Shown piece by piece: positions 1-64,000 of a stretch of 64,000 nucleotides of DNA. The first letter of the stretch is position 1. Each line of letters opens with the position of its first letter. The position numbers and the translations under genes are program-made. The notes below the pieces were generated by a model. The model ran no database searches. It saw only the letters and a list, made by a program, of their open reading frames with translations, and had not been told where the DNA came from. Origin of the DNA: Salipaludibacillus neizhouensis (GTDB taxonomy: Bacteria; Bacillota; Bacilli; Bacillales; Salisediminibacteriaceae); NCBI RefSeq assembly GCF_002886185.1, contig NZ_KZ614146.1, positions 1,596,930-1,660,929 of the forward strand, written 5' to 3'.

Positions 1-1
1 A

Positions 2-3000
2 TTTTTACCACAAGATCCTGAAATAAGAGCTAAAACTCAGAAACAAATTAGAACGATCGTTGAAGAGGCGGGACAAGTGTTTTTAGGTTGGCGAACAGTT
101 CCTGTAAATGATTCGTTCGTCGGTGATATGGCAAAAAAATCGGAACCATTTATCCGGCAAATGTTTATTGCTCCTTCTGATGAAAAAATGGATCAGGATA
201 CATTTGAACGAATATTATATGTGATTCGTAAGCGGTTGGAAAAACAGATGAATGCCTCGGATATTGAACACCAAAAAGGCGTGTATATTTGTAGTTTATC
301 GACAAGAACAATCGTGTATAAAGGCATGTTAATTCCAGAACAACTCGGTTCCTTTTTCATTGATTTAAACAATCGTTATTTCAAATCAGCGCTGGCACTT
401 GTACATTCGCGGTTTAGTACAAATACATTTCCAAGTTGGGAACGATCACACCCGAATAGGATGACAATACATAACGGCGAATTCAACACGATTAAAGGAA
501 ATGTCAAGTGGATGCAGGCAAGAGAAGGACAGTGCAAACCGAAAATGTTTCGACCAGATGATTATAAGCACTTATTTCCAGTGATTGATAAAGATGGAAG
601 TGATTCCTCTATGTTTGATAATTGTTTTGAGTTTTTACACCTAACTGGTCGATCACTCGCCCATACGGCGATGATGATGATCCCTGAACCATGGGTGAAC
701 GATGACAGAATGGGTGACGAGAAAAAAGCATTTTATGAATACCATAGCTCGTTAATGGAACCTTGGGATGGTCCGGCAGCGATTGTTTTTACAGATGGAA
801 AACAAATAGGCGCATGTTTGGACAGAAATGGACTTAGACCTGGGAGGTACTATGTCACCAAAGATGGCATGATTATCTTAGGCTCTGAAGTAGGTGCGCT
901 AGATGTGTCTGCTGAGGATATTGAATACAAAGAAAGGCTTCATCCAGGGAAAATGCTGCTAGTGGATTTGGAAAAGGGAAAAATTATATCCGATGAAAAA
1001 ATTAAAAGTCACATCATTTCCGAACATCCTTACAAACATTGGTTAGCAGAAAATCTTGTTCATTTAAACGATTTACCGGAAAACACCCATAATACTGCCG
1101 ATAGATTTACAGAAGACGATCGAAACAGGCAACAACTTGCCTTCGGATATACGAATGAAGAGTTAAATAAAATACTGAAACCTATGATTACAGATAAAAA
1201 AGATCCCATTGGTTCGATGGGCTATGATTCCCCACTAGCTGTATTATCAAAAAAACCACAGATGTTATACAACTATTTTAAACAAATGTTTGCACAAGTT
1301 ACGAACCCACCGATAGACGCAATTAGAGAAAAAATTATCACTTCTGTAAGAACGACAATTGGACCTGAAAAAGATTTAGTTCGACCAGAACCTGAAAGCT
1401 GCAGACAGATTCAAATTGACACGCCAATATTGAAAAATAGCGAGCTGCGAAAACTCTATGACTCAGATTTTCCCAGTGTAACTTTCTCTATCTTATTTCC
1501 AGTTAATCAGGAAGAACAAGAGTTTTCAAACAGATTATCGAAGCTTTTTAATGACGTAGACACGGCCATTGAGCAAGGAGCGACACTGCTCGTTTTATCT
1601 GATCGAGGGGTAAATGCCGACTATGCAGCCATACCGACATTACTCGCAGCTTCGGGTTTGCACCATCATCTGGTTAGAAAAGGGACGCGTTCACTAGTTA
1701 GTATTATAACTGAAACTGCCGATGCAAGAGAAGTTCACCATTTTGCATGTTTACTTGGCTTTGGTGTAGAAGCGATAAACCCATATTTAGCTTATGAATC
1801 ATTACAAGGTTTAATTGAAAGAGGAGACCTTCGTGATATTTCAATGGATCAAGCGGTGGATGAATACATAAAAGCCGCAACAGATGGGATTGTGAAGGTA
1901 TTATCTAAAATGGGGATCTCCACCATTCAAAGTTATCGCGGAGCACAAATTTTTGAAGCCATTGGGATAGAGAAAGATGTTATTGACCAATATTTCACAA
2001 GAACAGCCTCAAGAATTTGTGGAATCGGTCTGGACATCATTGCTCAAGAAGTATTGATGAGGCACCGTCGTACTTTTGAAGAAAAGAGAGGATCAGAAAA
2101 TTCTCTAGAACCCGGGGATGATTTCCAATGGCGTGAGGATGGAGAAGATCACCAATATAATCCCAAAACCATCCATCTTCTTCAACAAGCTTGCCAAACG
2201 AATAATTATACACTTTTCAAACAATATTCTTCACTTCTGACAGATACTGATTTGAATTTACAAGCTATTCGAGGATTACTATCATTTAAAAAGAGAGAGG
2301 CTATTCCATTAGAAGAAGTGGAACCAATAGAAGAAATCTGTAAAAGGTTTAAAACAGGAGCGATGTCGTATGGGTCTATTAGTATTGAAGCCCACGAAGC
2401 GCTTGCGATCGCAATGAACCGGATTGGGGGCAAGAGTAACTCAGGAGAAGGTGGAGAAACCGCGGACAGATTTACCCGGGATGAAAATGGGGACTGGAGG
2501 AGGAGTGCAATAAAACAAGTTGCTTCAGGACGTTTCGGGGTCACAAGTCATTACCTTGTAAATGCTGCCGAGATTCAAATTAAAGTTGCTCAAGGCGCAA
2601 AACCAGGTGAAGGCGGACAACTGCCAGGGATGAAGGTATATCCATGGATTGCTGAAGTGAGAAACTCAACACCAGGAGTAGGATTAATTTCACCGCCTCC
2701 TCACCATGATATTTATTCCATCGAAGACCTGGCAGAATTAATTCATAATTTAAAGAATGCTAATCCAGAGGCACGAATAAGTGTCAAACTCGTATCAGAA
2801 GTTGGTGTTGGCACGATCGCGGCTGGGGTAGCTAAAGGAAGAGCGGACCTCGTTCTCATAAGTGGATACGATGGCGGAACAGGTGCTGCTCCGAGAACAA
2901 GTTTGAAACATACGGGATTACCTTGGGAGCTAGGATTAGCGGAAACACATCAGACCTTGCTTTTGAATCGTTTGAGAGATCGAATTGTGGTAGAAACAGA

Positions 3001-4306
3001 CGGGAAAATGATGACAGGAAGAGACGTTATAGTTGCTGCATTACTCGGCGCTGAGGAATATGGTTTTTCCACTGCACCGTTAGTTGTATTAGGTTGTATT
3101 TACATGCGTGTTTGTCACCTAGATACGTGTCCCGTTGGTGTAGCAACGCAAAATCCTGAGCTTAGAAAAAAGTTTCCTGGTAAAGCAGATTATGTCGAAA
3201 ATTTCATGCGGTTTATTGCAACCGAGGTAAGAGAGTTGATGGCGGAACTCGGATTCAGAAAAATAAATGACATGATTGGAAGAACGGATGTGTTAGAAAC
3301 AAATCAAGCAATTACACATTGGAAAACAAAAGGAATAGATTTAACGGAGCTGCTCTATCAACCGGAAGTACCGGAGAATGTAAGTCGTTATGCGACCGTT
3401 GAACAAGTTCATGGACTTGATAAAACAATGGACAAACAAGAACTTATTCCATTTTGTAAAGAGGCGATTGAAAATCAAGAACCTGTCGAAGGTACTTTTT
3501 CGATTCGAAATATCAATCGAGTAACAGGGACACTTTTAGGAAGTGTTATTACGAAGCGATATGGTGCAGAAGGGTTACCCGTGGATACGATACGGTTAAC
3601 CTTTAAAGGCTCTGCTGGACAAAGCTTCGGAGCCTTTATTCCACCCGGTCTAACATTAAGACTTATTGGAGATGCCAATGACTTTATCGGCAAAGGAATG
3701 TCCGGTGGAAAAATAATCGTCCGTCCTTCTAGAAGGAGTACTTTTACCGCAGAGGAAAATATTATTGTTGGAAACGTTGCGTTTTATGGAGCAACTGCTG
3801 GAGAAGCTTATATAAATGGCATTGCCGGAGAACGATTTTGTGTCAGAAATAGTGGAGCAAGTGTGGTTGTAGAAGGTGGTGGAGATCATGGTTGTGAATA
3901 CATGACAGGTGGGAAAGTTGTTGTACTTGGTGAAGTAGGGAAAAACTTTGCGGCGGGCATGTCCGGTGGAGTTGCCTATGTGTTGGATGAATCAAAAGAT
4001 TTTCGTAACAAATGTAATCAGGAACAAGTTTTACTCGATTCGATTTCGGATGAAGAGGAATTGTCCATGATTTATAAAATGGTGGAGAACCATGTCTATT
4101 ACACAGAAAGTGATTTCGGTAGCCAAGTAATCAAAAAATGGGCATCAATGAAAAAGAAATTCATTCGCGTGATTCCCGTTGATTATTTAGAGATGCAAAA
4201 CAGAATCCGACATTTTGAAACAAGCGGATTAGATAAATATAAAGCGGCACTTGCAGCATTTGAAGAAAGTAAAAAAATAGTTAATTCCATAAAGGATGGA
4301 GGTTAA
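2..4306 (+). CDS. gltA: Glutamate synthase (NADPH) large subunit, 5'-truncated by window edge
   Basis: Large subunit of glutamate synthase. It moves the glutamine amide nitrogen onto 2-oxoglutarate, giving two glutamates, in the cytoplasm with the GltB small subunit. The frame is open from base 2, so the gene begins outside the window. A GTG at 77 lies inside conserved sequence ([10 protein letters not shown]) and is not the start. The visible 1434 residues lack roughly the first 85 of a ~1520-residue protein, including the catalytic N-terminal Cys of the class II amidotransferase domain. Visible parts are the rest of the amidotransferase domain, the central domain, the FMN-binding barrel ([10 protein letters not shown] near base 2600), the 3Fe-4S cysteines ([15 protein letters not shown], bases 3092-3136) and the C-terminal beta-helix with repeated Gly motifs. 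The stop is 2 bp from the gltB start, so the two form one operon. Naming follows Bacillus (gltA = large). Confidence 0.97.
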
Positions 4307-4308
4307 CA

Positions 4309-5793
4309 ATGGGGAAACCAACTGGTTTTATAGATTTTAAACGGCAATCGCGCCCAGAACGTGATCCAGCTGAGCGGACGAAAGACTGGGAAAGTTACAT
4401 GTTGCCGTATGAAGAAAAAGAGCTCAAACAACAGGGTGCTCGTTGTATGGACTGTGGCATTCCGACTTGTCACACAGGTACCATGTTAAATGGCATGACT
4501 TCTGGTTGTCCTGTGCACCATTTAATACCTGAGTGGAATGATTTAGTTTATCAAGGTCAATGGAAAGAAGCCTTGAAACGGGAACACAGAATGAATAATT
4601 TTCCTGAGTTTACTGGTTTGGCGTGTCCAGCTCCTTGCGAAGGTGCCTGTGTTCTCGGGATTAATGAGCCGCCGGTTGCCATTCGGTCAATTGAGTTAGA
4701 AATTGTTGAAAGAGGATTCAAGGAGGGTTGGGTGAAGGCGTCGATCCCGGAAACTCGGACAACTAAAAAAGTTGCCGTTATTGGTTCCGGACCTGCAGGA
4801 TTAGCTTGTGCTGCTCAGTTAAATAAAGCTGGACATCACGTAAAGGTGTTTGAAAAGAGTGACCGTGTCGGTGGACTTTTAACCTATGGGATACCTGAAA
4901 TGAAACTTCCTTATTCGGTTGTTGAACGCAGAGTGAACCTTTTGAAGGAAGAAGGAATTAGCTTTGTAACAAATACGGAAGTCGGAAAGGATTTTTCAGT
5001 TTCAGCCCTTCAAACGGAATTTGATGCCGTCGTTCTTTGCGGAGGTGCGACAAAGCACCGGGATTTGGAAGTAGAGGGAAGAGAGCTTAAGGGCATCCAT
5101 TATGCGATGGATTTTCTGCACGCAAATACGAAAAGTTTATTGGATTCTAATTTTGAAAACAATGATTATATTTCTGCAAAAGATAAAGATGTCATTGTTA
5201 TCGGTGGTGGCGATACAGGAACAGACTGTTTAGCTACCTCCGTAAGACATGATTGCAAAAGTTTAACGCAATTTGACATTTATGAAAAAAAAGGAGATGT
5301 ACGTGAGGATGATAATCCTTGGCCCCAGTGGCCTGTTATTCACCGAGTCGAATATGGACATAAGGAAGCAGCGGCTGTTTTAGGTGAAGATCCTCGAGCG
5401 TATGCTGTCATGACAACAAAGTTTGTTGGTGATGACAATGGTCACGTAAAAGAAGTCCATACGATAAGTGTGGAAACAACCATTGATGAGAATGGGGAAA
5501 AAGTTCGTAAAGAAATACCAGGCTCTGAAAAAGTATGGCCTGCTCAGTTAGTATTGTTGGCGATCGGATTTAGTGGGCCGAAACAAGAACTGATAAAGGA
5601 ACTTTCTCTTGAAACAGATGAACGATCGAATGTTAAGGCAGAATACGGGAAATATGAAACAAATGTAAAAGGTGTTTTTGCAGCAGGAGATATGCGGAGA
5701 GGTCAAAGTTTAATCGTGTGGGCCATTAATGAAGGCCGAGAAGCCGCAAGAGAATGCGACAGATACCTAATGGGCGACACAAGATTACCATGA
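4309..5793 (+). CDS. gltB: Glutamate synthase (NADPH) small subunit
   Basis: Small (beta) subunit of glutamate synthase, 494 residues. It passes electrons from NADPH through FAD and Fe-S clusters to the large subunit. The N-terminal third holds two cysteine groups typical of a 4Fe-4S dicluster domain (RCMDCGIPTC around residue 46 and CPAPCEGAC around residue 107). An FAD-binding GSGPAGLACA follows near residue 158, and an NADPH-binding GGGDTGTDC near residue 300. Length and order match the family. The ATG at 4309 has a GGAGG a few bases upstream inside the end of gltA, implying translational coupling. The stop codon overlaps a repeated 21-bp sequence (see 5806-5826). Confidence 0.97.
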   Translation: MGKPTGFIDFKRQSRPERDPAERTKDWESYMLPYEEKELKQQGARCMDCGIPTCHTGTMLNGMTSGCPVHHLIPEWNDLVYQGQWKEALKREHRMNNFPEFTGLACPAPCEGACVLGINEPPVAIRSIELEIVERGFKEGWVKASIPETRTTKKVAVIGSGPAGLACAAQLNKAGHHVKVFEKSDRVGGLLTYGIPEMKLPYSVVERRVNLLKEEGISFVTNTEVGKDFSVSALQTEFDAVVLCGGATKHRDLEVEGRELKGIHYAMDFLHANTKSLLDSNFENNDYISAKDKDVIVIGGGDTGTDCLATSVRHDCKSLTQFDIYEKKGDVREDDNPWPQWPVIHRVEYGHKEAAAVLGEDPRAYAVMTTKFVGDDNGHVKEVHTISVETTIDENGEKVRKEIPGSEKVWPAQLVLLAIGFSGPKQELIKELSLETDERSNVKAEYGKYETNVKGVFAAGDMRRGQSLIVWAINEGREAARECDRYLMGDTRLP

Positions 5794-5805
5794 AGCGGGG
5801 GGATG

Positions 5806-5826
5806 CAAGGGACGGTTCTCTGCTTC
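5806..5826 (+). repeat. 21-bp repeat, left arm of a 21-bp inverted pair
   Basis: CAAGGGACGGTTCTCTGCTTC begins 13 bp after the gltB stop and is repeated exactly as its reverse complement at 6453-6473. The left copy also has GAAGC at 5792-5796, so it can fold on itself. GGGACGGTTCTC-type words recur in Bacillaceae intergenic regions; linking this pair to a REP-like family is an inference. Confidence 0.7.
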
Positions 5827-5896
5827 ATACTATAACTACTAGTGGCTATGACTTTGCTTTTTCATTATAGCTTAATCAATTTTAATCTAATGAAAG

Positions 5897-5938
5897 AGAC
5901 AAGAAACGATTGCCCTTTAGAGCAATCGTTTCTTGTCT
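5897..5938 (+). terminator. Strong hairpin, likely gltAB terminator
   Basis: A perfect 17-bp inverted repeat (AGACAAGAAACGATTGC / GCAATCGTTTCTTGTCT) encloses an 8-base loop. It is about 100 bp after the gltB stop. The right arm is T-rich, but only a short U tract follows. Confidence 0.75.
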
Positions 5939-5948
5939 TATGTTCAGA

Positions 5949-6104
5949 GATAAGAATTCAAATAATCGCAGCTACCTTCACACCGCACGTATCAAGGGAA
6001 ACCCACCCTTCCTTTCGAGTAGCACCTACACGCACTACGTAGGTGCTACTCGGGGCGGTGGAAGCTAACACTGTATTTAACAAAAGACGCTTTGCGTTTT
6101 TCTT
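5949..6104 (+). repeat. Dispersed structured element, copy 1 (forward)
   Basis: First of four full copies (others at 20168-20312, 26728-26882, and 58618-58766 reversed). In order it has an outer left stem (GCTACCTTCACACCGC), a conserved linker ending CCTTTC, a 13-bp hairpin (GAGTAGCACCTAC / GTAGGTGCTACTC, 6017-6051), an outer right stem (GGGGCGGTGGAAGC), and a tail ending in ACGC-TTT-GCGT plus a T run. It lies downstream of, and in the same direction as, gltAB, after its terminator. It is not coding. It could be a small structured RNA, a 3' UTR element or a non-autonomous mobile repeat. Confidence 0.85.
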
Positions 6105-6108
6105 AGTA

Positions 6109-6216
6109 TTATTTTACTGCAAGTTTAGTATGTTTACTTTTACTTTTTTGCTCATGTTGATGAATAGCCCAATACAACTCTTCATCAGTATAGAGGGACA
6201 ATTTAATATTCTTCAT
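6109..6216 (-). CDS. Microprotein (35 aa), member A of a three-member family
   Basis: Small unrecognised gene read on the minus strand. It starts at the ATG ending at 6216, behind a strong AGGAGGG site about 7 bp upstream. The product is 35 residues, begins MKNIKLSLYTDEELYWAI, and ends in a Lys-rich tail. The N-terminal core (LSLYTDEE-YWAI) is shared with two genes at 47714-47800 and 47874-48029; the tails differ. There is no signal peptide or membrane segment. The upstream region shares a fixed-spacing promoter-like block with the gene at 47874-48029. The stop is 5 bp from the end of repeat copy 1. Function unknown. Confidence 0.72.
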   Translation of the reverse strand: MKNIKLSLYTDEELYWAIHQHEQKSKSKHTKLAVK

Positions 6217-6248
6217 ATGTTATCCCTCCTTTGTTCTTTGTAATTACA

Positions 6249-6288
6249 AGTATAGACCAAGTAATTTAAGGGATGTTGTTTTGCGTAA
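6249..6288 (-). promoter_or_regulatory. Promoter-like block upstream of microprotein A
   Basis: On the minus strand the order is TTACGCAA, 3 bases, AACATC, 17 bases, TATACT, then 12-13 bases to the ribosome binding site. The same order with identical spacings precedes the paralogue at 47874-48029 (see 48057-48096). TATACT fits a -10 box. The -35 position (AACATC/T) is not sigma-A-like, so TTACGCAA may be an activator or alternative sigma signal. Confidence 0.55.
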
Positions 6289-6452
6289 GATTTCATAACA
6301 GAGAAATTTGGATATGAGCAGGACGATAATCTGCATTTCTGGTATAAGCTTGGTTTATATCTTACGAAAAACTGCTTGATTTCCCTGAGTGATTCGCGAG
6401 TAATTGAACTAATTACAGCATAGCGGGGCTCGCTTGGATCATTCTTCAAACA

Positions 6453-6473
6453 AGAAGCAGAGAACCGTCCCTT
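6453..6473 (-). repeat. 21-bp repeat, right arm of inverted pair
   Basis: Exact reverse complement of 5806-5826. The pair bounds a 668-bp segment holding the gltAB terminator, structured-element copy 1 and microprotein A. Confidence 0.7.
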
Positions 6474-6676
6474 GTTATTACATACTTTTACAATTTCAAT
6501 CAATCTTACATCATAATTTGCCGATATCACTAGTATTTTGAAGATATTCAGAGATATTTTATGATTATTTTTGAGGATTTTCATCTTTTTGGTCTATTGA
6601 AGCCTAGTTACAGTTTTACGCTCCGGAACGATATGTTAAGATTAGCATCAAGTTCAATATAGAGAGGGGAATATCA
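6474..6676. other. Upstream region of the SurA-N-like lipoprotein gene
   Basis: About 200 bp without a supported gene. The only clear signal is the ribosome binding site AGAGAGGGG just before the ATG at 6677. A 123-codon open frame on the minus strand here overlaps microprotein A in another frame and has no convincing start signal or family features. Confidence 0.4.
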
Positions 6677-7519
6677 ATGAATAAAAAACACCTATTAAGT
6701 TTATCACTTGCAGGATTAGTTGCTGTGAGTGTTGCATGTAGTAACGATGAAGAGACAAATCAAGGTGGAAATGAAGGAAACGCAACACAAGAAGAAACAA
6801 CAAATAATGAAGCTACAGAATCGCAGGAGGAAGAGCCCGCTGAAAATAACGAAACAGCTGTAGAGGATGAGGAAGCCTCAGAACAAATGGAAATGCCTGA
6901 ACCTGACTTAGAAGGCGTTCCAGATATCGTGGCCGAAGTAAACGGAGAAGAAATACCTAAAGAAGAATTCGAAGTTACTTACGAAGGGCAATTTCAACAA
7001 GCCGCTATGCAATCACAAATGACAGGCGAAGAGGTTGACCAAGATCAATTAAAGCAACAGATTGTAGAGAGTATGATTGGTACGGAGCTTCTCATACAGG
7101 CTGCGGAAAACGGTGATTTTGAAGCTTCAGAAGAAGACATTCAGGAAACATTGAATCAAATAGCTGCACAAAACGGCATGGAATCAGGAGATGAATTTAT
7201 TGCAGCTATAGAAGAACAGGGTACTGATGAAGAAGAAGTCATGTCTCAGTTAGAAGTGCAAGTTAAAATTGATCAACTGATTGCGAGCGAGACAGGGGAA
7301 ATAAACCCGACGGATGAAGAGTTACAAGAATTCTATGATCAGATGATCGCACAACAAGGAGAAGTAGAAGGAGAGAATGGGGAAGAGGCAGAAGTCCCTT
7401 CTTTCGAAGAAGTAAAACCACAAGTTGAAGAACAAGTTAGAAGTCAAAAAGAAGCAGAAGCAGCACAATTACTTGTAGAAAAACTGCGTGAAGATGCAGA
7501 TGTCACAATTAACTTATAA
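6677..7519 (+). CDS. SurA-N-like lipoprotein, putative secretion chaperone
   Basis: Predicted lipoprotein of 280 residues. The signal peptide ends in a lipobox (LVAVSVAC; Cys near residue 21), followed by a ~55-residue linker rich in Glu, Asn and Thr. The rest (VAEVNGEEIPKEEFE onward, residues ~90-280) resembles the helical N-terminal domain of SurA/PrsA-type chaperones, with its characteristic 'I/LV-x-x-MI-x-x-xLL-x-x-A' pattern. No parvulin PPIase domain is present, unlike full PrsA (~290-300 residues with the domain inserted). The likely role is binding unfolded exported proteins outside the membrane; this is inferred from the family. The protein is very acidic, as in salt-adapted bacteria. 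ATG at 6677, good Shine-Dalgarno. It stands alone, with a terminator after it. Confidence 0.8.
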   Translation: MNKKHLLSLSLAGLVAVSVACSNDEETNQGGNEGNATQEETTNNEATESQEEEPAENNETAVEDEEASEQMEMPEPDLEGVPDIVAEVNGEEIPKEEFEVTYEGQFQQAAMQSQMTGEEVDQDQLKQQIVESMIGTELLIQAAENGDFEASEEDIQETLNQIAAQNGMESGDEFIAAIEEQGTDEEEVMSQLEVQVKIDQLIASETGEINPTDEELQEFYDQMIAQQGEVEGENGEEAEVPSFEEVKPQVEEQVRSQKEAEAAQLLVEKLREDADVTINL

Positions 7520-7582
7520 AAATATGTAAGACGACTTAATATTCATTAGGTTCTGTTTTTCTTAAATATAATAAAATAGTGA

Positions 7583-7618
7583 GGCAGCTAAATCAGATTG
7601 ATTATAGCTGTCTTTTTG
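7583..7618 (+). terminator. Terminator after SurA-N-like gene
   Basis: Stem GGCAGCTA / TAGCTGTC (one G-U pair) around a 16-18 base loop, followed by TTTTTGCTTT. It lies 60-100 bp after the stop at 7519. Confidence 0.75.
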
Positions 7619-7867
7619 CTTTGTAAATACCTGAGGGACAGACTACTCTTAAAATAATACATTCTTCTTAGTAGTAACTTTTATCTTAAATAAAGAAGTT
7701 CATTTACTACATACAGCTGATAAATGTTGAATTATTTTAGTCGACAACGCTTTAAAAACATTTATAATTGAATGAGAAGCTTCATTAATATTTGATTCAC
7801 AATTATTGCCAAATTTATGAAGCTCCAAAACATAGATTAGAACACCATAGGACGGAGAGAGAAGTTC
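7619..7867. other. Intergenic region upstream of the hydrolase gene
   Basis: AT-rich. A widely spaced inverted repeat (GAAGCTTCAT near 7777, ATGAAGCTCC near 7817) is visible. The ribosome binding site GGACGGAGAGAG precedes the GTG start at 7868. No other gene is supported. Confidence 0.4.
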
Positions 7868-8821
7868 GTGAAAAAGTTTATTAGTATCATAAGTAGTTTG
7901 ATAGTTTTAGTAATCATTGCACTCATGATAGGGGGAGATTATTTTTATCGTGAAGCAGTAAAACGGGGAACAGAGGTCGAATTGCACCGCGAGGAAGACG
8001 CAATCCCTGCAATGGTAAATGAGAAAAACGAAGATATGATTAACGAAGCAGCTACTTGGTATGAAGAACAGAATTTTGAAAAAAGAACAATAACTACCTA
8101 TGATGATCTTATATTAGAAGCGGATTTTCTAAAGAACGAAGAATCAACTGGTAAAGCCGTGATCCTTGCTCATGGTTTTAGAAGTCAACGAGCAGATATG
8201 AGTGATTTTGTTCAATTTTATCATGAGCAAGGTTTCGATATTTTGATCCCAGATTCCCGAGGTCATGGGGAGAGCGAAGGGGATTATATTGGTTTTGGTT
8301 GGCATGATCGCCTAGATTATCAGAAATGGATTAAAGAACTTATCGATGAAGAAAACAGTAGCGATATTTTCCTTCATGGTGTTTCCATGGGTGCTGGAAC
8401 CGTGTTAATGACAAGCGGAGAAGATCTTCCTAATGAAGTAAAAGGCGTTATCGCCGACAGTGGATATACATCAGCAGAAGATATTTTAACGTATCAACTG
8501 CAACAAATCTATCAATTGCCTGCGTTTCCAATCATCCAGATCACCAGTGGTTTAACAAACGTTCGAGCCGGCTTTAGTTTTGGTGAAGCATCTGCAGTAG
8601 CCCAAGCTGCAAAAAATACGAGACCACTTTTTATTATTCATGGGGAAGCTGACGAACTCGTTCCAACTGCAATGGCTGATGAAATATATGAAGCTGCTGG
8701 TGGGGATAAAACGTTATGGACTGTTCCGGGAGCAGGCCATGTTAAATCTTATACAGTGGAAACGGTAGAATACCAAGACCGTTTGATGAAATTTTTTGAA
8801 GAAAGTATGAAAAACAATTGA
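7868..8821 (+). CDS. Membrane-anchored alpha/beta hydrolase (YqkD-like)
   Basis: Serine hydrolase of 317 residues with one N-terminal transmembrane anchor (IISSLIVLVIIALMIGG, residues ~6-22), so the catalytic domain probably faces outside. The alpha/beta-hydrolase fold is shown by the oxyanion HGFRSQ, the nucleophile elbow HGVSMGAG (Ser near residue 173), an acid in HGEADELVP and the catalytic His in GAGHVKSY near the C-terminus. This layout matches Bacillus YqkD-type proteins annotated as alpha/beta hydrolases of unknown substrate. It starts with GTG at 7868 behind a GGAGAG site. Single-gene unit with its own terminator. Confidence 0.85.
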   Translation: MKKFISIISSLIVLVIIALMIGGDYFYREAVKRGTEVELHREEDAIPAMVNEKNEDMINEAATWYEEQNFEKRTITTYDDLILEADFLKNEESTGKAVILAHGFRSQRADMSDFVQFYHEQGFDILIPDSRGHGESEGDYIGFGWHDRLDYQKWIKELIDEENSSDIFLHGVSMGAGTVLMTSGEDLPNEVKGVIADSGYTSAEDILTYQLQQIYQLPAFPIIQITSGLTNVRAGFSFGEASAVAQAAKNTRPLFIIHGEADELVPTAMADEIYEAAGGDKTLWTVPGAGHVKSYTVETVEYQDRLMKFFEESMKNN

Positions 8822-8907
8822 TTTAGAGAGAGTTTTTCCTAAAAAAATTTTGTTGCATTAGTGCATGGGATATCTAAAAGTGAAATAGAGAAAAGATTAT
8901 GTGCTTC

Positions 8908-8933
8908 GAGCTGCTAACACAGCTCTTTTTTTT
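8908..8933 (+). terminator. Terminator after hydrolase gene
   Basis: GAGCTG / CAGCTC stem with loop CTAACA, followed directly by a run of eight T. Confidence 0.85.
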
Positions 8934-9129
8934 GAATCAAAGTCCAATTAACTGGAAAATGATGATAAAATATATTTAATCGATGTTGACCATAAAGACC
9001 TTAACAGCCCAGAATCCAATTTTTATTTATAGTTACAATACATGAACCAATTTCATAATACAATTTTTCAACTTTTTCAACGAACGTTTGAATAAATACT
9101 GATATCAATATTCGTGAAAAAACGAATGA

Positions 9130-9265
9130 TTGAAGTGCAAGACGGCGAATCCTGTGGGATCAGCGAAGTCTGAAAATCCATTCAGACGGAGATTTTCGGA
9201 GGAGGAATTAGTTGAAGACGAGCCCCACGGAAAGCGTCCGTCTGAAATGGAGATCATTTAGAACG
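9130..9265. repeat. Degenerate Bacillaceae intergenic repeat (GCGGACG-CTTTCC type)
   Basis: This stretch includes GAAGTCTGAAAATCCATTCAGACGG, then GGAGGAGGAATTAGTTGAAGACGAGCCCCACGGAAAGCGTCCGTCTGAA. Words of the CCACGGAAAGCGTCCG type recur at 24493-24560 and 35338-35470 in this window and are common as non-coding repeats in Bacillaceae. The copy is decayed and encodes nothing recognisable. It fills most of the 555-bp gap between the hydrolase and P-loop genes. Confidence 0.6.
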
Positions 9266-9376
9266 TTCGGAAATCAATATACAACGATGACTTATGAAAT
9301 TCATTCACATATGAATTTATTTAAATAATTCGGTTTTTAAACTTCACAGTTAATATCAATCGTTTAGGAGGCTTAT

Positions 9377-9934
9377 ATGAATTTTATTTTAATATTTGGA
9401 CCACAAGCAGTTGGTAAGATGACAGTTGGACAGGAAGTAGAAAAACTGACGGAATTAAAGCTTTTTCATAACCATATGACGATTGATATGCTTTATCCTT
9501 TATTTGGATTTGGTCCGGAGACATGGAGGTTATCAACATTATTTAGACAAGAGATATTTAAAGAAGTCGCTTCAAGCAACATGGCAGGATTGATTTTTAC
9601 ATTTGTATGGGCATTTGATGAGAAAGAAGACTGGGATTTTGTGAATAGTATTTGCGATATTTTTGAGTCCAAAGAAGGTAGTGTATATTTTGTCGAACTT
9701 GAGGCGGATATAGAAGAGAGACTCGTGCGTAATAAAAGTCACCATAGACTCGAGCATAAGCCTACCAAACGAGATATTGAGCAGTCTGAATATAATTTAA
9801 AAATTACAATGGAGAACCATAGACTAAACTCTATGGAAGGAGAAATTACACGAGAAAACTATATTAAAATTAACAATACACATTTAAGCCCTGAAGATGT
9901 TGCTTCTATTATTACAGATAGGTTTCAAATTTAG
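9377..9934 (+). CDS. P-loop ATPase/kinase-like protein
   Basis: Cytoplasmic protein of 185 residues with an N-terminal Walker A (FGPQAVGKMTVG, residues ~7-18) and an overall pattern like small nucleotide or chloramphenicol phosphotransferase-type kinases: P-loop, then HNHMTIDML, a mid-protein hydrophobic strand, and an Arg-rich lid-like segment (EERLVRNKSHHRLEHK). It would bind ATP; the substrate cannot be deduced. Similar stand-alone 'AAA family ATPase' genes are common in Bacillus. ATG at 9377 with AGGAGG 7-8 bp upstream. The next gene (9997) follows after 62 bp and may be cotranscribed. Confidence 0.75.
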   Translation: MNFILIFGPQAVGKMTVGQEVEKLTELKLFHNHMTIDMLYPLFGFGPETWRLSTLFRQEIFKEVASSNMAGLIFTFVWAFDEKEDWDFVNSICDIFESKEGSVYFVELEADIEERLVRNKSHHRLEHKPTKRDIEQSEYNLKITMENHRLNSMEGEITRENYIKINNTHLSPEDVASIITDRFQI

Positions 9935-9996
9935 TTGTCGTACTATGAAAATTCTGAGCATTTGAAGAAAACCAAAAACTATTGGAGGAAGAATGT

Positions 9997-10119
9997 ATGT
10001 GGATTTTATTAACTCTTATTATTATAGGAGTGGGCACAATTATTGGACAATTAAAAGAACAAACGAATCAAAATGAAAGAATAATAGAGCTTCTAAAAGA
10101 ATGTAATAAAAACAATTAA
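9997..10119 (+). CDS. Small single-pass membrane protein (40 aa)
   Basis: Short gene of 40 codons with a good TTGGAGGAA site upstream and ATG at 9997. The product starts MWILLTLIIIGVGTIIGQ, one transmembrane segment (residues ~2-18). A short polar, probably helical tail follows (QTNQNERIIELLKECNKNN). This 'one TM plus short coiled tail' form is common in Bacillus hypothetical proteins. Function unknown. It may share a transcript with the P-loop gene. Confidence 0.6.
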   Translation: MWILLTLIIIGVGTIIGQLKEQTNQNERIIELLKECNKNN

Positions 10120-10891
10120 ATACTTGGATATAATGCATGTTTTCATACAGAACTGTGGATCGAAATAAATACAAATCTAAGAAACTTACTTTAACTAATA
10201 TTCAGATTTGTCGAAGTTTTTCACTCGAATTTTTTAGAATAAAACCCCTATTAAATATACAAAAGATATCAATAATTGTTGCATAAAAATTGTATATATT
10301 TTATAAATTGGTATCTTTACCATTTTTCTTTTTGTATATAATGCACTTTATTGTAAATTATATGGAAGTGAGCAAAATATGATTAAGTGGGGAGAATGAG
10401 TGCGGAAAATTTTCACCCAACAAATGAAGAACGTCGTTTAAAATTAATCATGCAATTGTTTATACATTTACAGGGAATTTTAGATTGGCAAAAGAAGTCA
10501 TTGATCCGGATGCTTTTGTATATACCTGTTTGCTCAGTGAAAGCCTAGCTATTAAAACAGTCATTTAGAAAATCGTTTTAGAGAAAAAAGGAAAATTGAC
10601 TATTTAAGATGGTATACCTTTGCTTTGTGACATTCAAAGGAGTTTGTCTCTTGTGAATGTTACTATTCAAACTATTTAGTAACATTCGATCTTTAATTTA
10701 GGGTAGATTTGTTACTAAACACCCTGATCTATTCTATTCAACATTAACTTATCACATCCATTGTAATAAGAATTCAATCATATCAAAACTGGTTAATGTT
10801 TACATTATTTTGCGGAAATTTAAAATATAAGTGTAATTATCTGAAGCCGAGTTTAAACTTTTAGAATTCATTTAATAAAGGAGAGGTTTCT
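10120..10891. other. 770-bp region with possible gene remnant
   Basis: Mostly AT-rich. A 50-codon frame at 10396-10548 starts ATG after GGGGAGA (MSAENFHPTNEERRLKLIM), then loses character. In another frame, LAKEVIDPDAFVY at about 10480-10520 looks like coding sequence. This suggests a decayed gene with a frameshift, but I cannot name a family. An imperfect TTACTAAA-containing repeat (near 10680 and 10715) is also present. Confidence 0.3.
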
Positions 10892-11626
10892 GTGAAATTA
10901 GAAAACAAAGTAGCTGTCATTACGGGAGGAGCATCAGGAATTGGTGCTGCTACAGCAAGACTATTTGTTGAAGAGGGTGCAAAAGTAGTACTTGTTGATT
11001 TAAATGAAGAAAAAGGAAAATCTTTCGAAGCTGAATTAAAAGAGCAAAATGTCGAAGCGATTTTTCTAAAAGCAAACATCACTATTGAGGAAGAAGTACA
11101 AGAAGTTTTCAAAAAGACTATGGATAGATTCGGAAAAGTAGATGTCGTATTTAATAATGCAGGGATAGGAAAAGTGACACCAACAGATGAGCTTTCCTAT
11201 GATGAATGGCGTAACACAGTTAATGTGGATTTAGATGGGGTATTTTTAGTCGCTCGTGAGGCAATCCGTGAAATGTTAAAGTCAGGAGGAGGATCTATCA
11301 TAAACACCGCTTCCATGTATGGGTGGGTCGGATCACCGGGATCGGCAGCATATAATGCAGCAAAAGGTGGGGTTCTCAACTTAACACGCTCGCTTGCATT
11401 AGAATATGCTACCAAAAATATCAGGGTAAATTCTTTAGCTCCAGGTTTTATTGACACACCAATAATTCCTGAAGAAAGCAAACAGGAACTTGCTTCTATT
11501 ACCCCAATGAAACGTCTTGGCAAATCAGACGAAATGGCAAAAGCTGTGTTATTCATGGCTTCGGATGATTCATCTTATATGACAGGAAATTCATTGACAA
11601 TTGATGGTGGATATACAGCTCAATAA
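10892..11626 (+). CDS. Short-chain dehydrogenase/reductase
   Basis: Classical SDR oxidoreductase of 244 residues. The Rossmann motif TGGASGIG is at residues 11-18. An Asp (VLVDLN, near residue 36) favours NAD over NADP. NNAG is near residue 88. The catalytic triad is Ser141, Tyr154 and Lys158 in SAAYNAAK. The C-terminal GNSLTIDGGYTAQ is typical of glucose 1-dehydrogenase/3-oxoacyl-ACP reductase-like members; the substrate is undetermined. It begins with GTG at 10892 after AGGAGAGG. It is a single gene; the small gene at 11751 follows in the same direction. Confidence 0.88.
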   Translation: MKLENKVAVITGGASGIGAATARLFVEEGAKVVLVDLNEEKGKSFEAELKEQNVEAIFLKANITIEEEVQEVFKKTMDRFGKVDVVFNNAGIGKVTPTDELSYDEWRNTVNVDLDGVFLVAREAIREMLKSGGGSIINTASMYGWVGSPGSAAYNAAKGGVLNLTRSLALEYATKNIRVNSLAPGFIDTPIIPEESKQELASITPMKRLGKSDEMAKAVLFMASDDSSYMTGNSLTIDGGYTAQ

Positions 11627-11750
11627 TAAAGAATTTGTCTATGAAAACTAGAGAATATATATTGTTTAAAAGTGAATTTCATCTAAAAAGGGTAACTTTC
11701 TTTTCTTCTGGAGATCATAAGACAATCACGAATAGACAGGAGTGGGATAT

Positions 11751-11918
11751 ATGAAAGACAATGAGCAAAAGGTACAACAATCAGTGTCCGATACTAACCA
11801 AATTCCAGATACGAAAGAAGCTACTCAAGAGCATGACAGTAATACGAATAACAATAAAAATGAACAGATTCAATCTGAAAAAATGAGATACAAACATGCT
11901 GACGAAATCTATGAATAA
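11751..11918 (+). CDS. Small hydrophilic protein (55 aa)
   Basis: Unrecognised gene of 55 codons with ATG at 11751 behind CAGGAGTGGG. The product (MKDNEQKVQQSVSDTNQIPD...) is very polar, rich in Asn, Gln, Lys, Asp and Glu, with no hydrophobic segment. It is probably intrinsically disordered. It ends immediately before a strong bidirectional terminator. Such short, water-loving proteins can be sporulation or stress proteins, but nothing here shows that. Confidence 0.55.
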   Translation: MKDNEQKVQQSVSDTNQIPDTKEATQEHDSNTNNNKNEQIQSEKMRYKHADEIYE

Positions 11919-11923
11919 GAAAT

Positions 11924-11970
11924 GAGGGGTGTCGTTTAAAAAGTCATTAAGACTTTTTACGACACCCCTT
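11924..11970. terminator. Bidirectional terminator between convergent genes
   Basis: Long hairpin (AGGGGTGTCGT-TTAAAAAGTC / GACTTTTT-ACGACACCCCT) between the small plus-strand gene and the end of cysI on the minus strand. A and T runs on both sides suit termination in both directions. Confidence 0.85.
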
Positions 11971-11981
11971 ATTGTATATTC

Positions 11982-13700
11982 TTATTTGTGAAAATTCGTA
12001 CCATCTGTTGTTGCTTCAATGACGCCGGCACGAATGACAAAGTCACCGAAATGCTCAGCATCGTTTCTTTCTTTTGCATAGCGGGAGAGGAGGGTGTTCA
12101 GTTCACTAAGAATTTCTTTTTCTCCAATGTTTTCCCGATACATTTTATTTAATCTACTACCATCAAATGCAGCGCCTAAATACATATTGTATTTACCTGG
12201 GGCTTTACCAATAAAGGCAATCTCTCCAAGAGATGGGCGTGCGCAACTGTTTGGACAGCCTGTCATACGAATAGTAATTTCTTTGTCTCGTAGTCCATTC
12301 TCATCAATGATTTCATCAATTTTACCGATGAGTTCCGGCAGATAACGCTCTGCTTCTGCCATTGCAAGACCACAGGTTGGCATCGCGACACAGGCCATAG
12401 AACTTCGTCGAATCGCTGAAAAATATTTGCCGTCTGTTAGACCATATTGATCAATTAATTCATTGATTTTCTTCTTTTTTGCGGAAGTAACATTTGCAAT
12501 AATTAAATTCTGATTGGCGGTTAAGCGGATGTCACCTGTATGAATAGAGGCAATTTCACGCAATCCCGTCATCAGTTTATACCCGTCCGTATCGGCAATG
12601 CGACCACCTTCTACAAAAAGGGTATAATGCCATTTACCTTTGACACCTTTTTGCCAACCGTAACGGTCTCCGTTATCGTCAAAATGGAACCGCTTGGCTT
12701 CTGCCAAACTCCAACCCAACCGATTTTCAAGTTCTTCTCTCACTGCATCTAGTCCAAGACGATCAATTGTATACTTGAATCTAGCGTATTTTCGAACAGA
12801 ACGGTTCCCGTAGTCGCGTTGAATTGTGATAATCTTTTCTGCCAGATCAATAATTTGCTCGGGCTTACAAAAACCGATCAACTTTCCAACTTGAGGATAT
12901 GTTTTATCGTCCCCGTGAGTCATACCTAGTCCGCCGCCGATAGTTACGTTAAATCCGATCAGTTGACCTTCTTCAACAACAGCAATGAGTCCAAGATCTT
13001 GAGAAAAGACGTCAATATCGTTAGACGGGGGTACGGCAATACCAATTTTAAACTTACGCGGTAAGTAAAGTGGTCCATACATTGGTTCTGGATCTTCGAC
13101 TTCTGGTGTTCCTGCTACTTTTTCTTCATCCAACCAGATTTCGTGATACGCCCTTGTTTTTGGAAGTAATTCATCACTTAGCTTCTTTGACCATTCATAT
13201 ACTTCACCATGTACATCAGACTGATAGGGGTTCGGATTACACATCACGTTACGGTTAACGTCACCACAGGCAGCAATGGTATCTAAAAGAGAATTGTTGA
13301 TTTCTTGAATAGTATTTTTCATATTCCATTTTAGAATCCCGTGCATTTGAAACGTCTGACGTGTTGTTAGTTTTAATGTTCCATTCCCATGTTTATGTGC
13401 AAGCTCATCCATAACGAGCCATTGTTTTGCTGTTGAGACGCCGCCAGGCATTCTTACGCGAAGCATGAATTGAAAGGCTGGCTCAAGCTTTTGTTTTTGA
13501 CGCTCGATTCTCTGGTCACGATCGTCCTGTAAATAGCTTCCATGATGCTTCATTAAGCGATTATCATCGTCAGAAATCCCAGAACTGATCCGCTCTAGCA
13601 TCGATTCTTTTAATGTGCCACGTAATAAATTACTTTCTTGTTTTATGCGTTCCACGTCACTTGGTGGACCCTCAGGTGCTTTTAAATTATGATTAACCAT
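11982..13700 (-). CDS. cysI: Sulfite reductase (NADPH) hemoprotein beta-component
   Basis: Reduces sulfite to sulfide in assimilatory sulfate reduction, using siroheme and a 4Fe-4S cluster fed by the CysJ flavoprotein. The protein has 572 residues, as expected. Cluster/siroheme ligands are visible as Cys437 and Cys443 ([10 protein letters not shown]) and Cys482 and Cys486 ([10 protein letters not shown]). The spacing equals that of the E. coli enzyme (434, 440, 479, 483). Basic residues for sulfite binding are in the conserved TTRQTFQ region. It lies 27 bp downstream of cysJ on the same strand, with an AGGAG site in between, so it is the second gene of a cysJI operon. Confidence 0.97.
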
Positions 13701-13727
13701 TTTAAATGAACTCCTTTCAATCCCAAA

Positions 13728-15554
13728 TCAATATACATCTCGCTGATATCGTTTTTGTTGTTGCATATCCGCTAAATACGCTTCTGCTTGTTCACGGTTC
13801 ATGTTACCCTCTTTTTCAATCATTTCAATAAGAGTGTTTTGAACATCATGAGCCATGTTTTTCTCATCACCACATACATAGAGGACAGCCCCCTGTTGCA
13901 GCCATTCAAATAATTCTTTGCTATGCTCCTTAAGTCTATGCTGCACATAAACTTTCTTCTCTGTATCACGAGAGAAGGCAACATCCATTTTCGTAAGAAC
14001 CCCATCCTTCAACCATTTCTGCCATTCAATCTGGTAAAGGAAATCGCTCATGAAGTATTGCTCACCGAAAAATAACCATGATTTTCCTTCCGCCTCGATT
14101 TCTTCCCGTTCTTGCATGAAAGAGCGGAATGGAGCGATCCCTGTGCCAGGTCCAACCATAATGATCGGAGTCTCAGGATTTTCGGGTAACTTAAAGTTTT
14201 CGTTATGTTGAATATAAACCGGAAGCGTATCTCCTGGCTCTAATCGTTCAGAGCAAAGAATGGAACATACGCCATTCCGTTGGCGTCCAAACGATTCATA
14301 TCGGACAGACCCGATTGTTAAGTGTACTTCTTCCGGGTTTGCGTTCAAACTACTTGAAATCGAGTAAAGACGAGAAGGCATTTTTCTGAGAATAGAGACA
14401 AACTCTTGCACCGTTGAGTTCCACGGACCATAATCGCTCACTAAGTCTAGTAAATCCCGACCAAGAATATATTCTTTAACTTGGTCTTCTTTTCCAGGTG
14501 ATAAAAGGTCTTGCAAAGATTCATTTTCAGAAAGCTTAGCAGCTTTTTCGAGAAAAGGTTTTGATAAAACAGTAATCTCAAAATGAGAAATCAGTGCATC
14601 CTTTAATGGTAAAGACTCGCCTTTTTTATTCACTACTACTTGTTCTTCAGCGTTCCATTTCATTTCGTTTATAAGCATATCTACAAGTGCAGGATCATTT
14701 TCCGGATATACACCAAGACTGTCACCTGGTTTAAATTCCAATCCAGAACCTTCTAATGAAAGCTCAAGATGGCGAGTTTCTTTATTAGAACCCCGACCGT
14801 TCAAATTAATGTTTTCCAATACTTCTGCGTGAAAAGGATTTGTTCTAGAATAGATGGTATCTGTTGACTCAGCAGTTGTGTCTTGAGCAGGGGCAGTGGT
14901 GCTACTTTCTTGAGCCTCACTCAATCCGTTAATGACACCCGTCAACCATTCCTCCGCAGGTTCATCAAAGTCTAAGTCACAATCAACTCTAGGGTGTAAA
15001 CGTGTAGCTCCAAGTTCTTCTAATCGCTGATCAAAATCGGCTCCTGTTTTACAGAAAAACTCGTAAGAAGTGTCTCCAAGTGCCAAGACAGAAAAACGAA
15101 GATCGTCAAGTTTCGGAGCACGTTTGCCGAGCATGAACTCGTGGAAGGTTATTGCATTGTCCGGTGGATCACCTTCCCCGTGCGTACTTACTACAATAAG
15201 CAGATTCGACACCTTTTTTAGTTGTTTTGGTTTGAAATCACTCATTGACGAAACTGTTACATCAAATCCACGGGACGATAATTTTTTACCCGCATCTTCT
15301 GATAATCCCTGAGCATTCCCAGTTTGAGAACCATAGAGGATCGTGACATCTTTTGATACAGGCTGTGCAGATTGTTCAACTGGACTTTCTTTTAAATCCT
15401 CTCCAGCAACAGAAGCAGAAGCTGCCGTTTGGGACGCAGACAGATACCCGTTAAGCCATAGCTTTTGCGATTCTGTTAACGTAGGCAGAAGACGATTAAG
15501 TAGCTCTGCTTGTTCTTGATTAAATGGACTGTTCGTTTCTAGAAATTGCAACAA
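13728..15554 (-). CDS. cysJ: Sulfite reductase (NADPH) flavoprotein alpha-component
   Basis: Diflavin reductase of 608 residues that moves electrons from NADPH through FAD and FMN to CysI. Domains in order: a short N-terminal segment, a flavodoxin-like FMN domain (ILYGSQTGNAQGLSEDAG, residues ~73-90; STHGEGDPPDNA), a Ser/Thr-rich linker, a FAD domain (RLYSISSS and GVCSILCSERL), and an NADPH domain (MVGPGTGIAPFRSF; CGDEKNMAHDV). The C-terminus KRYQRDVY ends in the aromatic residue typical of the family. It is first in the cysJI operon, with a promoter at 15668-15697. Confidence 0.97.
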   Translation of the reverse strand: MLQFLETNSPFNQEQAELLNRLLPTLTESQKLWLNGYLSASQTAASASVAGEDLKESPVEQSAQPVSKDVTILYGSQTGNAQGLSEDAGKKLSSRGFDVTVSSMSDFKPKQLKKVSNLLIVVSTHGEGDPPDNAITFHEFMLGKRAPKLDDLRFSVLALGDTSYEFFCKTGADFDQRLEELGATRLHPRVDCDLDFDEPAEEWLTGVINGLSEAQESSTTAPAQDTTAESTDTIYSRTNPFHAEVLENINLNGRGSNKETRHLELSLEGSGLEFKPGDSLGVYPENDPALVDMLINEMKWNAEEQVVVNKKGESLPLKDALISHFEITVLSKPFLEKAAKLSENESLQDLLSPGKEDQVKEYILGRDLLDLVSDYGPWNSTVQEFVSILRKMPSRLYSISSSLNANPEEVHLTIGSVRYESFGRQRNGVCSILCSERLEPGDTLPVYIQHNENFKLPENPETPIIMVGPGTGIAPFRSFMQEREEIEAEGKSWLFFGEQYFMSDFLYQIEWQKWLKDGVLTKMDVAFSRDTEKKVYVQHRLKEHSKELFEWLQQGAVLYVCGDEKNMAHDVQNTLIEMIEKEGNMNREQAEAYLADMQQQKRYQRDVY

Positions 15555-15667
15555 TATTCACCTCACAAAGAATATAAACTATCTTTTAAAAATTAACCTT
15601 ACTTACTAAACTTCCATTTCATTTTAAAAAATCAATCTTCAGAATTCATATAAAAAAGACTAATTCT

Positions 15668-15697
15668 ATTATAGCTTTATTATTCCTATAAATTCAA
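15668..15697 (-). promoter_or_regulatory. Predicted sigma-A promoter of cysJI
   Basis: On the minus strand: TTGAAT, 18 bases, TATAAT, about 115 bp before the cysJ start. The spacer contains TATAGGAATAA. I looked for a CymR site and found nothing convincing. Confidence 0.6.
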
Positions 15698-15978
15698 TCG
15701 GTTTTATTGGGATATTCAAAAAATAGTGAATTTTCATCAGTTATTGACTAAAAAATTAGTTAAAAACAATTATTTATTTAAAAAACGACACTATTAGATA
15801 ATAAATAACTTCTTAGATTTAGTAAATGGTCAAATCACTCGAATACTCGGAGATGATAAAAAGGAGAAATTGTGATTATAAATGAGAAATTTGGATGGGC
15901 AACATAAAAAGGGGAACTAAGACAGCTTTTTGCACCTCGAGTTTCTAATCCGACAACACGCTTATTTAATAAAGAAGG
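15698..15978. other. Intergenic region between divergent cysJ and the sugar sensor
   Basis: AT-rich, with TTATTGACTAAAAAATTAG near 15740 as a possible -35 element for rightward transcription. AAAAGGAGAAATTGTG near 15860 looks like a ribosome binding site but opens only a very short frame. No gene is supported. Confidence 0.35.
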
Positions 15979-16077
15979 TTGCCGAAAGGCGGAAATTTAG
16001 GTACAATTTCGATACAATATCATTCTAATGAACTACGCCTTTATATATTCAGAACAGTTTTGAAAGGGGTTTCACTA

Positions 16078-17073
16078 TTGAGGATCTTGCTTTTCTTCTA
16101 TTTGTTATTAATTGGTTTATTTGTAGGATACGTTTATAACTATCAAACAACAGATTCGATCGAACGAGAGTGGTCGGAAAATGAACTTACAGGAAATATG
16201 GATGAAACTTATGTAATGGTAACATTTCAAGTAGGAATTGATTATTGGAAACGATCATTAAAAGGCTTTGAAGATGCAGCTGAAGCAATGAATGTTTCCG
16301 TTGAATATCGAGGTGCAACGCAATATGATGTAGATGAAGAAATTACTGTTCTTGAACAGGTCATTGCAAAAAATCCTGCGGGAATTGCTGTATCAACGAT
16401 GGACCCAAGAGCATTAAATCCTGTTATTGAAAACGCAGTGGATGCTGGTATTCCTGTGGTTATGTTTGACTCCGATGCACCGGAAAGTGAAGCTTATTCT
16501 TTCTTAGGAACCGATAATTATAACGCTGGGGTAGAAGCAGCAAACAAGATGGCAGAATTACTAAATGAAGAAGGAGAGGTGGGTGTGATTACACAGCCAC
16601 ATCAATTGAATCATCAAGAACGTACTCAGGGCTTTCAAGATACTATATTTGTCGAATATCCTAATATGAAAGTCGTTTCTATTAAGGATGGCAGAGGAGA
16701 ACAGATGCTCTCTAAAGCTGCTGCAGAAGATATTATGAGGGAGTACCCTGATATAGCTGGAATTTTTGCCACGGAAGCAAATGGAGGAGTTGGAGTCGGA
16801 CTTGCTACTGTAGCTAATAATCGTCAAGATTTGATTAAAATTATCAGTTTTGACACGGGAAAAGGGACCCTTGATATGATAGAAGATGGTGTTATATCTG
16901 CAACATTAGCACAGGGCACGTGGGAGATGGGGTATTGGTCATTGCAATTTTTATTCCATCTTCAACACGATATTGTTGAACAAGAAAATGACAGCATGCC
17001 ATTACCGCGCTTTGTAGACACGGGAGTGACGATCGTAACAAAAGAAAATGTGGATTCTTATTATCCGCAATAA
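16078..17073 (+). CDS. Membrane-anchored sugar-binding sensor protein (AraP/XylFII-like)
   Basis: Type 1 periplasmic-binding fold protein that probably senses an extracellular sugar for the adjacent histidine kinase. I chose the TTG at 16078 (331 residues): GAAAGGGG lies 8 bp upstream and it puts the hydrophobic anchor (MRILLFFYLLLIGLFVGYVY) at the N-terminus. The longer in-frame TTG at 15979 lacks a good site. The anchor has no lipobox Cys. The body has the fold's hallmarks: FQVGIDYWKRSLKGFEDAAE, repeated A-x-GI-A-V-S segments, VVMFDSDAP, and GTDNYNAG. It is first in a three-gene sensor operon (16 bp to the kinase). The best-matching characterised systems are AraP of Geobacillus AraPST and XylFII of clostridial XylFII-LytS-YesN; xylose versus arabinose cannot be decided here. 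Confidence 0.8.
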   Translation: MRILLFFYLLLIGLFVGYVYNYQTTDSIEREWSENELTGNMDETYVMVTFQVGIDYWKRSLKGFEDAAEAMNVSVEYRGATQYDVDEEITVLEQVIAKNPAGIAVSTMDPRALNPVIENAVDAGIPVVMFDSDAPESEAYSFLGTDNYNAGVEAANKMAELLNEEGEVGVITQPHQLNHQERTQGFQDTIFVEYPNMKVVSIKDGRGEQMLSKAAAEDIMREYPDIAGIFATEANGGVGVGLATVANNRQDLIKIISFDTGKGTLDMIEDGVISATLAQGTWEMGYWSLQFLFHLQHDIVEQENDSMPLPRFVDTGVTIVTKENVDSYYPQ

Positions 17074-17088
17074 ACCCTCAAGAATGGA

Positions 17089-18912
17089 TTGATTATATTG
17101 AAGCGCTGGATCCAAATTAATAATTTACCGATTCGATATAAGTTGATCTCTCACTTTTTAATTATTAGTATTATTCCGATTATTTGTTTAGGAATGTTAA
17201 TTAATTGGACAGTTGAACGTGTACTGGAGCAACAGGTCAATGAAAATACGTTACAGCTTATCAGTAAAGTCAACGAAACCTTTGAATTTCATATAAATAA
17301 CTTACAAAGTATCACTTATTTTATTGCTTTTAATGATGATGTTCAAAATTTTTTTAATCAACAAGATGACCAACTAAATATAGATACGAATACGGAGTAT
17401 GATATCCAACGCTATCTCCGTAATTTTACGACATTAGCTCCCGAAGTAGCTGGATTGTTGATTGTCAACAACGATGGAAACTATGTTAGTAATGAATTCT
17501 ATGCACAAGCAACAGAGGATTTAACAAAGGAATCCTGGTATAAAGAAGCAGTGGATAATAAAGGTATTTTTAAAATCATCGGTCAACCGGAAAACCGAAA
17601 TATATCTTCCTTAGTAAATTATCAAAATGATGATGTCGTTTCTGTAGTTCGAGCAGTAGTAGACCCTTACACACAGGAAGTCCAGGGAGTTATATTAATT
17701 GATTTGAAATTAAGAGTGATTGCTGAAACATTGGTAGATGTCCGTTTAGGGAAAACCGGTTATTTAATGGTTGTTGATGATCAAAACCAAAATATTTATC
17801 AGCCTGATGATCCTTTAATTGACACAATTCCAAACGAATGGTTAGAAGGGAAAAATTCTGGTACTTTCTCCAAAGAAATAAATTCTCAAAAATTACAATT
17901 TATTTTTCAGGAATCTTCGTTTGCTAACTGGACGACAATAGGGGTCTTTCCAGCTGAAGAAACAATTTTCGAAATGCGGGAGATTAGATTTTATTTAGTT
18001 GTTTTTGTTTTTGGCCTTATGTTATTTGGGATACCAGTTTCTTATTTTTTATCAAATTCGATATCTAAACCGATCTCACAATTAATGACCTTTATGCGAA
18101 AAGCAGAAGGTGGGAATCTTAACGTTCGTTACAAGGAAAAACGGGATGATGAAATTGGCTTACTAGGGCGCAGTTTTAACAAAATGTTAACCCAAATAAA
18201 TCACTTGCTTCGATTAACAGAGCGGCATGAAAGGCAAAAACGAGAAGCAGAGTTCAGAAGTCTCCAAGCAAATATTAATCCACATTTTCTGTACAACACA
18301 CTCGATACGATACAGTGGATGGCTAGAAAACAAAAGGCAGAGGATGTAGCAGAGGTAGTTGAGTCGCTGGCAAAATTATTCCGGATAGGTTTAAGTCAAG
18401 GCAGAGACACGATTACATTAACAGAGGAAATTGATCATATAGAAAGTTATCTAATGATACAAAAGACAAGGTATCGTGAGAAGTTGAATTATCACATTGA
18501 TGTCGATGGCGGTACTCGTTCTTTCTATGTTTTAAAATTTATTCTACAGCCGATTATTGAGAACGCCATCTATCATGGTATTAAGGAACGAAGAGGCCCT
18601 GGCCATATTAGTGTTAAAGCGAAAGAAATAGAAGACCAATTAATGATTGTTATCCAAGATGATGGAGTAGGAATGTCGGAATTAAAACTTCAAGAAATGC
18701 GCCATTCATTAAGTGAGGCTATTATGAGAACAGAAAACCAAGGTGACACAAGAGATAAAAAAGGATATGGCATGTTGAATGTACAAGCTCGCATCAAACT
18801 TGCCTTTGGAGATCGCTACGGTATGTATATCCAGAGTGAAGAAAAAGTTGGTACTATAGTTGAAATTTCATTACCAATTCTAGTAAACGATATGATTGTA
18901 AAAGGGGATTAA
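17089..18912 (+). CDS. Sensor histidine kinase, YesM/LytS type (AraS-like)
   Basis: Membrane histidine kinase of up to 607 residues. Transmembrane segments lie at about residues 18-40 and 300-322. They bracket an extracellular Cache-like domain (FGYLMVVDDQ-type region, here KTGYLMVVDDQNQN), followed by HAMP (SNSISKPISQLM), a His_kinase domain with the phosphoacceptor His in INPHFLYNTL, and HATPase_c with PIIENAIYHG and GVGM/GYGMLNV motifs. It would phosphorylate the YesN-like regulator encoded 4 bp downstream. Start uncertain: TTG at 17089 or TTG at 17098, which sits better behind the weak AATGGA site. It probably receives its ligand signal through the binding protein encoded just upstream. 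Confidence 0.88.
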   Translation: MIILKRWIQINNLPIRYKLISHFLIISIIPIICLGMLINWTVERVLEQQVNENTLQLISKVNETFEFHINNLQSITYFIAFNDDVQNFFNQQDDQLNIDTNTEYDIQRYLRNFTTLAPEVAGLLIVNNDGNYVSNEFYAQATEDLTKESWYKEAVDNKGIFKIIGQPENRNISSLVNYQNDDVVSVVRAVVDPYTQEVQGVILIDLKLRVIAETLVDVRLGKTGYLMVVDDQNQNIYQPDDPLIDTIPNEWLEGKNSGTFSKEINSQKLQFIFQESSFANWTTIGVFPAEETIFEMREIRFYLVVFVFGLMLFGIPVSYFLSNSISKPISQLMTFMRKAEGGNLNVRYKEKRDDEIGLLGRSFNKMLTQINHLLRLTERHERQKREAEFRSLQANINPHFLYNTLDTIQWMARKQKAEDVAEVVESLAKLFRIGLSQGRDTITLTEEIDHIESYLMIQKTRYREKLNYHIDVDGGTRSFYVLKFILQPIIENAIYHGIKERRGPGHISVKAKEIEDQLMIVIQDDGVGMSELKLQEMRHSLSEAIMRTENQGDTRDKKGYGMLNVQARIKLAFGDRYGMYIQSEEKVGTIVEISLPILVNDMIVKGD

Positions 18913-18916
18913 CACA

Positions 18917-20110
18917 ATGAAAAAATGGAAGGTATTAATCGCAGATGATGAATTCATAATACGTGATGGTATTCGTTCTTCCGTTGACTGGGAAAAATAT
19001 AATATGGAAGTCATAGGCGAAGCGGAAGATGGAGAGGAAGCTGTGGAATTAGCAATTACACATCAGATTGATATCTTATTGATTGATATAAATATGCCGA
19101 TTATGAATGGTTTTATTGCAATGAAGCAATTGAAAGAGCAACTTCCCAATTGTAAAATGCTAGTCATATCGGGTTACGATGAGTTCAGCTATGCACAAGA
19201 AGCTATTCGTTTGCATGTTGAAGACTATTTACTGAAGCCAGTAAATCCAGAAAAATTGCAAATTTTGCTAATGGAAATAAAGGAAAAGCTAGACATAGAA
19301 GTGAATAAGGAAGTTTACTTAAAACAAGCGGCCAGCCAAATCAAAAAAAATCAAGCTCAAATGAAGAGAAGGTTTTTTCAGGATTGGATTGAACGTAATC
19401 TATCATCTGATGAAATTAAAGAACAGTTACATTTTATCGATTTACCTGTCAGTTCACCAAAACAGTACATGGTAATCAGGTGGCCAGAGTATCATCAAAA
19501 CCAAACGTATATGCAGGAGAACGATCGGCAAATTTTCTTGTTCGCTATTGAAAATATTGTGGAAGAGAAATTAGCAGCTGAAATGTCTGCTGTTTTTCGT
19601 GACCAATCAAATCTATTTAATGTATGTTTATGGGAAACAGTGGATAATGACCAAATGAAAGAAATAGAAGAAGCAATTTTAAAATACCTTAAAATCAAAG
19701 TATATTGGCATATAGAGGACGTTGACGTTGACGACTTAACGAATTTATATAAAACCTATGAAATGTGTAAATTAAAAGTAGATAAACAAATAAGAGTTTC
19801 CCCAATCGTTAAAGAGGCACAACTCTATGTGCAACAGAATTATCAGGATTCTTCCCTTACGTTAGAAAGGGTTGCGGAACAATTGCATGTATCATCTGTA
19901 TACTTAAGCCGTATGATGAAACAGGAGTTAGCCATTTCTTACGTCGGCCTTTTAAAACAGATGCGCATAAATAAAGCTACTGATTTATTGAAAACAACGG
20001 ATATGTCCATTCGTGCCATCGCAGAGGAAGTTGGTTTTGACTCTCAGCATTATTTCAGTACAACTTTTAAAAAAATGGTAGGCGTATCACCAAATCAATT
20101 TAAGAAATGA
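18917..20110 (+). CDS. Response regulator, YesN/AraC type (AraT-like)
   Basis: Transcription regulator of 397 residues. An N-terminal receiver domain shows the acidic pair D10-D11, phosphoacceptor Asp57 (ILLIDINMP) and Lys in LLKPVNP. A central region of ~130 residues has no clear domain. The C-terminal ~100 residues form an AraC-type double helix-turn-helix (LTLERVAEQLHVSSVYLSRM and IRAIAEEVGFDSQHYFS). It is the last gene of the sensor operon, followed by a strong terminator. By position and family it should activate the chvE-gguA-gguB transporter downstream. Confidence 0.9.
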   Translation: MKKWKVLIADDEFIIRDGIRSSVDWEKYNMEVIGEAEDGEEAVELAITHQIDILLIDINMPIMNGFIAMKQLKEQLPNCKMLVISGYDEFSYAQEAIRLHVEDYLLKPVNPEKLQILLMEIKEKLDIEVNKEVYLKQAASQIKKNQAQMKRRFFQDWIERNLSSDEIKEQLHFIDLPVSSPKQYMVIRWPEYHQNQTYMQENDRQIFLFAIENIVEEKLAAEMSAVFRDQSNLFNVCLWETVDNDQMKEIEEAILKYLKIKVYWHIEDVDVDDLTNLYKTYEMCKLKVDKQIRVSPIVKEAQLYVQQNYQDSSLTLERVAEQLHVSSVYLSRMMKQELAISYVGLLKQMRINKATDLLKTTDMSIRAIAEEVGFDSQHYFSTTFKKMVGVSPNQFKK

Positions 20111-20119
20111 ACGCTAAGC

Positions 20120-20153
20120 GAAAGCACTTTCCATATATAATGGAAGTGCTTTC
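20120..20153 (+). terminator. Terminator of the sensor operon
   Basis: GAAAGCACTTTCCAT / ATGGAAGTGCTTTC, a 14-bp stem with one bulged T and a short AT loop, 10 bp after the regulator stop, followed by TCTCTCG. Confidence 0.85.
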
Positions 20154-20167
20154 TCTCGAGAGATAAG

Positions 20168-20312
20168 TATTTATAAAATTGGCAGCTACCTTCACACCGC
20201 AAGTATCAAGGGAAACCAACCTCCTTTCGAGTAGCACCTAAACGAAAACCGTAGGTGCTACTCGGGGTGGTGGAAGCGGACGCTGTATTTAATAAAAGAC
20301 GGCTATGCTGTT
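20168..20312 (+). repeat. Dispersed structured element, copy 2 (forward)
   Basis: Same order as copy 1: outer left stem GCTACCTTCACACCGC, linker with CCTCCTTTCGAG, 12-bp hairpin (GAGTAGCACCTA / TAGGTGCTACTC), right stem GGGGTGGTGGAAGC, tail AAAAGACGGCTATGCTGTTTTTT. The 3' mini-hairpin is ACGGC/GCTGT here versus ACGC/GCGT in copy 1, so base pairing is kept although the sequence changed. It lies directly after the sensor-operon terminator, in the same direction. Confidence 0.88.
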
Positions 20313-20418
20313 TTTTATTTAAAAAACAAATATCTATAAAAAAATAACCTAAATTCATAGAGTTTGTTCTCCCTTTGTTACATTTAGATTAAATTTTTAT
20401 AAAAACAGTTTAAAATAA

Positions 20419-20432
20419 TGTAAAGGCTTTCA
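20419..20432 (+). promoter_or_regulatory. Predicted cre (CcpA) site upstream of chvE
   Basis: TGTAAAGGCTTTCA matches the cre consensus TGWAARCGYTWNCW at 13 of 14 positions. It is 62 bp before the chvE start and ~20 bp before a TATATT that could be the -10 box. No good -35 box is present, which suits an activator-dependent promoter. Catabolite repression by CcpA-HPr(Ser-P) is inferred. Confidence 0.65.
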
Positions 20433-20493
20433 GCGTAAAGAATGATATTCTATATTTAGAAAGAAAATAAAAGTAATGAAAGGGGTTTCAATT

Positions 20494-21612
20494 ATGAAGA
20501 AATTAGGTTTATTCGCACTATTATTTGGTTTTATGTTGTTTTTAGCTGCTTGTGGCGGAGGAAATGATAACGCTTCTGGAGAAACTAGCAATAATGGAAA
20601 TGGAGAAGAAGTAGAGTCAAAAGATGCTTCAATAGGTATCGCTATGCCAACAAAATCATCAGCACGATGGGTAGATGATGGAGATAATATGGTTAAGCAA
20701 TTAGAAGCACTTGGTTATGAAACTGATTTGCAGTATGCAGAGGACGATGTGGATAAGCAAATCGAACAAATTGAAAACATGATCGTAAAAGGAGCAAATG
20801 TACTAGTTGTTGCATCGATTGATGGAACAGCACTTACAAATGTTTTAGAAAAAGCGGCTGACCAAGGTATCGAAGTTATTGCGTATGACCGTTTAATTAT
20901 GGGATCACCAGATGTTAGTTATTATGCAACATTTGATAATTTCCAAGTAGGGGTTTTACAAGCTTCATATATTGAAGAAACATTAAATCTAGCTGAAGAA
21001 GAAGGTCCATTTAATGTTGAACTATTCGGTGGATCACCGGATGATAATAACGCTAATTTCTTCTGGGATGGTGCTATGTCCATTCTTCAACCACATATCG
21101 ATAGTGGAAAAGTAGTCATTCAAAGTGAGCAAACAGAATTTGAACAAGCAGCAACAATGCGTTGGGATGGAAACTTAGCAAAATCTCGTATGGAGAACAT
21201 TTTAAGTAAAGCTTATTCTGATGGCGAAACTGTTGATGCAGTATTGTCACCATATGACGGCATTAGCCGTGGTGTTATCCAAGCATTAAAAGGTGTAGGT
21301 TATGGTTCTGGCGATCTACCAATGCCAGTAATTTCAGGGCAAGATGCTGAATTAGCTTCGATTAAATCAATCATTGCTGGTGAGCAAACTCAAACAGTTT
21401 TCAAAGATACACGTGTTCTAGCTGAAGTCGTAGTTAACATGATTGATGCAATTTTAGCTGGTGAAGAGGCAGAAGTTAATAATACAGAAACATATGACAA
21501 CGGTGTAGAAGTAATTCCTTCTTATCTAGTAGAGCCTGTTTCAGTAGATATTGATAACTACCAGGAAGTTGTTATGGATGCCGGATATTACGAAGAGTCT
21601 GAATTAGAATAA
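20494..21612 (+). CDS. chvE: Monosaccharide ABC transporter substrate-binding lipoprotein
   Basis: Lipoprotein of 372 residues that captures monosaccharides outside the membrane for GguAB. The signal peptide ends in a lipobox with Cys20 (FLAACGGG), then a ~25-residue Gly/Asn/Glu linker and a periplasmic-binding domain. [35 protein letters not shown] and VISGQDAE are characteristic of the ChvE/XylF branch. ATG at 20494 follows GAAAGGGG; an ATG at 20476 is in frame but overlaps that site. It is the first gene of the import operon, with a hairpin after it that should keep its mRNA more abundant than the transporter mRNA. Equivalent names are AraE (Geobacillus AraEGH) or XylF; the substrate is probably a pentose. 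Confidence 0.9.
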
Positions 21613-21626
21613 TAATAAACAAAACT

Positions 21627-21658
21627 GATTTAGTGGTGATCTCGATCGCCACTAAATC
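21627..21658 (+). terminator. Intercistronic hairpin between chvE and gguA
   Basis: GATTTAGTGG / CCACTAAATC stem with a short loop. It lacks a U run, so it is better read as an mRNA-stabilising or leaky attenuating hairpin than as a full terminator. It is 14 bp after the chvE stop. Confidence 0.7.
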
Positions 21659-21694
21659 GTTTCATTACGTATTTCCGAGAAAGTGGGTGCGAGA

Positions 21695-23245
21695 ATGTCA
21701 GATTATATTTTAGAAATGAGAAGTATAACGAAAACATTCCCCGGCGTTAAAGCGTTAGATGATGTGAATTTAAAAGTTAATAGAGGCGAAATCCATGCAT
21801 TAATGGGTGAGAACGGTGCTGGTAAGTCCACTTTAATGAAAGTGTTAAGTGCTGTTTATCCAAGCGGTTCTTATGAAGGTAGTATTTATTTCGAAGGGGA
21901 AGAATGCCATTTTAAAGATATTAAACAAAGTGAAAATTCCGGAATTGTAATTATTCACCAAGAATTGGCTTTAAGTCCTTTTTTATCAATCGCCGAAAAT
22001 ATTTTCTTAGGAAACGAACGACAGTCTAATAAAATTATGAAATGGCAGGCAACGTTTTCGGAATCTAAAAAACTATTAGAACAAGTTGGATTAAAAGATT
22101 CACCCGAAACGATTGTAAAGGATATTGGTGTTGGTAAACAACAACTCGTTGAAATTGCCAAAGCCCTATCGAAAAATGTAAAACTATTAATTCTCGATGA
22201 GCCAACAGCGGCACTAAATGAAACAGATAGTGCAAATTTACTAAAACTGTTGGATGAACTTAGAAAACAAGGAATTACTTCTATTCTTATTTCTCATAAA
22301 TTAAATGAAGTCGTCAGTATTTCGGATTCTATTACAGTTTTACGAGATGGAAAAACAATTGAAACAATTGATGCTCAAGGAGAAGATGCTTCAGAGGATC
22401 GCATTATCAAGGCAATGGTTGGCCGAGATATGACAAGTAGATTCCCTGTACGGGTTCCAAATATTGGTGAAACTGTATTTGAAGTAAAAGATTGGAATGT
22501 CTATCATCCTCAACAACGAGATCGTAAAATGCTAGACAATGTGAATATACATATTCGTCGAGGTGAAATTGTAGGTCTAGCTGGCTTAATGGGAGCAGGC
22601 AGAACCGAACTTGCGATGAGTATATTCGGAAAAACTTATGGTAAGCAGATAACTGGAACCTTACACAAAAATGGCAAACTAATTAAAGCTGATACTGTAA
22701 GTGATGCCATTGCACAAGGTCTTGCGTACGTTTCAGAAGACCGAAAAACTTATGGTCTGAACCTTATTGATGATATTAAACGCAACATTACCTTGTCTAA
22801 CTTAAAACGAGTTTCCAAAAATTCTATTATAGATGAGAATAAGGAAATAACGGAAGCGCAATTTTTACGAGAAAAATTAAATATTAAAACTCCGTCACTT
22901 ACACAATTAGCCGGTAATTTAAGTGGGGGGAATCAACAAAAAATTGTATTAAGTAAATGGATTTTTACTGAGCCGGATATTTTAATTTTGGATGAGCCTA
23001 CACGTGGTATTGATGTGGGTGCTAAGTTTGAAATATATTCTCAAATAAACGAATTAGCGGCTGAGGGATTAGCTGTGCTTGTAATATCTTCCGAGTTGCC
23101 TGAGATTCTTGGACTCTCGGATCGAATTTATGTAATGAATGAGGGTCGTATATCTGGGGAGCTTGAGCGCGGGATAGCGAATCAAGAAAATGTGATGCGT
23201 TATATGACCGGATCTGGAGGTGCTAGTAATGAAAACATTAATTAA
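21695..23245 (+). CDS. gguA: Monosaccharide ABC transporter ATP-binding protein
   Basis: Double ATPase of 516 residues that powers sugar import. The first half has Walker [10 protein letters not shown] (residues 38-46), then [13 protein letters not shown] and [13 protein letters not shown]. The second half has a degenerate Walker A (GLMGAGRTE) and an intact signature LSGGNQQK with Walker [13 protein letters not shown]. This asymmetry is normal for MglA/RbsA/XylG proteins. ATG at 21695 sits 7 bp after AAGTGGG; a GTG at 21683 is in frame but less likely. Its 3' end overlaps gguB by 17 bp. It is also annotated as mmsA or AraG/XylG. Confidence 0.93.
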
Positions 23246-24395
23246 TTTATTTAGCAATAATATTCGTCAATACGGTATGATCATTGCACTTGTGTTTATA
23301 ACAGCCTTATTTTTTATACTAACTGATGGAATCTTATTTAAACCTTTAAACCTGACCAACCTAATCCTACAAAACGGCTTTATTTTAGTTTTAGCCATTG
23401 GTATGGTTTTGGTCATTATTACGGGAAATATTGATTTATCAGTAGGATCTGTCGTTGCTTTCGTTGGTGCCATAGCTGGGGTACTCATGATCAATAACAA
23501 TGTGCCAGTAGTGTTAGCAATTGTATTATCCATTCTTGTAGGTGCTTTAATTGGTGTTTGGCAGGGATTTTGGATTGCCTATATAGGAATACCTTCCTTT
23601 ATTGTAACCTTAGCAGGGATGTTAATTTTCAGGGGTTTAACTTTATATCTATTAGATGGGCAATCACTTGCACCATTTCCTGAGTCTTTCAGAATACTAA
23701 GTGGTGGCTTTCTACCCGATGTATTTGGTGCAGATGGATTGCATATATTAACACTTATTTTAGCGGGTGTCTTTTCACTCGTCCTGATTTATATGGAATA
23801 CAGAAGCCGCAAAAAACAAGCGGCATATAGCTTTGATGTTCTTCCTCTTTGGATCTCAGTAACAAAGATGGTTTTATTGCTCTTTGTTATTAACTGGTTT
23901 GCTTATCAATTGGCACTCAATAAAGGGATTCCAATGGTATTGGGAATAGTATTTGTACTGATCCTGATTTACACATTTATTATGAACAATACAGTCATGG
24001 GTCGTCATATCTATGCAACAGGTGGAAACAAGAAGGCTGCTGATTTATCTGGAATCAAAACCAAACGTGTTGTATTCTGGGTATTTGTAAATAATGGTGT
24101 TATTGCAGCTTTAGCTGGTTTAATGTTTGCTTCTCGTTTAGATTCTGCAACACCTGCAGCTGGTAACATGCTAGAGTTAGATGCGATTGCTGCTGTATTT
24201 ATCGGTGGTGCGTCGATGGCTGGTGGTGTTGGTACAGTCATTGGTGCTATTATTGGTGGACTTGTAATGGGTGTCATGAACAACGGTATGTCCCTAATTG
24301 GTATCGGTATCGATTGGCAACAGGCCATAAAAGGTATGGTACTATTACTTGCAGTAGGATTCGATGTATACAATAAAAATAAATCCGGAAACTAA
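23229..24395 (+). CDS. gguB: Monosaccharide ABC transporter permease
   Basis: Integral membrane permease of 388 residues with about ten hydrophobic segments. It carries the BPD_transp_2 family signature near the C-terminus ([21 protein letters not shown]) and the GIKT loop ([15 protein letters not shown]). ATG at 23229 is 9 bp after GGAGGTG, which lies inside the end of gguA, so translation is probably coupled. It forms the membrane channel for ChvE/GguA and ends the operon just before a strong terminator. Equivalent to AraH/XylH/mmsB. Confidence 0.93.
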
Positions 24396-24406
24396 TTAAT
24401 ATAAAG

Positions 24407-24446
24407 AGCATTGAAAAAGTGATTTTTACTTTTTCAATGCTTTTTA
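24407..24446 (+). terminator. Terminator of the sugar import operon
   Basis: AGCATTGAAAAAGT / ACTTTTTCAATGCT stem with loop GATTTTT, followed by TTTTTAC, 12 bp after the gguB stop. Confidence 0.92.
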
Positions 24447-24492
24447 CATTTATACAAATTATCATTTTATTAAGATTGTTGTTTTCGTCGAA

Positions 24493-24560
24493 CAGAGAGG
24501 CTCAAATCCGCTCTAGGCGGACGCTTTCCACGGGCAATAAGTTGAAGTCTCCCCATCCCT
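24493..24560. repeat. Degenerate Bacillaceae intergenic repeat
   Basis: Contains GCTCTAGGCGGACGCTTTCC and ACGGGCAATAAGTTGAAGTC, related to 9130-9265 (opposite sense) and 35338-35470. Non-coding. Confidence 0.55.
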
Positions 24561-24646
24561 TTAAACCCCTAAGCATTTAAATTTGTTTTCAGTGAGCAAA
24601 CTGATATTATTGGATGGAAACTTCAATTAAGAAAGGATACGTTCAT

Positions 24647-25651
24647 ATGTCAACTATACAGATACCCGTTTCAGTTTTAAATCTTGCCCCGATACGACAA
24701 GGGGAGGACGCAAAAGGTGCAATTGCTTCGATGGTTGACCTGGCGCAAGCCACTGAGAAAATGGGCTACACGCGTTATTGGATTGCGGAACATCACAATA
24801 CACCAACACTTGTCAGTTCAGCTACCTCGATGTTAATTAAACATACATTAGAGCATACAGAACATATTCGAGTCGGATCTGGTGGAATTATGCTTCCAAA
24901 CCATTCTCCATTAATCGTTGCTGAGCAATTTGGCACGATGGCTACTATTTATCCAGACAGGTTGGACTTAGGTCTTGGGCGCGCTCCAGGGACAGACATG
25001 AATACGGCTCGTGCATTAAGACGCTCACAAAGTGATGATTCAGTATATACATTTCCAAACGATGTAAAAGAATTACTTACTCGTTTTGGACCTGAAGAAG
25101 TTCAAGGTCAAGTAAAAGCCTATCCCGGTGTTGGTACGAATATTCCAATATATATCCTAGGTTCGTCAACTGATTCCGCTGGTTTAGCCGCTAAGTTAGG
25201 CTTACCATACGTATTTGCATCTCACTTTGCTCCAAAATATATGGAGGAGGCGATGTCGATTTATCATAATCAATTCCAACCTTCTGCCTATTTGGAGAAA
25301 CCTTACATGATGGTGTGTCTCAACGTCATTGCCGCTGAAAGTGATGAAGAGGCCAAGTTAGAATCAACAACGATGCAGCAGTTTTTCTTAAATGTTGTCA
25401 GAGGTACTCAAAATCCTCTCCAGCCTCCTGTTAAAAATATGGACGAAATTTGGAGTCAACGCGAAAAAGAAATGGCTTCTTCGATGTCCAGTGTAACGAT
25501 AATGGGAAGTAAAGACTCCGTTAGAGAACAGCTTATTAATTTTCAAGAAAAGTATCGCGTCGATGAAATCATGGCAGTATCGTATATTTATGATCCTGAA
25601 AAGCAAAAACGTTCCTATGAGATTTTAAAAGAAGTAGTCGATGAGAAATAA
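24647..25651 (+). CDS. LLM-class flavin-dependent oxidoreductase
   Basis: Luciferase-like monooxygenase family protein of 334 residues. It shows the family's TIM-barrel patterns: [14 protein letters not shown] at the N-terminus, [38 protein letters not shown]-like [14 protein letters not shown], and [20 protein letters not shown]. It should use reduced FMN; the substrate is unknown. ATG at 24647 is 9 bp after AAGAAAGGA; an ATG at 24614 has no site. Single-gene unit with its own terminator, downstream of a decayed repeat. Confidence 0.88.
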
Positions 25652-25663
25652 AAATAGGTATGG

Positions 25664-25701
25664 AAAAAGCAAATCCTTTTCAGTAAAGGATTTGCTTTTT
25701 T
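25664..25701 (+). terminator. Terminator after LLM oxidoreductase
   Basis: AAAAGCAAATCCTTTT / AAAGGATTTGCTTTTTT stem with loop CAGT; the right arm continues into a T run. Confidence 0.92.
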
Positions 25702-25821
25702 GTGCTCTAAAGATATTAAATGCAATTATATGTGAAATAGTCAAAGTTTTTAACAAGAATTCTGTCATTTTCGAATAGGCTAATAATGACTAAAAATAGG
25801 TATTAGAAAGGGGCATATATT

Positions 25822-26667
25822 ATGATTCGAATATCGGGAGAGCCCTTTCAACATAATCAGAATTGGCCTAGTGGCAGCCCAGAAGGTATAATCGTTCAAT
25901 CGATGCAAGAAGCTTCTATGGTTTATTCCTATGAAACCAAAGATCAGCTATCTTTCGAACTTCAGTTACGAAAAAACATCATGAACAGTGCAAATCAGAT
26001 GAACAAAAGCAATGCACAATTTGCTACCTTTGAAAATTCTCGTTGTAACCCTCAATATTGGCAATTAACAGACACAGGGGGATTTCGCCTCCAGCAAGGA
26101 GTGCGTCCTTCCGTCGCCATTCGAGATATTTTCCAAAACGGTTCGCAATACGCTTTTGAATGTGCTGGAGCCATGGTAATTATTTATTACCATGCGGTTT
26201 TAAATCAAATTGGAGAGAGCCTATTTAATCAATTTTTTCAGGATATCTTTATATACAGCTGGCATTTTGACGCTGATCTAGGAATACGTCCGACCTATAT
26301 AAATTCGTTTTTACTTGGCGATGTTGTCTACTTTAAGAATCCGGAAGTGGCTCCTAACACTTCCTATTGGCGAGGAGAAAATGCTGTCGTTATGGGGGAA
26401 GATCTCTATTTTGGTCATGGATTAGGACTAATGACAGCCGATCAGATGATTCAATCATTGAACCGGTATCGTATTCCAGGCGCTAATGCATCCGCTTATT
26501 TAACAAACGTAGTAGCTAGACCATCTTTCAAAAACCTGTATCGTATTTCGATGCCATCTCGAGAATCTTCTCTTCGCAAATATCAGTATGTAGTCATTGA
26601 GCATAATGAAAGCTCGATTCCATTCGACCGGTACCGATTTTTCCTGAACGGGATTTATAATCGGTAA
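25822..26667 (+). CDS. tgl: Protein-glutamine gamma-glutamyltransferase (spore coat)
   Basis: Sporulation transglutaminase of 281 residues. It cross-links spore coat proteins through epsilon-(gamma-glutamyl)lysine bonds. The catalytic Cys114 lies in YAFECAGAMVI, preceded by Glu113. Glu186 (YWRGENAVVMG) and His199 (YFGHG) match the Cys/Glu/His active site of Bacillus subtilis Tgl. It is slightly longer than the B. subtilis protein (245 residues) at the N-terminus. ATG at 25822 follows GAAAGGGG. Its presence is the clearest sign that the organism forms endospores. Structured-element copy 3 lies just downstream. Expected to be expressed late in the mother cell; no sporulation promoter was firmly identified. 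Confidence 0.95.
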   Translation: MIRISGEPFQHNQNWPSGSPEGIIVQSMQEASMVYSYETKDQLSFELQLRKNIMNSANQMNKSNAQFATFENSRCNPQYWQLTDTGGFRLQQGVRPSVAIRDIFQNGSQYAFECAGAMVIIYYHAVLNQIGESLFNQFFQDIFIYSWHFDADLGIRPTYINSFLLGDVVYFKNPEVAPNTSYWRGENAVVMGEDLYFGHGLGLMTADQMIQSLNRYRIPGANASAYLTNVVARPSFKNLYRISMPSRESSLRKYQYVVIEHNESSIPFDRYRFFLNGIYNR

Positions 26668-26727
26668 ATTTTAATTCTTGAAAAATGTCGGGATTGGAAC
26701 AGTTAATTTCCATCCCTTTCTTGAAAG

Positions 26728-26882
26728 TTAAGAATTTATAAGTTGACAGCTATCTTTACGCCACAAGCATCAAGGGAAGCCCATCTCCTTTCGAGTAGCA
26801 CCTACAATCACTACTTAGGTGCTACTCGGGGGTGCCGAAAGCTCACGCAGTAATTAACAAAAGTCTCTTTGCGTTTTTCTTA
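26728..26882 (+). repeat. Dispersed structured element, copy 3 (forward)
   Basis: Left stem GCTATCTTTACGCCAC, linker CATCTCCTTTCGAG, 12-bp hairpin (GAGTAGCACCTA / TAGGTGCTACTC), right stem GGGTGCCGAAAGC, tail ACAAAAGTCTCTTTGCGTTTTTC. The left stem differs from copies 1 and 2 (TTTACGCCAC versus TTCACACCGC) and the right stem changes with it. It follows tgl in the same direction. Confidence 0.85.
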
Positions 26883-26997
26883 AACAGTTGTATTGATTCA
26901 TGAACTAAGGCAAAATAAAGAGTATCAAAATAGTTTTTTGATAAAATTACGAGTCCGTCACCAGGTCTTACCGTGTAGTTGAAAAGGAGATGTTTTT

Positions 26998-27279
26998 TTG
27001 GTTAAAAAAGTCATTTTAAATGAAACACCTATTGATTTAGAAGGATATGAGGAAGACATTGTTGATGGTTTAATCAAAATATCCCTTCTTTTTAACGTTA
27101 GTCATCGGGACTATCATGAGATAACAACATTACTTTATAAAGGAACGTTTGATGTGAAAGTTCCTGATAAAAACCTATCCTTTAAAGGAACAATACATAA
27201 CTATTCAACCTCGATTACGAATTTATATAAGCAGGAAAGCGTTGGTGAGTTTCACTTAAGTTTAATAGAACTTGCCTAA
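26998..27279 (+). CDS. DUF3219 (YkvR-like) protein
   Basis: Small cytoplasmic protein of 93 residues that resembles the DUF3219/YkvR family of Bacillus (pattern L-LN-T-ID-E-Y ... LLYKGTFDVKVPDK-L-F-G-I-NYSTSITNLYK-ES-G-F-L-L-E). Function unknown. It starts with TTG at 26998, supported by AAAGGAGA 7 bp upstream. A beta-rich fold is suggested by alternating hydrophobic residues. It precedes the SUV3-like helicase by 213 bp in the same direction. No terminator is visible between them, so cotranscription is possible. Confidence 0.72.
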   Translation: MVKKVILNETPIDLEGYEEDIVDGLIKISLLFNVSHRDYHEITTLLYKGTFDVKVPDKNLSFKGTIHNYSTSITNLYKQESVGEFHLSLIELA

Positions 27280-27492
27280 AGTCAGTCACTTGAGATTTCA
27301 ACAGTCAAGACCCTGTGTGGCATTTGAGTGTCACTAAACAACACTTTTAGCATCACTCAGATTCAAGGAGATACTTACTGTCGCTGACTGTTATCACGTT
27401 GTCATTATTCCCCGGGGGTAGTTCCATGCTTAAGTGCGTATTATACTAAGGGAAGAAGTTTTAGCTCTACCTTTTTTCTGGAAGGAGAAGCC

Positions 27493-30048
27493 ATGGATTA
27501 CATGTTAGATATTCACAGTCAAGCAGTAACACATACAAAAAATAAAATTTTAAAAGATATTGATGATTACCTGGGAAGTAAAGAAGAATTATCATCTTAT
27601 GAGCAATACCTTATGGAAAGAAGACATTATGTTGATCAAATATGGATAAATGTTTGGCTAACGAAAATAACGAATGACATTTCTAAAAAGGAAAAAAAAC
27701 AGTTTTTAAAGCAGAGGGAGTACGAAGTTGACGGTGTGGACCGAAAAGTAATTAATCGATTGTTTCGAACTGAAATGAGATCGCACCATCCGTTTGATGT
27801 ATTAAGTTGGCTGAATGACACGTTTTTCCGGCAAAAAAACGTGTGGGAAAAGCGATACCATGCTGCAAGGGAACTTTTCCTGCAAGAAAAAGCTGAAAAT
27901 AACCTGGAACATGAAAAAACTTCCATGAAATTGGCTATAACTCGTGAAATAAAACGACTTATTAAAAAAGATGCTTTTCTTTTTTATCTTTATATTCGGC
28001 ATTATATTTCTCTTCAACTAAAAAATGATTTGACTAATCATAAGTATAAAACCGCTGATACGTTTAAACTGGAAGAGAAATTAATTCCAGAGGGATATCT
28101 AAGTGATAGAGATTACATAAAGGTAAACGACTTTCTCTATGAGCTCACCGGTTCTATACAAAAAACTAATTATTGGGAATATGAAACGTACCATGATAAA
28201 TATGACAAAGCTGTTGGAGAAATCTTATCAGAACGTGTATCCGAAATCCTTCTAGATCAATTACCGGAAACCGTTAAAAAAGAGTACAGTAATGTGTACC
28301 ACAGAGAGTTAACGCCTGTTATTTTATACGAACTTAGTAGGCAAAGAATGTATGCATTACAAGAAGAATTTCTTGAGAAAATAGCAGAAGAATATTTTTC
28401 TGATCTCATTAACCTAGCAGCGCTTCCATTTGATGAAGCTACGCATCAAGAAAGATATCATGAGGATCTGATGGAGCAGGAACATAGAAAAGAACAAGAG
28501 TTATTGGCTATTAAACAAGAAGAAAAAGCAGAAGAACGGATGTTAGAGGATATTTTTGGACGTGAGTACAACCTTTCTTTAGGTAGAGATATTGATTACG
28601 TGCTTCATATTGGAGAAACGAACACCGGGAAAACTTATCGTGCACTAGAACGAATGAAACAATTGCCAAGTGGTATTTATCTTGCACCTCTTCGTCTGTT
28701 AGCATTGGAAGTATACGACAAGCTAAATGCAGAAGGAGTCCTCTGTGGTTTAAAAACCGGTGAGGAAGAAAAAGACGTGGATGATGCTACTCATATTTCC
28801 TGTACCGTTGAGATGTTTCATGAACGGGACCACTATGATATTGTAATCATCGACGAAGCCCAAATGGTTGCCGATAAAGACCGGGGTTTTTCATGGTACA
28901 AAGCCATAACGAAAGCCAATGCTAAGGAAGTCCATATAATCGGTAGTAAAAATTCGAAAGAAATGGTCTTACAGCTATTAGGGGATTCCACCGTCGACAT
29001 CCGAGAATATAAGCGCGATGTCCCTCTAGAAGTGGACCAGAATATTTTCCGTATCAAGCATGCAACAAAAGGAGATGCACTCGTTTGTTTTTCCCGAAAA
29101 AGAGTGTTGGAAACAGCATCAGCATTAGAAAATTCGGGACATTCAGTGAGCATGATCTATGGCAGTATGCCACCGGAAACAAGAAAAAAACAAATGAAAC
29201 GTTTTGTAAAAGGAGAGACAAGCGTTATTGTTTCTACAGATGCGATAGGAATGGGTCTAAATTTACCGATAAGACGGATTGTTTTCCTGGAAAATGAAAA
29301 ATTTGATGGAACAAGAAGAAGACGTCTAACCTCTCAAGAAGTGAAACAAATAGCGGGTCGTGCAGGACGTAAAGGCATCTACAATATAGGAAGAGTTGCA
29401 TTTTCAAACGATATTAAAATAATGACACGACTGCTTGAGCAAGAAGATAAACTTGTACAGACGTTTACAGTAGCACCGACAAACGCCATATTCGAACGGT
29501 TTCAAAGCTACTCACGTGACTTTGGTTATTTTTTAGAGATATGGGAAAAATTCGAATGCCCGTTTGGAACGAAAAAAGCATCATTATCTGAGGAGAGAGA
29601 ATTATATCGATTTATTCAGGATACAGAGATTGAAGCACGGTTTTCGTTAATTGATCTTTATGGATTTTTACACCTGCCTTTTTCCAAAAAAGAATCGGAG
29701 CTGACGAGACAGTGGAGGTTAACGATGGAGGCTATCGTTAGCAGTACAGAACTACCAGAGCCACGAATCAAAAGTAAAAATTTGGAGGAATTAGAGCTTT
29801 CATATAAAGCTGTTGGATTACATCTCCTGTTTTTGTATCGATTAGGGAAGCGGACCGAAGCTTTATATTGGGAACGATTAAGGCTTGAACTGAGCGACGA
29901 TGTTCATGAACAGTTAAAGACAGACGTCAAAAAAATCATCAAGAAGTGCAAACATTGTGGCAGAAACTTACCAGCAGATTTCAGATTTCACATTTGTGAT
30001 GCCTGTCATTGGTCTCTAAAAGGAAGAAATATGCAGTATGAGTATTGA
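27493..30048 (+). CDS. SUV3-like DEAD/DEAH RNA helicase with C-terminal zinc ribbon
   Basis: Predicted helicase of 851 residues. The first ~365 residues are charged and helical with no recognised domain. The motor follows: Walker A GETNTGKT (374-381), motif Ia APLRLLALEVYDKL, a CTVEM segment, Walker B DEAQ (454-457), then the second RecA lobe with TDAIGMGLNLP and motif VI QIAGRAGRKG (619-628). GETNTGKTYRALE, the DEAQ box and GRAGR are the signature of SUV3, the mitochondrial RNA-degradosome helicase, rather than of ordinary DEAD-box proteins. The C-terminus carries four cysteines (819, 822, 835, 838; CKHCGR...CDACH), a likely zinc ribbon. Probable role in RNA unwinding or decay; the partner is unknown. 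ATG at 27493 after GAAGGAGA. Confidence 0.82.
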   Translation: MDYMLDIHSQAVTHTKNKILKDIDDYLGSKEELSSYEQYLMERRHYVDQIWINVWLTKITNDISKKEKKQFLKQREYEVDGVDRKVINRLFRTEMRSHHPFDVLSWLNDTFFRQKNVWEKRYHAARELFLQEKAENNLEHEKTSMKLAITREIKRLIKKDAFLFYLYIRHYISLQLKNDLTNHKYKTADTFKLEEKLIPEGYLSDRDYIKVNDFLYELTGSIQKTNYWEYETYHDKYDKAVGEILSERVSEILLDQLPETVKKEYSNVYHRELTPVILYELSRQRMYALQEEFLEKIAEEYFSDLINLAALPFDEATHQERYHEDLMEQEHRKEQELLAIKQEEKAEERMLEDIFGREYNLSLGRDIDYVLHIGETNTGKTYRALERMKQLPSGIYLAPLRLLALEVYDKLNAEGVLCGLKTGEEEKDVDDATHISCTVEMFHERDHYDIVIIDEAQMVADKDRGFSWYKAITKANAKEVHIIGSKNSKEMVLQLLGDSTVDIREYKRDVPLEVDQNIFRIKHATKGDALVCFSRKRVLETASALENSGHSVSMIYGSMPPETRKKQMKRFVKGETSVIVSTDAIGMGLNLPIRRIVFLENEKFDGTRRRRLTSQEVKQIAGRAGRKGIYNIGRVAFSNDIKIMTRLLEQEDKLVQTFTVAPTNAIFERFQSYSRDFGYFLEIWEKFECPFGTKKASLSEERELYRFIQDTEIEARFSLIDLYGFLHLPFSKKESELTRQWRLTMEAIVSSTELPEPRIKSKNLEELELSYKAVGLHLLFLYRLGKRTEALYWERLRLELSDDVHEQLKTDVKKIIKKCKHCGRNLPADFRFHICDACHWSLKGRNMQYEY

Positions 30049-30139
30049 CATAGATACCATCATTTCCAAATCGGGCCCTGACCTAGAAGAAAAAAGCTGA
30101 ATGAACGAACCATAATACTTGTTTTATTAGGAAAATACC

Positions 30140-30168
30140 TTGTTTTTCTACTGAAAATGTAGTATATT
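30140..30168 (+). promoter_or_regulatory. Promoter of the leuA T-box transcript
   Basis: TTGTTT, 17 bases, TATATT, ending about 20 bp before the T-box leader begins. Sigma-A type. Confidence 0.7.
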
Positions 30169-30187
30169 TATCTAAATATTCAAATAC

Positions 30188-30463
30188 ATTGAAGAGGAAT
30201 AGTAGGATTTTTGGAGCGTACAGAGAGCTGTTGGTTGGTGTAAAACAGTGGCAATCAAAATTCGAACTCGCCTTGAAGTAGCTCACTGAACTGGAAAAAG
30301 TAGGTGGAGACGGTGCCTGACCGTTACATTAGGAGGATATAAGGGTTTGAACCTTGTATCTGTTCGAGTGCATACCTTTATTAGGTATGAAATCAGAGTG
30401 GTACCACGTGGGATATTAATGTCTTTCGTCTCTATAGTTATAGAGATGAAAGACTTTTTTGTT
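30188..30463 (+). promoter_or_regulatory. T-box leader, leucine-specific
   Basis: tRNA-sensing riboswitch controlling leuA. Visible parts: AGAGAGCTG-TTGG-TTGGTG near 30222, a specifier region TTCGAACTCGCC with CTC (Leu) at 30267-30269, the T-box AGAGTGGTACCACGTGGG at 30395-30412, and the terminator hairpin at 30421-30463. Uncharged tRNA-Leu would stabilise the antiterminator and allow leuA expression. The Leu assignment rests on specifier position plus the downstream gene; stem I was not folded in full. Confidence 0.9.
30421..30463 (+). terminator. T-box regulated terminator
   Basis: GTCTTTCGTCTCTATA / TATAGAGATGAAAGAC stem with loop GTTA, followed by TTTTTTG. It competes with the antiterminator formed by the T-box sequence. 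Confidence 0.9.
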
Positions 30464-30503
30464 TTTTAAAAGATAATTCAACCAATGAAAGGGTGTTTAG
30501 TAT

Positions 30504-32183
30504 ATGAAAAAAATTGAGAAGTATTCCAGAAATTATTTTATGCCGCCAGTAAAAAGTATGAAGTGGAGTGAAAAAGAATATATCACGGAAGCTCCGGCAT
30601 GGTGTAGTGTCGATCTCCGAGATGGTAATCAAGCTTTGGTGGTACCGATGAATCTAGAGGAAAAGTTAGAGTATTTTCAATTATTAGTAGACATTGGCTT
30701 TAAGGAAATAGAAGTTGGATTTCCGGCTGCATCAGATACAGAATATGCATTTTTACGAACACTCATTGAAAAAAACTTGATCCCGGATGATGTGACGATC
30801 CAAGTTCTTACACAAGCCAGGGAACATATTATTCGTAAAACGTTTGAATCACTGCAAGGTGTCTCAAAAGCGATCGTCCATCTGTATAACTCGACTTCTG
30901 TTGCGCAGCGGGAACAGGTTTTCAAAAAGTCGAAAGAAGAAATCATTAGCATTGCAATAACAGGAGCAAAGCTATTAAAAAAATATGCATTGGAAACAGA
31001 AGGTAACTTTACCTTTCAATATTCACCGGAAAGCTTCACTGGAACCGAGATTGAGTTTGCGTTGGAAATCTGTAATAACGTGCTTGATGAATGGCAGCCT
31101 ACTGCAACTGAAAAGGTTATTATCAATTTACCGGCGACAGTGTCCATGTCTATGCCACATGTCTACGCAAGTCAAATTGAGTACATGAGTGATCATCTGA
31201 AATACCGTGATAATGTGATTGTTTCTGTTCATCCTCATAATGACAGAGGAACGGGAGTGGCAGATGCAGAATTAGGAATGCTTGCCGGTGCAGACCGGGT
31301 CGAAGGTACTTTATTTGGAAATGGAGAAAGAACTGGTAACGTGGATGTTGTAACACTTGCACTTAATATGTTTTCACATGGTGTAGATCCTCAACTAAAT
31401 CTTGAGAACATTCCAGAAATAATTGCTGTTTTTGAACGGATGACGAAAATGAAAGTAAGTGAAAGACACCCTTACGGCGGGGAACTCGTTTTCACTGCGT
31501 TCTCCGGCTCACATCAGGATGCGATATCAAAAGGTATAAAATGGCGAGAGGGTCACGAAGATAAATATTGGACGGTTCCTTACTTGTTAATCGACCCTAA
31601 AGATATTGGTAGAGAGTACGAGGGGGATATTATCCGTATTAATAGCCAATCAGGTAAAGGCGGCATCGCTTATGTACTTGGTCAAAAATATGGTTTGGAT
31701 TTACCTACAGAAATGCGGGAAAGTTTCGGTTACAGCGTGAAAAATATCTCGGATCGTTTACACAAAGAACTTGTTCCTAAAGACATATACGACATTTTCG
31801 TGAAAGAATACGTAAACATAGAAAAACCTTTTGCGTTTATTAATTACCAGTTCAAAAGTTATGATGACTACCATACTACTGTTAAAATTAAAGTTAATAA
31901 TGACGTTCAAGAGTTTGAAGGGATTGGAAACGGTCGTCTGGATGCCATAAGTAATATCATTCAAAACAAATTAGATATAAAATATACAAATCTCGTTTAT
32001 AAGGAACATGCATTAGAAATAGGTTCTGGTTCACAGGCTGTTTCCTATGTAGGTATCACATCCGAAGATGGCAGTGTTTATTGGGGCTGCGGCATTGATA
32101 TGGATATCATGGCTTCTTCTATCAAAGCATTGTTCAGTGCCGTCAACAAATTAATCAGCGTGGAAGCTACTCCAGTGAAATAA
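30504..32183 (+). CDS. leuA: 2-isopropylmalate synthase, long (LeuA type 2) form
   Basis: First enzyme of leucine biosynthesis: condenses 2-oxoisovalerate with acetyl-CoA. The 559-residue protein belongs to the fungal/actinobacterial-type clade rather than the usual Bacillus leuABCD form. It starts KYSRNYFMPP and has the catalytic barrel motif CSVDLRDGNQALV, then EVGFPAASDTE, HPHNDRGTG with the metal-binding His pair, and GNGERTGNVD. A C-terminal regulatory domain (residues ~430-555) probably carries leucine feedback. ATG at 30504 after GAAAGGG. Controlled by the leucine T-box upstream. yisK follows at 37 bp. No other leu gene is adjacent. Confidence 0.95.
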   Translation: MKKIEKYSRNYFMPPVKSMKWSEKEYITEAPAWCSVDLRDGNQALVVPMNLEEKLEYFQLLVDIGFKEIEVGFPAASDTEYAFLRTLIEKNLIPDDVTIQVLTQAREHIIRKTFESLQGVSKAIVHLYNSTSVAQREQVFKKSKEEIISIAITGAKLLKKYALETEGNFTFQYSPESFTGTEIEFALEICNNVLDEWQPTATEKVIINLPATVSMSMPHVYASQIEYMSDHLKYRDNVIVSVHPHNDRGTGVADAELGMLAGADRVEGTLFGNGERTGNVDVVTLALNMFSHGVDPQLNLENIPEIIAVFERMTKMKVSERHPYGGELVFTAFSGSHQDAISKGIKWREGHEDKYWTVPYLLIDPKDIGREYEGDIIRINSQSGKGGIAYVLGQKYGLDLPTEMRESFGYSVKNISDRLHKELVPKDIYDIFVKEYVNIEKPFAFINYQFKSYDDYHTTVKIKVNNDVQEFEGIGNGRLDAISNIIQNKLDIKYTNLVYKEHALEIGSGSQAVSYVGITSEDGSVYWGCGIDMDIMASSIKALFSAVNKLISVEATPVK

Positions 32184-32220
32184 TTGATCTAATGATACAA
32201 GGATTGGGGATGAAATTAGA

Positions 32221-33120
32221 ATGCGCCTATTAACATTTATGAAAGCAGGAGAGTATGCTTTAGGTATCAAATTAGATCATGGAATTATTGATATAGAGGC
32301 AGCTTTAGCTGTTGAACCGGACAATCGAGTACCAGTTAGTGTCACGCATATCCTTGAAGGGGGTGATCGCGCTGTCGCTTCCCTTGAAAACTATCTAGAG
32401 AAACTGGATAACAAAAGCGATTCATCCTATATGTTGAATGAAGAGGAAATTGTATGGGGACCCAGCGTCACCCATCCGAATAAAATTATCTGTATCGGAC
32501 TGAACTATCGAAAGCATGCAGATGAAACAGGAGCTGCATATCCTGAGTATCCGATTCTTTTCAACAAGTTTAATAACGCACTAACCGGTCATCAATCTGA
32601 TATAGCTGTTCCAAATGTTACGAAAAAGTTGGACTATGAAGTAGAGTTAGGAATCGTCATAGGAAAACAAGGGAAATATATCTCTAAAGACAACGCATTG
32701 GATCACGTCTTCGGTTACTGTACTGCTAACGATTTGTCAGCACGTGATTTACAACGCAGAACCCCTCAATGGTTACTCGGGAAATCTTGTGATGGTTTTT
32801 GCCCAATAGGTCCATTTCTTGTTACAAGTGACGAAGTGGCAGATCCAAACCATTTAAAATTACAAACAACGGTAAATGGAGAAATTAGACAAAACTCGAC
32901 CACGGCAGATATGATTTTTGGCTGTGACGAGATTATCAGCTACATTTCTCAACATATGACGCTAGTCCCCGGAGACATTATTCTCACAGGCACACCTGAA
33001 GGAGTAATCATGGGTTATCCCGAAGCTAAACAAAATTATTTAAATCCAGGGGATAAGGTAACAGTAGAAGTAGAAGGATTAGGAGCTTTATCAAATAGTT
33101 TTATAAAAGAAGAGTCATAG
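32221..33120 (+). CDS. yisK: Fumarylacetoacetate hydrolase-family protein (YisK-like)
   Basis: FAH-superfamily enzyme of 299 residues, matching Bacillus YisK in length and sequence pattern. The conserved C-terminal domain starts at KIICIGLNYRKHADETG. It carries metal-ligand acidic residues in LDYEVELGIVIGK (Glu-x-Glu) and the downstream TANDLSARDLQRR and TGTPEGVIMGY motifs. YisK has been described as an oxaloacetate decarboxylase, which is assumed but not shown here. It follows leuA by 37 bp, probably in the same T-box-controlled transcript, so it may respond to leucine starvation. ATG at 32221, after GGATTGGGG about 12 bp upstream. Confidence 0.85.
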   Translation: MRLLTFMKAGEYALGIKLDHGIIDIEAALAVEPDNRVPVSVTHILEGGDRAVASLENYLEKLDNKSDSSYMLNEEEIVWGPSVTHPNKIICIGLNYRKHADETGAAYPEYPILFNKFNNALTGHQSDIAVPNVTKKLDYEVELGIVIGKQGKYISKDNALDHVFGYCTANDLSARDLQRRTPQWLLGKSCDGFCPIGPFLVTSDEVADPNHLKLQTTVNGEIRQNSTTADMIFGCDEIISYISQHMTLVPGDIILTGTPEGVIMGYPEAKQNYLNPGDKVTVEVEGLGALSNSFIKEES

Positions 33121-33458
33121 TATGATCATTGAGCTATGTTTAATCCGGTTGGGTTTGAACATTCAATGATTAAAAAACTTTTAATAAAAGATAGATGTTA
33201 TTTTCTTGCTGTCTAGAAAAATGTTGTTTTAAAGTGGCTATCCTTATGCAGTAAGTGGATTTGGGTAGTCGCTTTTTCCCTGTGAATATTATTAATAGAA
33301 CAATTTGTTTCCTTCAGAACAGTGGGGCTCGAATGCGCTAGATCAACATATTCCTGTCAGAAGGTATTAATAATATTAGCATTTAATAGAATATTACAGT
33401 GTTATATTCCTAAAATTAAAAGGCTTTTCTTTAATTCCAATCTTTTTGGATAAATACT
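33121..33458. other. Intergenic region with probable terminator and decayed repeat
   Basis: An imperfect hairpin with T run (AAGTGGCTATCC / GGGTAGTCGCTTTTT, about 33233-33279) could end leuA-yisK transcription. GAACAGTGGGGCTCGAATGCGC near 33317 resembles the start of the decayed repeat at 24493. No gene is supported. Confidence 0.5.
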
Positions 33459-33487
33459 TTGACAAACCATGATTATCAAGCTAGTAT
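33459..33487 (+). promoter_or_regulatory. Promoter of the NSS transporter operon
   Basis: TTGACA, 17 bases, TAGTAT, a good sigma-A promoter ~120 bp before the start codon. In the 5' UTR, TTAGCGAA (near 33510) and TTCGCTAA (near 33557) form a spaced inverted repeat. Confidence 0.75.
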
Positions 33488-33609
33488 AGTGATAGAATAA
33501 TCTGAATATTAGCGAACTTTGTACAAGTATTATTTGTCTGCAATAGTAATAAAACTTCGCTAAATTCAAAGGTATTCAAAAATATATCTCATGAAAGGTG
33601 GTCGTTTTT

Positions 33610-35130
33610 TTGGAAAATCGTGAACAATGGGGGACTAGAGCAGGTTTCATATTAGCTGCTGTCGGTTCTGCAGTAGGGCTCGGGAATATTTGGCGTTTCC
33701 CGTATGTCGCTTTTGAAAATGGTGGAGGCGCATTTTTTATACCATACTTATTTGCACTTTTAACTGCTGGTATTCCTTTGCTGATTATGGAATTTACATT
33801 GGGTCATAAATACCGTGGGTCTGCACCACTTTCATATGCACGTATGAATAAAAAGGCAGAATGGCTTGGATGGTGGCAAGTGGCGATAGCATTTGTTATA
33901 TCCACATACTACGCAGTCATTATCGCTTGGGCTATTGCTTATACGTACTTTGCAATCGGACAGCAGTGGGGTGATGCTCCAAGTGATTTCTTATACGGAG
34001 AGTATTTACAGCTTTCTGAAGCACCAGGTCAAATAGGTAGTCTTGTACCATCGGTCTTTATTCCATTAATTTTAGTTTGGGTTATTACGTTAGGTGTTTT
34101 ATTTAAAGGCGTTAAAAAAGGTATTGAAAAAGCTAATCGTATTTTCATTCCAGTACTATTAATAATGTTTTTAATTATTGTTGTCCGCGCACTAACATTA
34201 GATGGTGCTGCTCTAGGTTTAGAGACATTCTTCAAACCTAATTGGAGCGAAATCATGTCACCGAGTGTTTGGGTAGCAGCATATGGACAAATATTCTTCA
34301 GTTTATCGATAGCATTTGCAATTATGGTTACTTATGCAAGTTACTTGCCAAGAAAAGCAGACATTAATAATAATGCCTTTATAGCAGCTTTTAGTAACTC
34401 AAGTGTCGAGTTATTAGCTGGTTTTGGTGTATTTGCTACGTTAGGCTTCATGGCCACTACACAAGGTGTAGCCGTAGAAGAAATTGCCGCAGGGGGCATT
34501 GGTTTAGCATTTATGGTATTCCCAGAAATATTAAATTCATTCCCTGGGCTTAATGGTTTTTTCGGTTTCTTATTCTTTGGTTCATTAGTCTTTGCAGGAC
34601 TGTCCTCATTAATTTCGATCGTAGAAACATTTGTGGCCGGTGTTCAAGATAAATTTAAAGTTTCAAGAGCAAAGGCAGTTATGATTGGTGGTGGGTTATC
34701 CGCATTAATCTCGCTCTTATTTGCAACACAGGGTGGGTTATACTTCTTGGATGCAGCGGATTACTTCATTAACACATTTGGTATTGCTTTAGCTGGACTT
34801 GTATCCGTTGTTACTGTATCTTGGTTTTTAAAAGAACTAAAGCCACTTCAGGATCACGCGAATACTACATCAGATTTCCGTACTGGCTTATGGTGGAAAA
34901 TCTGTTTAGGTATTATTACTCCACTCGTACTCGGGTATATGTTTGTATTAAACCTGATTGATAACCTAAAAGCTAATTATGAAGGTTATCCAACATCATT
35001 TGTACTTTATTCTGGTTGGGGAGTTGCCCTGGCAGCACTTATCATCGGATTCATTTTTGCGGCGATGAAGTGGGATAAAAAAGATCTTGATGCTTCGACT
35101 TACTCAAAAGATGAAGGAGAAGATGTATAA
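33610..35130 (+). CDS. Sodium-dependent amino acid transporter (NSS/SNF family, MetP-like)
   Basis: Na+-coupled symporter of 506 residues with about 12 transmembrane segments. The first helix carries the family signature (GFILAAVGSAVGLGNIWRFP). TTG at 33610 is the likely start because AAAGGTGG lies 8 bp upstream; the in-frame GTG at 33598 overlaps that site. The stop overlaps by one base with a 34-residue MetS-like protein, the arrangement known for the methionine/alanine importer MetPS. Methionine or alanine is therefore the best substrate guess, but NSS substrates vary. Own promoter at 33459. Confidence 0.88.
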   Translation: MENREQWGTRAGFILAAVGSAVGLGNIWRFPYVAFENGGGAFFIPYLFALLTAGIPLLIMEFTLGHKYRGSAPLSYARMNKKAEWLGWWQVAIAFVISTYYAVIIAWAIAYTYFAIGQQWGDAPSDFLYGEYLQLSEAPGQIGSLVPSVFIPLILVWVITLGVLFKGVKKGIEKANRIFIPVLLIMFLIIVVRALTLDGAALGLETFFKPNWSEIMSPSVWVAAYGQIFFSLSIAFAIMVTYASYLPRKADINNNAFIAAFSNSSVELLAGFGVFATLGFMATTQGVAVEEIAAGGIGLAFMVFPEILNSFPGLNGFFGFLFFGSLVFAGLSSLISIVETFVAGVQDKFKVSRAKAVMIGGGLSALISLLFATQGGLYFLDAADYFINTFGIALAGLVSVVTVSWFLKELKPLQDHANTTSDFRTGLWWKICLGIITPLVLGYMFVLNLIDNLKANYEGYPTSFVLYSGWGVALAALIIGFIFAAMKWDKKDLDASTYSKDEGEDV

Positions 35131-35234
35131 TGTCTGGAAGCGCAATTGTTATGATGATTGTAGGAATAATTATTATTTGGGGGGGACTTGCAGCTAGTAT
35201 TTTAAATGCTGTTAAAGTTGCTAAACAAAAATAA
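35130..35234 (+). CDS. metS: MetS-like small subunit of NSS transporter (34 aa)
   Basis: Tiny one-helix membrane protein: MSGSAIVMMIVGIIIIWGGL, then AASILNAVKVAKQK. It matches the MetS family (methionine/alanine importer small subunit), which is needed for function of some NSS transporters. Its ATG overlaps the stop of the transporter gene (TAATG), with GGAGA 9 bp upstream, indicating tight translational coupling. A weak hairpin with a T run follows at 35242-35270. Confidence 0.85.
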   Translation: MSGSAIVMMIVGIIIIWGGLAASILNAVKVAKQK

Positions 35235-35241
35235 CGAAGTT

Positions 35242-35270
35242 AAGGCATAGGCGAAAGCTTCTGCCTTTTT
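35242..35270 (+). terminator. Weak terminator after metS
   Basis: AAGGCA...TGCCTTTTT stem with an inner GCGAAAGC hairpin, followed by five T. Confidence 0.6.
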
Positions 35271-35337
35271 CTATTTAGAGTAAAGTTTATTGTATTTTAG
35301 GCTGATTTTTATAGATTGTTTTTCCCAATGAGAACAA

Positions 35338-35470
35338 ATCGTTACTTTAACTGGCCACAAGCAGACGTTTTCCGTGGGCAACGTTTCAGTCCTTGGACAG
35401 AGACAGTACTCTAGGTGCTTCAGTTGCTTGCTCCTTAGGATTAATAGCCGGAAGATCCTTTGTTTCTATA
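35338..35470. repeat. Degenerate Bacillaceae intergenic repeat
   Basis: Contains GCAGACGTTTTCCGTGGGCA and AACGTTTCAGTCC, then CAGTTGCTTGCTCC. Related to 24493-24560. Non-coding. The following ~300 bp (35471-35780) are AT-rich with no supported gene. Confidence 0.5.
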
Positions 35471-35782
35471 TTCCCGCTGAGTTATCCAACTTTCACTTCC
35501 TAGAGACTAGCAATTAAATAAACATAAAAGTTTATGCTAGCAGTCACAGTTTATAACTATGAGTTTAACTTGTCGTGTAATCTAGAGTTCTGAAAGTCGT
35601 CCCTTTAAATATATTGTATCTATTATAATTAGCTTGGATGTCCTTTAGTATAGAAGAAATGTAATATCCATTCATTTAGTTTTCAAAACTTGTAGACTAT
35701 ATGATAACTTCGTGTTATTATATCTATCCGCCCTTAAAAAAGTCTTTTAAGCCGGTTCGTTTTATCAATTACAAAAAACATC

Positions 35783-35811
35783 TTGCAAAGATGGTGTTAT
35801 TCTGGTATAGT
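35783..35811 (+). promoter_or_regulatory. rRNA promoter P1
   Basis: TTGCAA, 17 bases, TATAGT, upstream of the stronger P2. Tandem promoters are usual for Bacillus rRNA operons. Confidence 0.65.
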
Positions 35812-35859
35812 TAATACCTCGCTTCGGATAACAAGCGTAACAAGTTAAATAAATAGTTG

Positions 35860-35888
35860 TTGACTTTCAATTTATATATTGATATAAT
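35860..35888 (+). promoter_or_regulatory. rRNA promoter P2
   Basis: TTGACT, 17 bases, perfect TATAAT, ~190 bp before 16S. TTTGAAAACTAAACAAAAAG near 35931 pairs with CTTTTTGTTTAGTTTTGAGAG after 16S (near 37698), giving the 16S processing stem. Confidence 0.85.
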
Positions 35889-36080
35889 ATAAAAGTTGAC
35901 TCGAAAAACAACGATCAACACATTGACCTTTGAAAACTAAACAAAAAGCCAAGCAAAGTGGGATATTTTAAAATATCCCGTCAAATGAAACAAATCGTTG
36001 AATGGTAACATTCGACAAACGCCAGACGAAAGTTTGGTTTTGATGTCTAGGACATCAAGCTTGATGATAAGTCATCATAC

Positions 36081-37652
<1,572 letters not shown>

Positions 37653-38043
37653 AGGAGCATTTAAGCTCAACTTATTGAATCGAACTTTGTCTTGGACTTT
37701 TTGTTTAGTTTTGAGAGGTTAGTCTCTCAAAGCTTCTTTTCTTTGAAAGAAGCCTTTGTCCTTTGAAAACTGGATAACGAAATGACTGAAAAGAATCACC
37801 GGTTATACCCTTTGAATACGTTCAAAGAAAGTGAACCGAGTGTCTTAGATGTAGGCTAAGAAAGACGCCACCAATTGTGAGTGGAAATTATCCGTAGAAT
37901 TTTATATTTGATAGATAATTTTTGCAAGGAGAACCAAGGAGATCGAGGAAGCAAATGACGAATCCTCGGAGCGTACAACCGTACGTGAGGAGATGAGAAG
38001 TGTAGCTGACGATGAGATCTGTCGGTAATCCGCAGCAAAAAAT
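37653..38043 (+). other. 16S-23S spacer without tRNA
   Basis: A 391-bp spacer. It has processing-stem halves on both sides (CTTTGAAAACTGGATAACG near 37761 pairs with CGTTATCCAGTTTTGAGAG after 23S near 41022). Local hairpins include GAGGAAGCAAATGACGAATCCTC near 37944. No tRNA cloverleaf was found. Confidence 0.8.
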
Positions 38044-40983
<2,940 letters not shown>

Positions 40984-41059
40984 ATGTTTTACTCTAAGCA
41001 ACGATTCTTTTCAGTCCTTCACGTTATCCAGTTTTGAGAGGTCAACGACCACTCACTAT

Positions 41060-41175
<116 letters not shown>

Positions 41176-41183
41176 CAATTATG

Positions 41184-41216
41184 AAAAGACATTCTCTTTG
41201 GAGAGTGTCTTTTTTG
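41184..41216 (+). terminator. rRNA operon terminator
   Basis: AAAAGACATTCTC / GAGAGTGTCTTTTTT stem with a TTTG loop, 8 bp after 5S. Confidence 0.92.
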
Positions 41217-41249
41217 TGGTTTTAAAGAGTTGTGAGTCTATAATCTTGG

Positions 41250-41420
41250 AGGTAGGTGCTACGGCGGTAGCACCTACAAAAGTAGCAGGTAGAAACCAAG
41301 AGTATGAGCGAGAATAAGTGAGTTTGAAAAGCTCTTTTCAAGGTAGGTGCTACGCTGGTAGCACCTACAAAAGTAGCAGGTAGAAACCGAGAGCATGAGC
41401 GAGAATAAGTGAATTTGAAA
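41250..41420 (+). repeat. Tandem direct repeat, two 80-bp units
   Basis: Units 41250-41329 and 41341-41420 differ at about five positions. Each starts with an 11-bp inverted repeat (GTAGGTGCTAC, 4 bases, GTAGCACCTAC), then AAAAGTAGCAGGTAGAAACC and a GAGCGAGAATAAGTGA tail. The palindrome uses the same half-site as the hairpin of the dispersed structured element but in the opposite order. Non-coding; directly after the rRNA terminator. The rest of the gap (41421-41763) shows nothing recognisable. Confidence 0.85.
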
Positions 41421-41763
41421 CTAAATATATATAAGGTACACTTTTAAAATACAATTACATTATGTTGGGGCAGTGAGTGTATCCATCCATCTACATTGGT
41501 TTGTAACAACCATTAATTGTATAGTTCTCAAAAGGGAATAAACCATTTCCTAGCTAGACAGGATTCTGACTTCTTCCTCTGAATGTTACTATAGCTACAT
41601 TATCTTGCCTTTTGTTAGCTAATTGAAAACAGAATAAACAATAATATAAAACCAAAGCAGAACATCCTCAATGGTATACACAGTATGAAATTTGCCAACT
41701 TTGAAACTTTATGAATTCAAGTAAACTGCTCTAATGGGAATGATCTATTTTAACATAAATTAA

Positions 41764-42045
41764 TTACATTTTTAATCCGGCAAGGATCAGAAAAACACCA
41801 ATTCCTATCACAAATAATTTACTAAAAGGAAGGCCACCAGCTACACCTATGAGCCCTAAAGACATTGTAAGAATCAATGTTAGCGGACCAACAATAGCCA
41901 AAACAGCATTAATAGCAAGTGCTTTCTCGATACTGTTGAATTTAAGCATTAAAAGAGCTGCTGTTATTTCAAAAGTACCTGATAACAAACGAAGTAAAAC
42001 CATCCCGATTAAAGCTACTTCAATAGTTGCTAACCATGTTTTCAT
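41764..42045 (-). CDS. yqhV: YqhV-like membrane protein (DUF2619)
   Basis: Small integral membrane protein of 93 residues with three hydrophobic segments (VALIGMVLLRLLSGTFEITA, ALAINAVLAIVGPLTLILTM, LFVIGIGVFLILAG). Length and the RLLSGTFEITAALLML pattern match Bacillus YqhV (DUF2619), function unknown. I use the ATG ending at 42045, which follows AGGTAGGTGA. A longer in-frame start at 42096 would add a polar stretch that is not part of the family. In B. subtilis yqhV sits next to the spoIIIA operon; that operon is not here. Confidence 0.82.
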   Translation of the reverse strand: MKTWLATIEVALIGMVLLRLLSGTFEITAALLMLKFNSIEKALAINAVLAIVGPLTLILTMSLGLIGVAGGLPFSKLFVIGIGVFLILAGLKM

Positions 42046-42426
42046 AAAATCACCTACCTCTAGTCCTTTTGCTCTTACTACTTCTATGATGGACAAGAGA
42101 TAAAGTTGCCAAAAATCAAAACTATTTTATTTTATTTATTAATACGATAACTTGGTAGTATGCATATACCAATATTATTTATATATATTGGTAATATTTA
42201 TCTATTTTAACGGACAGTCTTTCTATAAAAGACAAATTTCTGTTCATTGCTTTTTAAAACTGATATACTATTGAAGGAAATTAAATCTATAATAGAAATC
42301 CTTGCTGATATATAAACCAGTAAGGATTTTTATTGTTGTTGTTTTGTTACAGTTATTTGACATGAGCGACAATTTTAGTGCGAAATATGTTAATATCGCC
42401 TGGAAATTAGATTAAATCTATGAAAA
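42046..42426. other. Intergenic region with orphan terminator
   Basis: AT-rich. A hairpin with T run (AATCCTTGCTG / CAGTAAGGATTTTTAT, 42297-42332) lies in plus orientation with no plus-strand gene just upstream. It could end a short transcript or act as an attenuator for the cell-wall gene at 42570. No coding sequence is seen. Confidence 0.5.
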
Positions 42427-42453
42427 GTTACAGTTTTGATACAGAAATATAAT
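42427..42453 (+). promoter_or_regulatory. Possible WalR box and -10 element
   Basis: AGTTACAGTTTTGATAC fits the WalR pattern TGTWAH-N5-TGTWAH with one mismatch per half. It is followed closely by TATAAT (42448-42453). A weaker match, TGTTACAGTTATTTGAC, occurs near 42345. This fits a cell-wall hydrolase gene, but it is a prediction. Confidence 0.4.
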
Positions 42454-42569
42454 ACTCTTATTACAAGAATGTCATATTTCTCTGTTATTGTTTTGGAAGA
42501 GACGAAAAGCACTTTCTATCATTTGTAGCCGATATAGATGGAAACTTGTAACTATTAGGGGGAAAATCT

Positions 42570-43847
42570 GTGCTTAAAAAGTTAATAGTAACCACCTTGG
42601 TCTTAGGGTTAGGGCATTCTATTATTGTTGATAATGCCTATGCCACAGAAGGACTTAAGGATGAGCAAGAGCGAACTGAACAAGAACGAGAAACTGTAAG
42701 GTCAGAACTTTCTGATGCAGAGGTTTCACTTGTTGCATTAGTTCAGGAACTCGACGTATTAAATAATCAACTCTCGGATCTAGATGAGAAAATTATGGAG
42801 AATCAAGAGAAGATAATTGAGACCGAAGAAAATATAGCGGAAAATGAGGAAGAAGTCGAAGTTTTGACGGTGGAAATGGAACGACTTCAAGATGACATTG
42901 ATCAGCGATTTGAGTTATTAAAAGACCGAGCGAGTTCTTACCAGAAAAATGGTGGAGCCAGTACTTCATATATTGAAGTTGTCTTAGGATCTGAGAGTTT
43001 TGGAGATTTCGTGACTCGTGTAGTGACGATTTCAAGAATTGCACAAGCAGATGATGAATTTATTAAGCAACTAGAGCTAAATCAAAAAAAGCTTGAAAAT
43101 GTACAAAAAGAACATGAAGACATAATTCAGGAGCTTCATGATCAAGTTACTGAACTTGAGGTCTTACATGCTGATATTAAGGAACAACGTGAAGAAACAA
43201 CTCAAATTAGAGATGATTTGAAAGAAAACGAAGAAAAGCAAGAAGCTCTCATTGCTGAGTTAATAAAAGAAGAGCAAGATCTTGCTTTAAAGGAAGAAGA
43301 TATACGTGAGAGGATTGAAGCAGAAGTTCAAAGGCAAAATGCTGAAAAAGAGGCTCAGGCTGAAGCTGAGAAAGCCGCCGTTATCCAAGAAAAACCTGTA
43401 AATCAATCAAAAGAAAATAACAATAACACTAATAATACTAATAATAGTACTAATAACAATAATTCTTCAACAGCAAACACTTCAAGCAATTCAAGCAACT
43501 CTGAAACCTTGACTAGCAGGGGACCATCAAACTCTAAATCTTCTGATTCAGAAGTACAGAGTTGGAAAACATTTTCCGCAACAGCATACACTGCTTCTTG
43601 CGCAGGGTGTTCAGGAATTACGAGTACAGGAATTGATTTAAATAGAAATCCTAACAGTAAGGTTATTGCAGTTGATCCGAGCGTCATTCCACTTGGATCT
43701 CGAGTTGAAGTGAAAGGCTATGGGACATTTTTAGCAGCTGACACTGGTGGCGCAATTAATGGAAATAAGATTGATATTTACATGTCCAACCGCGGAGATG
43801 CCTTATCATTCGGAAGCCGATCAGTTGAACTACGGGTGTTAAATTAA
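42570..43847 (+). CDS. Secreted coiled-coil / 3D-domain cell wall protein
   Basis: Exported protein of 425 residues. A signal peptide (LIVTTLVLGLGHSII...NAYA, cleavage near residue 26) precedes a long coiled coil (residues ~28-275). This resembles the N-terminal domain of PcsB/CwlO-type hydrolases, including a central SYQKNGGASTSYIEVVLGS insert. Next come a low-complexity Asn/Ser/Thr linker (~277-325) and a C-terminal 3D domain (FSATAYTASCAGCSGITSTG ... FLAADTGGAI ... DIYM) with the conserved Asp residues of a MltA/Rpf-like fold. Probably a peptidoglycan lytic enzyme at the wall, YocH-like. GTG at 42570 follows AGGGGG. Possibly WalRK-controlled. Confidence 0.85.
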   Translation: MLKKLIVTTLVLGLGHSIIVDNAYATEGLKDEQERTEQERETVRSELSDAEVSLVALVQELDVLNNQLSDLDEKIMENQEKIIETEENIAENEEEVEVLTVEMERLQDDIDQRFELLKDRASSYQKNGGASTSYIEVVLGSESFGDFVTRVVTISRIAQADDEFIKQLELNQKKLENVQKEHEDIIQELHDQVTELEVLHADIKEQREETTQIRDDLKENEEKQEALIAELIKEEQDLALKEEDIRERIEAEVQRQNAEKEAQAEAEKAAVIQEKPVNQSKENNNNTNNTNNSTNNNNSSTANTSSNSSNSETLTSRGPSNSKSSDSEVQSWKTFSATAYTASCAGCSGITSTGIDLNRNPNSKVIAVDPSVIPLGSRVEVKGYGTFLAADTGGAINGNKIDIYMSNRGDALSFGSRSVELRVLN

Positions 43848-43878
43848 TTAAGTATCGTTTTATGAGAGTACTACGCTT

Positions 43879-43912
43879 AAAAACGCTTGGATAAATATCC
43901 TAGCGTTTTTTA
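43879..43912 (+). terminator. Terminator after 3D-domain gene
   Basis: AAAACGCT-TGGATA / TATCCTA-GCGTTTTTT stem followed by a T-rich tail. Confidence 0.85.
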
Positions 43913-44308
43913 TTTTTCACCCATTGGGTCGTAAATTATTCTGTATAGCCGACTATACATCGTTCACTTTAAAATTAGAATAGAACATCCGCTTTCTTTG
44001 AAGGAACTTATAATATTTTTTGGGAAAAATATCATTCGTCAATTCGATATAGTTAGTTACATAACAAGAACATTAGGGATATCTGTTATAATAGAGACTT
44101 ATAAATTAATTCGCCATTATGAAGGATAAACATCACATTCTGAATCCGCATTTTTAAACCATAACTATTTAATCATCTTTCAATGTGAATGTTTTTAAAA
44201 ATGTTTGTTTTCTACTTACAATGTAACCTATCTATTTTGGTGGATCTTGGTTGAAGAGGAAACGAATATCATCTATAATAATGAAGACAAATAATTCGGA
44301 GGTATATT
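43913..44308. other. Intergenic region before yajQ
   Basis: About 400 bp, AT-rich. It has several AT-rich -10-like words (TATAATAGAG near 44087) and the ribosome binding site CGGAGGTA before yajQ. No other gene or structured element is seen. Confidence 0.4.
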
Positions 44309-44800
44309 ATGGCTAAAGAAAGTTCATTTGATATTGTTTCCCAAGTAGATTTTTCCCGTGTGCAAAACGCGGTTGTGATGGCGACGAAGGAAATACAAAC
44401 TCGCTATGATTTTAAAGGAAGTAAAAGTAGTCTTTCTTTAGAAAAAGAAGAGCTCGTTCTTGTTTCTGATGATGAATTCAAGATGGATCAGTTAAAAGAT
44501 GTCTTCATCAGTAAGCTCATTAAACAAGAGGTTTCTTTGAAAAGTCTTGATTACGGAAAATTGGAAGGTGCATCTGGTGGTACTGTTCGTCAACGGGCAA
44601 AACTTGTCCAGGGTATCGATAAAGATAATGCTAAAAAAATTACGAAGCTTATTAAAGATAAAGGTCTGAAAGTAAAAACTCAAATTCAAGACGACCAAAT
44701 TCGAGTGAGTGGTAAAAACCGAGATGATCTACAGACAGTTATCGCTGCTATTAGAGAGTCAGACCTGTCTATTCCAGTACAGTATGTGAATTATCGCTAA
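44309..44800 (+). CDS. yajQ: YajQ family nucleotide-binding protein
   Basis: Cytoplasmic protein of 163 residues of the YajQ/DUF520 family. Conserved features are [17 protein letters not shown] at the N-terminus, [26 protein letters not shown] in the middle and QVQYVNYR-like PVQYVNYR at the C-terminus. The fold is two ferredoxin-like domains that bind nucleotides or tRNA; some family members in Gram-negative bacteria bind cyclic di-GMP. ATG at 44309 after GGAGG. Single gene with terminator. Confidence 0.95.
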
Positions 44801-44831
44801 GATTAAAGTGATACAGATATATTTATAGAAT

Positions 44832-44870
44832 AAAGGCATCTCCCATGAAAGGCCGGGAGAAGCCTTTTTA
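44832..44870 (+). terminator. Terminator after yajQ
   Basis: AAGGCATCTCCC / GGGAGAAGCCTT stem with an A-T internal mismatch, followed by TTTAAT. Confidence 0.8.
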
Positions 44871-44878
44871 ATTTACAT

Positions 44879-45013
44879 TTAGTTCTTAGATTTCACATTA
44901 TTGTTTTCTTTCGAAGCTAGGACCGCTTTTGCTTCGTTATAGGTCAATCCAGACTTATCATTAAGACGTTTAACTTCATTAATATCTGTTCCTGTTACCG
45001 TTTTTTTCCCCAT
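44879..45013 (-). CDS. Small protein (44 aa), gamma-SASP-like
   Basis: Small minus-strand gene with a strong AAAGGAGG site 8-9 bp before the ATG ending at 45013. The product (MGKKTVTGTDINEVKRLNDK...) is basic and polar. The GTDINEVKRLN segment recalls the 'TN-x-EVK-x-QN' repeat of gamma-type small acid-soluble spore proteins, but the protein is shorter than SspE and has only one such segment. A sporulation role is a guess. It converges on yajQ, and the yajQ terminator lies between the two. Confidence 0.6.
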   Translation of the reverse strand: MGKKTVTGTDINEVKRLNDKSGLTYNEAKAVLASKENNNVKSKN

Positions 45014-45171
45014 GATCGAATACCTCCTTTATGATTTGCATTGTATGTTTAGTTTTGGCAATTCAAGAGAAATATATTGGTATAGAAAAGAATTATCTTT
45101 AGAAATCTGTTAGTTCTATCGTACGTAGAAGAAATCTTTTTAAAAGACACTCAAAAGCGAGAGGATAAATG

Positions 45172-45495
45172 ATGATTGATAAAGTTTTGATCGTAGAGGG
45201 GAAGAACGATCGTAAACGAGTGAAGCAAGTACTTGATGAAGCAGTGGAAGTGATTTGTACTTACGGCACGTTAAGTGAGGAGAAATTGGAACGATTCATT
45301 TTTCCAATAGAAGATTTGGATGTTTATATTCTAGTTGATGCTGATCAATCAGGTGAAAAATTGAGAAAACAATTGAAAAGAGAATTACCTAACGCAACTC
45401 ATATTCACACAGAAAAGACGTATGGTCAAATAGAAACAACTCCTTTTTATTATCTCACAGAAATATTAGGGGGTCATTTTAATGTCAAAGAATAG
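45172..45495 (+). CDS. Toprim domain protein (YusF-like)
   Basis: Single Toprim-domain protein of 107 residues. The conserved acidic signature is present: IVEGKNDRKRV (Glu) near the N-terminus and ILVDADQSGEKLRKQL (D-x-D) in the middle. Toprim folds bind Mg2+ and cut or join nucleic acid phosphodiesters (DnaG primase, RNase M5). Free-standing copies such as Bacillus YusF have no settled role. Two ATG codons are adjacent; I prefer 45172 because it gives 7 bp to GAGAGG (45169 gives 4). Confidence 0.8.
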   Translation: MIDKVLIVEGKNDRKRVKQVLDEAVEVICTYGTLSEEKLERFIFPIEDLDVYILVDADQSGEKLRKQLKRELPNATHIHTEKTYGQIETTPFYYLTEILGGHFNVKE

Positions 45496-45685
45496 TAACC
45501 AGCAAATGGACAACTGTATTTATTTTTTACAGTAAAATTAAGTTCAGGTAATTTCTTAACGTAGGAAGAATAATCAATACGCAAGAGTTTTAAGATAAGC
45601 GTTAAATCGAGAATAGTAAATCTAAGTAGCAGACTATATCTCAAAAGGTTTTATAAATGTTTTTTAAGAAAGGTGGAATACGACA

Positions 45686-46653
45686 TTGGAATATTTATTT
45701 TTAATTATTGGATTTGCTTTATTAATACAAGGCGCTAATTATTTTGTGGATGGCTCGTCTAACATTGCAAGCTTACTTAACGTATCACCGATGCTTATAG
45801 GATTAACGATAGTAGCTTTTGGCACGAGTTCACCCGAGGCAACAGTTAGTATAATGGCAGCATTGAATGGAAATGCTGATGTTGCAATGGGGAATGTAGT
45901 AGGGAGTAATATTTTTAACATCACGTTAGTAGTTGGTGTAACTGCCATCATTGCTCCTTTAACAGTGGAGAATGAAACAATTAGAAAAGAAATCCCTTTT
46001 ACATTACTAGCTAGTGTTGCCTTATTTATATTTATGAGTGACATTGCGTTGCAGTCTGGAAATTTGAATGTGGTAACGAGAAGTGAGGGCTTAGTCTTAT
46101 TATTGATCCTTTCTGTTTTCATTTACTATATTTTAGAAGTTGCAAGAACAAACAGAATAATATTAGTCCTCTGGTGGAAGAAAAACAGAAGGATAGTCCA
46201 AGCCCTAAATGGGGCAAACAAATTTTCTTGACTCTTATCGGTCTTGCTGCAATCATTTTTGGTGGGAATTTAGTCGTTAACAGCAGCACTGAAATTGCTT
46301 ATGCATTAGGCATGAGTGAAACATTAGTGGGTTTGACTATTGTCGCTATTGGAACTTCTCTACCAGAACTTGTAACATCTATTACAGCAGCTATTAAAAA
46401 ACAAACAGAAATTGCACTGGGTAATATTGTTGGAAGTAACATCTTTAATATTTTATTTGTACTAGGTGCTTCGGCAATCATTGTTCCTTTGCAAATCGAT
46501 CCAAAAATCTTTATTGATGTTTTATTAATGATTATCCTCACCGTCGTATTGCTTGTCTTTTCTAGAAGTCATTTTAAAATCGGTAAAAACGAAGGGATAT
46601 TTCTAGTTATTGCTTATGTAATCTATCTTTTCTATATCATTGCAAGAAATTAA
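45686..46653 (+). pseudogene. Na+/Ca2+ exchanger (YrbG/CaCA family), frameshifted
   Basis: Two overlapping frames together encode one calcium/sodium antiporter. The first part (45686-~46156) has the alpha-1 repeat (LIGLTIVAFGTSSPEATVS ... MGNVVGSNIFNITLVVG). The second (~46157-46653) has the alpha-2 repeat (LVGLTIVAIGTSLPELVTS ... LGNIVGSNIFNILFVLG). The reading frame changes near 46156 at AACAGAATAATATT; restoring one A would rejoin them to a normal ~321-residue protein. The two repeats are intact, so the lesion is recent, a sequencing error, or programmed -1 frameshifting (no clear slippery site). Starts at TTG 45686 after AAAGGTGG. Confidence 0.85.
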
Positions 46654-46681
46654 TACATGAATAACAGTCAGGAGAAATCAG

Positions 46682-47269
46682 ATGTTATTACAGCCTTTGT
46701 CTAAAACCTTTTACGAACAAGAAGCGTTAATTTTGGCCAAGTCATTGTTAGGGAAACTCCTTGCGAAGAAAACAGAAGAGGGCATAGCGACAGGTAGAAT
46801 TGTGGAGACAGAGGCTTACATGGGACCAATTGATCAAGCAGCTCACAGCTATCAAAACAGACGAACGAAACGAACGGAGGTCATGTTTGGTCCACCAGGA
46901 TATACTTACACGTATTCGATGCACACGCACTGTCTCGTTAACGTTGTTTGCGGAGAGGAAGGCCAACCACAAGCCGTGTTAATTCGGGCCGTTGAACCTC
47001 TTTCCGGGATTGAACTAATGTATCAAAGACGTGATAAAGTAAAAAAAGAAACAGATTTAACGAGTGGCCCGGGAAAACTTACAAAAGCAATGGGGATCAC
47101 AATGAATGACTATGGAAAACCATTAGATAGTGATACCATTTTTATCGCTGAAGGTGAAACACCACTCTCTATTTCCCACGGACCAAGAATTGGAATTGCA
47201 AATAGTGGCGAGGCAAAAGATTATCCTTGGCGGTTTTGGGAAACAGGTAATCGTTTTGTTTCTCGCTGA
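46682..47269 (+). CDS. DNA-3-methyladenine glycosylase (AAG/MPG family)
   Basis: Base-excision repair enzyme of 195 residues that removes 3-methyladenine and other alkylated purines. It belongs to the AAG family (Bacillus YxlJ type). Recognisable features are LAKSLLGKLL, the catalytic Glu in GRIVETEAYMGP, the tyrosine-rich active-site segment GYTYTYSMHTHCLVNVV, LIRAVEP and LTSGPGKLTKAMGI. ATG at 46682 after AGGAGA. It lies 28 bp after the frameshifted exchanger and may be read from the same promoter. A very strong terminator follows. Confidence 0.93.
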   Translation: MLLQPLSKTFYEQEALILAKSLLGKLLAKKTEEGIATGRIVETEAYMGPIDQAAHSYQNRRTKRTEVMFGPPGYTYTYSMHTHCLVNVVCGEEGQPQAVLIRAVEPLSGIELMYQRRDKVKKETDLTSGPGKLTKAMGITMNDYGKPLDSDTIFIAEGETPLSISHGPRIGIANSGEAKDYPWRFWETGNRFVSR

Positions 47270-47326
47270 CGATAGTAATTAGTTAATTCAGAGCAAAGGG
47301 TAATATCAAAAAAACATATTTAAACT

Positions 47327-47369
47327 AAACAAAGCACTTGTTCGATTAATCGAACAAGTGCTTTGTTTA
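47327..47369 (+). terminator. Strong terminator after glycosylase gene
   Basis: A perfect 19-bp inverted repeat (AAACAAAGCACTTGTTCGA / TCGAACAAGTGCTTTGTTT) with loop TTAA. It can act in both directions. Confidence 0.9.
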
Positions 47370-47391
47370 TATATAACTTTAACCAGTATAT

Positions 47392-47509
47392 TTATTTCTT
47401 TTTATCTTCTTTTGCGGCTCTTTTCCTAGCTATTTTGCTTTGATTTCCATCACTTAATCCAAGGTCATCAGGAGTACTATTTCCTATTTCCTTTTTACTT
47501 ATTAGACAT
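47392..47509 (-). pseudogene. Small gene with apparent frameshift (~38 aa)
   Basis: On the minus strand an ATG at 47509 opens MSNK and stops. One frame over, a good-looking tail continues KEIGNSTPDDLGLSDGNQSK and then IARKRAAKEDKKK to the stop at 47392. Removing one base at AGTAAAAAGG joins them into a ~38-residue, basic, polar protein. It is either a broken small gene or a sequencing slip in the A run. The family is not recognised; the STPDDLG...ARKRAAKEDKK pattern looks like a short conserved Bacillaceae protein. Confidence 0.4.
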
Positions 47510-47713
47510 CACTTTTTGTTCACCCTTTTCTGGAATATTTCTCCTTTACATATATTATTATGTAAATAAACTGAAAGATTATTCAAAAGGTATTATAAAT
47601 AAAAATGAACCAGCTCTTTTTAGTTAACATAGTGCACAGATATGAAGGAGAGTGACTTATAAGTCACTCTCTTTGCTCACGCACTTTATATTTTTTTGTA
47701 GTTAGGACCCCGC

Positions 47714-47800
47714 TTATTTATGTTGATTTTTTTGCTCGTATTCGTAAATAGCCCAGTATACTTCTTCATCTGTGTATAGGGACAGTTCAATGTTTTCCAT
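47714..47800 (-). CDS. Microprotein (28 aa), member B
   Basis: MENIELSLYTDEEVYWAIYE, then YEQKNQHK: 28 residues with a GGAGGATAT site. It is nearly identical to the first ~20 codons of the gene at 47874-48029, which lies 73 bp upstream on the same strand, so B is probably its downstream duplicate in one transcript. It also resembles member A at 6109-6216. Acidic N-terminal half, aromatic-rich core, polar tail. Function unknown. Confidence 0.65.
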   Translation of the reverse strand: MENIELSLYTDEEVYWAIYEYEQKNQHK

Positions 47801-47873
47801 TTGTATATCCTCCATTTGTTATTATTAAGTTTAAAACAACTGATTTAATTCACTTTTAGAATGGAAGTCCTAA

Positions 47874-48029
47874 TCAAGTACAGATACTTGTTCTAGTAGC
47901 ATTTTTATACAAACGCTCATTTCTGTTACGAACCAATTTATATTTTGTTTGCTTTCTATTTTGCTCATATTGATAGATAGCCCAGTATACTTCTTCATCT
48001 GTATATAGGGACAGTTCAATGTTTTCCAT
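47874..48029 (-). CDS. Microprotein (51 aa), member C
   Basis: Begins MENIELSLYTDEEVYWAIYQ and continues with a basic tail rich in Lys, Arg and Asn to 51 residues. The ATG ending at 48029 sits behind AAAGGAGGGG. The core is shared with members A and B, while the tail is unique. The promoter-like block upstream (48057-48096) has the same motif order and spacing as that of member A. Probably the first gene of a C-B pair. Function unknown. Confidence 0.7.
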   Translation of the reverse strand: MENIELSLYTDEEVYWAIYQYEQNRKQTKYKLVRNRNERLYKNATRTSICT

Positions 48030-48056
48030 TTGTGTATCCCCTCCTTTGATAATTTT

Positions 48057-48096
48057 AGTATAGTACAGGTTAGTTAATTAATGTTCCATTGCGTAA
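48057..48096 (-). promoter_or_regulatory. Promoter-like block upstream of microprotein C
   Basis: Minus strand: TTACGCAA, 3 bases, AACATT, 17 bases, TATACT, then ~13 bases to the ribosome binding site. It matches the block at 6249-6288 in every spacing, and weaker similarity extends further upstream (TCTGT-AT-AAA). Confidence 0.55.
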
Positions 48097-48180
48097 GGTT
48101 TTATGACAGAAAGATTTCTGTCAATTCAAATTATTGAATAAATAGACAAGACTGTTCCTTATCATTTATTGCTATCATGT

Positions 48181-48227
48181 AATCAACACTAACCCCCCTC
48201 GTAATTCGAGGGGGGTTAGTGTTGATT
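48181..48227. terminator. Perfect 21-bp palindromic hairpin
   Basis: Perfect inverted repeat with 21-bp arms (AATCAACACTAACCCCCCTCG and its complement) and loop TAATT, located downstream of the minus-strand gene at 48270. It has the strength of a terminator but no T run on either side, so it may act as an mRNA 3' end or be another kind of palindrome. Confidence 0.6.
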
Positions 48228-48269
48228 GATAAAAAGTAAATTCAATCTATTTTGCTTATTTAATTTAAA

Positions 48270-48470
48270 CTATACAAAGAAGAAATAAACAATTGTCCCT
48301 ATAAGTGCTGGAACAAACGTTACGACATAAATAATGCTTAAAATAATTAAGCGAGATTTTGTGTCTTTACTATAGTTTTTGTCATCTGGTTTCATACCAA
48401 CAAGAACGGTTCCGACAAGACCTGCTAAGCATATAATTAAGGTTATGATGAGGTAAGGAATAGAGTCCAT
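48270..48470 (-). CDS. Small two-TM membrane protein (66 aa)
   Basis: Unrecognised membrane protein of 66 residues. Transmembrane segments lie at residues ~4-25 (IPYLIITLIICLAGLVGTVL) and ~42-65 (LIILSIIYVVTFVPALIGTI), joined by a charged loop (MKPDDKNYSKDTKSR). ATG ending at 48470, with GAAAGGA ~10 bp upstream. This hairpin-like topology is common among small Bacillus proteins of unknown role. It is followed by the palindrome at 48181-48227. Confidence 0.65.
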   Translation of the reverse strand: MDSIPYLIITLIICLAGLVGTVLVGMKPDDKNYSKDTKSRLIILSIIYVVTFVPALIGTIVYFFFV

Positions 48471-48825
48471 AGTGTTAAAATCCTTTCTGAAAAAATATTA
48501 GAATATTATACGTAATACCAGTATTACCAAATGTCTCATCCGTTATTGATTTAGAAGAACATATGTGAGGAGAGTAAAAGAAATATATTAAATACTTCTT
48601 TAAATGTAACACACTTTAATAAAGTTATAAATAAGTAAAATAGATGACGATAGAAAAGAATTAAATATTTTCACCATCACTTCACTTAAGGGTAAAAAAA
48701 AGGGGGGGGGATTCTTTTGTTCGAAAGGAAACAACAATCTCTAAACACTAAGACTTAATCAATTTTTATTTACACAAAAAAACGTTAAAGCAATAGAAAC
48801 ATACTTTAACGTCATGTAATGTTAG
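48471..48825. other. Intergenic region with homopolymer tract
   Basis: Contains an A8-G9 run (near 48695-48711) that may be a sequencing or phase-variable tract, and a hairpin ACGTTAAAG / CTTTAACGT (about 48782-48812) suited to ending minus-strand transcription of the remnant that follows. No gene is supported. Confidence 0.45.
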
Positions 48826-49010
48826 TTATTCAACAACAAGCATTGCTGTCATATCATCGTGATCTGCTCCGCACATGATACTGCAAAGTATTTTATACTC
48901 CCCAGGTTCAAGGTTAACAGTTGCACTTTCACCATCTTCAATATCTACATCTGTACCTTCAATTTTAATCCCATGGTTGCCCTCACCATTTACATAATTA
49001 ATTGCTACTG
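48826..49010 (-). pseudogene. 5'-truncated cupredoxin (CuA/Cox2-like) remnant
   Basis: A minus-strand frame of ~60 codons without a start codon. It reads VAINYVNGEGNHGIKIEG, then ATVNLEPGEYKILCSIMCGAD, then HDDMTAMLVVE and a stop. CSIMCGADHDDM carries the Cys-x3-Cys...His...Met copper-site spacing of cytochrome oxidase subunit II or related cupredoxins. An in-frame stop lies immediately upstream, so the N-terminal part was lost. It abuts another fragment at 49023. Confidence 0.6.
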
Positions 49011-49022
49011 TTTATAGATTGA

Positions 49023-49142
49023 AATTCAGATAAACTAAGTGATTTATATCACAGGGAAAAGGAAGACATTGAACATTTTGTGAACCACCTTGGTTTATTT
49101 AAGTTAGAAAACGATCCATGCAAAATCTCATGCAGAAAGTAA
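49023..49142 (+). pseudogene. 3' fragment of an unidentified gene
   Basis: A 39-codon plus-strand frame with no start codon: NSDKLSDLYHREKEDIEHF, then VNHLGLFKLENDPCKISCRK and a stop. Its composition looks coding and it begins right where the cupredoxin remnant ends, suggesting a deletion junction. The family is not recognised. The next ~300 bp to 49439 hold only the HAD gene's upstream region. Confidence 0.35.
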
Positions 49143-49439
49143 TTGACTAAGTTGGGCAGTACACTGGACACTTTTTTTATCGTTTTTGAAATAGTTAAGT
49201 AACAATAAGCTTTTATAGATTTGTTTCTTCCTTAATAGGTAGATAGCCCTTAGATCCCTAATAATAGGGGAAACGGGTTCATATAAATTAAAACTGCTAC
49301 TTCACCAGAAACGGAATGTGAAATTTTCCTTTACGTTTGCTTTACGAAATTCATCTAAATAAAACAATCTGTTAAAAAGTTCTTAATATCCAGATGATAC
49401 GATGATCTCATCAAAGGAAACGAGGAGGTAATTTTTACG

Positions 49440-50228
49440 ATGGATGTGCGCGCAGTGTTTATCGACATGGATGGAACGCTCTTAACAACTTCAAACGAAA
49501 TTTCTCAGAGAAATAAGGAAGCAATTCATGCACTAATTAATCAAGGGATCAAAGTTTTTCTCGCAACGGGCCGACAATATGAAATTACTGCTCCCTACCA
49601 TAAAGCGCTAGGATTAATGACACCAATGATATGTCTGAACGGGGCTTCTATTCACGATGGTCGAACAGGTAAAGCGATTCAGAAAAAAACAATTCTATTA
49701 GATGATGAGTATTTTCACCAATTGACGGGGGATGATCCTTGCAATGTCATTGTTCATACGGCAACTGGACTATATTGTAAACGGACCAGTATTGAAATAG
49801 ATGAGTGGACGAGAGAGGGGAACATACCTCCATCCTATATTGGAGATTTAAGGCTTGCTAACTATCGGGATGTACTAAAGTATAGTATTCGGACAGGAAC
49901 TTCGAGTACAGAGTTTGCAAGGAAGTTTTCAAAGCATGGTGAGGTCATTGATTGGAATGATGGATTTGAAATTCTCGCTAATGGCGTATCAAAATGGTCT
50001 GCTATCCGAACATTGCTTCGGGCCTATAGTATTCCAACGACTGAAGTAGTCACCATAGGGGATGGACCAAACGATATCCAAATGCTTAGCAATGCAGGAA
50101 CAGGCGTCGCTATGAGTAATGCTGGTAGTTTGGTAAAAGAAGCTGCGGACTTCGTCACCGGTCATCATGAACACGATGGTCTCGCCGAATTTATTGAGCG
50201 CTATTTAATTAGCTCCTATGCTGTATAA
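49440..50228 (+). CDS. Cof-type HAD-IIB phosphatase
   Basis: Haloacid dehalogenase-superfamily hydrolase of 262 residues. Motif I FIDMDGTLL (nucleophile Asp near residue 9), motif II FLATGRQ, motif III Lys in NGVSKW, and motif IV TIGDGPNDIQML are all present, with the IIB cap between motifs II and III. Such proteins dephosphorylate sugar phosphates, FMN or pyridoxal phosphate; the substrate cannot be told. ATG at 49440 after GAGGAGGT. Single gene with terminator. Confidence 0.92.
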   Translation: MDVRAVFIDMDGTLLTTSNEISQRNKEAIHALINQGIKVFLATGRQYEITAPYHKALGLMTPMICLNGASIHDGRTGKAIQKKTILLDDEYFHQLTGDDPCNVIVHTATGLYCKRTSIEIDEWTREGNIPPSYIGDLRLANYRDVLKYSIRTGTSSTEFARKFSKHGEVIDWNDGFEILANGVSKWSAIRTLLRAYSIPTTEVVTIGDGPNDIQMLSNAGTGVAMSNAGSLVKEAADFVTGHHEHDGLAEFIERYLISSYAV

Positions 50229-50279
50229 AATGACAGAAGCATTGTATAACGCGGTCTAAACTAAAAAGTTACCACCTAA

Positions 50280-50302
50280 CCGAATCGCTCAACCCGATTC
50301 GG
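50280..50302 (+). terminator. Terminator after HAD gene
   Basis: CCGAATCG / CGATTCGG stem with loop CTCAACC, followed by ATTTGTTGTGTTT. Confidence 0.7.
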
Positions 50303-50352
50303 ATTTGTTGTGTTTAAAATACCAGATTATCCAGAAGAAAAACACATTCCAC

Positions 50353-50378
50353 TATTATCATATTTAATTCTATGATAA
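50353..50378. promoter_or_regulatory. Operator-like palindrome upstream of GH127 gene
   Basis: ATTATCAT, 10 bases, ATGATAAT, 75 bp before the GH127 start. It could bind a dimeric regulator. It is not the AraR consensus, and no cre site was found here. Confidence 0.35.
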
Positions 50379-50452
50379 TATTTATTTATATTATCTAATT
50401 AATCTATTTATTAATGAAATAGGTTTAATAGGGTTAAAAGGAGGACGATTAT

Positions 50453-52732
50453 ATGGATAAAGTTACTTTATTAAGTGGAATATTCAAGGATTCGCAGCAA
50501 AAAGGAAAAGATTACTTGCTCTATCTTGATGTTGATCGTTTAGTCGCACCTTGTTATGAATCGGCTTCACAAAAGCCTAAAAAGCCCCGATATGGTGGGT
50601 GGGAATCGACAGGAATAAGTGGTCACTCGATAGGACATTGGTTATCAGCAGCTGCTCAAATGTACACGATTACAAAAGATGGTAAACTCTTAGAAAAATT
50701 GGAATATGCCGTTGACGAACTTGCTCATATTCAACGTTTTGATGATAAGGGATATGTAAGTGGATTTCCAAGAGATTGTTATGACAAAGCTTTTTCCGGC
50801 GATTTTGAAGTAGAACATTTTAGTTTGGCTGGACAATGGGTTCCTTGGTACAGCTTACATAAAATATTTGCCGGACTCATAGATATTTATACACTTATTA
50901 GTAATGATAAAGCTCTGGAGGTTGTTATCAATCTAGCAGACTGGGCGAAGAAAGGCACGGATAATTTGTCCGAAGAGCAATTTCAAAAAATGCTTACTTG
51001 TGAGCACGGTGGTATGAATGAGGCAATGGCTGATCTGTACACGATTACAGGAAATGAAGACTACTTAAATCTCGCTATCCGATTTTGCCATCTTGCTGTA
51101 CTGGATCCTTTATCAAAAGGAATCGATGACCTAGAAGGAAAACATGCAAATACTCAAATTCCTAAAGTAATCGGTGCTGCAAAACTCTTTAATATCACTG
51201 GGGATATGAAGTATAAAAAAATCGCATGTTTCTTTTGGGATCTAGTTACAGAATCTCGTTCCTATATTATTGGTGGAAATAGTATTAATGAACATTTTGG
51301 TCCAAGCAATGACGAAAAACTTGGTGTTCAGACAACGGAAACTTGTAACACTTACAATATGTTGAAGCTGACGGAGCATATATTTGACTGGTTCAAGGAG
51401 GCTAAACACATTGATTATTATGAAAGAGCATTATACAATCACATATTAGCATCTCAAGATCCACATTCAGGAATGAAAACATATTTTATTTCTTCACAAC
51501 CTGGCCATTTCAAGGTCTATTGCTCACCAGATGACTCTTTTTGGTGTTGTACAGGAACAGGAATGGAAAACCCGGCTCGATATACGCGAAACATTTACCA
51601 ATCAAGTAATGACGATTTATATGTAAATTTGTTTATTTCATCGGAACTTGATATGGATGAAAAACAGGTTAAAATCAAACAAAAGGCAGATTTTCCGCAT
51701 ACTGATAAGACTACGTTAGTTTTTGAAGAAGCGGAAAGTGAACGATTAAATCTTCATATTCGTGTTCCTTATTGGGTTGCAGGCGAAGTATCGGTTGTGA
51801 TAAATGGTAAAGAGAAGTATTCTCGCTCTGAAAATGGATATTTAACACTCAGTAGAGAATGGCAATCTGGGGATACAGTTGACATTCATCTCCCTATGAA
51901 TCTGCATACCTATAAAGCAAAAGATCAATCGAATAAAATAGGAATTATGTATGGTCCTCTAGTACTAGCTGGGGCATTAGGGAAAGAAAATTTTCCTGAA
52001 AGCGACATTCTTGCTGATCACTTAAAGTTAAATAATCACCCGTTAATTCAAGTGCCTACACTTGTAGCAGACAAAGAAAATGTGCAGGATTGGCTAAAAC
52101 AAGTCGATGGTAAACAATTAACATTTGAGACAGAAGCTATTGGTCAACCTGGGAATCAAAAACTGACTCTTGTTCCATTTTATAATCTCCATCATGAAAG
52201 GTACACATTGTATTGGAATGTGATGGAGCAACAAGAATTTGAAGTGTTTGAGGATAAAGAGCAAGATGAACTCGAAAAACGCCGAGCACATACGGTAGAT
52301 GAGGTTCAGCCAAATGAACAACAACCTGAAGTGGAACACAATATCCAAAAACAAAATTCGCAATCTGACTATCTGGCACTTGTCCAAAGAGGATGGCGTG
52401 ATGCAAGAGATGGAGGATTCTTTAGCTACGACATGGCTGTTGAATCGGACAAAAAAATGTATTTAGAAGTAACCTATTTTGGCGGCGATCGAACAATAAT
52501 AGAAAATGAGAAAAAATACGTTCGTGAATTTAACATTTTAATTGATGACACCCCAATTGTAAATCAAACGTTGGATGGTCACGGTTCACCTGTTAGTACA
52601 TTTGAAGTTCAATATGCTATACCACAGGATCTATTGAAAGGAAAACAAAAGATAGAAGTAAAATTTAAGTCCTCCGAAGGAAAAATTGCTGGCGGTATAT
52701 ATGGTGTCAGAATTGTTAAGTTAAACGAATAA
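50453..52732 (+). CDS. Beta-L-arabinofuranosidase, GH127 family
   Basis: Cytoplasmic glycosidase of 759 residues (no signal peptide) that should release L-arabinose from beta-L-arabinofuranosides. The GH127 (DUF1680) alpha/alpha barrel spans residues ~1-430, followed by beta domains. Zn ligands and nucleophile match the Bifidobacterium HypBA1 pattern: Glu296-x-Cys298 (TTETCNTYN) and Cys365-Cys366 (FWCCTGTGMEN), with Cys365 as predicted nucleophile. A charged Glu/Gln-rich linker (~residues 597-645) leads to a last beta domain. ATG at 50453 after AAAGGAGGA. It stands alone, but L-arabinose release fits the AraPST/AraEGH-like locus at 16-24 kb. Confidence 0.9.
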   Translation: MDKVTLLSGIFKDSQQKGKDYLLYLDVDRLVAPCYESASQKPKKPRYGGWESTGISGHSIGHWLSAAAQMYTITKDGKLLEKLEYAVDELAHIQRFDDKGYVSGFPRDCYDKAFSGDFEVEHFSLAGQWVPWYSLHKIFAGLIDIYTLISNDKALEVVINLADWAKKGTDNLSEEQFQKMLTCEHGGMNEAMADLYTITGNEDYLNLAIRFCHLAVLDPLSKGIDDLEGKHANTQIPKVIGAAKLFNITGDMKYKKIACFFWDLVTESRSYIIGGNSINEHFGPSNDEKLGVQTTETCNTYNMLKLTEHIFDWFKEAKHIDYYERALYNHILASQDPHSGMKTYFISSQPGHFKVYCSPDDSFWCCTGTGMENPARYTRNIYQSSNDDLYVNLFISSELDMDEKQVKIKQKADFPHTDKTTLVFEEAESERLNLHIRVPYWVAGEVSVVINGKEKYSRSENGYLTLSREWQSGDTVDIHLPMNLHTYKAKDQSNKIGIMYGPLVLAGALGKENFPESDILADHLKLNNHPLIQVPTLVADKENVQDWLKQVDGKQLTFETEAIGQPGNQKLTLVPFYNLHHERYTLYWNVMEQQEFEVFEDKEQDELEKRRAHTVDEVQPNEQQPEVEHNIQKQNSQSDYLALVQRGWRDARDGGFFSYDMAVESDKKMYLEVTYFGGDRTIIENEKKYVREFNILIDDTPIVNQTLDGHGSPVSTFEVQYAIPQDLLKGKQKIEVKFKSSEGKIAGGIYGVRIVKLNE

Positions 52733-52745
52733 AATTCTTTATTTT

Positions 52746-52777
52746 GCCTGATTTCTCGATGAGAGATTAGGCATTTT
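52746..52777 (+). terminator. Terminator after GH127 gene
   Basis: GCCTGATTTCTC / GAGAGATTAGGC stem (two mismatches) followed by ATTTTTTTATTTT. Confidence 0.85.
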
Positions 52778-52960
52778 TTTATTTTAATAAGGTAAAATAA
52801 GGCGCTGTGAGTTTTCCTTAATAGAACAGTTAGTACTTCATCTTCACCTTTCTCTATTTTGAGCTCGTACATAAAGTTTTACAAAAATTCATGGATTAAA
52901 TTACTGTATTAGGGAATGTTGTCTAAGAGTGGTTATAGAAATTAATAGAGGAGAAAAGTG

Positions 52961-53782
52961 ATGAAAAAGCTCGATATAAAAAATGAAATATGTTTAATAG
53001 ATGGATTAGAGATTCATTGTGAGTATGTCATGAATGGCAAACCTCCTATTTTACTTTTACATGGTTTCTTGTCTTCAACGTATACATTTCATCGTATTAT
53101 CCCTATTCTTCAAGAGCATTACTCTGTGATTGCGATTGACTTTCCCGGTTTTGGAAAAAGTGAAAAATCACAATCCTTTATATACTCCTACCATAATTAC
53201 GCTAAATTTGTGAAAGAATGTGCAGACTATTTCAACTTGGGGCAATTTTATATAGCTGGTCACTCTATGGGAGGACAAATTGCTTTGAATGTTGTTAAAT
53301 TAATGCCACAAAGAGTGAAGGGTCTAGTATTACTTGGATGTTCTGGTTATCTTAAAAAATCACGTAAGATTTGGATTTACAGTTCTTACCTTCCTTTTTT
53401 TGATAGATTCATTTATTTATACGTTAATCGGACAGGCGTTGTTAAAGCATTAAAAAATGTCGTGTATAATCAATCATTGATTACAGAAAAACATGTTGAA
53501 GAGTTTGGTAAACCATTAACAGATAAAAACTTCTATAAAGGTCTTGCTAGGCTGTTACGTTACAGGGAAGGAGACTTAACATCGGAACAGCTTCAAGAGA
53601 TAGCCATACCCTCTTTATTAATTTGGGGAGAAGAAGACCGCGTGGTCCCTATTCACATTGGTAATAAATTAGCGGAAGATTTACCCGAAGCTCGGATGAT
53701 CACCTTCAAAGAGACTGGACACCTTATTACCGAAGAACGTCCTAATGAAGTTTGTGAAGCGATCATCTCTCATTGCTGTTAG
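52961..53782 (+). CDS. Alpha/beta hydrolase (YugF-like)
   Basis: Cytoplasmic hydrolase of 273 residues. Motifs: oxyanion LLHGFLSS, GFGKSEK, nucleophile GHSMGG (Ser near residue 97), acid in WGEEDRVVP and His in ETGHLITEE near the C-terminus. This is the common esterase/carboxylase-like form found in Bacillus YugF; the substrate is unknown. The ATG at 52961 (after GAGGAGA) is preferred over the overlapping GTG at 52958. A glycosyltransferase gene follows in the same direction after 160 bp. Confidence 0.88.
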   Translation: MKKLDIKNEICLIDGLEIHCEYVMNGKPPILLLHGFLSSTYTFHRIIPILQEHYSVIAIDFPGFGKSEKSQSFIYSYHNYAKFVKECADYFNLGQFYIAGHSMGGQIALNVVKLMPQRVKGLVLLGCSGYLKKSRKIWIYSSYLPFFDRFIYLYVNRTGVVKALKNVVYNQSLITEKHVEEFGKPLTDKNFYKGLARLLRYREGDLTSEQLQEIAIPSLLIWGEEDRVVPIHIGNKLAEDLPEARMITFKETGHLITEERPNEVCEAIISHCC

Positions 53783-53942
53783 CAAGTTTTTCAGTAGGTA
53801 AGCTAGTTAAATGAATGTTGTAAAGAATATGTATAGATTTTGTTTACGTGAAAACGAAACCTTTAAGTTACCTCAACAATGAGTTCACAATTATCTGTTA
53901 AGTTTGAAACAGATAGTTAATGATCAATTGGGAGGTTATAAA

Positions 53943-55085
53943 GTGAGGATAGCAATTTTTTCTGATACGTATTCCCCAGAAATAAATGGAGTGGCCAGAA
54001 CGTTGAAGAGATTGACGGATTATTTGGATAAAGTAGGTATTGAATACAAATTATTTGTACCTGAAAATCAGCTCAGTACTCCTGACATTACTAGTGTTGA
54101 GAGGTTAGCGAGTATCCCGTTGCTTTTATATCCTGAATGCCGACTGGCGTTTCCGAATATGAACCTGTTGAAACAATCTCTTCATGATTTTTCACCGGAC
54201 CTAATTCATATAGTGACTCCATTTAACGTTGGTCTTTACGGTCTTTACTACGGTAAAAAATACAATATTCCAATGGTAGCTTCCTATCACACGCACTTTG
54301 ACGAATATTTGGACTATTATCACTTACCACTTTTAAAAACATGGTATTGGCGGTATATGGTGTGGTTCCATCGCTCATTTGAAAAACTGTATGTTCCATC
54401 TATTAGTACAAGAGATAAATTATATAAACACAAAATCCACTCTGAAATTGATGTTTGGGGAAGAGGTGTCAATCATCAGTTTTTTTCCCCTGCCAATCGT
54501 ACAATTGAACTGAAGAAAAAATACGGAATAAAAGAAAAAAATATTTTATTGTACGTTGGACGATTATCCGCTGAAAAAGGCGTCCAAATAGCATTAGACA
54601 CCTTTCACTCGCTTCCTCCCACCCTATATCATCAAACACACCTCATTATTGCAGGTGATGGACCTTTATTAAACCAATTAAAACAAGCTAATCAGGAAAA
54701 AGTGACCTTTACAGGTTTTTTAGAAGGAGAAGCACTAGCTGAAGTGTACGCTTCAAGTGATCTGTTCATTTTCCCATCCTCTACGGAAACATTTGGAAAT
54801 GTTGTGCTCGAAGCTTTATCCGCTGGGTTACCTGTTATAGGAGCAGAAGCAGGAGGGGTTCAACATTTGATTGACCACGATACTACTGGTTATTTATGTC
54901 CTCCTGATGACACAACTTATTTTATAAAATATACGGAACGATTACTTTCAAATGAGGAGCAAAGGAAAGAAATGAGCTCTCAGGCAAGAACATACGCTTT
55001 AACTCAATCATGGGATGAAATCTTAGCGGAGTTAATCAAAGGATATGAAAATGTATTGAAAAAGACCATTCGGCATTCTGCTTAA
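53943..55085 (+). CDS. Glycosyltransferase family 4 (GT-B fold)
   Basis: Retaining glycosyltransferase of 380 residues. The N-terminal Rossmann lobe opens RIAIFSDTYSPEINGVART, the common motif of MgtA/SqdX-like lipid glycosyltransferases. The C-terminal lobe has LLYVGRLSAEKGVQ, IIAGDGPL and the E-x7-E nucleotide-sugar site (SSTETFGNVVLEALSAGLPV). It likely adds a hexose to a lipid or polysaccharide acceptor at the membrane; the acceptor is unknown. I use GTG at 53943, 6 bp after GGGAGGT; the longer TTG at 53904 overlaps this site. Confidence 0.9.
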   Translation: MRIAIFSDTYSPEINGVARTLKRLTDYLDKVGIEYKLFVPENQLSTPDITSVERLASIPLLLYPECRLAFPNMNLLKQSLHDFSPDLIHIVTPFNVGLYGLYYGKKYNIPMVASYHTHFDEYLDYYHLPLLKTWYWRYMVWFHRSFEKLYVPSISTRDKLYKHKIHSEIDVWGRGVNHQFFSPANRTIELKKKYGIKEKNILLYVGRLSAEKGVQIALDTFHSLPPTLYHQTHLIIAGDGPLLNQLKQANQEKVTFTGFLEGEALAEVYASSDLFIFPSSTETFGNVVLEALSAGLPVIGAEAGGVQHLIDHDTTGYLCPPDDTTYFIKYTERLLSNEEQRKEMSSQARTYALTQSWDEILAELIKGYENVLKKTIRHSA

Positions 55086-55213
55086 TTGTTCGTTAGATCA
55101 GATTTCAGAAGAGTGTTAAAATTAATATAATTATATATTGATTGAATAGTAGTTAAGCTTTATAATTAAACTCATCTTTATAAAATAGCTGAGAATAGAG
55201 GAGTGTAGCTGAG

Positions 55214-56380
55214 ATGAGTAGAGAAGTTGAAATGAAAAAAGGGTATTTTGGTGAGTTTGGAGGTAGTTTTATTCCTGAAGAACTTCAAAAGGTCATGGAC
55301 ATACTCGAAGAAAACTTTGAATATTACAAGAATGATCCGGAATTTATTGCAGAATATAACTATTATTTAAAAGAATATGTGGGTAGAGAAAACCCATTAA
55401 CGTTTGCTGAAAACATTACTGAATATGCGAACGGAGCCAAAATATATCTCAAACGGGAAGACTTAAATCATACGGGAGCCCATAAAATTAATAATGTCAT
55501 TGGTCAAATTCTGCTTGCTAAACGCATGGGTGCCAAAAGAATTATTGCTGAAACAGGTGCAGGACAACATGGTGTAGCCACGGCGACGGCTTGCGCAATG
55601 TTCAAAATGGAATGTATTGTTTACATGGGTAAACTGGATACGGAACGTCAAGCATTGAATGTTTTTCGTATGGAGGTTTTAGGTGCAAAAGTTATCTCTG
55701 TTGATGCCGGTCAAGGAAGATTAAAAGATGCTGTAGATGCTGCATTAAATGACTTAGTAGAAAACTATCAACATACTTTCTATCTACTAGGTTCTGTTGT
55801 AGGTCCACATCCATTCCCTACGATGGTAAAACATTTTCAATCAATTATAAGTGAGGAATCGAAAAAACAGATTTTAGAAAAAGAAGGTAAACTCCCAACA
55901 GCTGTCGTAGCTTGTACTGGTGGTGGGAGCAATGCTATCGGAGCATTCGCGCATTATATCGACGAGGAAGATGTTCGATTAATTGGCGTAGAGCCAGCTG
56001 AAGCACCGACCTTAACAGAAGGTGTCTCAGCGGTTATTCATGGATTTAGATGTTTGACGTTGATAGATGAAGAAGGAAATCCCAAACCAACTTATTCCAT
56101 TTCTGCAGGGTTAGATTATCCAGGCATTGGTCCAGAGCATAGTTATTTAAAGGAATCCGGACGAGCTGAATATGTTACAGTAACTGGAGATGAAGCCCTG
56201 GAAGCCTTTCAGCTTCTATCCATAAAAGAAGGAATCCTTCCAGCCTTAGAAAGTGCCCATGCCATCTCCTATGCTATTAAACTTGCAAAAGAACTGAGTC
56301 ACGATGACATCATTATTGTTAATTTGTCAGGTCGGGGAGATAAGGATGTAGAGCAAGTCTTTAAACTATTAAATAAATAA
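55214..56380 (+). CDS. trpB: Tryptophan synthase beta chain
   Basis: PLP enzyme of 388 residues that makes tryptophan from indole and serine. It is a TrpB1-type protein with GYFGEFGGSFIPE at the N-terminus, the PLP Lys in HTGAHKINN, GAGQHGVATAT, the phosphate-binding TGGGSNAIG, and the C-terminal SGRGDKD. No trpA or other trp gene is next to it and it has its own terminator, so it is an orphan. It may serve indole salvage or complement a trp operon elsewhere. No T-box or TRAP leader is visible in the 128 bp upstream. ATG at 55214 after GAGGAG. Confidence 0.95.
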   Translation: MSREVEMKKGYFGEFGGSFIPEELQKVMDILEENFEYYKNDPEFIAEYNYYLKEYVGRENPLTFAENITEYANGAKIYLKREDLNHTGAHKINNVIGQILLAKRMGAKRIIAETGAGQHGVATATACAMFKMECIVYMGKLDTERQALNVFRMEVLGAKVISVDAGQGRLKDAVDAALNDLVENYQHTFYLLGSVVGPHPFPTMVKHFQSIISEESKKQILEKEGKLPTAVVACTGGGSNAIGAFAHYIDEEDVRLIGVEPAEAPTLTEGVSAVIHGFRCLTLIDEEGNPKPTYSISAGLDYPGIGPEHSYLKESGRAEYVTVTGDEALEAFQLLSIKEGILPALESAHAISYAIKLAKELSHDDIIIVNLSGRGDKDVEQVFKLLNK

Positions 56381-56387
56381 TGTTGAA

Positions 56388-56432
56388 AAGAGGATGTCTC
56401 AAAAGGTAGAAGAACCTTAGAGACATCCTCTT
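56388..56432. terminator. Bidirectional terminator between trpB and MFS gene
   Basis: AAGAGGATGTCTC / GAGACATCCTCTTT stem with an inner AAGGT...ACCTT pair. It serves the convergent genes. Confidence 0.88.
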
Positions 56433-56455
56433 TATTTTACTTTCACCGCCTCTTA

Positions 56456-57745
56456 TTAAAATGAGATACTGTCATTAATCAGAGCTTTATTTTTTCTAAC
56501 AATATTACTTCCTTTTTTCAAGAAATAAAAAGCAATCACAAACGTCAAAGCTGCTCCATAAAACAAAGAAGGAGGGGAGAACACATCCATTATTAAACCA
56601 AGTAATCCAGGAGCTATAATAGAAGAGGCCATGGAGAACAAATAATATAATCCTGTGAAAAAACCGATCTTACTCATTCCACCTAGATCAGCAACTAAAG
56701 GATAGGCTTGCACATTAATGAACGCCCAAGCTATTCCTCCACTAAACAGAACGAGTTGCAAAACCAGCACTTGGTTTAATTCCGGAAATACAGTATTTAA
56801 TAACGGAAGAGAAGGAATGGAAATGAATGTGAGTGGTAAAATAACTAAACCTATGAGCATAATCGGCAATTTACCTAGCTTACTTCCCAAAAGACCAGCA
56901 GGAACAGCAAAAATAACAAAAGCTAAACTGAAAAATCCAAGTGTAAAACCTGCCTTACCGGCTTCCATCTTCAAGAACTCAACAGCGTATACTGTGAATT
57001 GTGCTTCTAAACCTGCATAACCAATAAAATACAAAAAGATCGCAAAAAGGATAAAGAAATGTCCTCTGAACTCAGGCTTTAATATTTTGCCAAATCCATG
57101 AAAAAAAGACTTAGACGCTTGTATTTCCTCTATTTCGTCTTCGGATGAACCAACATAAGGCGGACGTCTATCTACAGTAAAATAAAGAAATATAAATGAC
57201 AGTAATAGAAGAATCCCAGCCACAATAAAAGGGTAAGTCCTCTCTATTCCGTATAAGGTGGATAAACCAAATAATGCAATTAGCGCGCCAATACCACCCA
57301 TGAGATTAATAATCCCATTCGCTGTTGACCGTTTTTCAGAAGGGGTGTGATCAGGCATTAATGCGATAACTGGTGCACGATAAATCGTCATTGCAAGCAA
57401 AAACATGATATCTATAGCCAGCAGCAGCCATAGTGTATTCAGAGCTCCATATGGAATCAGAATAAAGAAAAGAGCGGCAGCCGGCATACCTACGACAATA
57501 AAAGGCAGTCGCTTACCAAGCTTAGTATCAACTTTATCCGACCAAGCACCAATGAAGGGTATGAGGATGACCGCAAGTAAATTGTCTAAACCCATTATTC
57601 CCCCTCGAATAGCTCTACTTTCAATGTAGTCACCAAGAAGAAGCGGCATATAAGCATTATAAAACGTCCATCCAAGCGTTAATGCAAAGAATCCGCTGCC
57701 AATAGCGAATATTTTCCCGTACGAAAATGGCTTATCCTGTGTCAT
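56456..57745 (-). CDS. MFS transporter (SLC45/GPH-like)
   Basis: Twelve-helix major facilitator transporter of 429 residues. The first half has the GPH/SLC45-like signature (DNLLAVILIPFIGAWSDKVD, then LGKRLPFIVVGMP). A charged central loop (RRPPYVGSSEDEIEEIQASK) separates the two halves. Family members carry sugars or glycosides with cations. It is the second gene of an operon with the GDPD homologue 15 bp upstream, with GGAGG in the gap, so the substrate may be a glycerophosphodiester or glycerol sugar; this is inference. Confidence 0.85.
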   Translation of the reverse strand: MTQDKPFSYGKIFAIGSGFFALTLGWTFYNAYMPLLLGDYIESRAIRGGIMGLDNLLAVILIPFIGAWSDKVDTKLGKRLPFIVVGMPAAALFFILIPYGALNTLWLLLAIDIMFLLAMTIYRAPVIALMPDHTPSEKRSTANGIINLMGGIGALIALFGLSTLYGIERTYPFIVAGILLLLSFIFLYFTVDRRPPYVGSSEDEIEEIQASKSFFHGFGKILKPEFRGHFFILFAIFLYFIGYAGLEAQFTVYAVEFLKMEAGKAGFTLGFFSLAFVIFAVPAGLLGSKLGKLPIMLIGLVILPLTFISIPSLPLLNTVFPELNQVLVLQLVLFSGGIAWAFINVQAYPLVADLGGMSKIGFFTGLYYLFSMASSIIAPGLLGLIMDVFSPPSLFYGAALTFVIAFYFLKKGSNIVRKNKALINDSISF

Positions 57746-57760
57746 TAAAACGCCTCCAGT

Positions 57761-58504
57761 TTATCCCTTTTGCATTGCCTTACGAATGTGTACTGCTTTT
57801 TCTGGCCAATCAGTAATAATCGCTGCACAGTGTCGTTTTATCAAAGCTTGAATATGGTCGTCTTCATTCACAGTAAATGGTCGAACTGCCATATTTGCTT
57901 GATGAGCACCAGCCAGTAAATCAGAACCTGCCACTGGTAAAAAACAGTGTAATCCACTAGCCCCAATACTATGCGCATAATTCCATGGCTCGTACAGACC
58001 TTCCATGAATAAAATAGCTGTCTCCATTTCAGGATCTAATCGATGGCACTCAACAAGGCTATAATGATTAAATGATGAAATAATCACACTATCTTTTAAC
58101 TGATACTTGGTGATCAAATCTATCACTATTTTTTCCATGCCAGGGTAATGAATAACGCCACTTTTAAGTTTTACGTTTAATTTAAGTTGTGTATGGACAG
58201 CCCAACTAAATAATTCTTCAAGTGATGGGATGATGACTCCTTGAAAAGAAGGCGCAAACCAGCTTCCAGCATCGAATGATTTCAACTCCTCGTAGGTGAA
58301 GTCTTTAACCCATCCATGAGCATTTGTCGTTCGATTAACCGTCTCGTCATGAATCACCACAGGGATGTCATCTTTCGTTAGCTGCACATCAAATTTTATG
58401 CCTTCCGCACCAGCTTTTAAGCCAGCCTCAAAAGATACCATTGTATTCTCTGGATGAGTACCCGCAGAACCCCTGTGAGCAAAAATTGCAGTATTATGTA
58501 TCAT
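57761..58504 (-). CDS. Glycerophosphodiester phosphodiesterase homologue with altered metal site
   Basis: GDPD-family protein of 247 residues, cytoplasmic (no signal peptide). Conserved parts are FAHRGSAGTHPENT (His10, Arg11), VVIHDETVNRTT (His52, Asp53) and KAVHIRKAMQ at the end. However, the metal-binding Glu-x-Asp motif reads Lys37-Phe-Asp39 (GIKFDVQLTKD), and the second Glu is Lys112 (LNVKLKSG). Lys114 is kept. Both changes need one G-to-A step. Activity may be lost or altered. I use the ATG ending at 58504, ~10 bp after GAGGTG; a TTG at 58513 would touch the ribosome site. First gene of the operon with the MFS transporter. Confidence 0.85.
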   Translation of the reverse strand: MIHNTAIFAHRGSAGTHPENTMVSFEAGLKAGAEGIKFDVQLTKDDIPVVIHDETVNRTTNAHGWVKDFTYEELKSFDAGSWFAPSFQGVIIPSLEELFSWAVHTQLKLNVKLKSGVIHYPGMEKIVIDLITKYQLKDSVIISSFNHYSLVECHRLDPEMETAILFMEGLYEPWNYAHSIGASGLHCFLPVAGSDLLAGAHQANMAVRPFTVNEDDHIQALIKRHCAAIITDWPEKAVHIRKAMQKG

Positions 58505-58617
58505 TTCAATCAATCACCTCAACTTGGTTAGTCTATTATCTCTCTATACATATACCATCCTCAAGGTATCAATTCCTTTAGTCTGATAAATATTTACAAA
58601 AAGTTTACATAGGATAA

Positions 58618-58766
58618 GAAAAACGCGTAGCGTCTTTTGTTAAATACAGCGTGATCTTTAGCCACCCCGAGTAGCACCTACGTAATACGTGTAGGTGCTA
58701 CTCGAAAGGAGGTGGGTTTCCCTTGACACTTGTGGCGTAAAGATAGCTGTCAACTTATACTTTCTC
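58618..58766 (-). repeat. Dispersed structured element, copy 4 (reverse)
   Basis: Read on the minus strand: left stem GCTATCTTTACGCCAC, linker CACCTCCTTTCGAG, 13-bp hairpin (GAGTAGCACCTAC / GTAGGTGCTACTC), right stem GGGTGGCTAAAGATC, tail AAAAGACGCTACGCGTTTTTC. Left ATCTTTA-GCCAC and right GTGGC-TAAAGAT pair with each other, although both differ from copies 1 and 2. It lies 3' of guaC on the same strand. Confidence 0.88.
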
Positions 58767-58834
58767 AAAAAAAAGAACGAGGATTGAAAAATCCCCGCTC
58801 ATTTCATAAACGTATTCGATTTGTCTAGCAAAGC

Positions 58835-59818
58835 CTAGTAGACTTTATCGCCATTAAAGATAGAATTCTTCACAATGACGTAATCAACAGTGCGAATTGC
58901 TTCTAACTTATTTCCTCCAGCATAAGAGATAGAGGATTGGAGATCTTGTTCCATTTCTTTCAGCGTTTCTTCCAGTGAACCTTTATGTTCGACATACATT
59001 TTTTTACCTTCAACATTTTTCTTTTCACCTTTTTGAAATTCTGAAGCTGAACCAAAATATTCTTTAAAAAGCTTTCCGTCTTTCTCAAACGTTTCACCAG
59101 GTGATTCTTCGTGACCGGCAAATAAGGAACCAATCATCACCATTGTCGCTCCAAATCTGAATGATTTAGCGATATCTCCATTCGTACGGATGCCTCCGTC
59201 AGCAATAATTGGTTTACTAGCTGCTTTTGCACACCAGCGAAGAGCAGCTAATTGCCATCCACCAGTTCCAAATCCTGTTTTAATTTTCGTAATACAAACC
59301 TTACCTGGACCAATACCGACTTTTGTTGCATCGGCACCAGCATGCTCTAATTCACGTACAGCTTCGGGTGTACCAACATTTCCAGCAATAACAAAACTTG
59401 TTGGAAGGTGTTTTTTAATATGTTGTATCATATCAATCACTTCATTTGAATGACCATGAGCGATATCAATAGTAATGTAATCAGGTATAAGACTTTCGGA
59501 GGCTAATTCTTCGATAAATTTATATTCTTCCGCTTTGACTCCTACACTAATAGAGGTAAATAGACCTCGTGACTCCATATCTTTAATAAATAATTGTCTT
59601 TTTTCCGGCTCAAAACGGTGCATTACATAAAAATAGCCTTTCTCTGCTAAAAAAGTTGCAATTTTTTCATCAATAATTGTCTGCATATTCGCAGGTACAA
59701 CAGGCAATTTAAAAGAACGTCCACCCAATTCAACCGTTGTATCACACTCGGATCGACTTTTCACTACACACTTTGCCGGAATTAACTGTATATCTTCATA
59801 ATCAAACGCATTATCCAT
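58835..59818 (-). CDS. guaC: GMP reductase
   Basis: Converts GMP to IMP with NADPH, feeding guanine nucleotides back to the purine pool. The 327-residue protein is a type 2 GuaC of the IMPDH/GMPR barrel family. Visible are [30 protein letters not shown], the catalytic Cys loop [23 protein letters not shown] and [12 protein letters not shown]. No CBS domains are present, which distinguishes it from IMPDH. ATG ending at 59818 has AGGAG 8 bp upstream; the in-frame GTG at 59827 overlaps that site. Promoter and PurR-type boxes lie upstream. Confidence 0.95.
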
Positions 59819-59831
59819 AATATCCACTCCT

Positions 59832-59875
59832 AAAAACGAATAATAAATATTTTTTTTGTATTAATGTTCGCCCAA
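59832..59875 (-). promoter_or_regulatory. Predicted PurR operator of guaC
   Basis: Two convergent PurBox-like sites: AAAAACGAATAAT (59832-59844, plus strand; 11 of 13 to AWWWCCGAACWWT) and TTGGGCGAACATT (59863-59875, minus strand; 9 of 13 with a full CGAACATT core), 18 bp apart. They lie between promoter and start codon. Confidence 0.55.
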
Positions 59876-59880
59876 TAGAT

Positions 59881-59909
59881 AATTTACATCAATCAATAGA
59901 GAATGTCAA
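59881..59909 (-). promoter_or_regulatory. Promoter of guaC
   Basis: Minus strand: TTGACA, 17 bases, TAAATT, about 63 bp before the guaC start. Confidence 0.75.
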
Positions 59910-60108
59910 AGTATTCGTGATGATTCTATTTATTATTTATATCGGTATGTAAATAACGGTTACAAGAATTCACTAGAAAGATTACACTTACACTATTGAA
60001 AACATAGCGATATAATGAAGATAAGTGTTATGCTAATTATTGTTAACCATTGAATCAAATAATATAATAACTATCGTAACCAGTGAATAGTTAAAAGGAA
60101 GGTAATAT

Positions 60109-61278
60109 ATGACAGAGCAAAATATAACTAGATTAAACATAGGTGATAAGGAACTGATCCTTATAGGCACTGCTCACGTTTCCAAGCAAAGTGCCGAACA
60201 AGTAAAAGAAGTTATTGAAGCTGAAAAACCAGATACTGTATGTGTGGAATTGGATGAACAAAGATATACGGCGGTTATGCAGGATAGCCAGTGGAAGGAT
60301 ATGGACATATTTAAAGTTGTGAAAGAGAAGAAAGCTACCTTACTTCTTATGAATCTACTGATATCTTCTTTCCAAAAAAGAATGGCAAAGCAATTTGATA
60401 TAAAGCCCGGTCAAGAGATGATTCAAGGGATTGAATCAGCAAATAATTTAGGGGCTGAAGTAGTACTTGCGGATAGAAATATTCAAATTACTTTTTCTCG
60501 TATTTGGAATGGAATAGGTATATGGGGAAAAGCGAAACTAATTACAACTATTGTAGCCAGTATTTTCAGCAAGGAAGAACTTTCCGAAAAAGATTTAGAA
60601 CGAATGAAGTCGGAAGATATGCTGAATTCCGCGCTTGAGGAATTCACGAATTCTTTTCCAAAATTAAAGGTTCCTTTAATAGACGAAAGGGATCAATATT
60701 TATCTCAGAAGATCAAAGAGGCTCCAGGGAAAAAGATCGTTGCTGTCTTAGGTGCGGCACATATCCCAGGTATTAAAGAAGAAATAAAAAAGGACCACGA
60801 TTTAGAAGCATTATGCGAAAAGCCAGCTAAATCAAAAATTCCAAAGATTCTTGCTTGGGCAATTCCGTTAGCTATAGTTGGTATTATCGCGTACACATTA
60901 ATTGCCAATCCTGCTGATGGGATCCAACAAATTATTAGCTGGATACTTTGGAACGGTTCTTTTTCTGCAATAGGTGCTTTGATTGCCTTTGGTCATCCGG
61001 CAGCAGTTCTCACAGCTTTCCTCGTTGCGCCTATAAGTTCTTTGAGTCCGCTTATAGCAGCAGGATGGTTTGCTGGAATTACACAAACATATTTTAGGCG
61101 TCCAAACGTGAGTGATTTTGAAAGCTTATCAGAAGATGTCTATAATTTTAAAGGCTTCCGGGATAATAAAGTAACACGTATTTTACTCGTAGTAGTTTTG
61201 AGTAATATTGGCAGTACGATCGGAACCTTTATTGGTGGTGCGGATGTCATCCGTTTGTTCCTGCAAAACTTCACGTAA
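60109..61278 (+). CDS. TraB/PrgY family membrane protein
   Basis: Protein of 389 residues in the TraB/Tiki superfamily. The N-terminal soluble domain carries the family GTAHVSK motif (residues ~17-23), an acidic CVELDEQRY, and the second GAAHIPG near residue 220. These are the conserved Gly-x-x-His motifs of a putative metalloprotease. About four transmembrane segments follow (residues ~245-385). The name comes from enterococcal pheromone shutdown proteins, but chromosomal homologues have no known substrate. ATG at 60109 after GGAAGG. Transcribed away from guaC. Confidence 0.88.
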   Translation: MTEQNITRLNIGDKELILIGTAHVSKQSAEQVKEVIEAEKPDTVCVELDEQRYTAVMQDSQWKDMDIFKVVKEKKATLLLMNLLISSFQKRMAKQFDIKPGQEMIQGIESANNLGAEVVLADRNIQITFSRIWNGIGIWGKAKLITTIVASIFSKEELSEKDLERMKSEDMLNSALEEFTNSFPKLKVPLIDERDQYLSQKIKEAPGKKIVAVLGAAHIPGIKEEIKKDHDLEALCEKPAKSKIPKILAWAIPLAIVGIIAYTLIANPADGIQQIISWILWNGSFSAIGALIAFGHPAAVLTAFLVAPISSLSPLIAAGWFAGITQTYFRRPNVSDFESLSEDVYNFKGFRDNKVTRILLVVVLSNIGSTIGTFIGGADVIRLFLQNFT

Positions 61279-61332
61279 AATAATAGAAAAACTCGTATAA
61301 TGTGAGCTTTTACCATAACATTTAAGTGTCAA

Positions 61333-61385
61333 GGTTGTTTTTCTCTTGACACTTGTGGTGCAAAGAGAGCTGTTAACGTATACAT
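61333..61385 (-). repeat. Dispersed structured element, partial copy 5 (reverse)
   Basis: CTCTTGACACTTGTGGTGCAAAGAGAGCTGTTAACGTATAC aligns with CCCTTGACACTTGTGGCGTAAAGATAGCTGTCAACTTATAC of copy 4. Only the left-stem half is present; the palindromic hairpin and tail are missing. Confidence 0.7.
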
Positions 61386-61399
61386 ATTAATCTTTTAAA

Positions 61400-61438
61400 A
61401 AAACGCCTAACAAATCATAAAGATTTGATAGGCGTTTC
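61400..61438 (-). terminator. Terminator of the second sugar-binding protein gene
   Basis: Minus strand: AAACGCCTATCAAATC / GATTTGTTAGGCGTTTTTTT, a long stem with loop TTTAT and a good U run. Confidence 0.88.
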
Positions 61439-61464
61439 AATGTGCCGGCATGAAAATTTAAGTT

Positions 61465-62472
61465 TTAATTGTTATATGGAACGAGTTTTGAATCATTTAT
61501 ATACTGATCAATATTTTTAGAATTTACTTCGAGCGTTTCGGTCTCCTCAAAAGAGGGGACCTCATTGCCAAGATAGGAATCCAAGAGATTTTCTACAATT
61601 AATTCGCCCCAGGTATACTGACTTTGGGAAATCGTACTTGATATTTGATTGTTAGAAATTCCATCAAGGATCATAGGTAAATCATCGAAAGTAACCATTT
61701 TTTTATCCGTAAGCCCTTTAGCTTTCCATACTGTTACTGCTGCTGGACCCGAAAGCGAATCTACTCCGATTAACGCATCAAATTCAGGAAAGTCCTCAAT
61801 CATATTTTCAATATTTGTGATAGTATCAGAAGGAATTCCATTACTGAATCTGATATCGAGAACTTCGATATTCGGATAATCCTTAAGAGTGTTTTTGACC
61901 CCTTCAATTCTGGAGTTAAGATTCTGCATCGTTGATAATCCAGTACTTACGATGATTGTTCCTTCTTCATTCAGTAACCGTGCAACTACTTCTCCAATAT
62001 GTTTACCAGCTGCAAGATTGTCTGTACCGATATAAGAAATTCGTTTGCTTTCAGGTGCATCTGTATCAAAACATATCACATTTATTCCAGCATCTATTGC
62101 TTGATTAATATAAGGGGTCAATGCAGAAGAATCAGTTGGTCCAACAGCTATACCGTCAACTTTTTGCTGAATCAGGTTTTCCATTATTTGAATCTGTTCT
62201 TCAACACTAGCTGCCGCGGGGGCACGAATAAGAATATCAATTCCTTTCTCGACATTTTCAGCTGTTTCTTTTGCACTTAATGTGACTCCTTCAAAGAAAG
62301 GGTGTGCCACAGGGTATACAATGGCAAAAGTTAGTCTTTCTTCGTCTTTAATTGATTGCTCTGCCTCCGGTTCTATAGAGACAGGTTTTTCAGTCGACTC
62401 AAGGGGATTACAAGAACTCATTATGATGATTCCGCATAATCCTGTCATTACAGTAAACAACATTTTCATCAT
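61465..62472 (-). CDS. Sugar-binding lipoprotein (type 1 periplasmic-binding fold)
   Basis: Lipoprotein of 335 residues. The signal peptide ends with Cys21 (GIIIMSSCNP); the binding domain starts near residue 45 (LTFAIVYPVAHPFFEG). GIAVGPTDSSALTPYINQA, VICFDTDAPESKRISYIGTD and the ribose-binding-like spacing place it with RbsB/AraP-type proteins. The two binding proteins in this window share the DAPES and GTDN segments. It lies 11 bp downstream of a YesN-type regulator and no permease follows, so it is more likely a sensor component than an importer subunit. Start at the first of two adjacent ATG codons, after AAGGGGG. Confidence 0.85.
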   Translation of the reverse strand: MMKMLFTVMTGLCGIIIMSSCNPLESTEKPVSIEPEAEQSIKDEERLTFAIVYPVAHPFFEGVTLSAKETAENVEKGIDILIRAPAAASVEEQIQIMENLIQQKVDGIAVGPTDSSALTPYINQAIDAGINVICFDTDAPESKRISYIGTDNLAAGKHIGEVVARLLNEEGTIIVSTGLSTMQNLNSRIEGVKNTLKDYPNIEVLDIRFSNGIPSDTITNIENMIEDFPEFDALIGVDSLSGPAAVTVWKAKGLTDKKMVTFDDLPMILDGISNNQISSTISQSQYTWGELIVENLLDSYLGNEVPSFEETETLEVNSKNIDQYINDSKLVPYNN

Positions 62473-62483
62473 GGTAATCCCCC

Positions 62484-64000
62484 TTAAACATAGGACTCCA
62501 GTGACATATCCTTTGTTTTGAATTCTTTGGTGGTCATGCCCGTATCTTTCTTAAACAGTTTACAGAAATAATGTGCGTCACTATAACCAACTTTATGAGC
62601 AATCTCATATGTTTTGTCATTCGTTGTTTTTAGAAGTTCTTTTGCCTTATCAAGACGTACCCTAGTTAGATATTCACTTAAGGTTTGATTCGTTTCCTGA
62701 CTAAACATATGACTGAAATACGAGGAACTGACGTTAACTTCACTGGCTATCATTTGAAGAGACAAATGCGCTTCATTAAAATGTTCCTCAATATATTCCT
62801 TTGCCTTTTGTATAATAGGATAAAATCTACTATTAGAATCTTCACGATTTTGAATGACGATACAAAGTATCTCATTCATATATTCCAATACTTCCGAAAG
62901 TTCGCTGACACGGGAAATTCTATTTTCTTGCACTGTAATTTCTTCTATTATGCTTTTAGGAGGCTGCACATGTTCTTTCATATATTCTGACACAGTTATC
63001 GTAAAATCTATTAAAAAATAATAGTAGTAAAAGGATGTTTGACTTCTTGGTTTATCAAGGTGAGCAGAGTAGTATTCACAAAACTGAGCGATGTTTTTTA
63101 GGTCACCAAATTTCAAAAAATGGATTAATTCTTTACGATTAACATGCTGGATATCTTTTTTAGATAAAACATCCTCGCCGGATTTTAATAAATGATATTT
63201 GTTTACAATACAATAAAATATTTTATCCTCATTTGCTTCTGAGAAGGAGAGAGCAATACCTTGTACTCGACTTCTTACTTTTCCAAGCCCAAAAACCACC
63301 GGATTGTCCGGATCAGTATTTGATAAATGAATTAATCTATGTTTGATTAATAGTGCCTGGCTTTCCAGATGATTTCTGGAGTTACTTCTCATTATATATA
63401 CTGTTTCCTTGAGATTGCTTTTAAAACTAATCGTAGAAATATCATCCGTTAACCATTCCTCTAAATCGCCGGGAATATCTTCTAACTTTAATATTAAAAC
63501 TAGGTAGTAGTTCGAAATAATGTCTATACGATGGTTCGCTGCTTCATTAATCGCATCAGAGGTGGAGTAAGATCCTTCACACAGTTCCTTTAAAAAATCT
63601 ATCTGGGAACGTGATACATTTTGTGACGCTTGATCTTTTAAATTCTCCAGTAATTTTTCGTCTTGTTTCTCAAGGTCAATTTGTGAAATCACTTTAGTTA
63701 AGATGTTTAAAAGGTCATTTGAACTGATAGGTTTTAGACAGTATTCATTTATTTGGATACGCATAGCCTCTCTAGCGAATTCAAATTCATCGTGTCCACT
63801 TAGAATAATTATTTTAATAGATGGCATTTTCTCTTTTAGGATGCGACTTAACTCTAAACCATCCATGAAGGGCATTTTAATATCCGTGATAACGATATCA
63901 GGATTTAATTTTTCTATGAGAGGTAGTGCAATTTCTCCGTCAGGTGCATCACCACAATAAACGAGGCCTTCGCTTTCCCAGTCAATACAGTTGCGTATTC
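62484..64000 (-). CDS. Response regulator, YesN/AraC type, truncated by window edge
   Basis: The frame is open to base 64000, so the N-terminus lies outside the window (~505 residues visible). The receiver domain shows the phosphoacceptor Asp in DIVITDIKMPFMDG (near base 63890) and Lys in EYCLKPIS. A central region of ~250 residues has no named domain. The C-terminal AraC-type DNA-binding domain has LSLQMIASEVNVSSSYFSHM and TYEIAHKVGYSDAHYFCKLF. It pairs with the sugar-binding lipoprotein 11 bp downstream. A YesM-type kinase gene would be expected just beyond the edge. Confidence 0.9.
   Translation of the reverse strand, partial: IRNCIDWESEGLVYCGDAPDGEIALPLIEKLNPDIVITDIKMPFMDGLELSRILKEKMPSIKIIILSGHDEFEFAREAMRIQINEYCLKPISSNDLLNILTKVISQIDLEKQDEKLLENLKDQASQNVSRSQIDFLKELCEGSYSTSDAINEAANHRIDIISNYYLVLILKLEDIPGDLEEWLTDDISTISFKSNLKETVYIMRSNSRNHLESQALLIKHRLIHLSNTDPDNPVVFGLGKVRSRVQGIALSFSEANEDKIFYCIVNKYHLLKSGEDVLSKKDIQHVNRKELIHFLKFGDLKNIAQFCEYYSAHLDKPRSQTSFYYYYFLIDFTITVSEYMKEHVQPPKSIIEEITVQENRISRVSELSEVLEYMNEILCIVIQNREDSNSRFYPIIQKAKEYIEEHFNEAHLSLQMIASEVNVSSSYFSHMFSQETNQTLSEYLTRVRLDKAKELLKTTNDKTYEIAHKVGYSDAHYFCKLFKKDTGMTTKEFKTKDMSLESYV

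What the first reader, a model, noticed from the sequence alone, without database searches (positions are those of the whole stretch)
5949..61385. Dispersed structured element, four copies plus a fragment, with compensating stem changes
Copies at 5949-6104, 20168-20312, 26728-26882 (plus) and 58618-58766 (minus), and a half copy at 61333-61385. All share an inner 12-13 bp hairpin with variable loop, an outer stem flanking it, and a 3' tail ending in a mini-hairpin plus T run. The outer stem changes on both sides together (TTCACACCGC with GCGGTGGAA in copy 1; TTTA-GCCAC with GTGGC-TAAA in copy 4), as does the tail hairpin (ACGC/GCGT versus ACGGC/GCTGT). This suggests selection for structure. 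Every full copy lies just 3' of a gene and in the same direction. That pattern fits a structured RNA or 3' UTR element better than random insertion, although a non-autonomous mobile repeat is not excluded.
Basis: seen in the sequence. Interest (0 to 1): 0.8.

Follow-up and report, generated by a model that had tools for sequence, protein, structure and literature searches.

The report
Mobile repeat lodged behind gene terminators
This looks like a 130-160-letter mobile DNA repeat, present about two hundred times in this bacterium and in a few scattered relatives, that sits just behind the transcription stop signals of genes and carries a stop signal of its own.

Summary
The window has four long-form copies; the "half copy" is a decayed full-length short-form copy (61280-61394, minus). 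I estimate about 200 full copies genome-wide (15 in an even 400 kb sample). The fold is supported: 17 of 31 pairs change on both sides, with 24 paired changes on a tree against 0-3 for slid pairings; that alignment was fitted to the structure. 'Conserved 3'-UTR RNA' is not the best reading. The copies look like a non-autonomous mobile repeat: at least 94 matches each in this genome and in G025, none in 7 congeners, tandem copies, and no copy in 800 kb of a congener that holds 16 candidate syntenic sites. The main new finding is placement: a T-run upstream of 86 of 95 copies, with a stable hairpin before it in 38 of 95 (random positions 18 of 1500), and similarly in a second genus. The element ends in its own terminator. 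The long form carries a palindrome whose two arms, in swapped order, form the array beside a RAYT-like transposase gene. The mobilising enzyme is unknown. New variant of a known kind (SPRITE, bcr1).

The parts
5947..6106 (+). Copy 1, long form (subfamily A stem)
5896..5939 (+). Native terminator-like hairpin directly upstream of copy 1; followed by T-rich sequence (TTGTCTTATG region), not a clean T-run
   Evidence: -27.8 kcal/mol, z -9.4
6019..6049 (+). Inner REP-like palindrome GTAGCACCTAC-9 nt-GTAGGTGCTAC of copy 1; its arms, in swapped order, form the RAYT-linked array
20160..20320 (+). Copy 2, long form (subfamily A stem)
20120..20153 (+). Native terminator-like hairpin upstream of copy 2; followed by TTTCTCTC, not a clean T-run
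   Evidence: -19.8 kcal/mol, z -4.1
26725..26883 (+). Copy 3, long form (subfamily B stem)
26690..26716 (+). Native hairpin followed by TTTCTT upstream of copy 3
   Evidence: -10.9 kcal/mol, z -1.8 (weak)
58614..58771 (-). Copy 4, long form (subfamily B stem)
58775..58800 (-). Native hairpin followed by a run of eight T upstream of copy 4
   Evidence: -14.9 kcal/mol, z -5.9
58671..58701 (-). Inner REP-like palindrome of copy 4
61280..61394 (-).
61400..61438 (-). Native terminator hairpin with T-run upstream of copy 5
   Evidence: -20.8 kcal/mol, z -7.7
4309..5793 (+). Gene upstream of copy 1 (pyridine-nucleotide oxidoreductase with Fer4_20 domain; likeness to glutamate synthase small subunit is recalled)
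18917..20110 (+). Gene upstream of copy 2 (response regulator with AraC-type HTH)
25822..26667 (+). Gene upstream of copy 3 (TGL, protein-glutamine gamma-glutamyltransferase)
58835..59827 (-). Gene upstream of copy 4 (IMPDH/GMP reductase family)

Best explanation
A non-autonomous, MITE-like mobile repeat of ~130 nt (short form) or ~155 nt (long form). It lodges, in one orientation, in or just after the T-tract of a pre-existing intrinsic terminator. One strand folds into an outer stem (P0/P1) holding an exchangeable inner hairpin (P2), followed by a compact hairpin and T-run (TTTTTCTTA) with an A-rich foot, so that it reads as an intrinsic terminator from either side. Placed there, the element leaves the upstream gene's terminator in front of it and offers a converging gene a new terminator, in some cases with the element's terminal TTA serving as that gene's TAA stop. 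Insertion would then be close to neutral for both neighbours, which could explain ~200 copies. Inferred: mobilisation in trans by a transposase that reads folded single-stranded DNA, most likely of the HUH Y1/RAYT type for the long form, whose inner palindrome shares its arms with a RAYT-linked array. Shown: copy number, fold and covariation, placement behind terminators, patchy spread, and no copy in the congener stretches with the candidate syntenic sites. Not shown: transcription, termination, current mobility, the enzyme.
For: Copy number: 15 full copies (8 short, 7 long) in 20 evenly spaced 20 kb stretches, extrapolating to ~207 (95% 116-341) per 5.51 Mb (14 full by the stricter cut); 95 exact inner palindromes genome-wide. 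Spread: R1 finds 96 (the cap) in G000, 94 in G025, 2 in G008, 2 in G010, 1 in G032 and none in the other 30 of 35 family genomes. R2 finds 5 of 397 order genomes, in four families. Fold; G-U 76 against A-C 41 cells. Placement: T-run (5 of 6) within 30 nt upstream in 86/95 G000 and 31/37 G025 copies, against 348/1500 random positions; adjacent hairpin of -8 kcal/mol or better in 38/95 and 17/37, against 18/1500; native gene ends with a T-run 91/316. All 5 window copies follow a hairpin (copy 3 weak; copies 1 and 2 without a clean T-run). Gene context of the long-form-rich set: convergent 33/76 against 60/314 intergenic gaps (p 2e-5); divergent 1/76 against 55/314 (p 4e-5). Congener G005: 16 candidate syntenic sites and no R2 match better than E 0.12 in the 800 kb fetched. 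At the copy at G000:C1:452591-452746 the terminator hairpin is shared with G005 and the element lies right behind it in G000. REP link. Converging ORF's stop exactly at the terminal TTA in 22 of 53 copies, against 12 of 64 control T-run-TTA sites (p 0.008).
Against: No clean target-site duplication: TTAnn is repeated exactly in 7 of 48 scored copies (1.6 expected), overall p 0.047 at five bases but 0.87 and 0.24 at six and seven; 23 of 71 copies could not be scored. Convergent enrichment is not seen in the separate set of 34 short forms of G000 (7/34, p 0.8) and is weaker in G025 (13/34, p 0.014). Avoidance of divergent gaps is not seen in G025 (4/34, p 0.5). No autonomous partner was found: none of 30 Y1-transposase loci holds an R2 match at E <= 1, and an HMM gave one weak match (E 0.03, L110). 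The RAYT link covers only the long form, the arm order differs between array and element, and Y1 transposases are common also in genomes without the element. In 57 of 95 G000 copies no upstream hairpin of -8 kcal/mol or better was found.
Confidence: 0.75

Rival explanations
1. Functional structured RNA or 3'-UTR regulatory element kept by selection at each gene.
For: Covariation; position 3' of a same-direction gene in 62 of 76 copies, 28 of 34 and 30 of 34 in two further sets; G-U favoured over A-C, as expected for RNA of this strand.
Against: No copy in 800 kb of a congener that holds 16 candidate syntenic sites; no match in 7 congeners; copies directly behind other copies' terminators; placement tracks terminators; the neighbouring genes tested in the window belong to unrelated families.
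Confidence: 0.12
2. RNA-mediated insertion by a group II intron-type reverse transcriptase: group IIC introns also insert behind terminators (recalled), so the repeat could be a retro-mobilised structured RNA with its own terminator.
For: Same kind of target; many reverse-transcriptase matches in G000 (9), G010 (11), G008 (11), G084 (9), against 0-4 in the seven congeners.
Against: G025, with 94 matches, has no RVT_1 match; no Rfam group II intron match at the elements scanned (window; one copy with lax threshold); no intron-like ends seen.
Confidence: 0.08
3. Variant of the best explanation: site-specific recombination at a short TTA core. A circular element form (TTTTTC-TTA-nn-AGATAAG) recombines with T-run-TTA targets, like the TTTAT-linked mechanism proposed for bcr elements. 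This differs from the best explanation only in the route of mobility, so the odds overlap.
For: Left flanks run T-tract then TTA in 32 of 48 scored copies, and the right end is TTTTTCTTA; the converging stop coincides with the terminal TTA in 22 of 53; PMC6542083 passages on TTTAT.
Against: No recombinase identified or searched for; the left TTA is missing in 16 of 48 scored copies.
Confidence: 0.25

Closest known systems
[quoted passage not shown]
   Same: Short dispersed repeat with some MITE features, a terminator-like hairpin and U-rich tract, over-represented between convergent genes and close to CDS 3' ends, TSD not established (PMC3049150, passages).
   Different: 30 copies in the genome described; a single 18 bp duplex; the passages seen mention no outer stem with exchangeable inner hairpin and no insertion behind native terminators. 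Sequence not compared.
bcr1-bcr3 repeats of the Bacillus cereus group
   Same: Similar size; 11-130 copies of bcr1 per strain; MITE-like, structured, often in UTRs; TTTAT-linked recombination-like mobility (PMC6542083 and PMC3446304, passages).
   Different: bcr1 is described as restricted to the B. cereus group. It is reported on plasmids too, yet blastn of both our forms against 72,556 plasmid records found nothing. The bcr consensus sequences were not held, so a direct test is missing.
EFAR repeats of Enterococcus faecalis
   Same: Recalled: ~170 bp, modular, near gene 3' ends, proposed bidirectional terminators. Named as a bacterial MITE in a passage of PMC3733652.
   Different: The original paper was not among the results; sequence not compared.
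GTAG-tagged REPs and RAYT transposases
   Same: The long form's inner palindrome is made of the same 11-nt arms, GTAGGTGCTAC and GTAGCACCTAC, as a six-unit array next to a Y1_Tnp gene.
   Different: The arms stand in the opposite order in array and element. The whole element is not a REP, and short forms lack the palindrome. In the passages seen of PMC3733652, GTAG repeats are listed for Proteobacteria, Cyanobacteria, Chloroflexi and PVC, not Firmicutes.

Membership tests
MITE / non-autonomous mobile repeat | Short, non-coding, many similar dispersed copies | tested here: met
MITE / non-autonomous mobile repeat | Terminal inverted repeats | tested here: inconclusive
   only TAAGAA/TTCTTA at the ends
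MITE / non-autonomous mobile repeat | Target-site duplication | tested here: inconclusive
   exact TTAnn in 7 of 48, 1.6 expected; no excess at six or seven bases
MITE / non-autonomous mobile repeat | Autonomous partner with matching ends | tested here: inconclusive
   none in the 30 Y1-transposase loci fetched; other transposase classes not searched
bcr1 (B. cereus repeat) | Sequence of the bcr1 consensus | not testable with these tools
   paper not held; indirect: no plasmid match
bcr1 (B. cereus repeat) | TTTAT motif repeats at the element | tested here: inconclusive
   TTTAT at the left end of many copies; no repeat of it shown on the right
SPRITE | Terminator-like fold close to CDS 3' ends | tested here: met
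SPRITE | Enriched between convergent genes | tested here: inconclusive
   33/76 and G025 13/34 against 60/314, but short forms of G000 7/34
SPRITE | Sequence homology to SPRITE | not tested
   SPRITE sequence not fetched
GTAG REP / RAYT | Palindrome shared with a RAYT-flanking array | tested here: met
   long form's inner hairpin only, arms in swapped order
GTAG REP / RAYT | Whole element is a 20-40 bp palindrome | tested here: not met
Group II intron derivative | Rfam group II intron match | tested here: not met
   window at gathering score; one copy with E up to 10
Any Rfam 15 family | Match at gathering score | tested here: not met
   (window); best sub-threshold match of one copy STnc540, 25.9 bits against a cut-off of 38, E 0.0009

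The most novel reading that the evidence does not exclude
A widespread Bacillales family of 'terminator-homing' elements: small folded elements that recognise an intrinsic terminator (hairpin plus T-run plus TTA) as an integration site, rebuild a bidirectional terminator and often a stop codon on entry, and swap inner hairpins, including capture of a RAYT-type palindrome, while keeping the same architecture across at least four bacterial families.
Probability: 0.4. Interest if true: 0.72.

Novelty: new variant of a known kind. Interest (0 to 1): 0.55.

Why it matters
If right, it shows how a mobile repeat can reach hundreds of copies almost without cost: by entering behind transcription terminators and bringing one of its own. 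It is a case where covariation, the usual sign of a functional RNA, would belong to a mobile element, a warning for RNA-motif discovery. The RAYT-type palindrome inside the long form offers a testable enzyme-substrate pair.

Tried and rejected
Searches that led nowhere: genome contigs exact 25-mer, 0; viral contigs, same 25-mer, 0; phages, short form only, 0; plasmids, both forms, 0; Rfam, none at the elements above threshold. Naming the organism through a window protein in genome contigs found no relative, so organisms are given by handle only. Orientation and replication: in the bins with clear polarity 54 of 64 copies lie on the leading strand, about as genes do, so an IS200-type lagging-strand bias could not be separated from gene direction. 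Element as part of a Y1 transposon: no R2 match in 30 Y1 loci. Element-overlapping reading frames in other genomes: opposing ORFs end at the element's terminal TTA in several copies, while same-strand ORFs running into the element (L207, 76 aa; L134, 100 aa) share no conserved extension. Papers: for PMC3446304, PMC3733652, PMC2267715, PMC6542083, PMC10969869 and PMC3049150 I saw passages found by term, not whole texts; others only in search listings. Searches that could have shown a terminator-targeting repeat in Bacillus listed none that I could recognise from titles and abstract starts.

Full report
Observation. All four full copies are present at the stated places and fold as described (copies 1 and 4 folded singly). 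The next window match has E 0.02. The half copy is a short-form element with a decayed terminator; its 3' end abuts the stop codon of the converging ORF ending at 61278.

Scale and forms. Single-copy BLAST queries of the own genome each stop at 40 scored candidates. In 20 evenly spaced 20 kb stretches chosen without regard to copies there are 15 full copies, 8 short and 7 long, plus 4 partial (a stricter cut gives 14). That is about 207 per genome (95% 116-341). The short form (~133 nt) has the inner hairpin TATCAAGGG..CCCTTGATA. In the long form (~155 nt) its 3' arm is replaced by a GTAGCACCTAC..GTAGGTGCTAC palindrome. Two stem types (A, B), two inner parts and two terminator types occur in all eight combinations among 117 distinct copies; 19 of the 117 had at least one part that my rough patterns could not type. 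This suggests shuffling between copies.

Structure. On 83 matches (82 distinct; mostly short forms of G000 and G025) aligned to model R1, 96.2% of pair cells are standard pairs, 17 of 31 pairs have changes on both sides and 134 cells do, against a mean of 49 in shuffles and 5-13 when partners are slid. The shuffles do not keep relatedness. On a FastTree tree I counted 24 double changes that keep pairing, 0-3 for slid partners, and a mean of 2.4 (maximum 8 in 100) for random re-pairing. These alignments were fitted to the structure and lean towards it. In a 25-match alignment including diverged copies of G008, G010 and G032, 18 of 31 pairs change on both sides. Outside G-U-majority pairs, G-U cells exceed A-C cells 76 to 41 (p 0.0016), favouring the strand described.

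Where it sits. A T-run of 5 T in 6 lies within 30 nt upstream of 86 of 95 own-genome copies with an intact 5' end and 31 of 37 copies of G025 (another genus), against 348 of 1500 random positions. A hairpin of -8 kcal/mol or better directly before it is found in 38/95, 17/37 and 18/1500 respectively. Native gene ends with a T-run have such a hairpin in 91 of 316. In the window all five copies follow a hairpin; copy 3's is weak (z -1.8), and copies 1 and 2 have a T-rich stretch rather than a clean T-run. Some left flanks are the terminator of another copy, i.e. tandem arrangement.

Gene context. With my own ORF caller, 76 of 80 full copies in a set gathered mostly by long-form queries lay outside predicted genes: 33 convergent, 29 with both genes in the copy's direction, 13 with both opposite, 1 divergent. 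The intergenic baseline, which includes gaps that hold elements, is 60 convergent, 199 co-directional, 55 divergent. In a separate set of 34 short forms of G000 the counts are 7, 21, 5 and 1; in G025 13, 17, 0 and 4 of 34, with 3 more at locus edges. So convergent excess is clear for the first set (p 2e-5), moderate in G025 (p 0.014) and absent in the short forms (p 0.8). Shortage of divergent gaps holds in both G000 sets (p 4e-5 and 0.026) but not in G025 (p 0.5). What holds in all three sets is a same-direction gene upstream: 62/76, 28/34, 30/34.

Ends. Left flanks run T-tract, TTA in 32 of 48 scored copies, two variable bases, AGATAAG; right ends are TTTTTCTTA. An exact five-base TTAnn repeat is seen in 7 of 48 (1.6 expected; p 0.047 overall), with no excess at six or seven bases; 23 of 71 copies could not be scored. 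Where an opposing ORF of 100 aa or more ends within -45 to +40 of the element end, its stop is exactly the terminal TTA in 22 of 53 (G000 16 of 43, G025 1 of 5, G084 3 of 3, G010 2 of 2), against 12 of 64 at other T-run-TTA sites of G000 (p 0.008). The other two element-supplied frames account for 5 of the 53.

Mobility. BLAST with a long-form copy over 60 relatives hits G000, G025, G008 and, by the inner palindrome alone, G007. R2 over 397 order genomes (stricter filters, 8 scored per genome) finds G000 (8), G010 (8), G084 (7), G075 (2) and G371 (1). Most of the copies I folded from these genomes keep an outer stem, inner hairpin and a terminator ending in or near TTTTCTTA, with different sequences; G075 and G032 fit less well. 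I fetched 800 kb of the ~4.6 Mb congener G005. Of 121 full-ish own-genome hits (some are one copy seen in two loci), 21 had both flanks matching there in order, which collapse to 16 distinct candidate sites, some with more than 1 kb of other sequence between the flanks. The best R2 match in the 800 kb has E 0.12. At G000:C1:452591-452746 the hairpin after the upstream gene (cttctcgtc..) is shared with G005, the element stands directly behind it in G000, and the sequence after the element resembles G005. At most other sites the intergenic sequence is too diverged for base-level reading.

Enzyme. G000 has a 202-aa Y1_Tnp gene (RAYT-like by its array; the label is recalled) between an ATP synthase epsilon gene and a gene that looks like ndhC (recalled from its sequence). 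It is followed by six repeat units (spacing 91, the last 122), five with the full palindrome GTAGGTGCTAC..GTAGCACCTAC. The long form's inner palindrome has the same two arms in the opposite order. With a short loop that order occurs 95 times in G000, once each in G002 and G007, and in none of the 57 other genomes searched. It cannot explain the short form, and Y1 genes occur in genomes with and without elements. G025 has no reverse-transcriptase match.

Judgement. The element works like SPRITE (PMC3049150, passages) and resembles bcr1 in size, abundance and AT-rich mobility motif (PMC6542083, passages). Homology to either was not tested directly. What appears new, within the searches named, is the placement behind native terminators, the self-supplied bidirectional terminator (read from sequence and fold), the RAYT-type palindrome inside the long form, and the spread of the architecture over at least four families. 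Transcription, termination and present mobility are inferred.

Noticed in passing
L114:609-1173 (G000:C2, about 736754-737318): Six-unit tandem array of GTAG palindromes downstream of a RAYT-like Y1 transposase gene with an open frame, between ATP-synthase epsilon and an ndhC-like gene.
   Followed up: partly
L093:12252-12311: Fragment of the element's 3' half preceded by sequence (ggttactcgtcg.agaaaacat) that also occurs in the RAYT-linked array (L114 near 1079-1100), suggesting recombination between the two repeat families.
   Followed up: no
L134 (G008) and L130 (G032): The 3' terminator hairpin is replaced by much longer stems (..TTTCAATCAA..) while a TTTCTTA-like end is kept.
   Followed up: partly
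G000, G010, G008, G084: These element-bearing genomes have 9-11 reverse-transcriptase matches while the seven congeners of G000 have 0-4; G025 has none.
   Followed up: no
window 30180-30436: T-box leader upstream of the ORF at 30504 (129.5 bits); ordinary.
   Followed up: no
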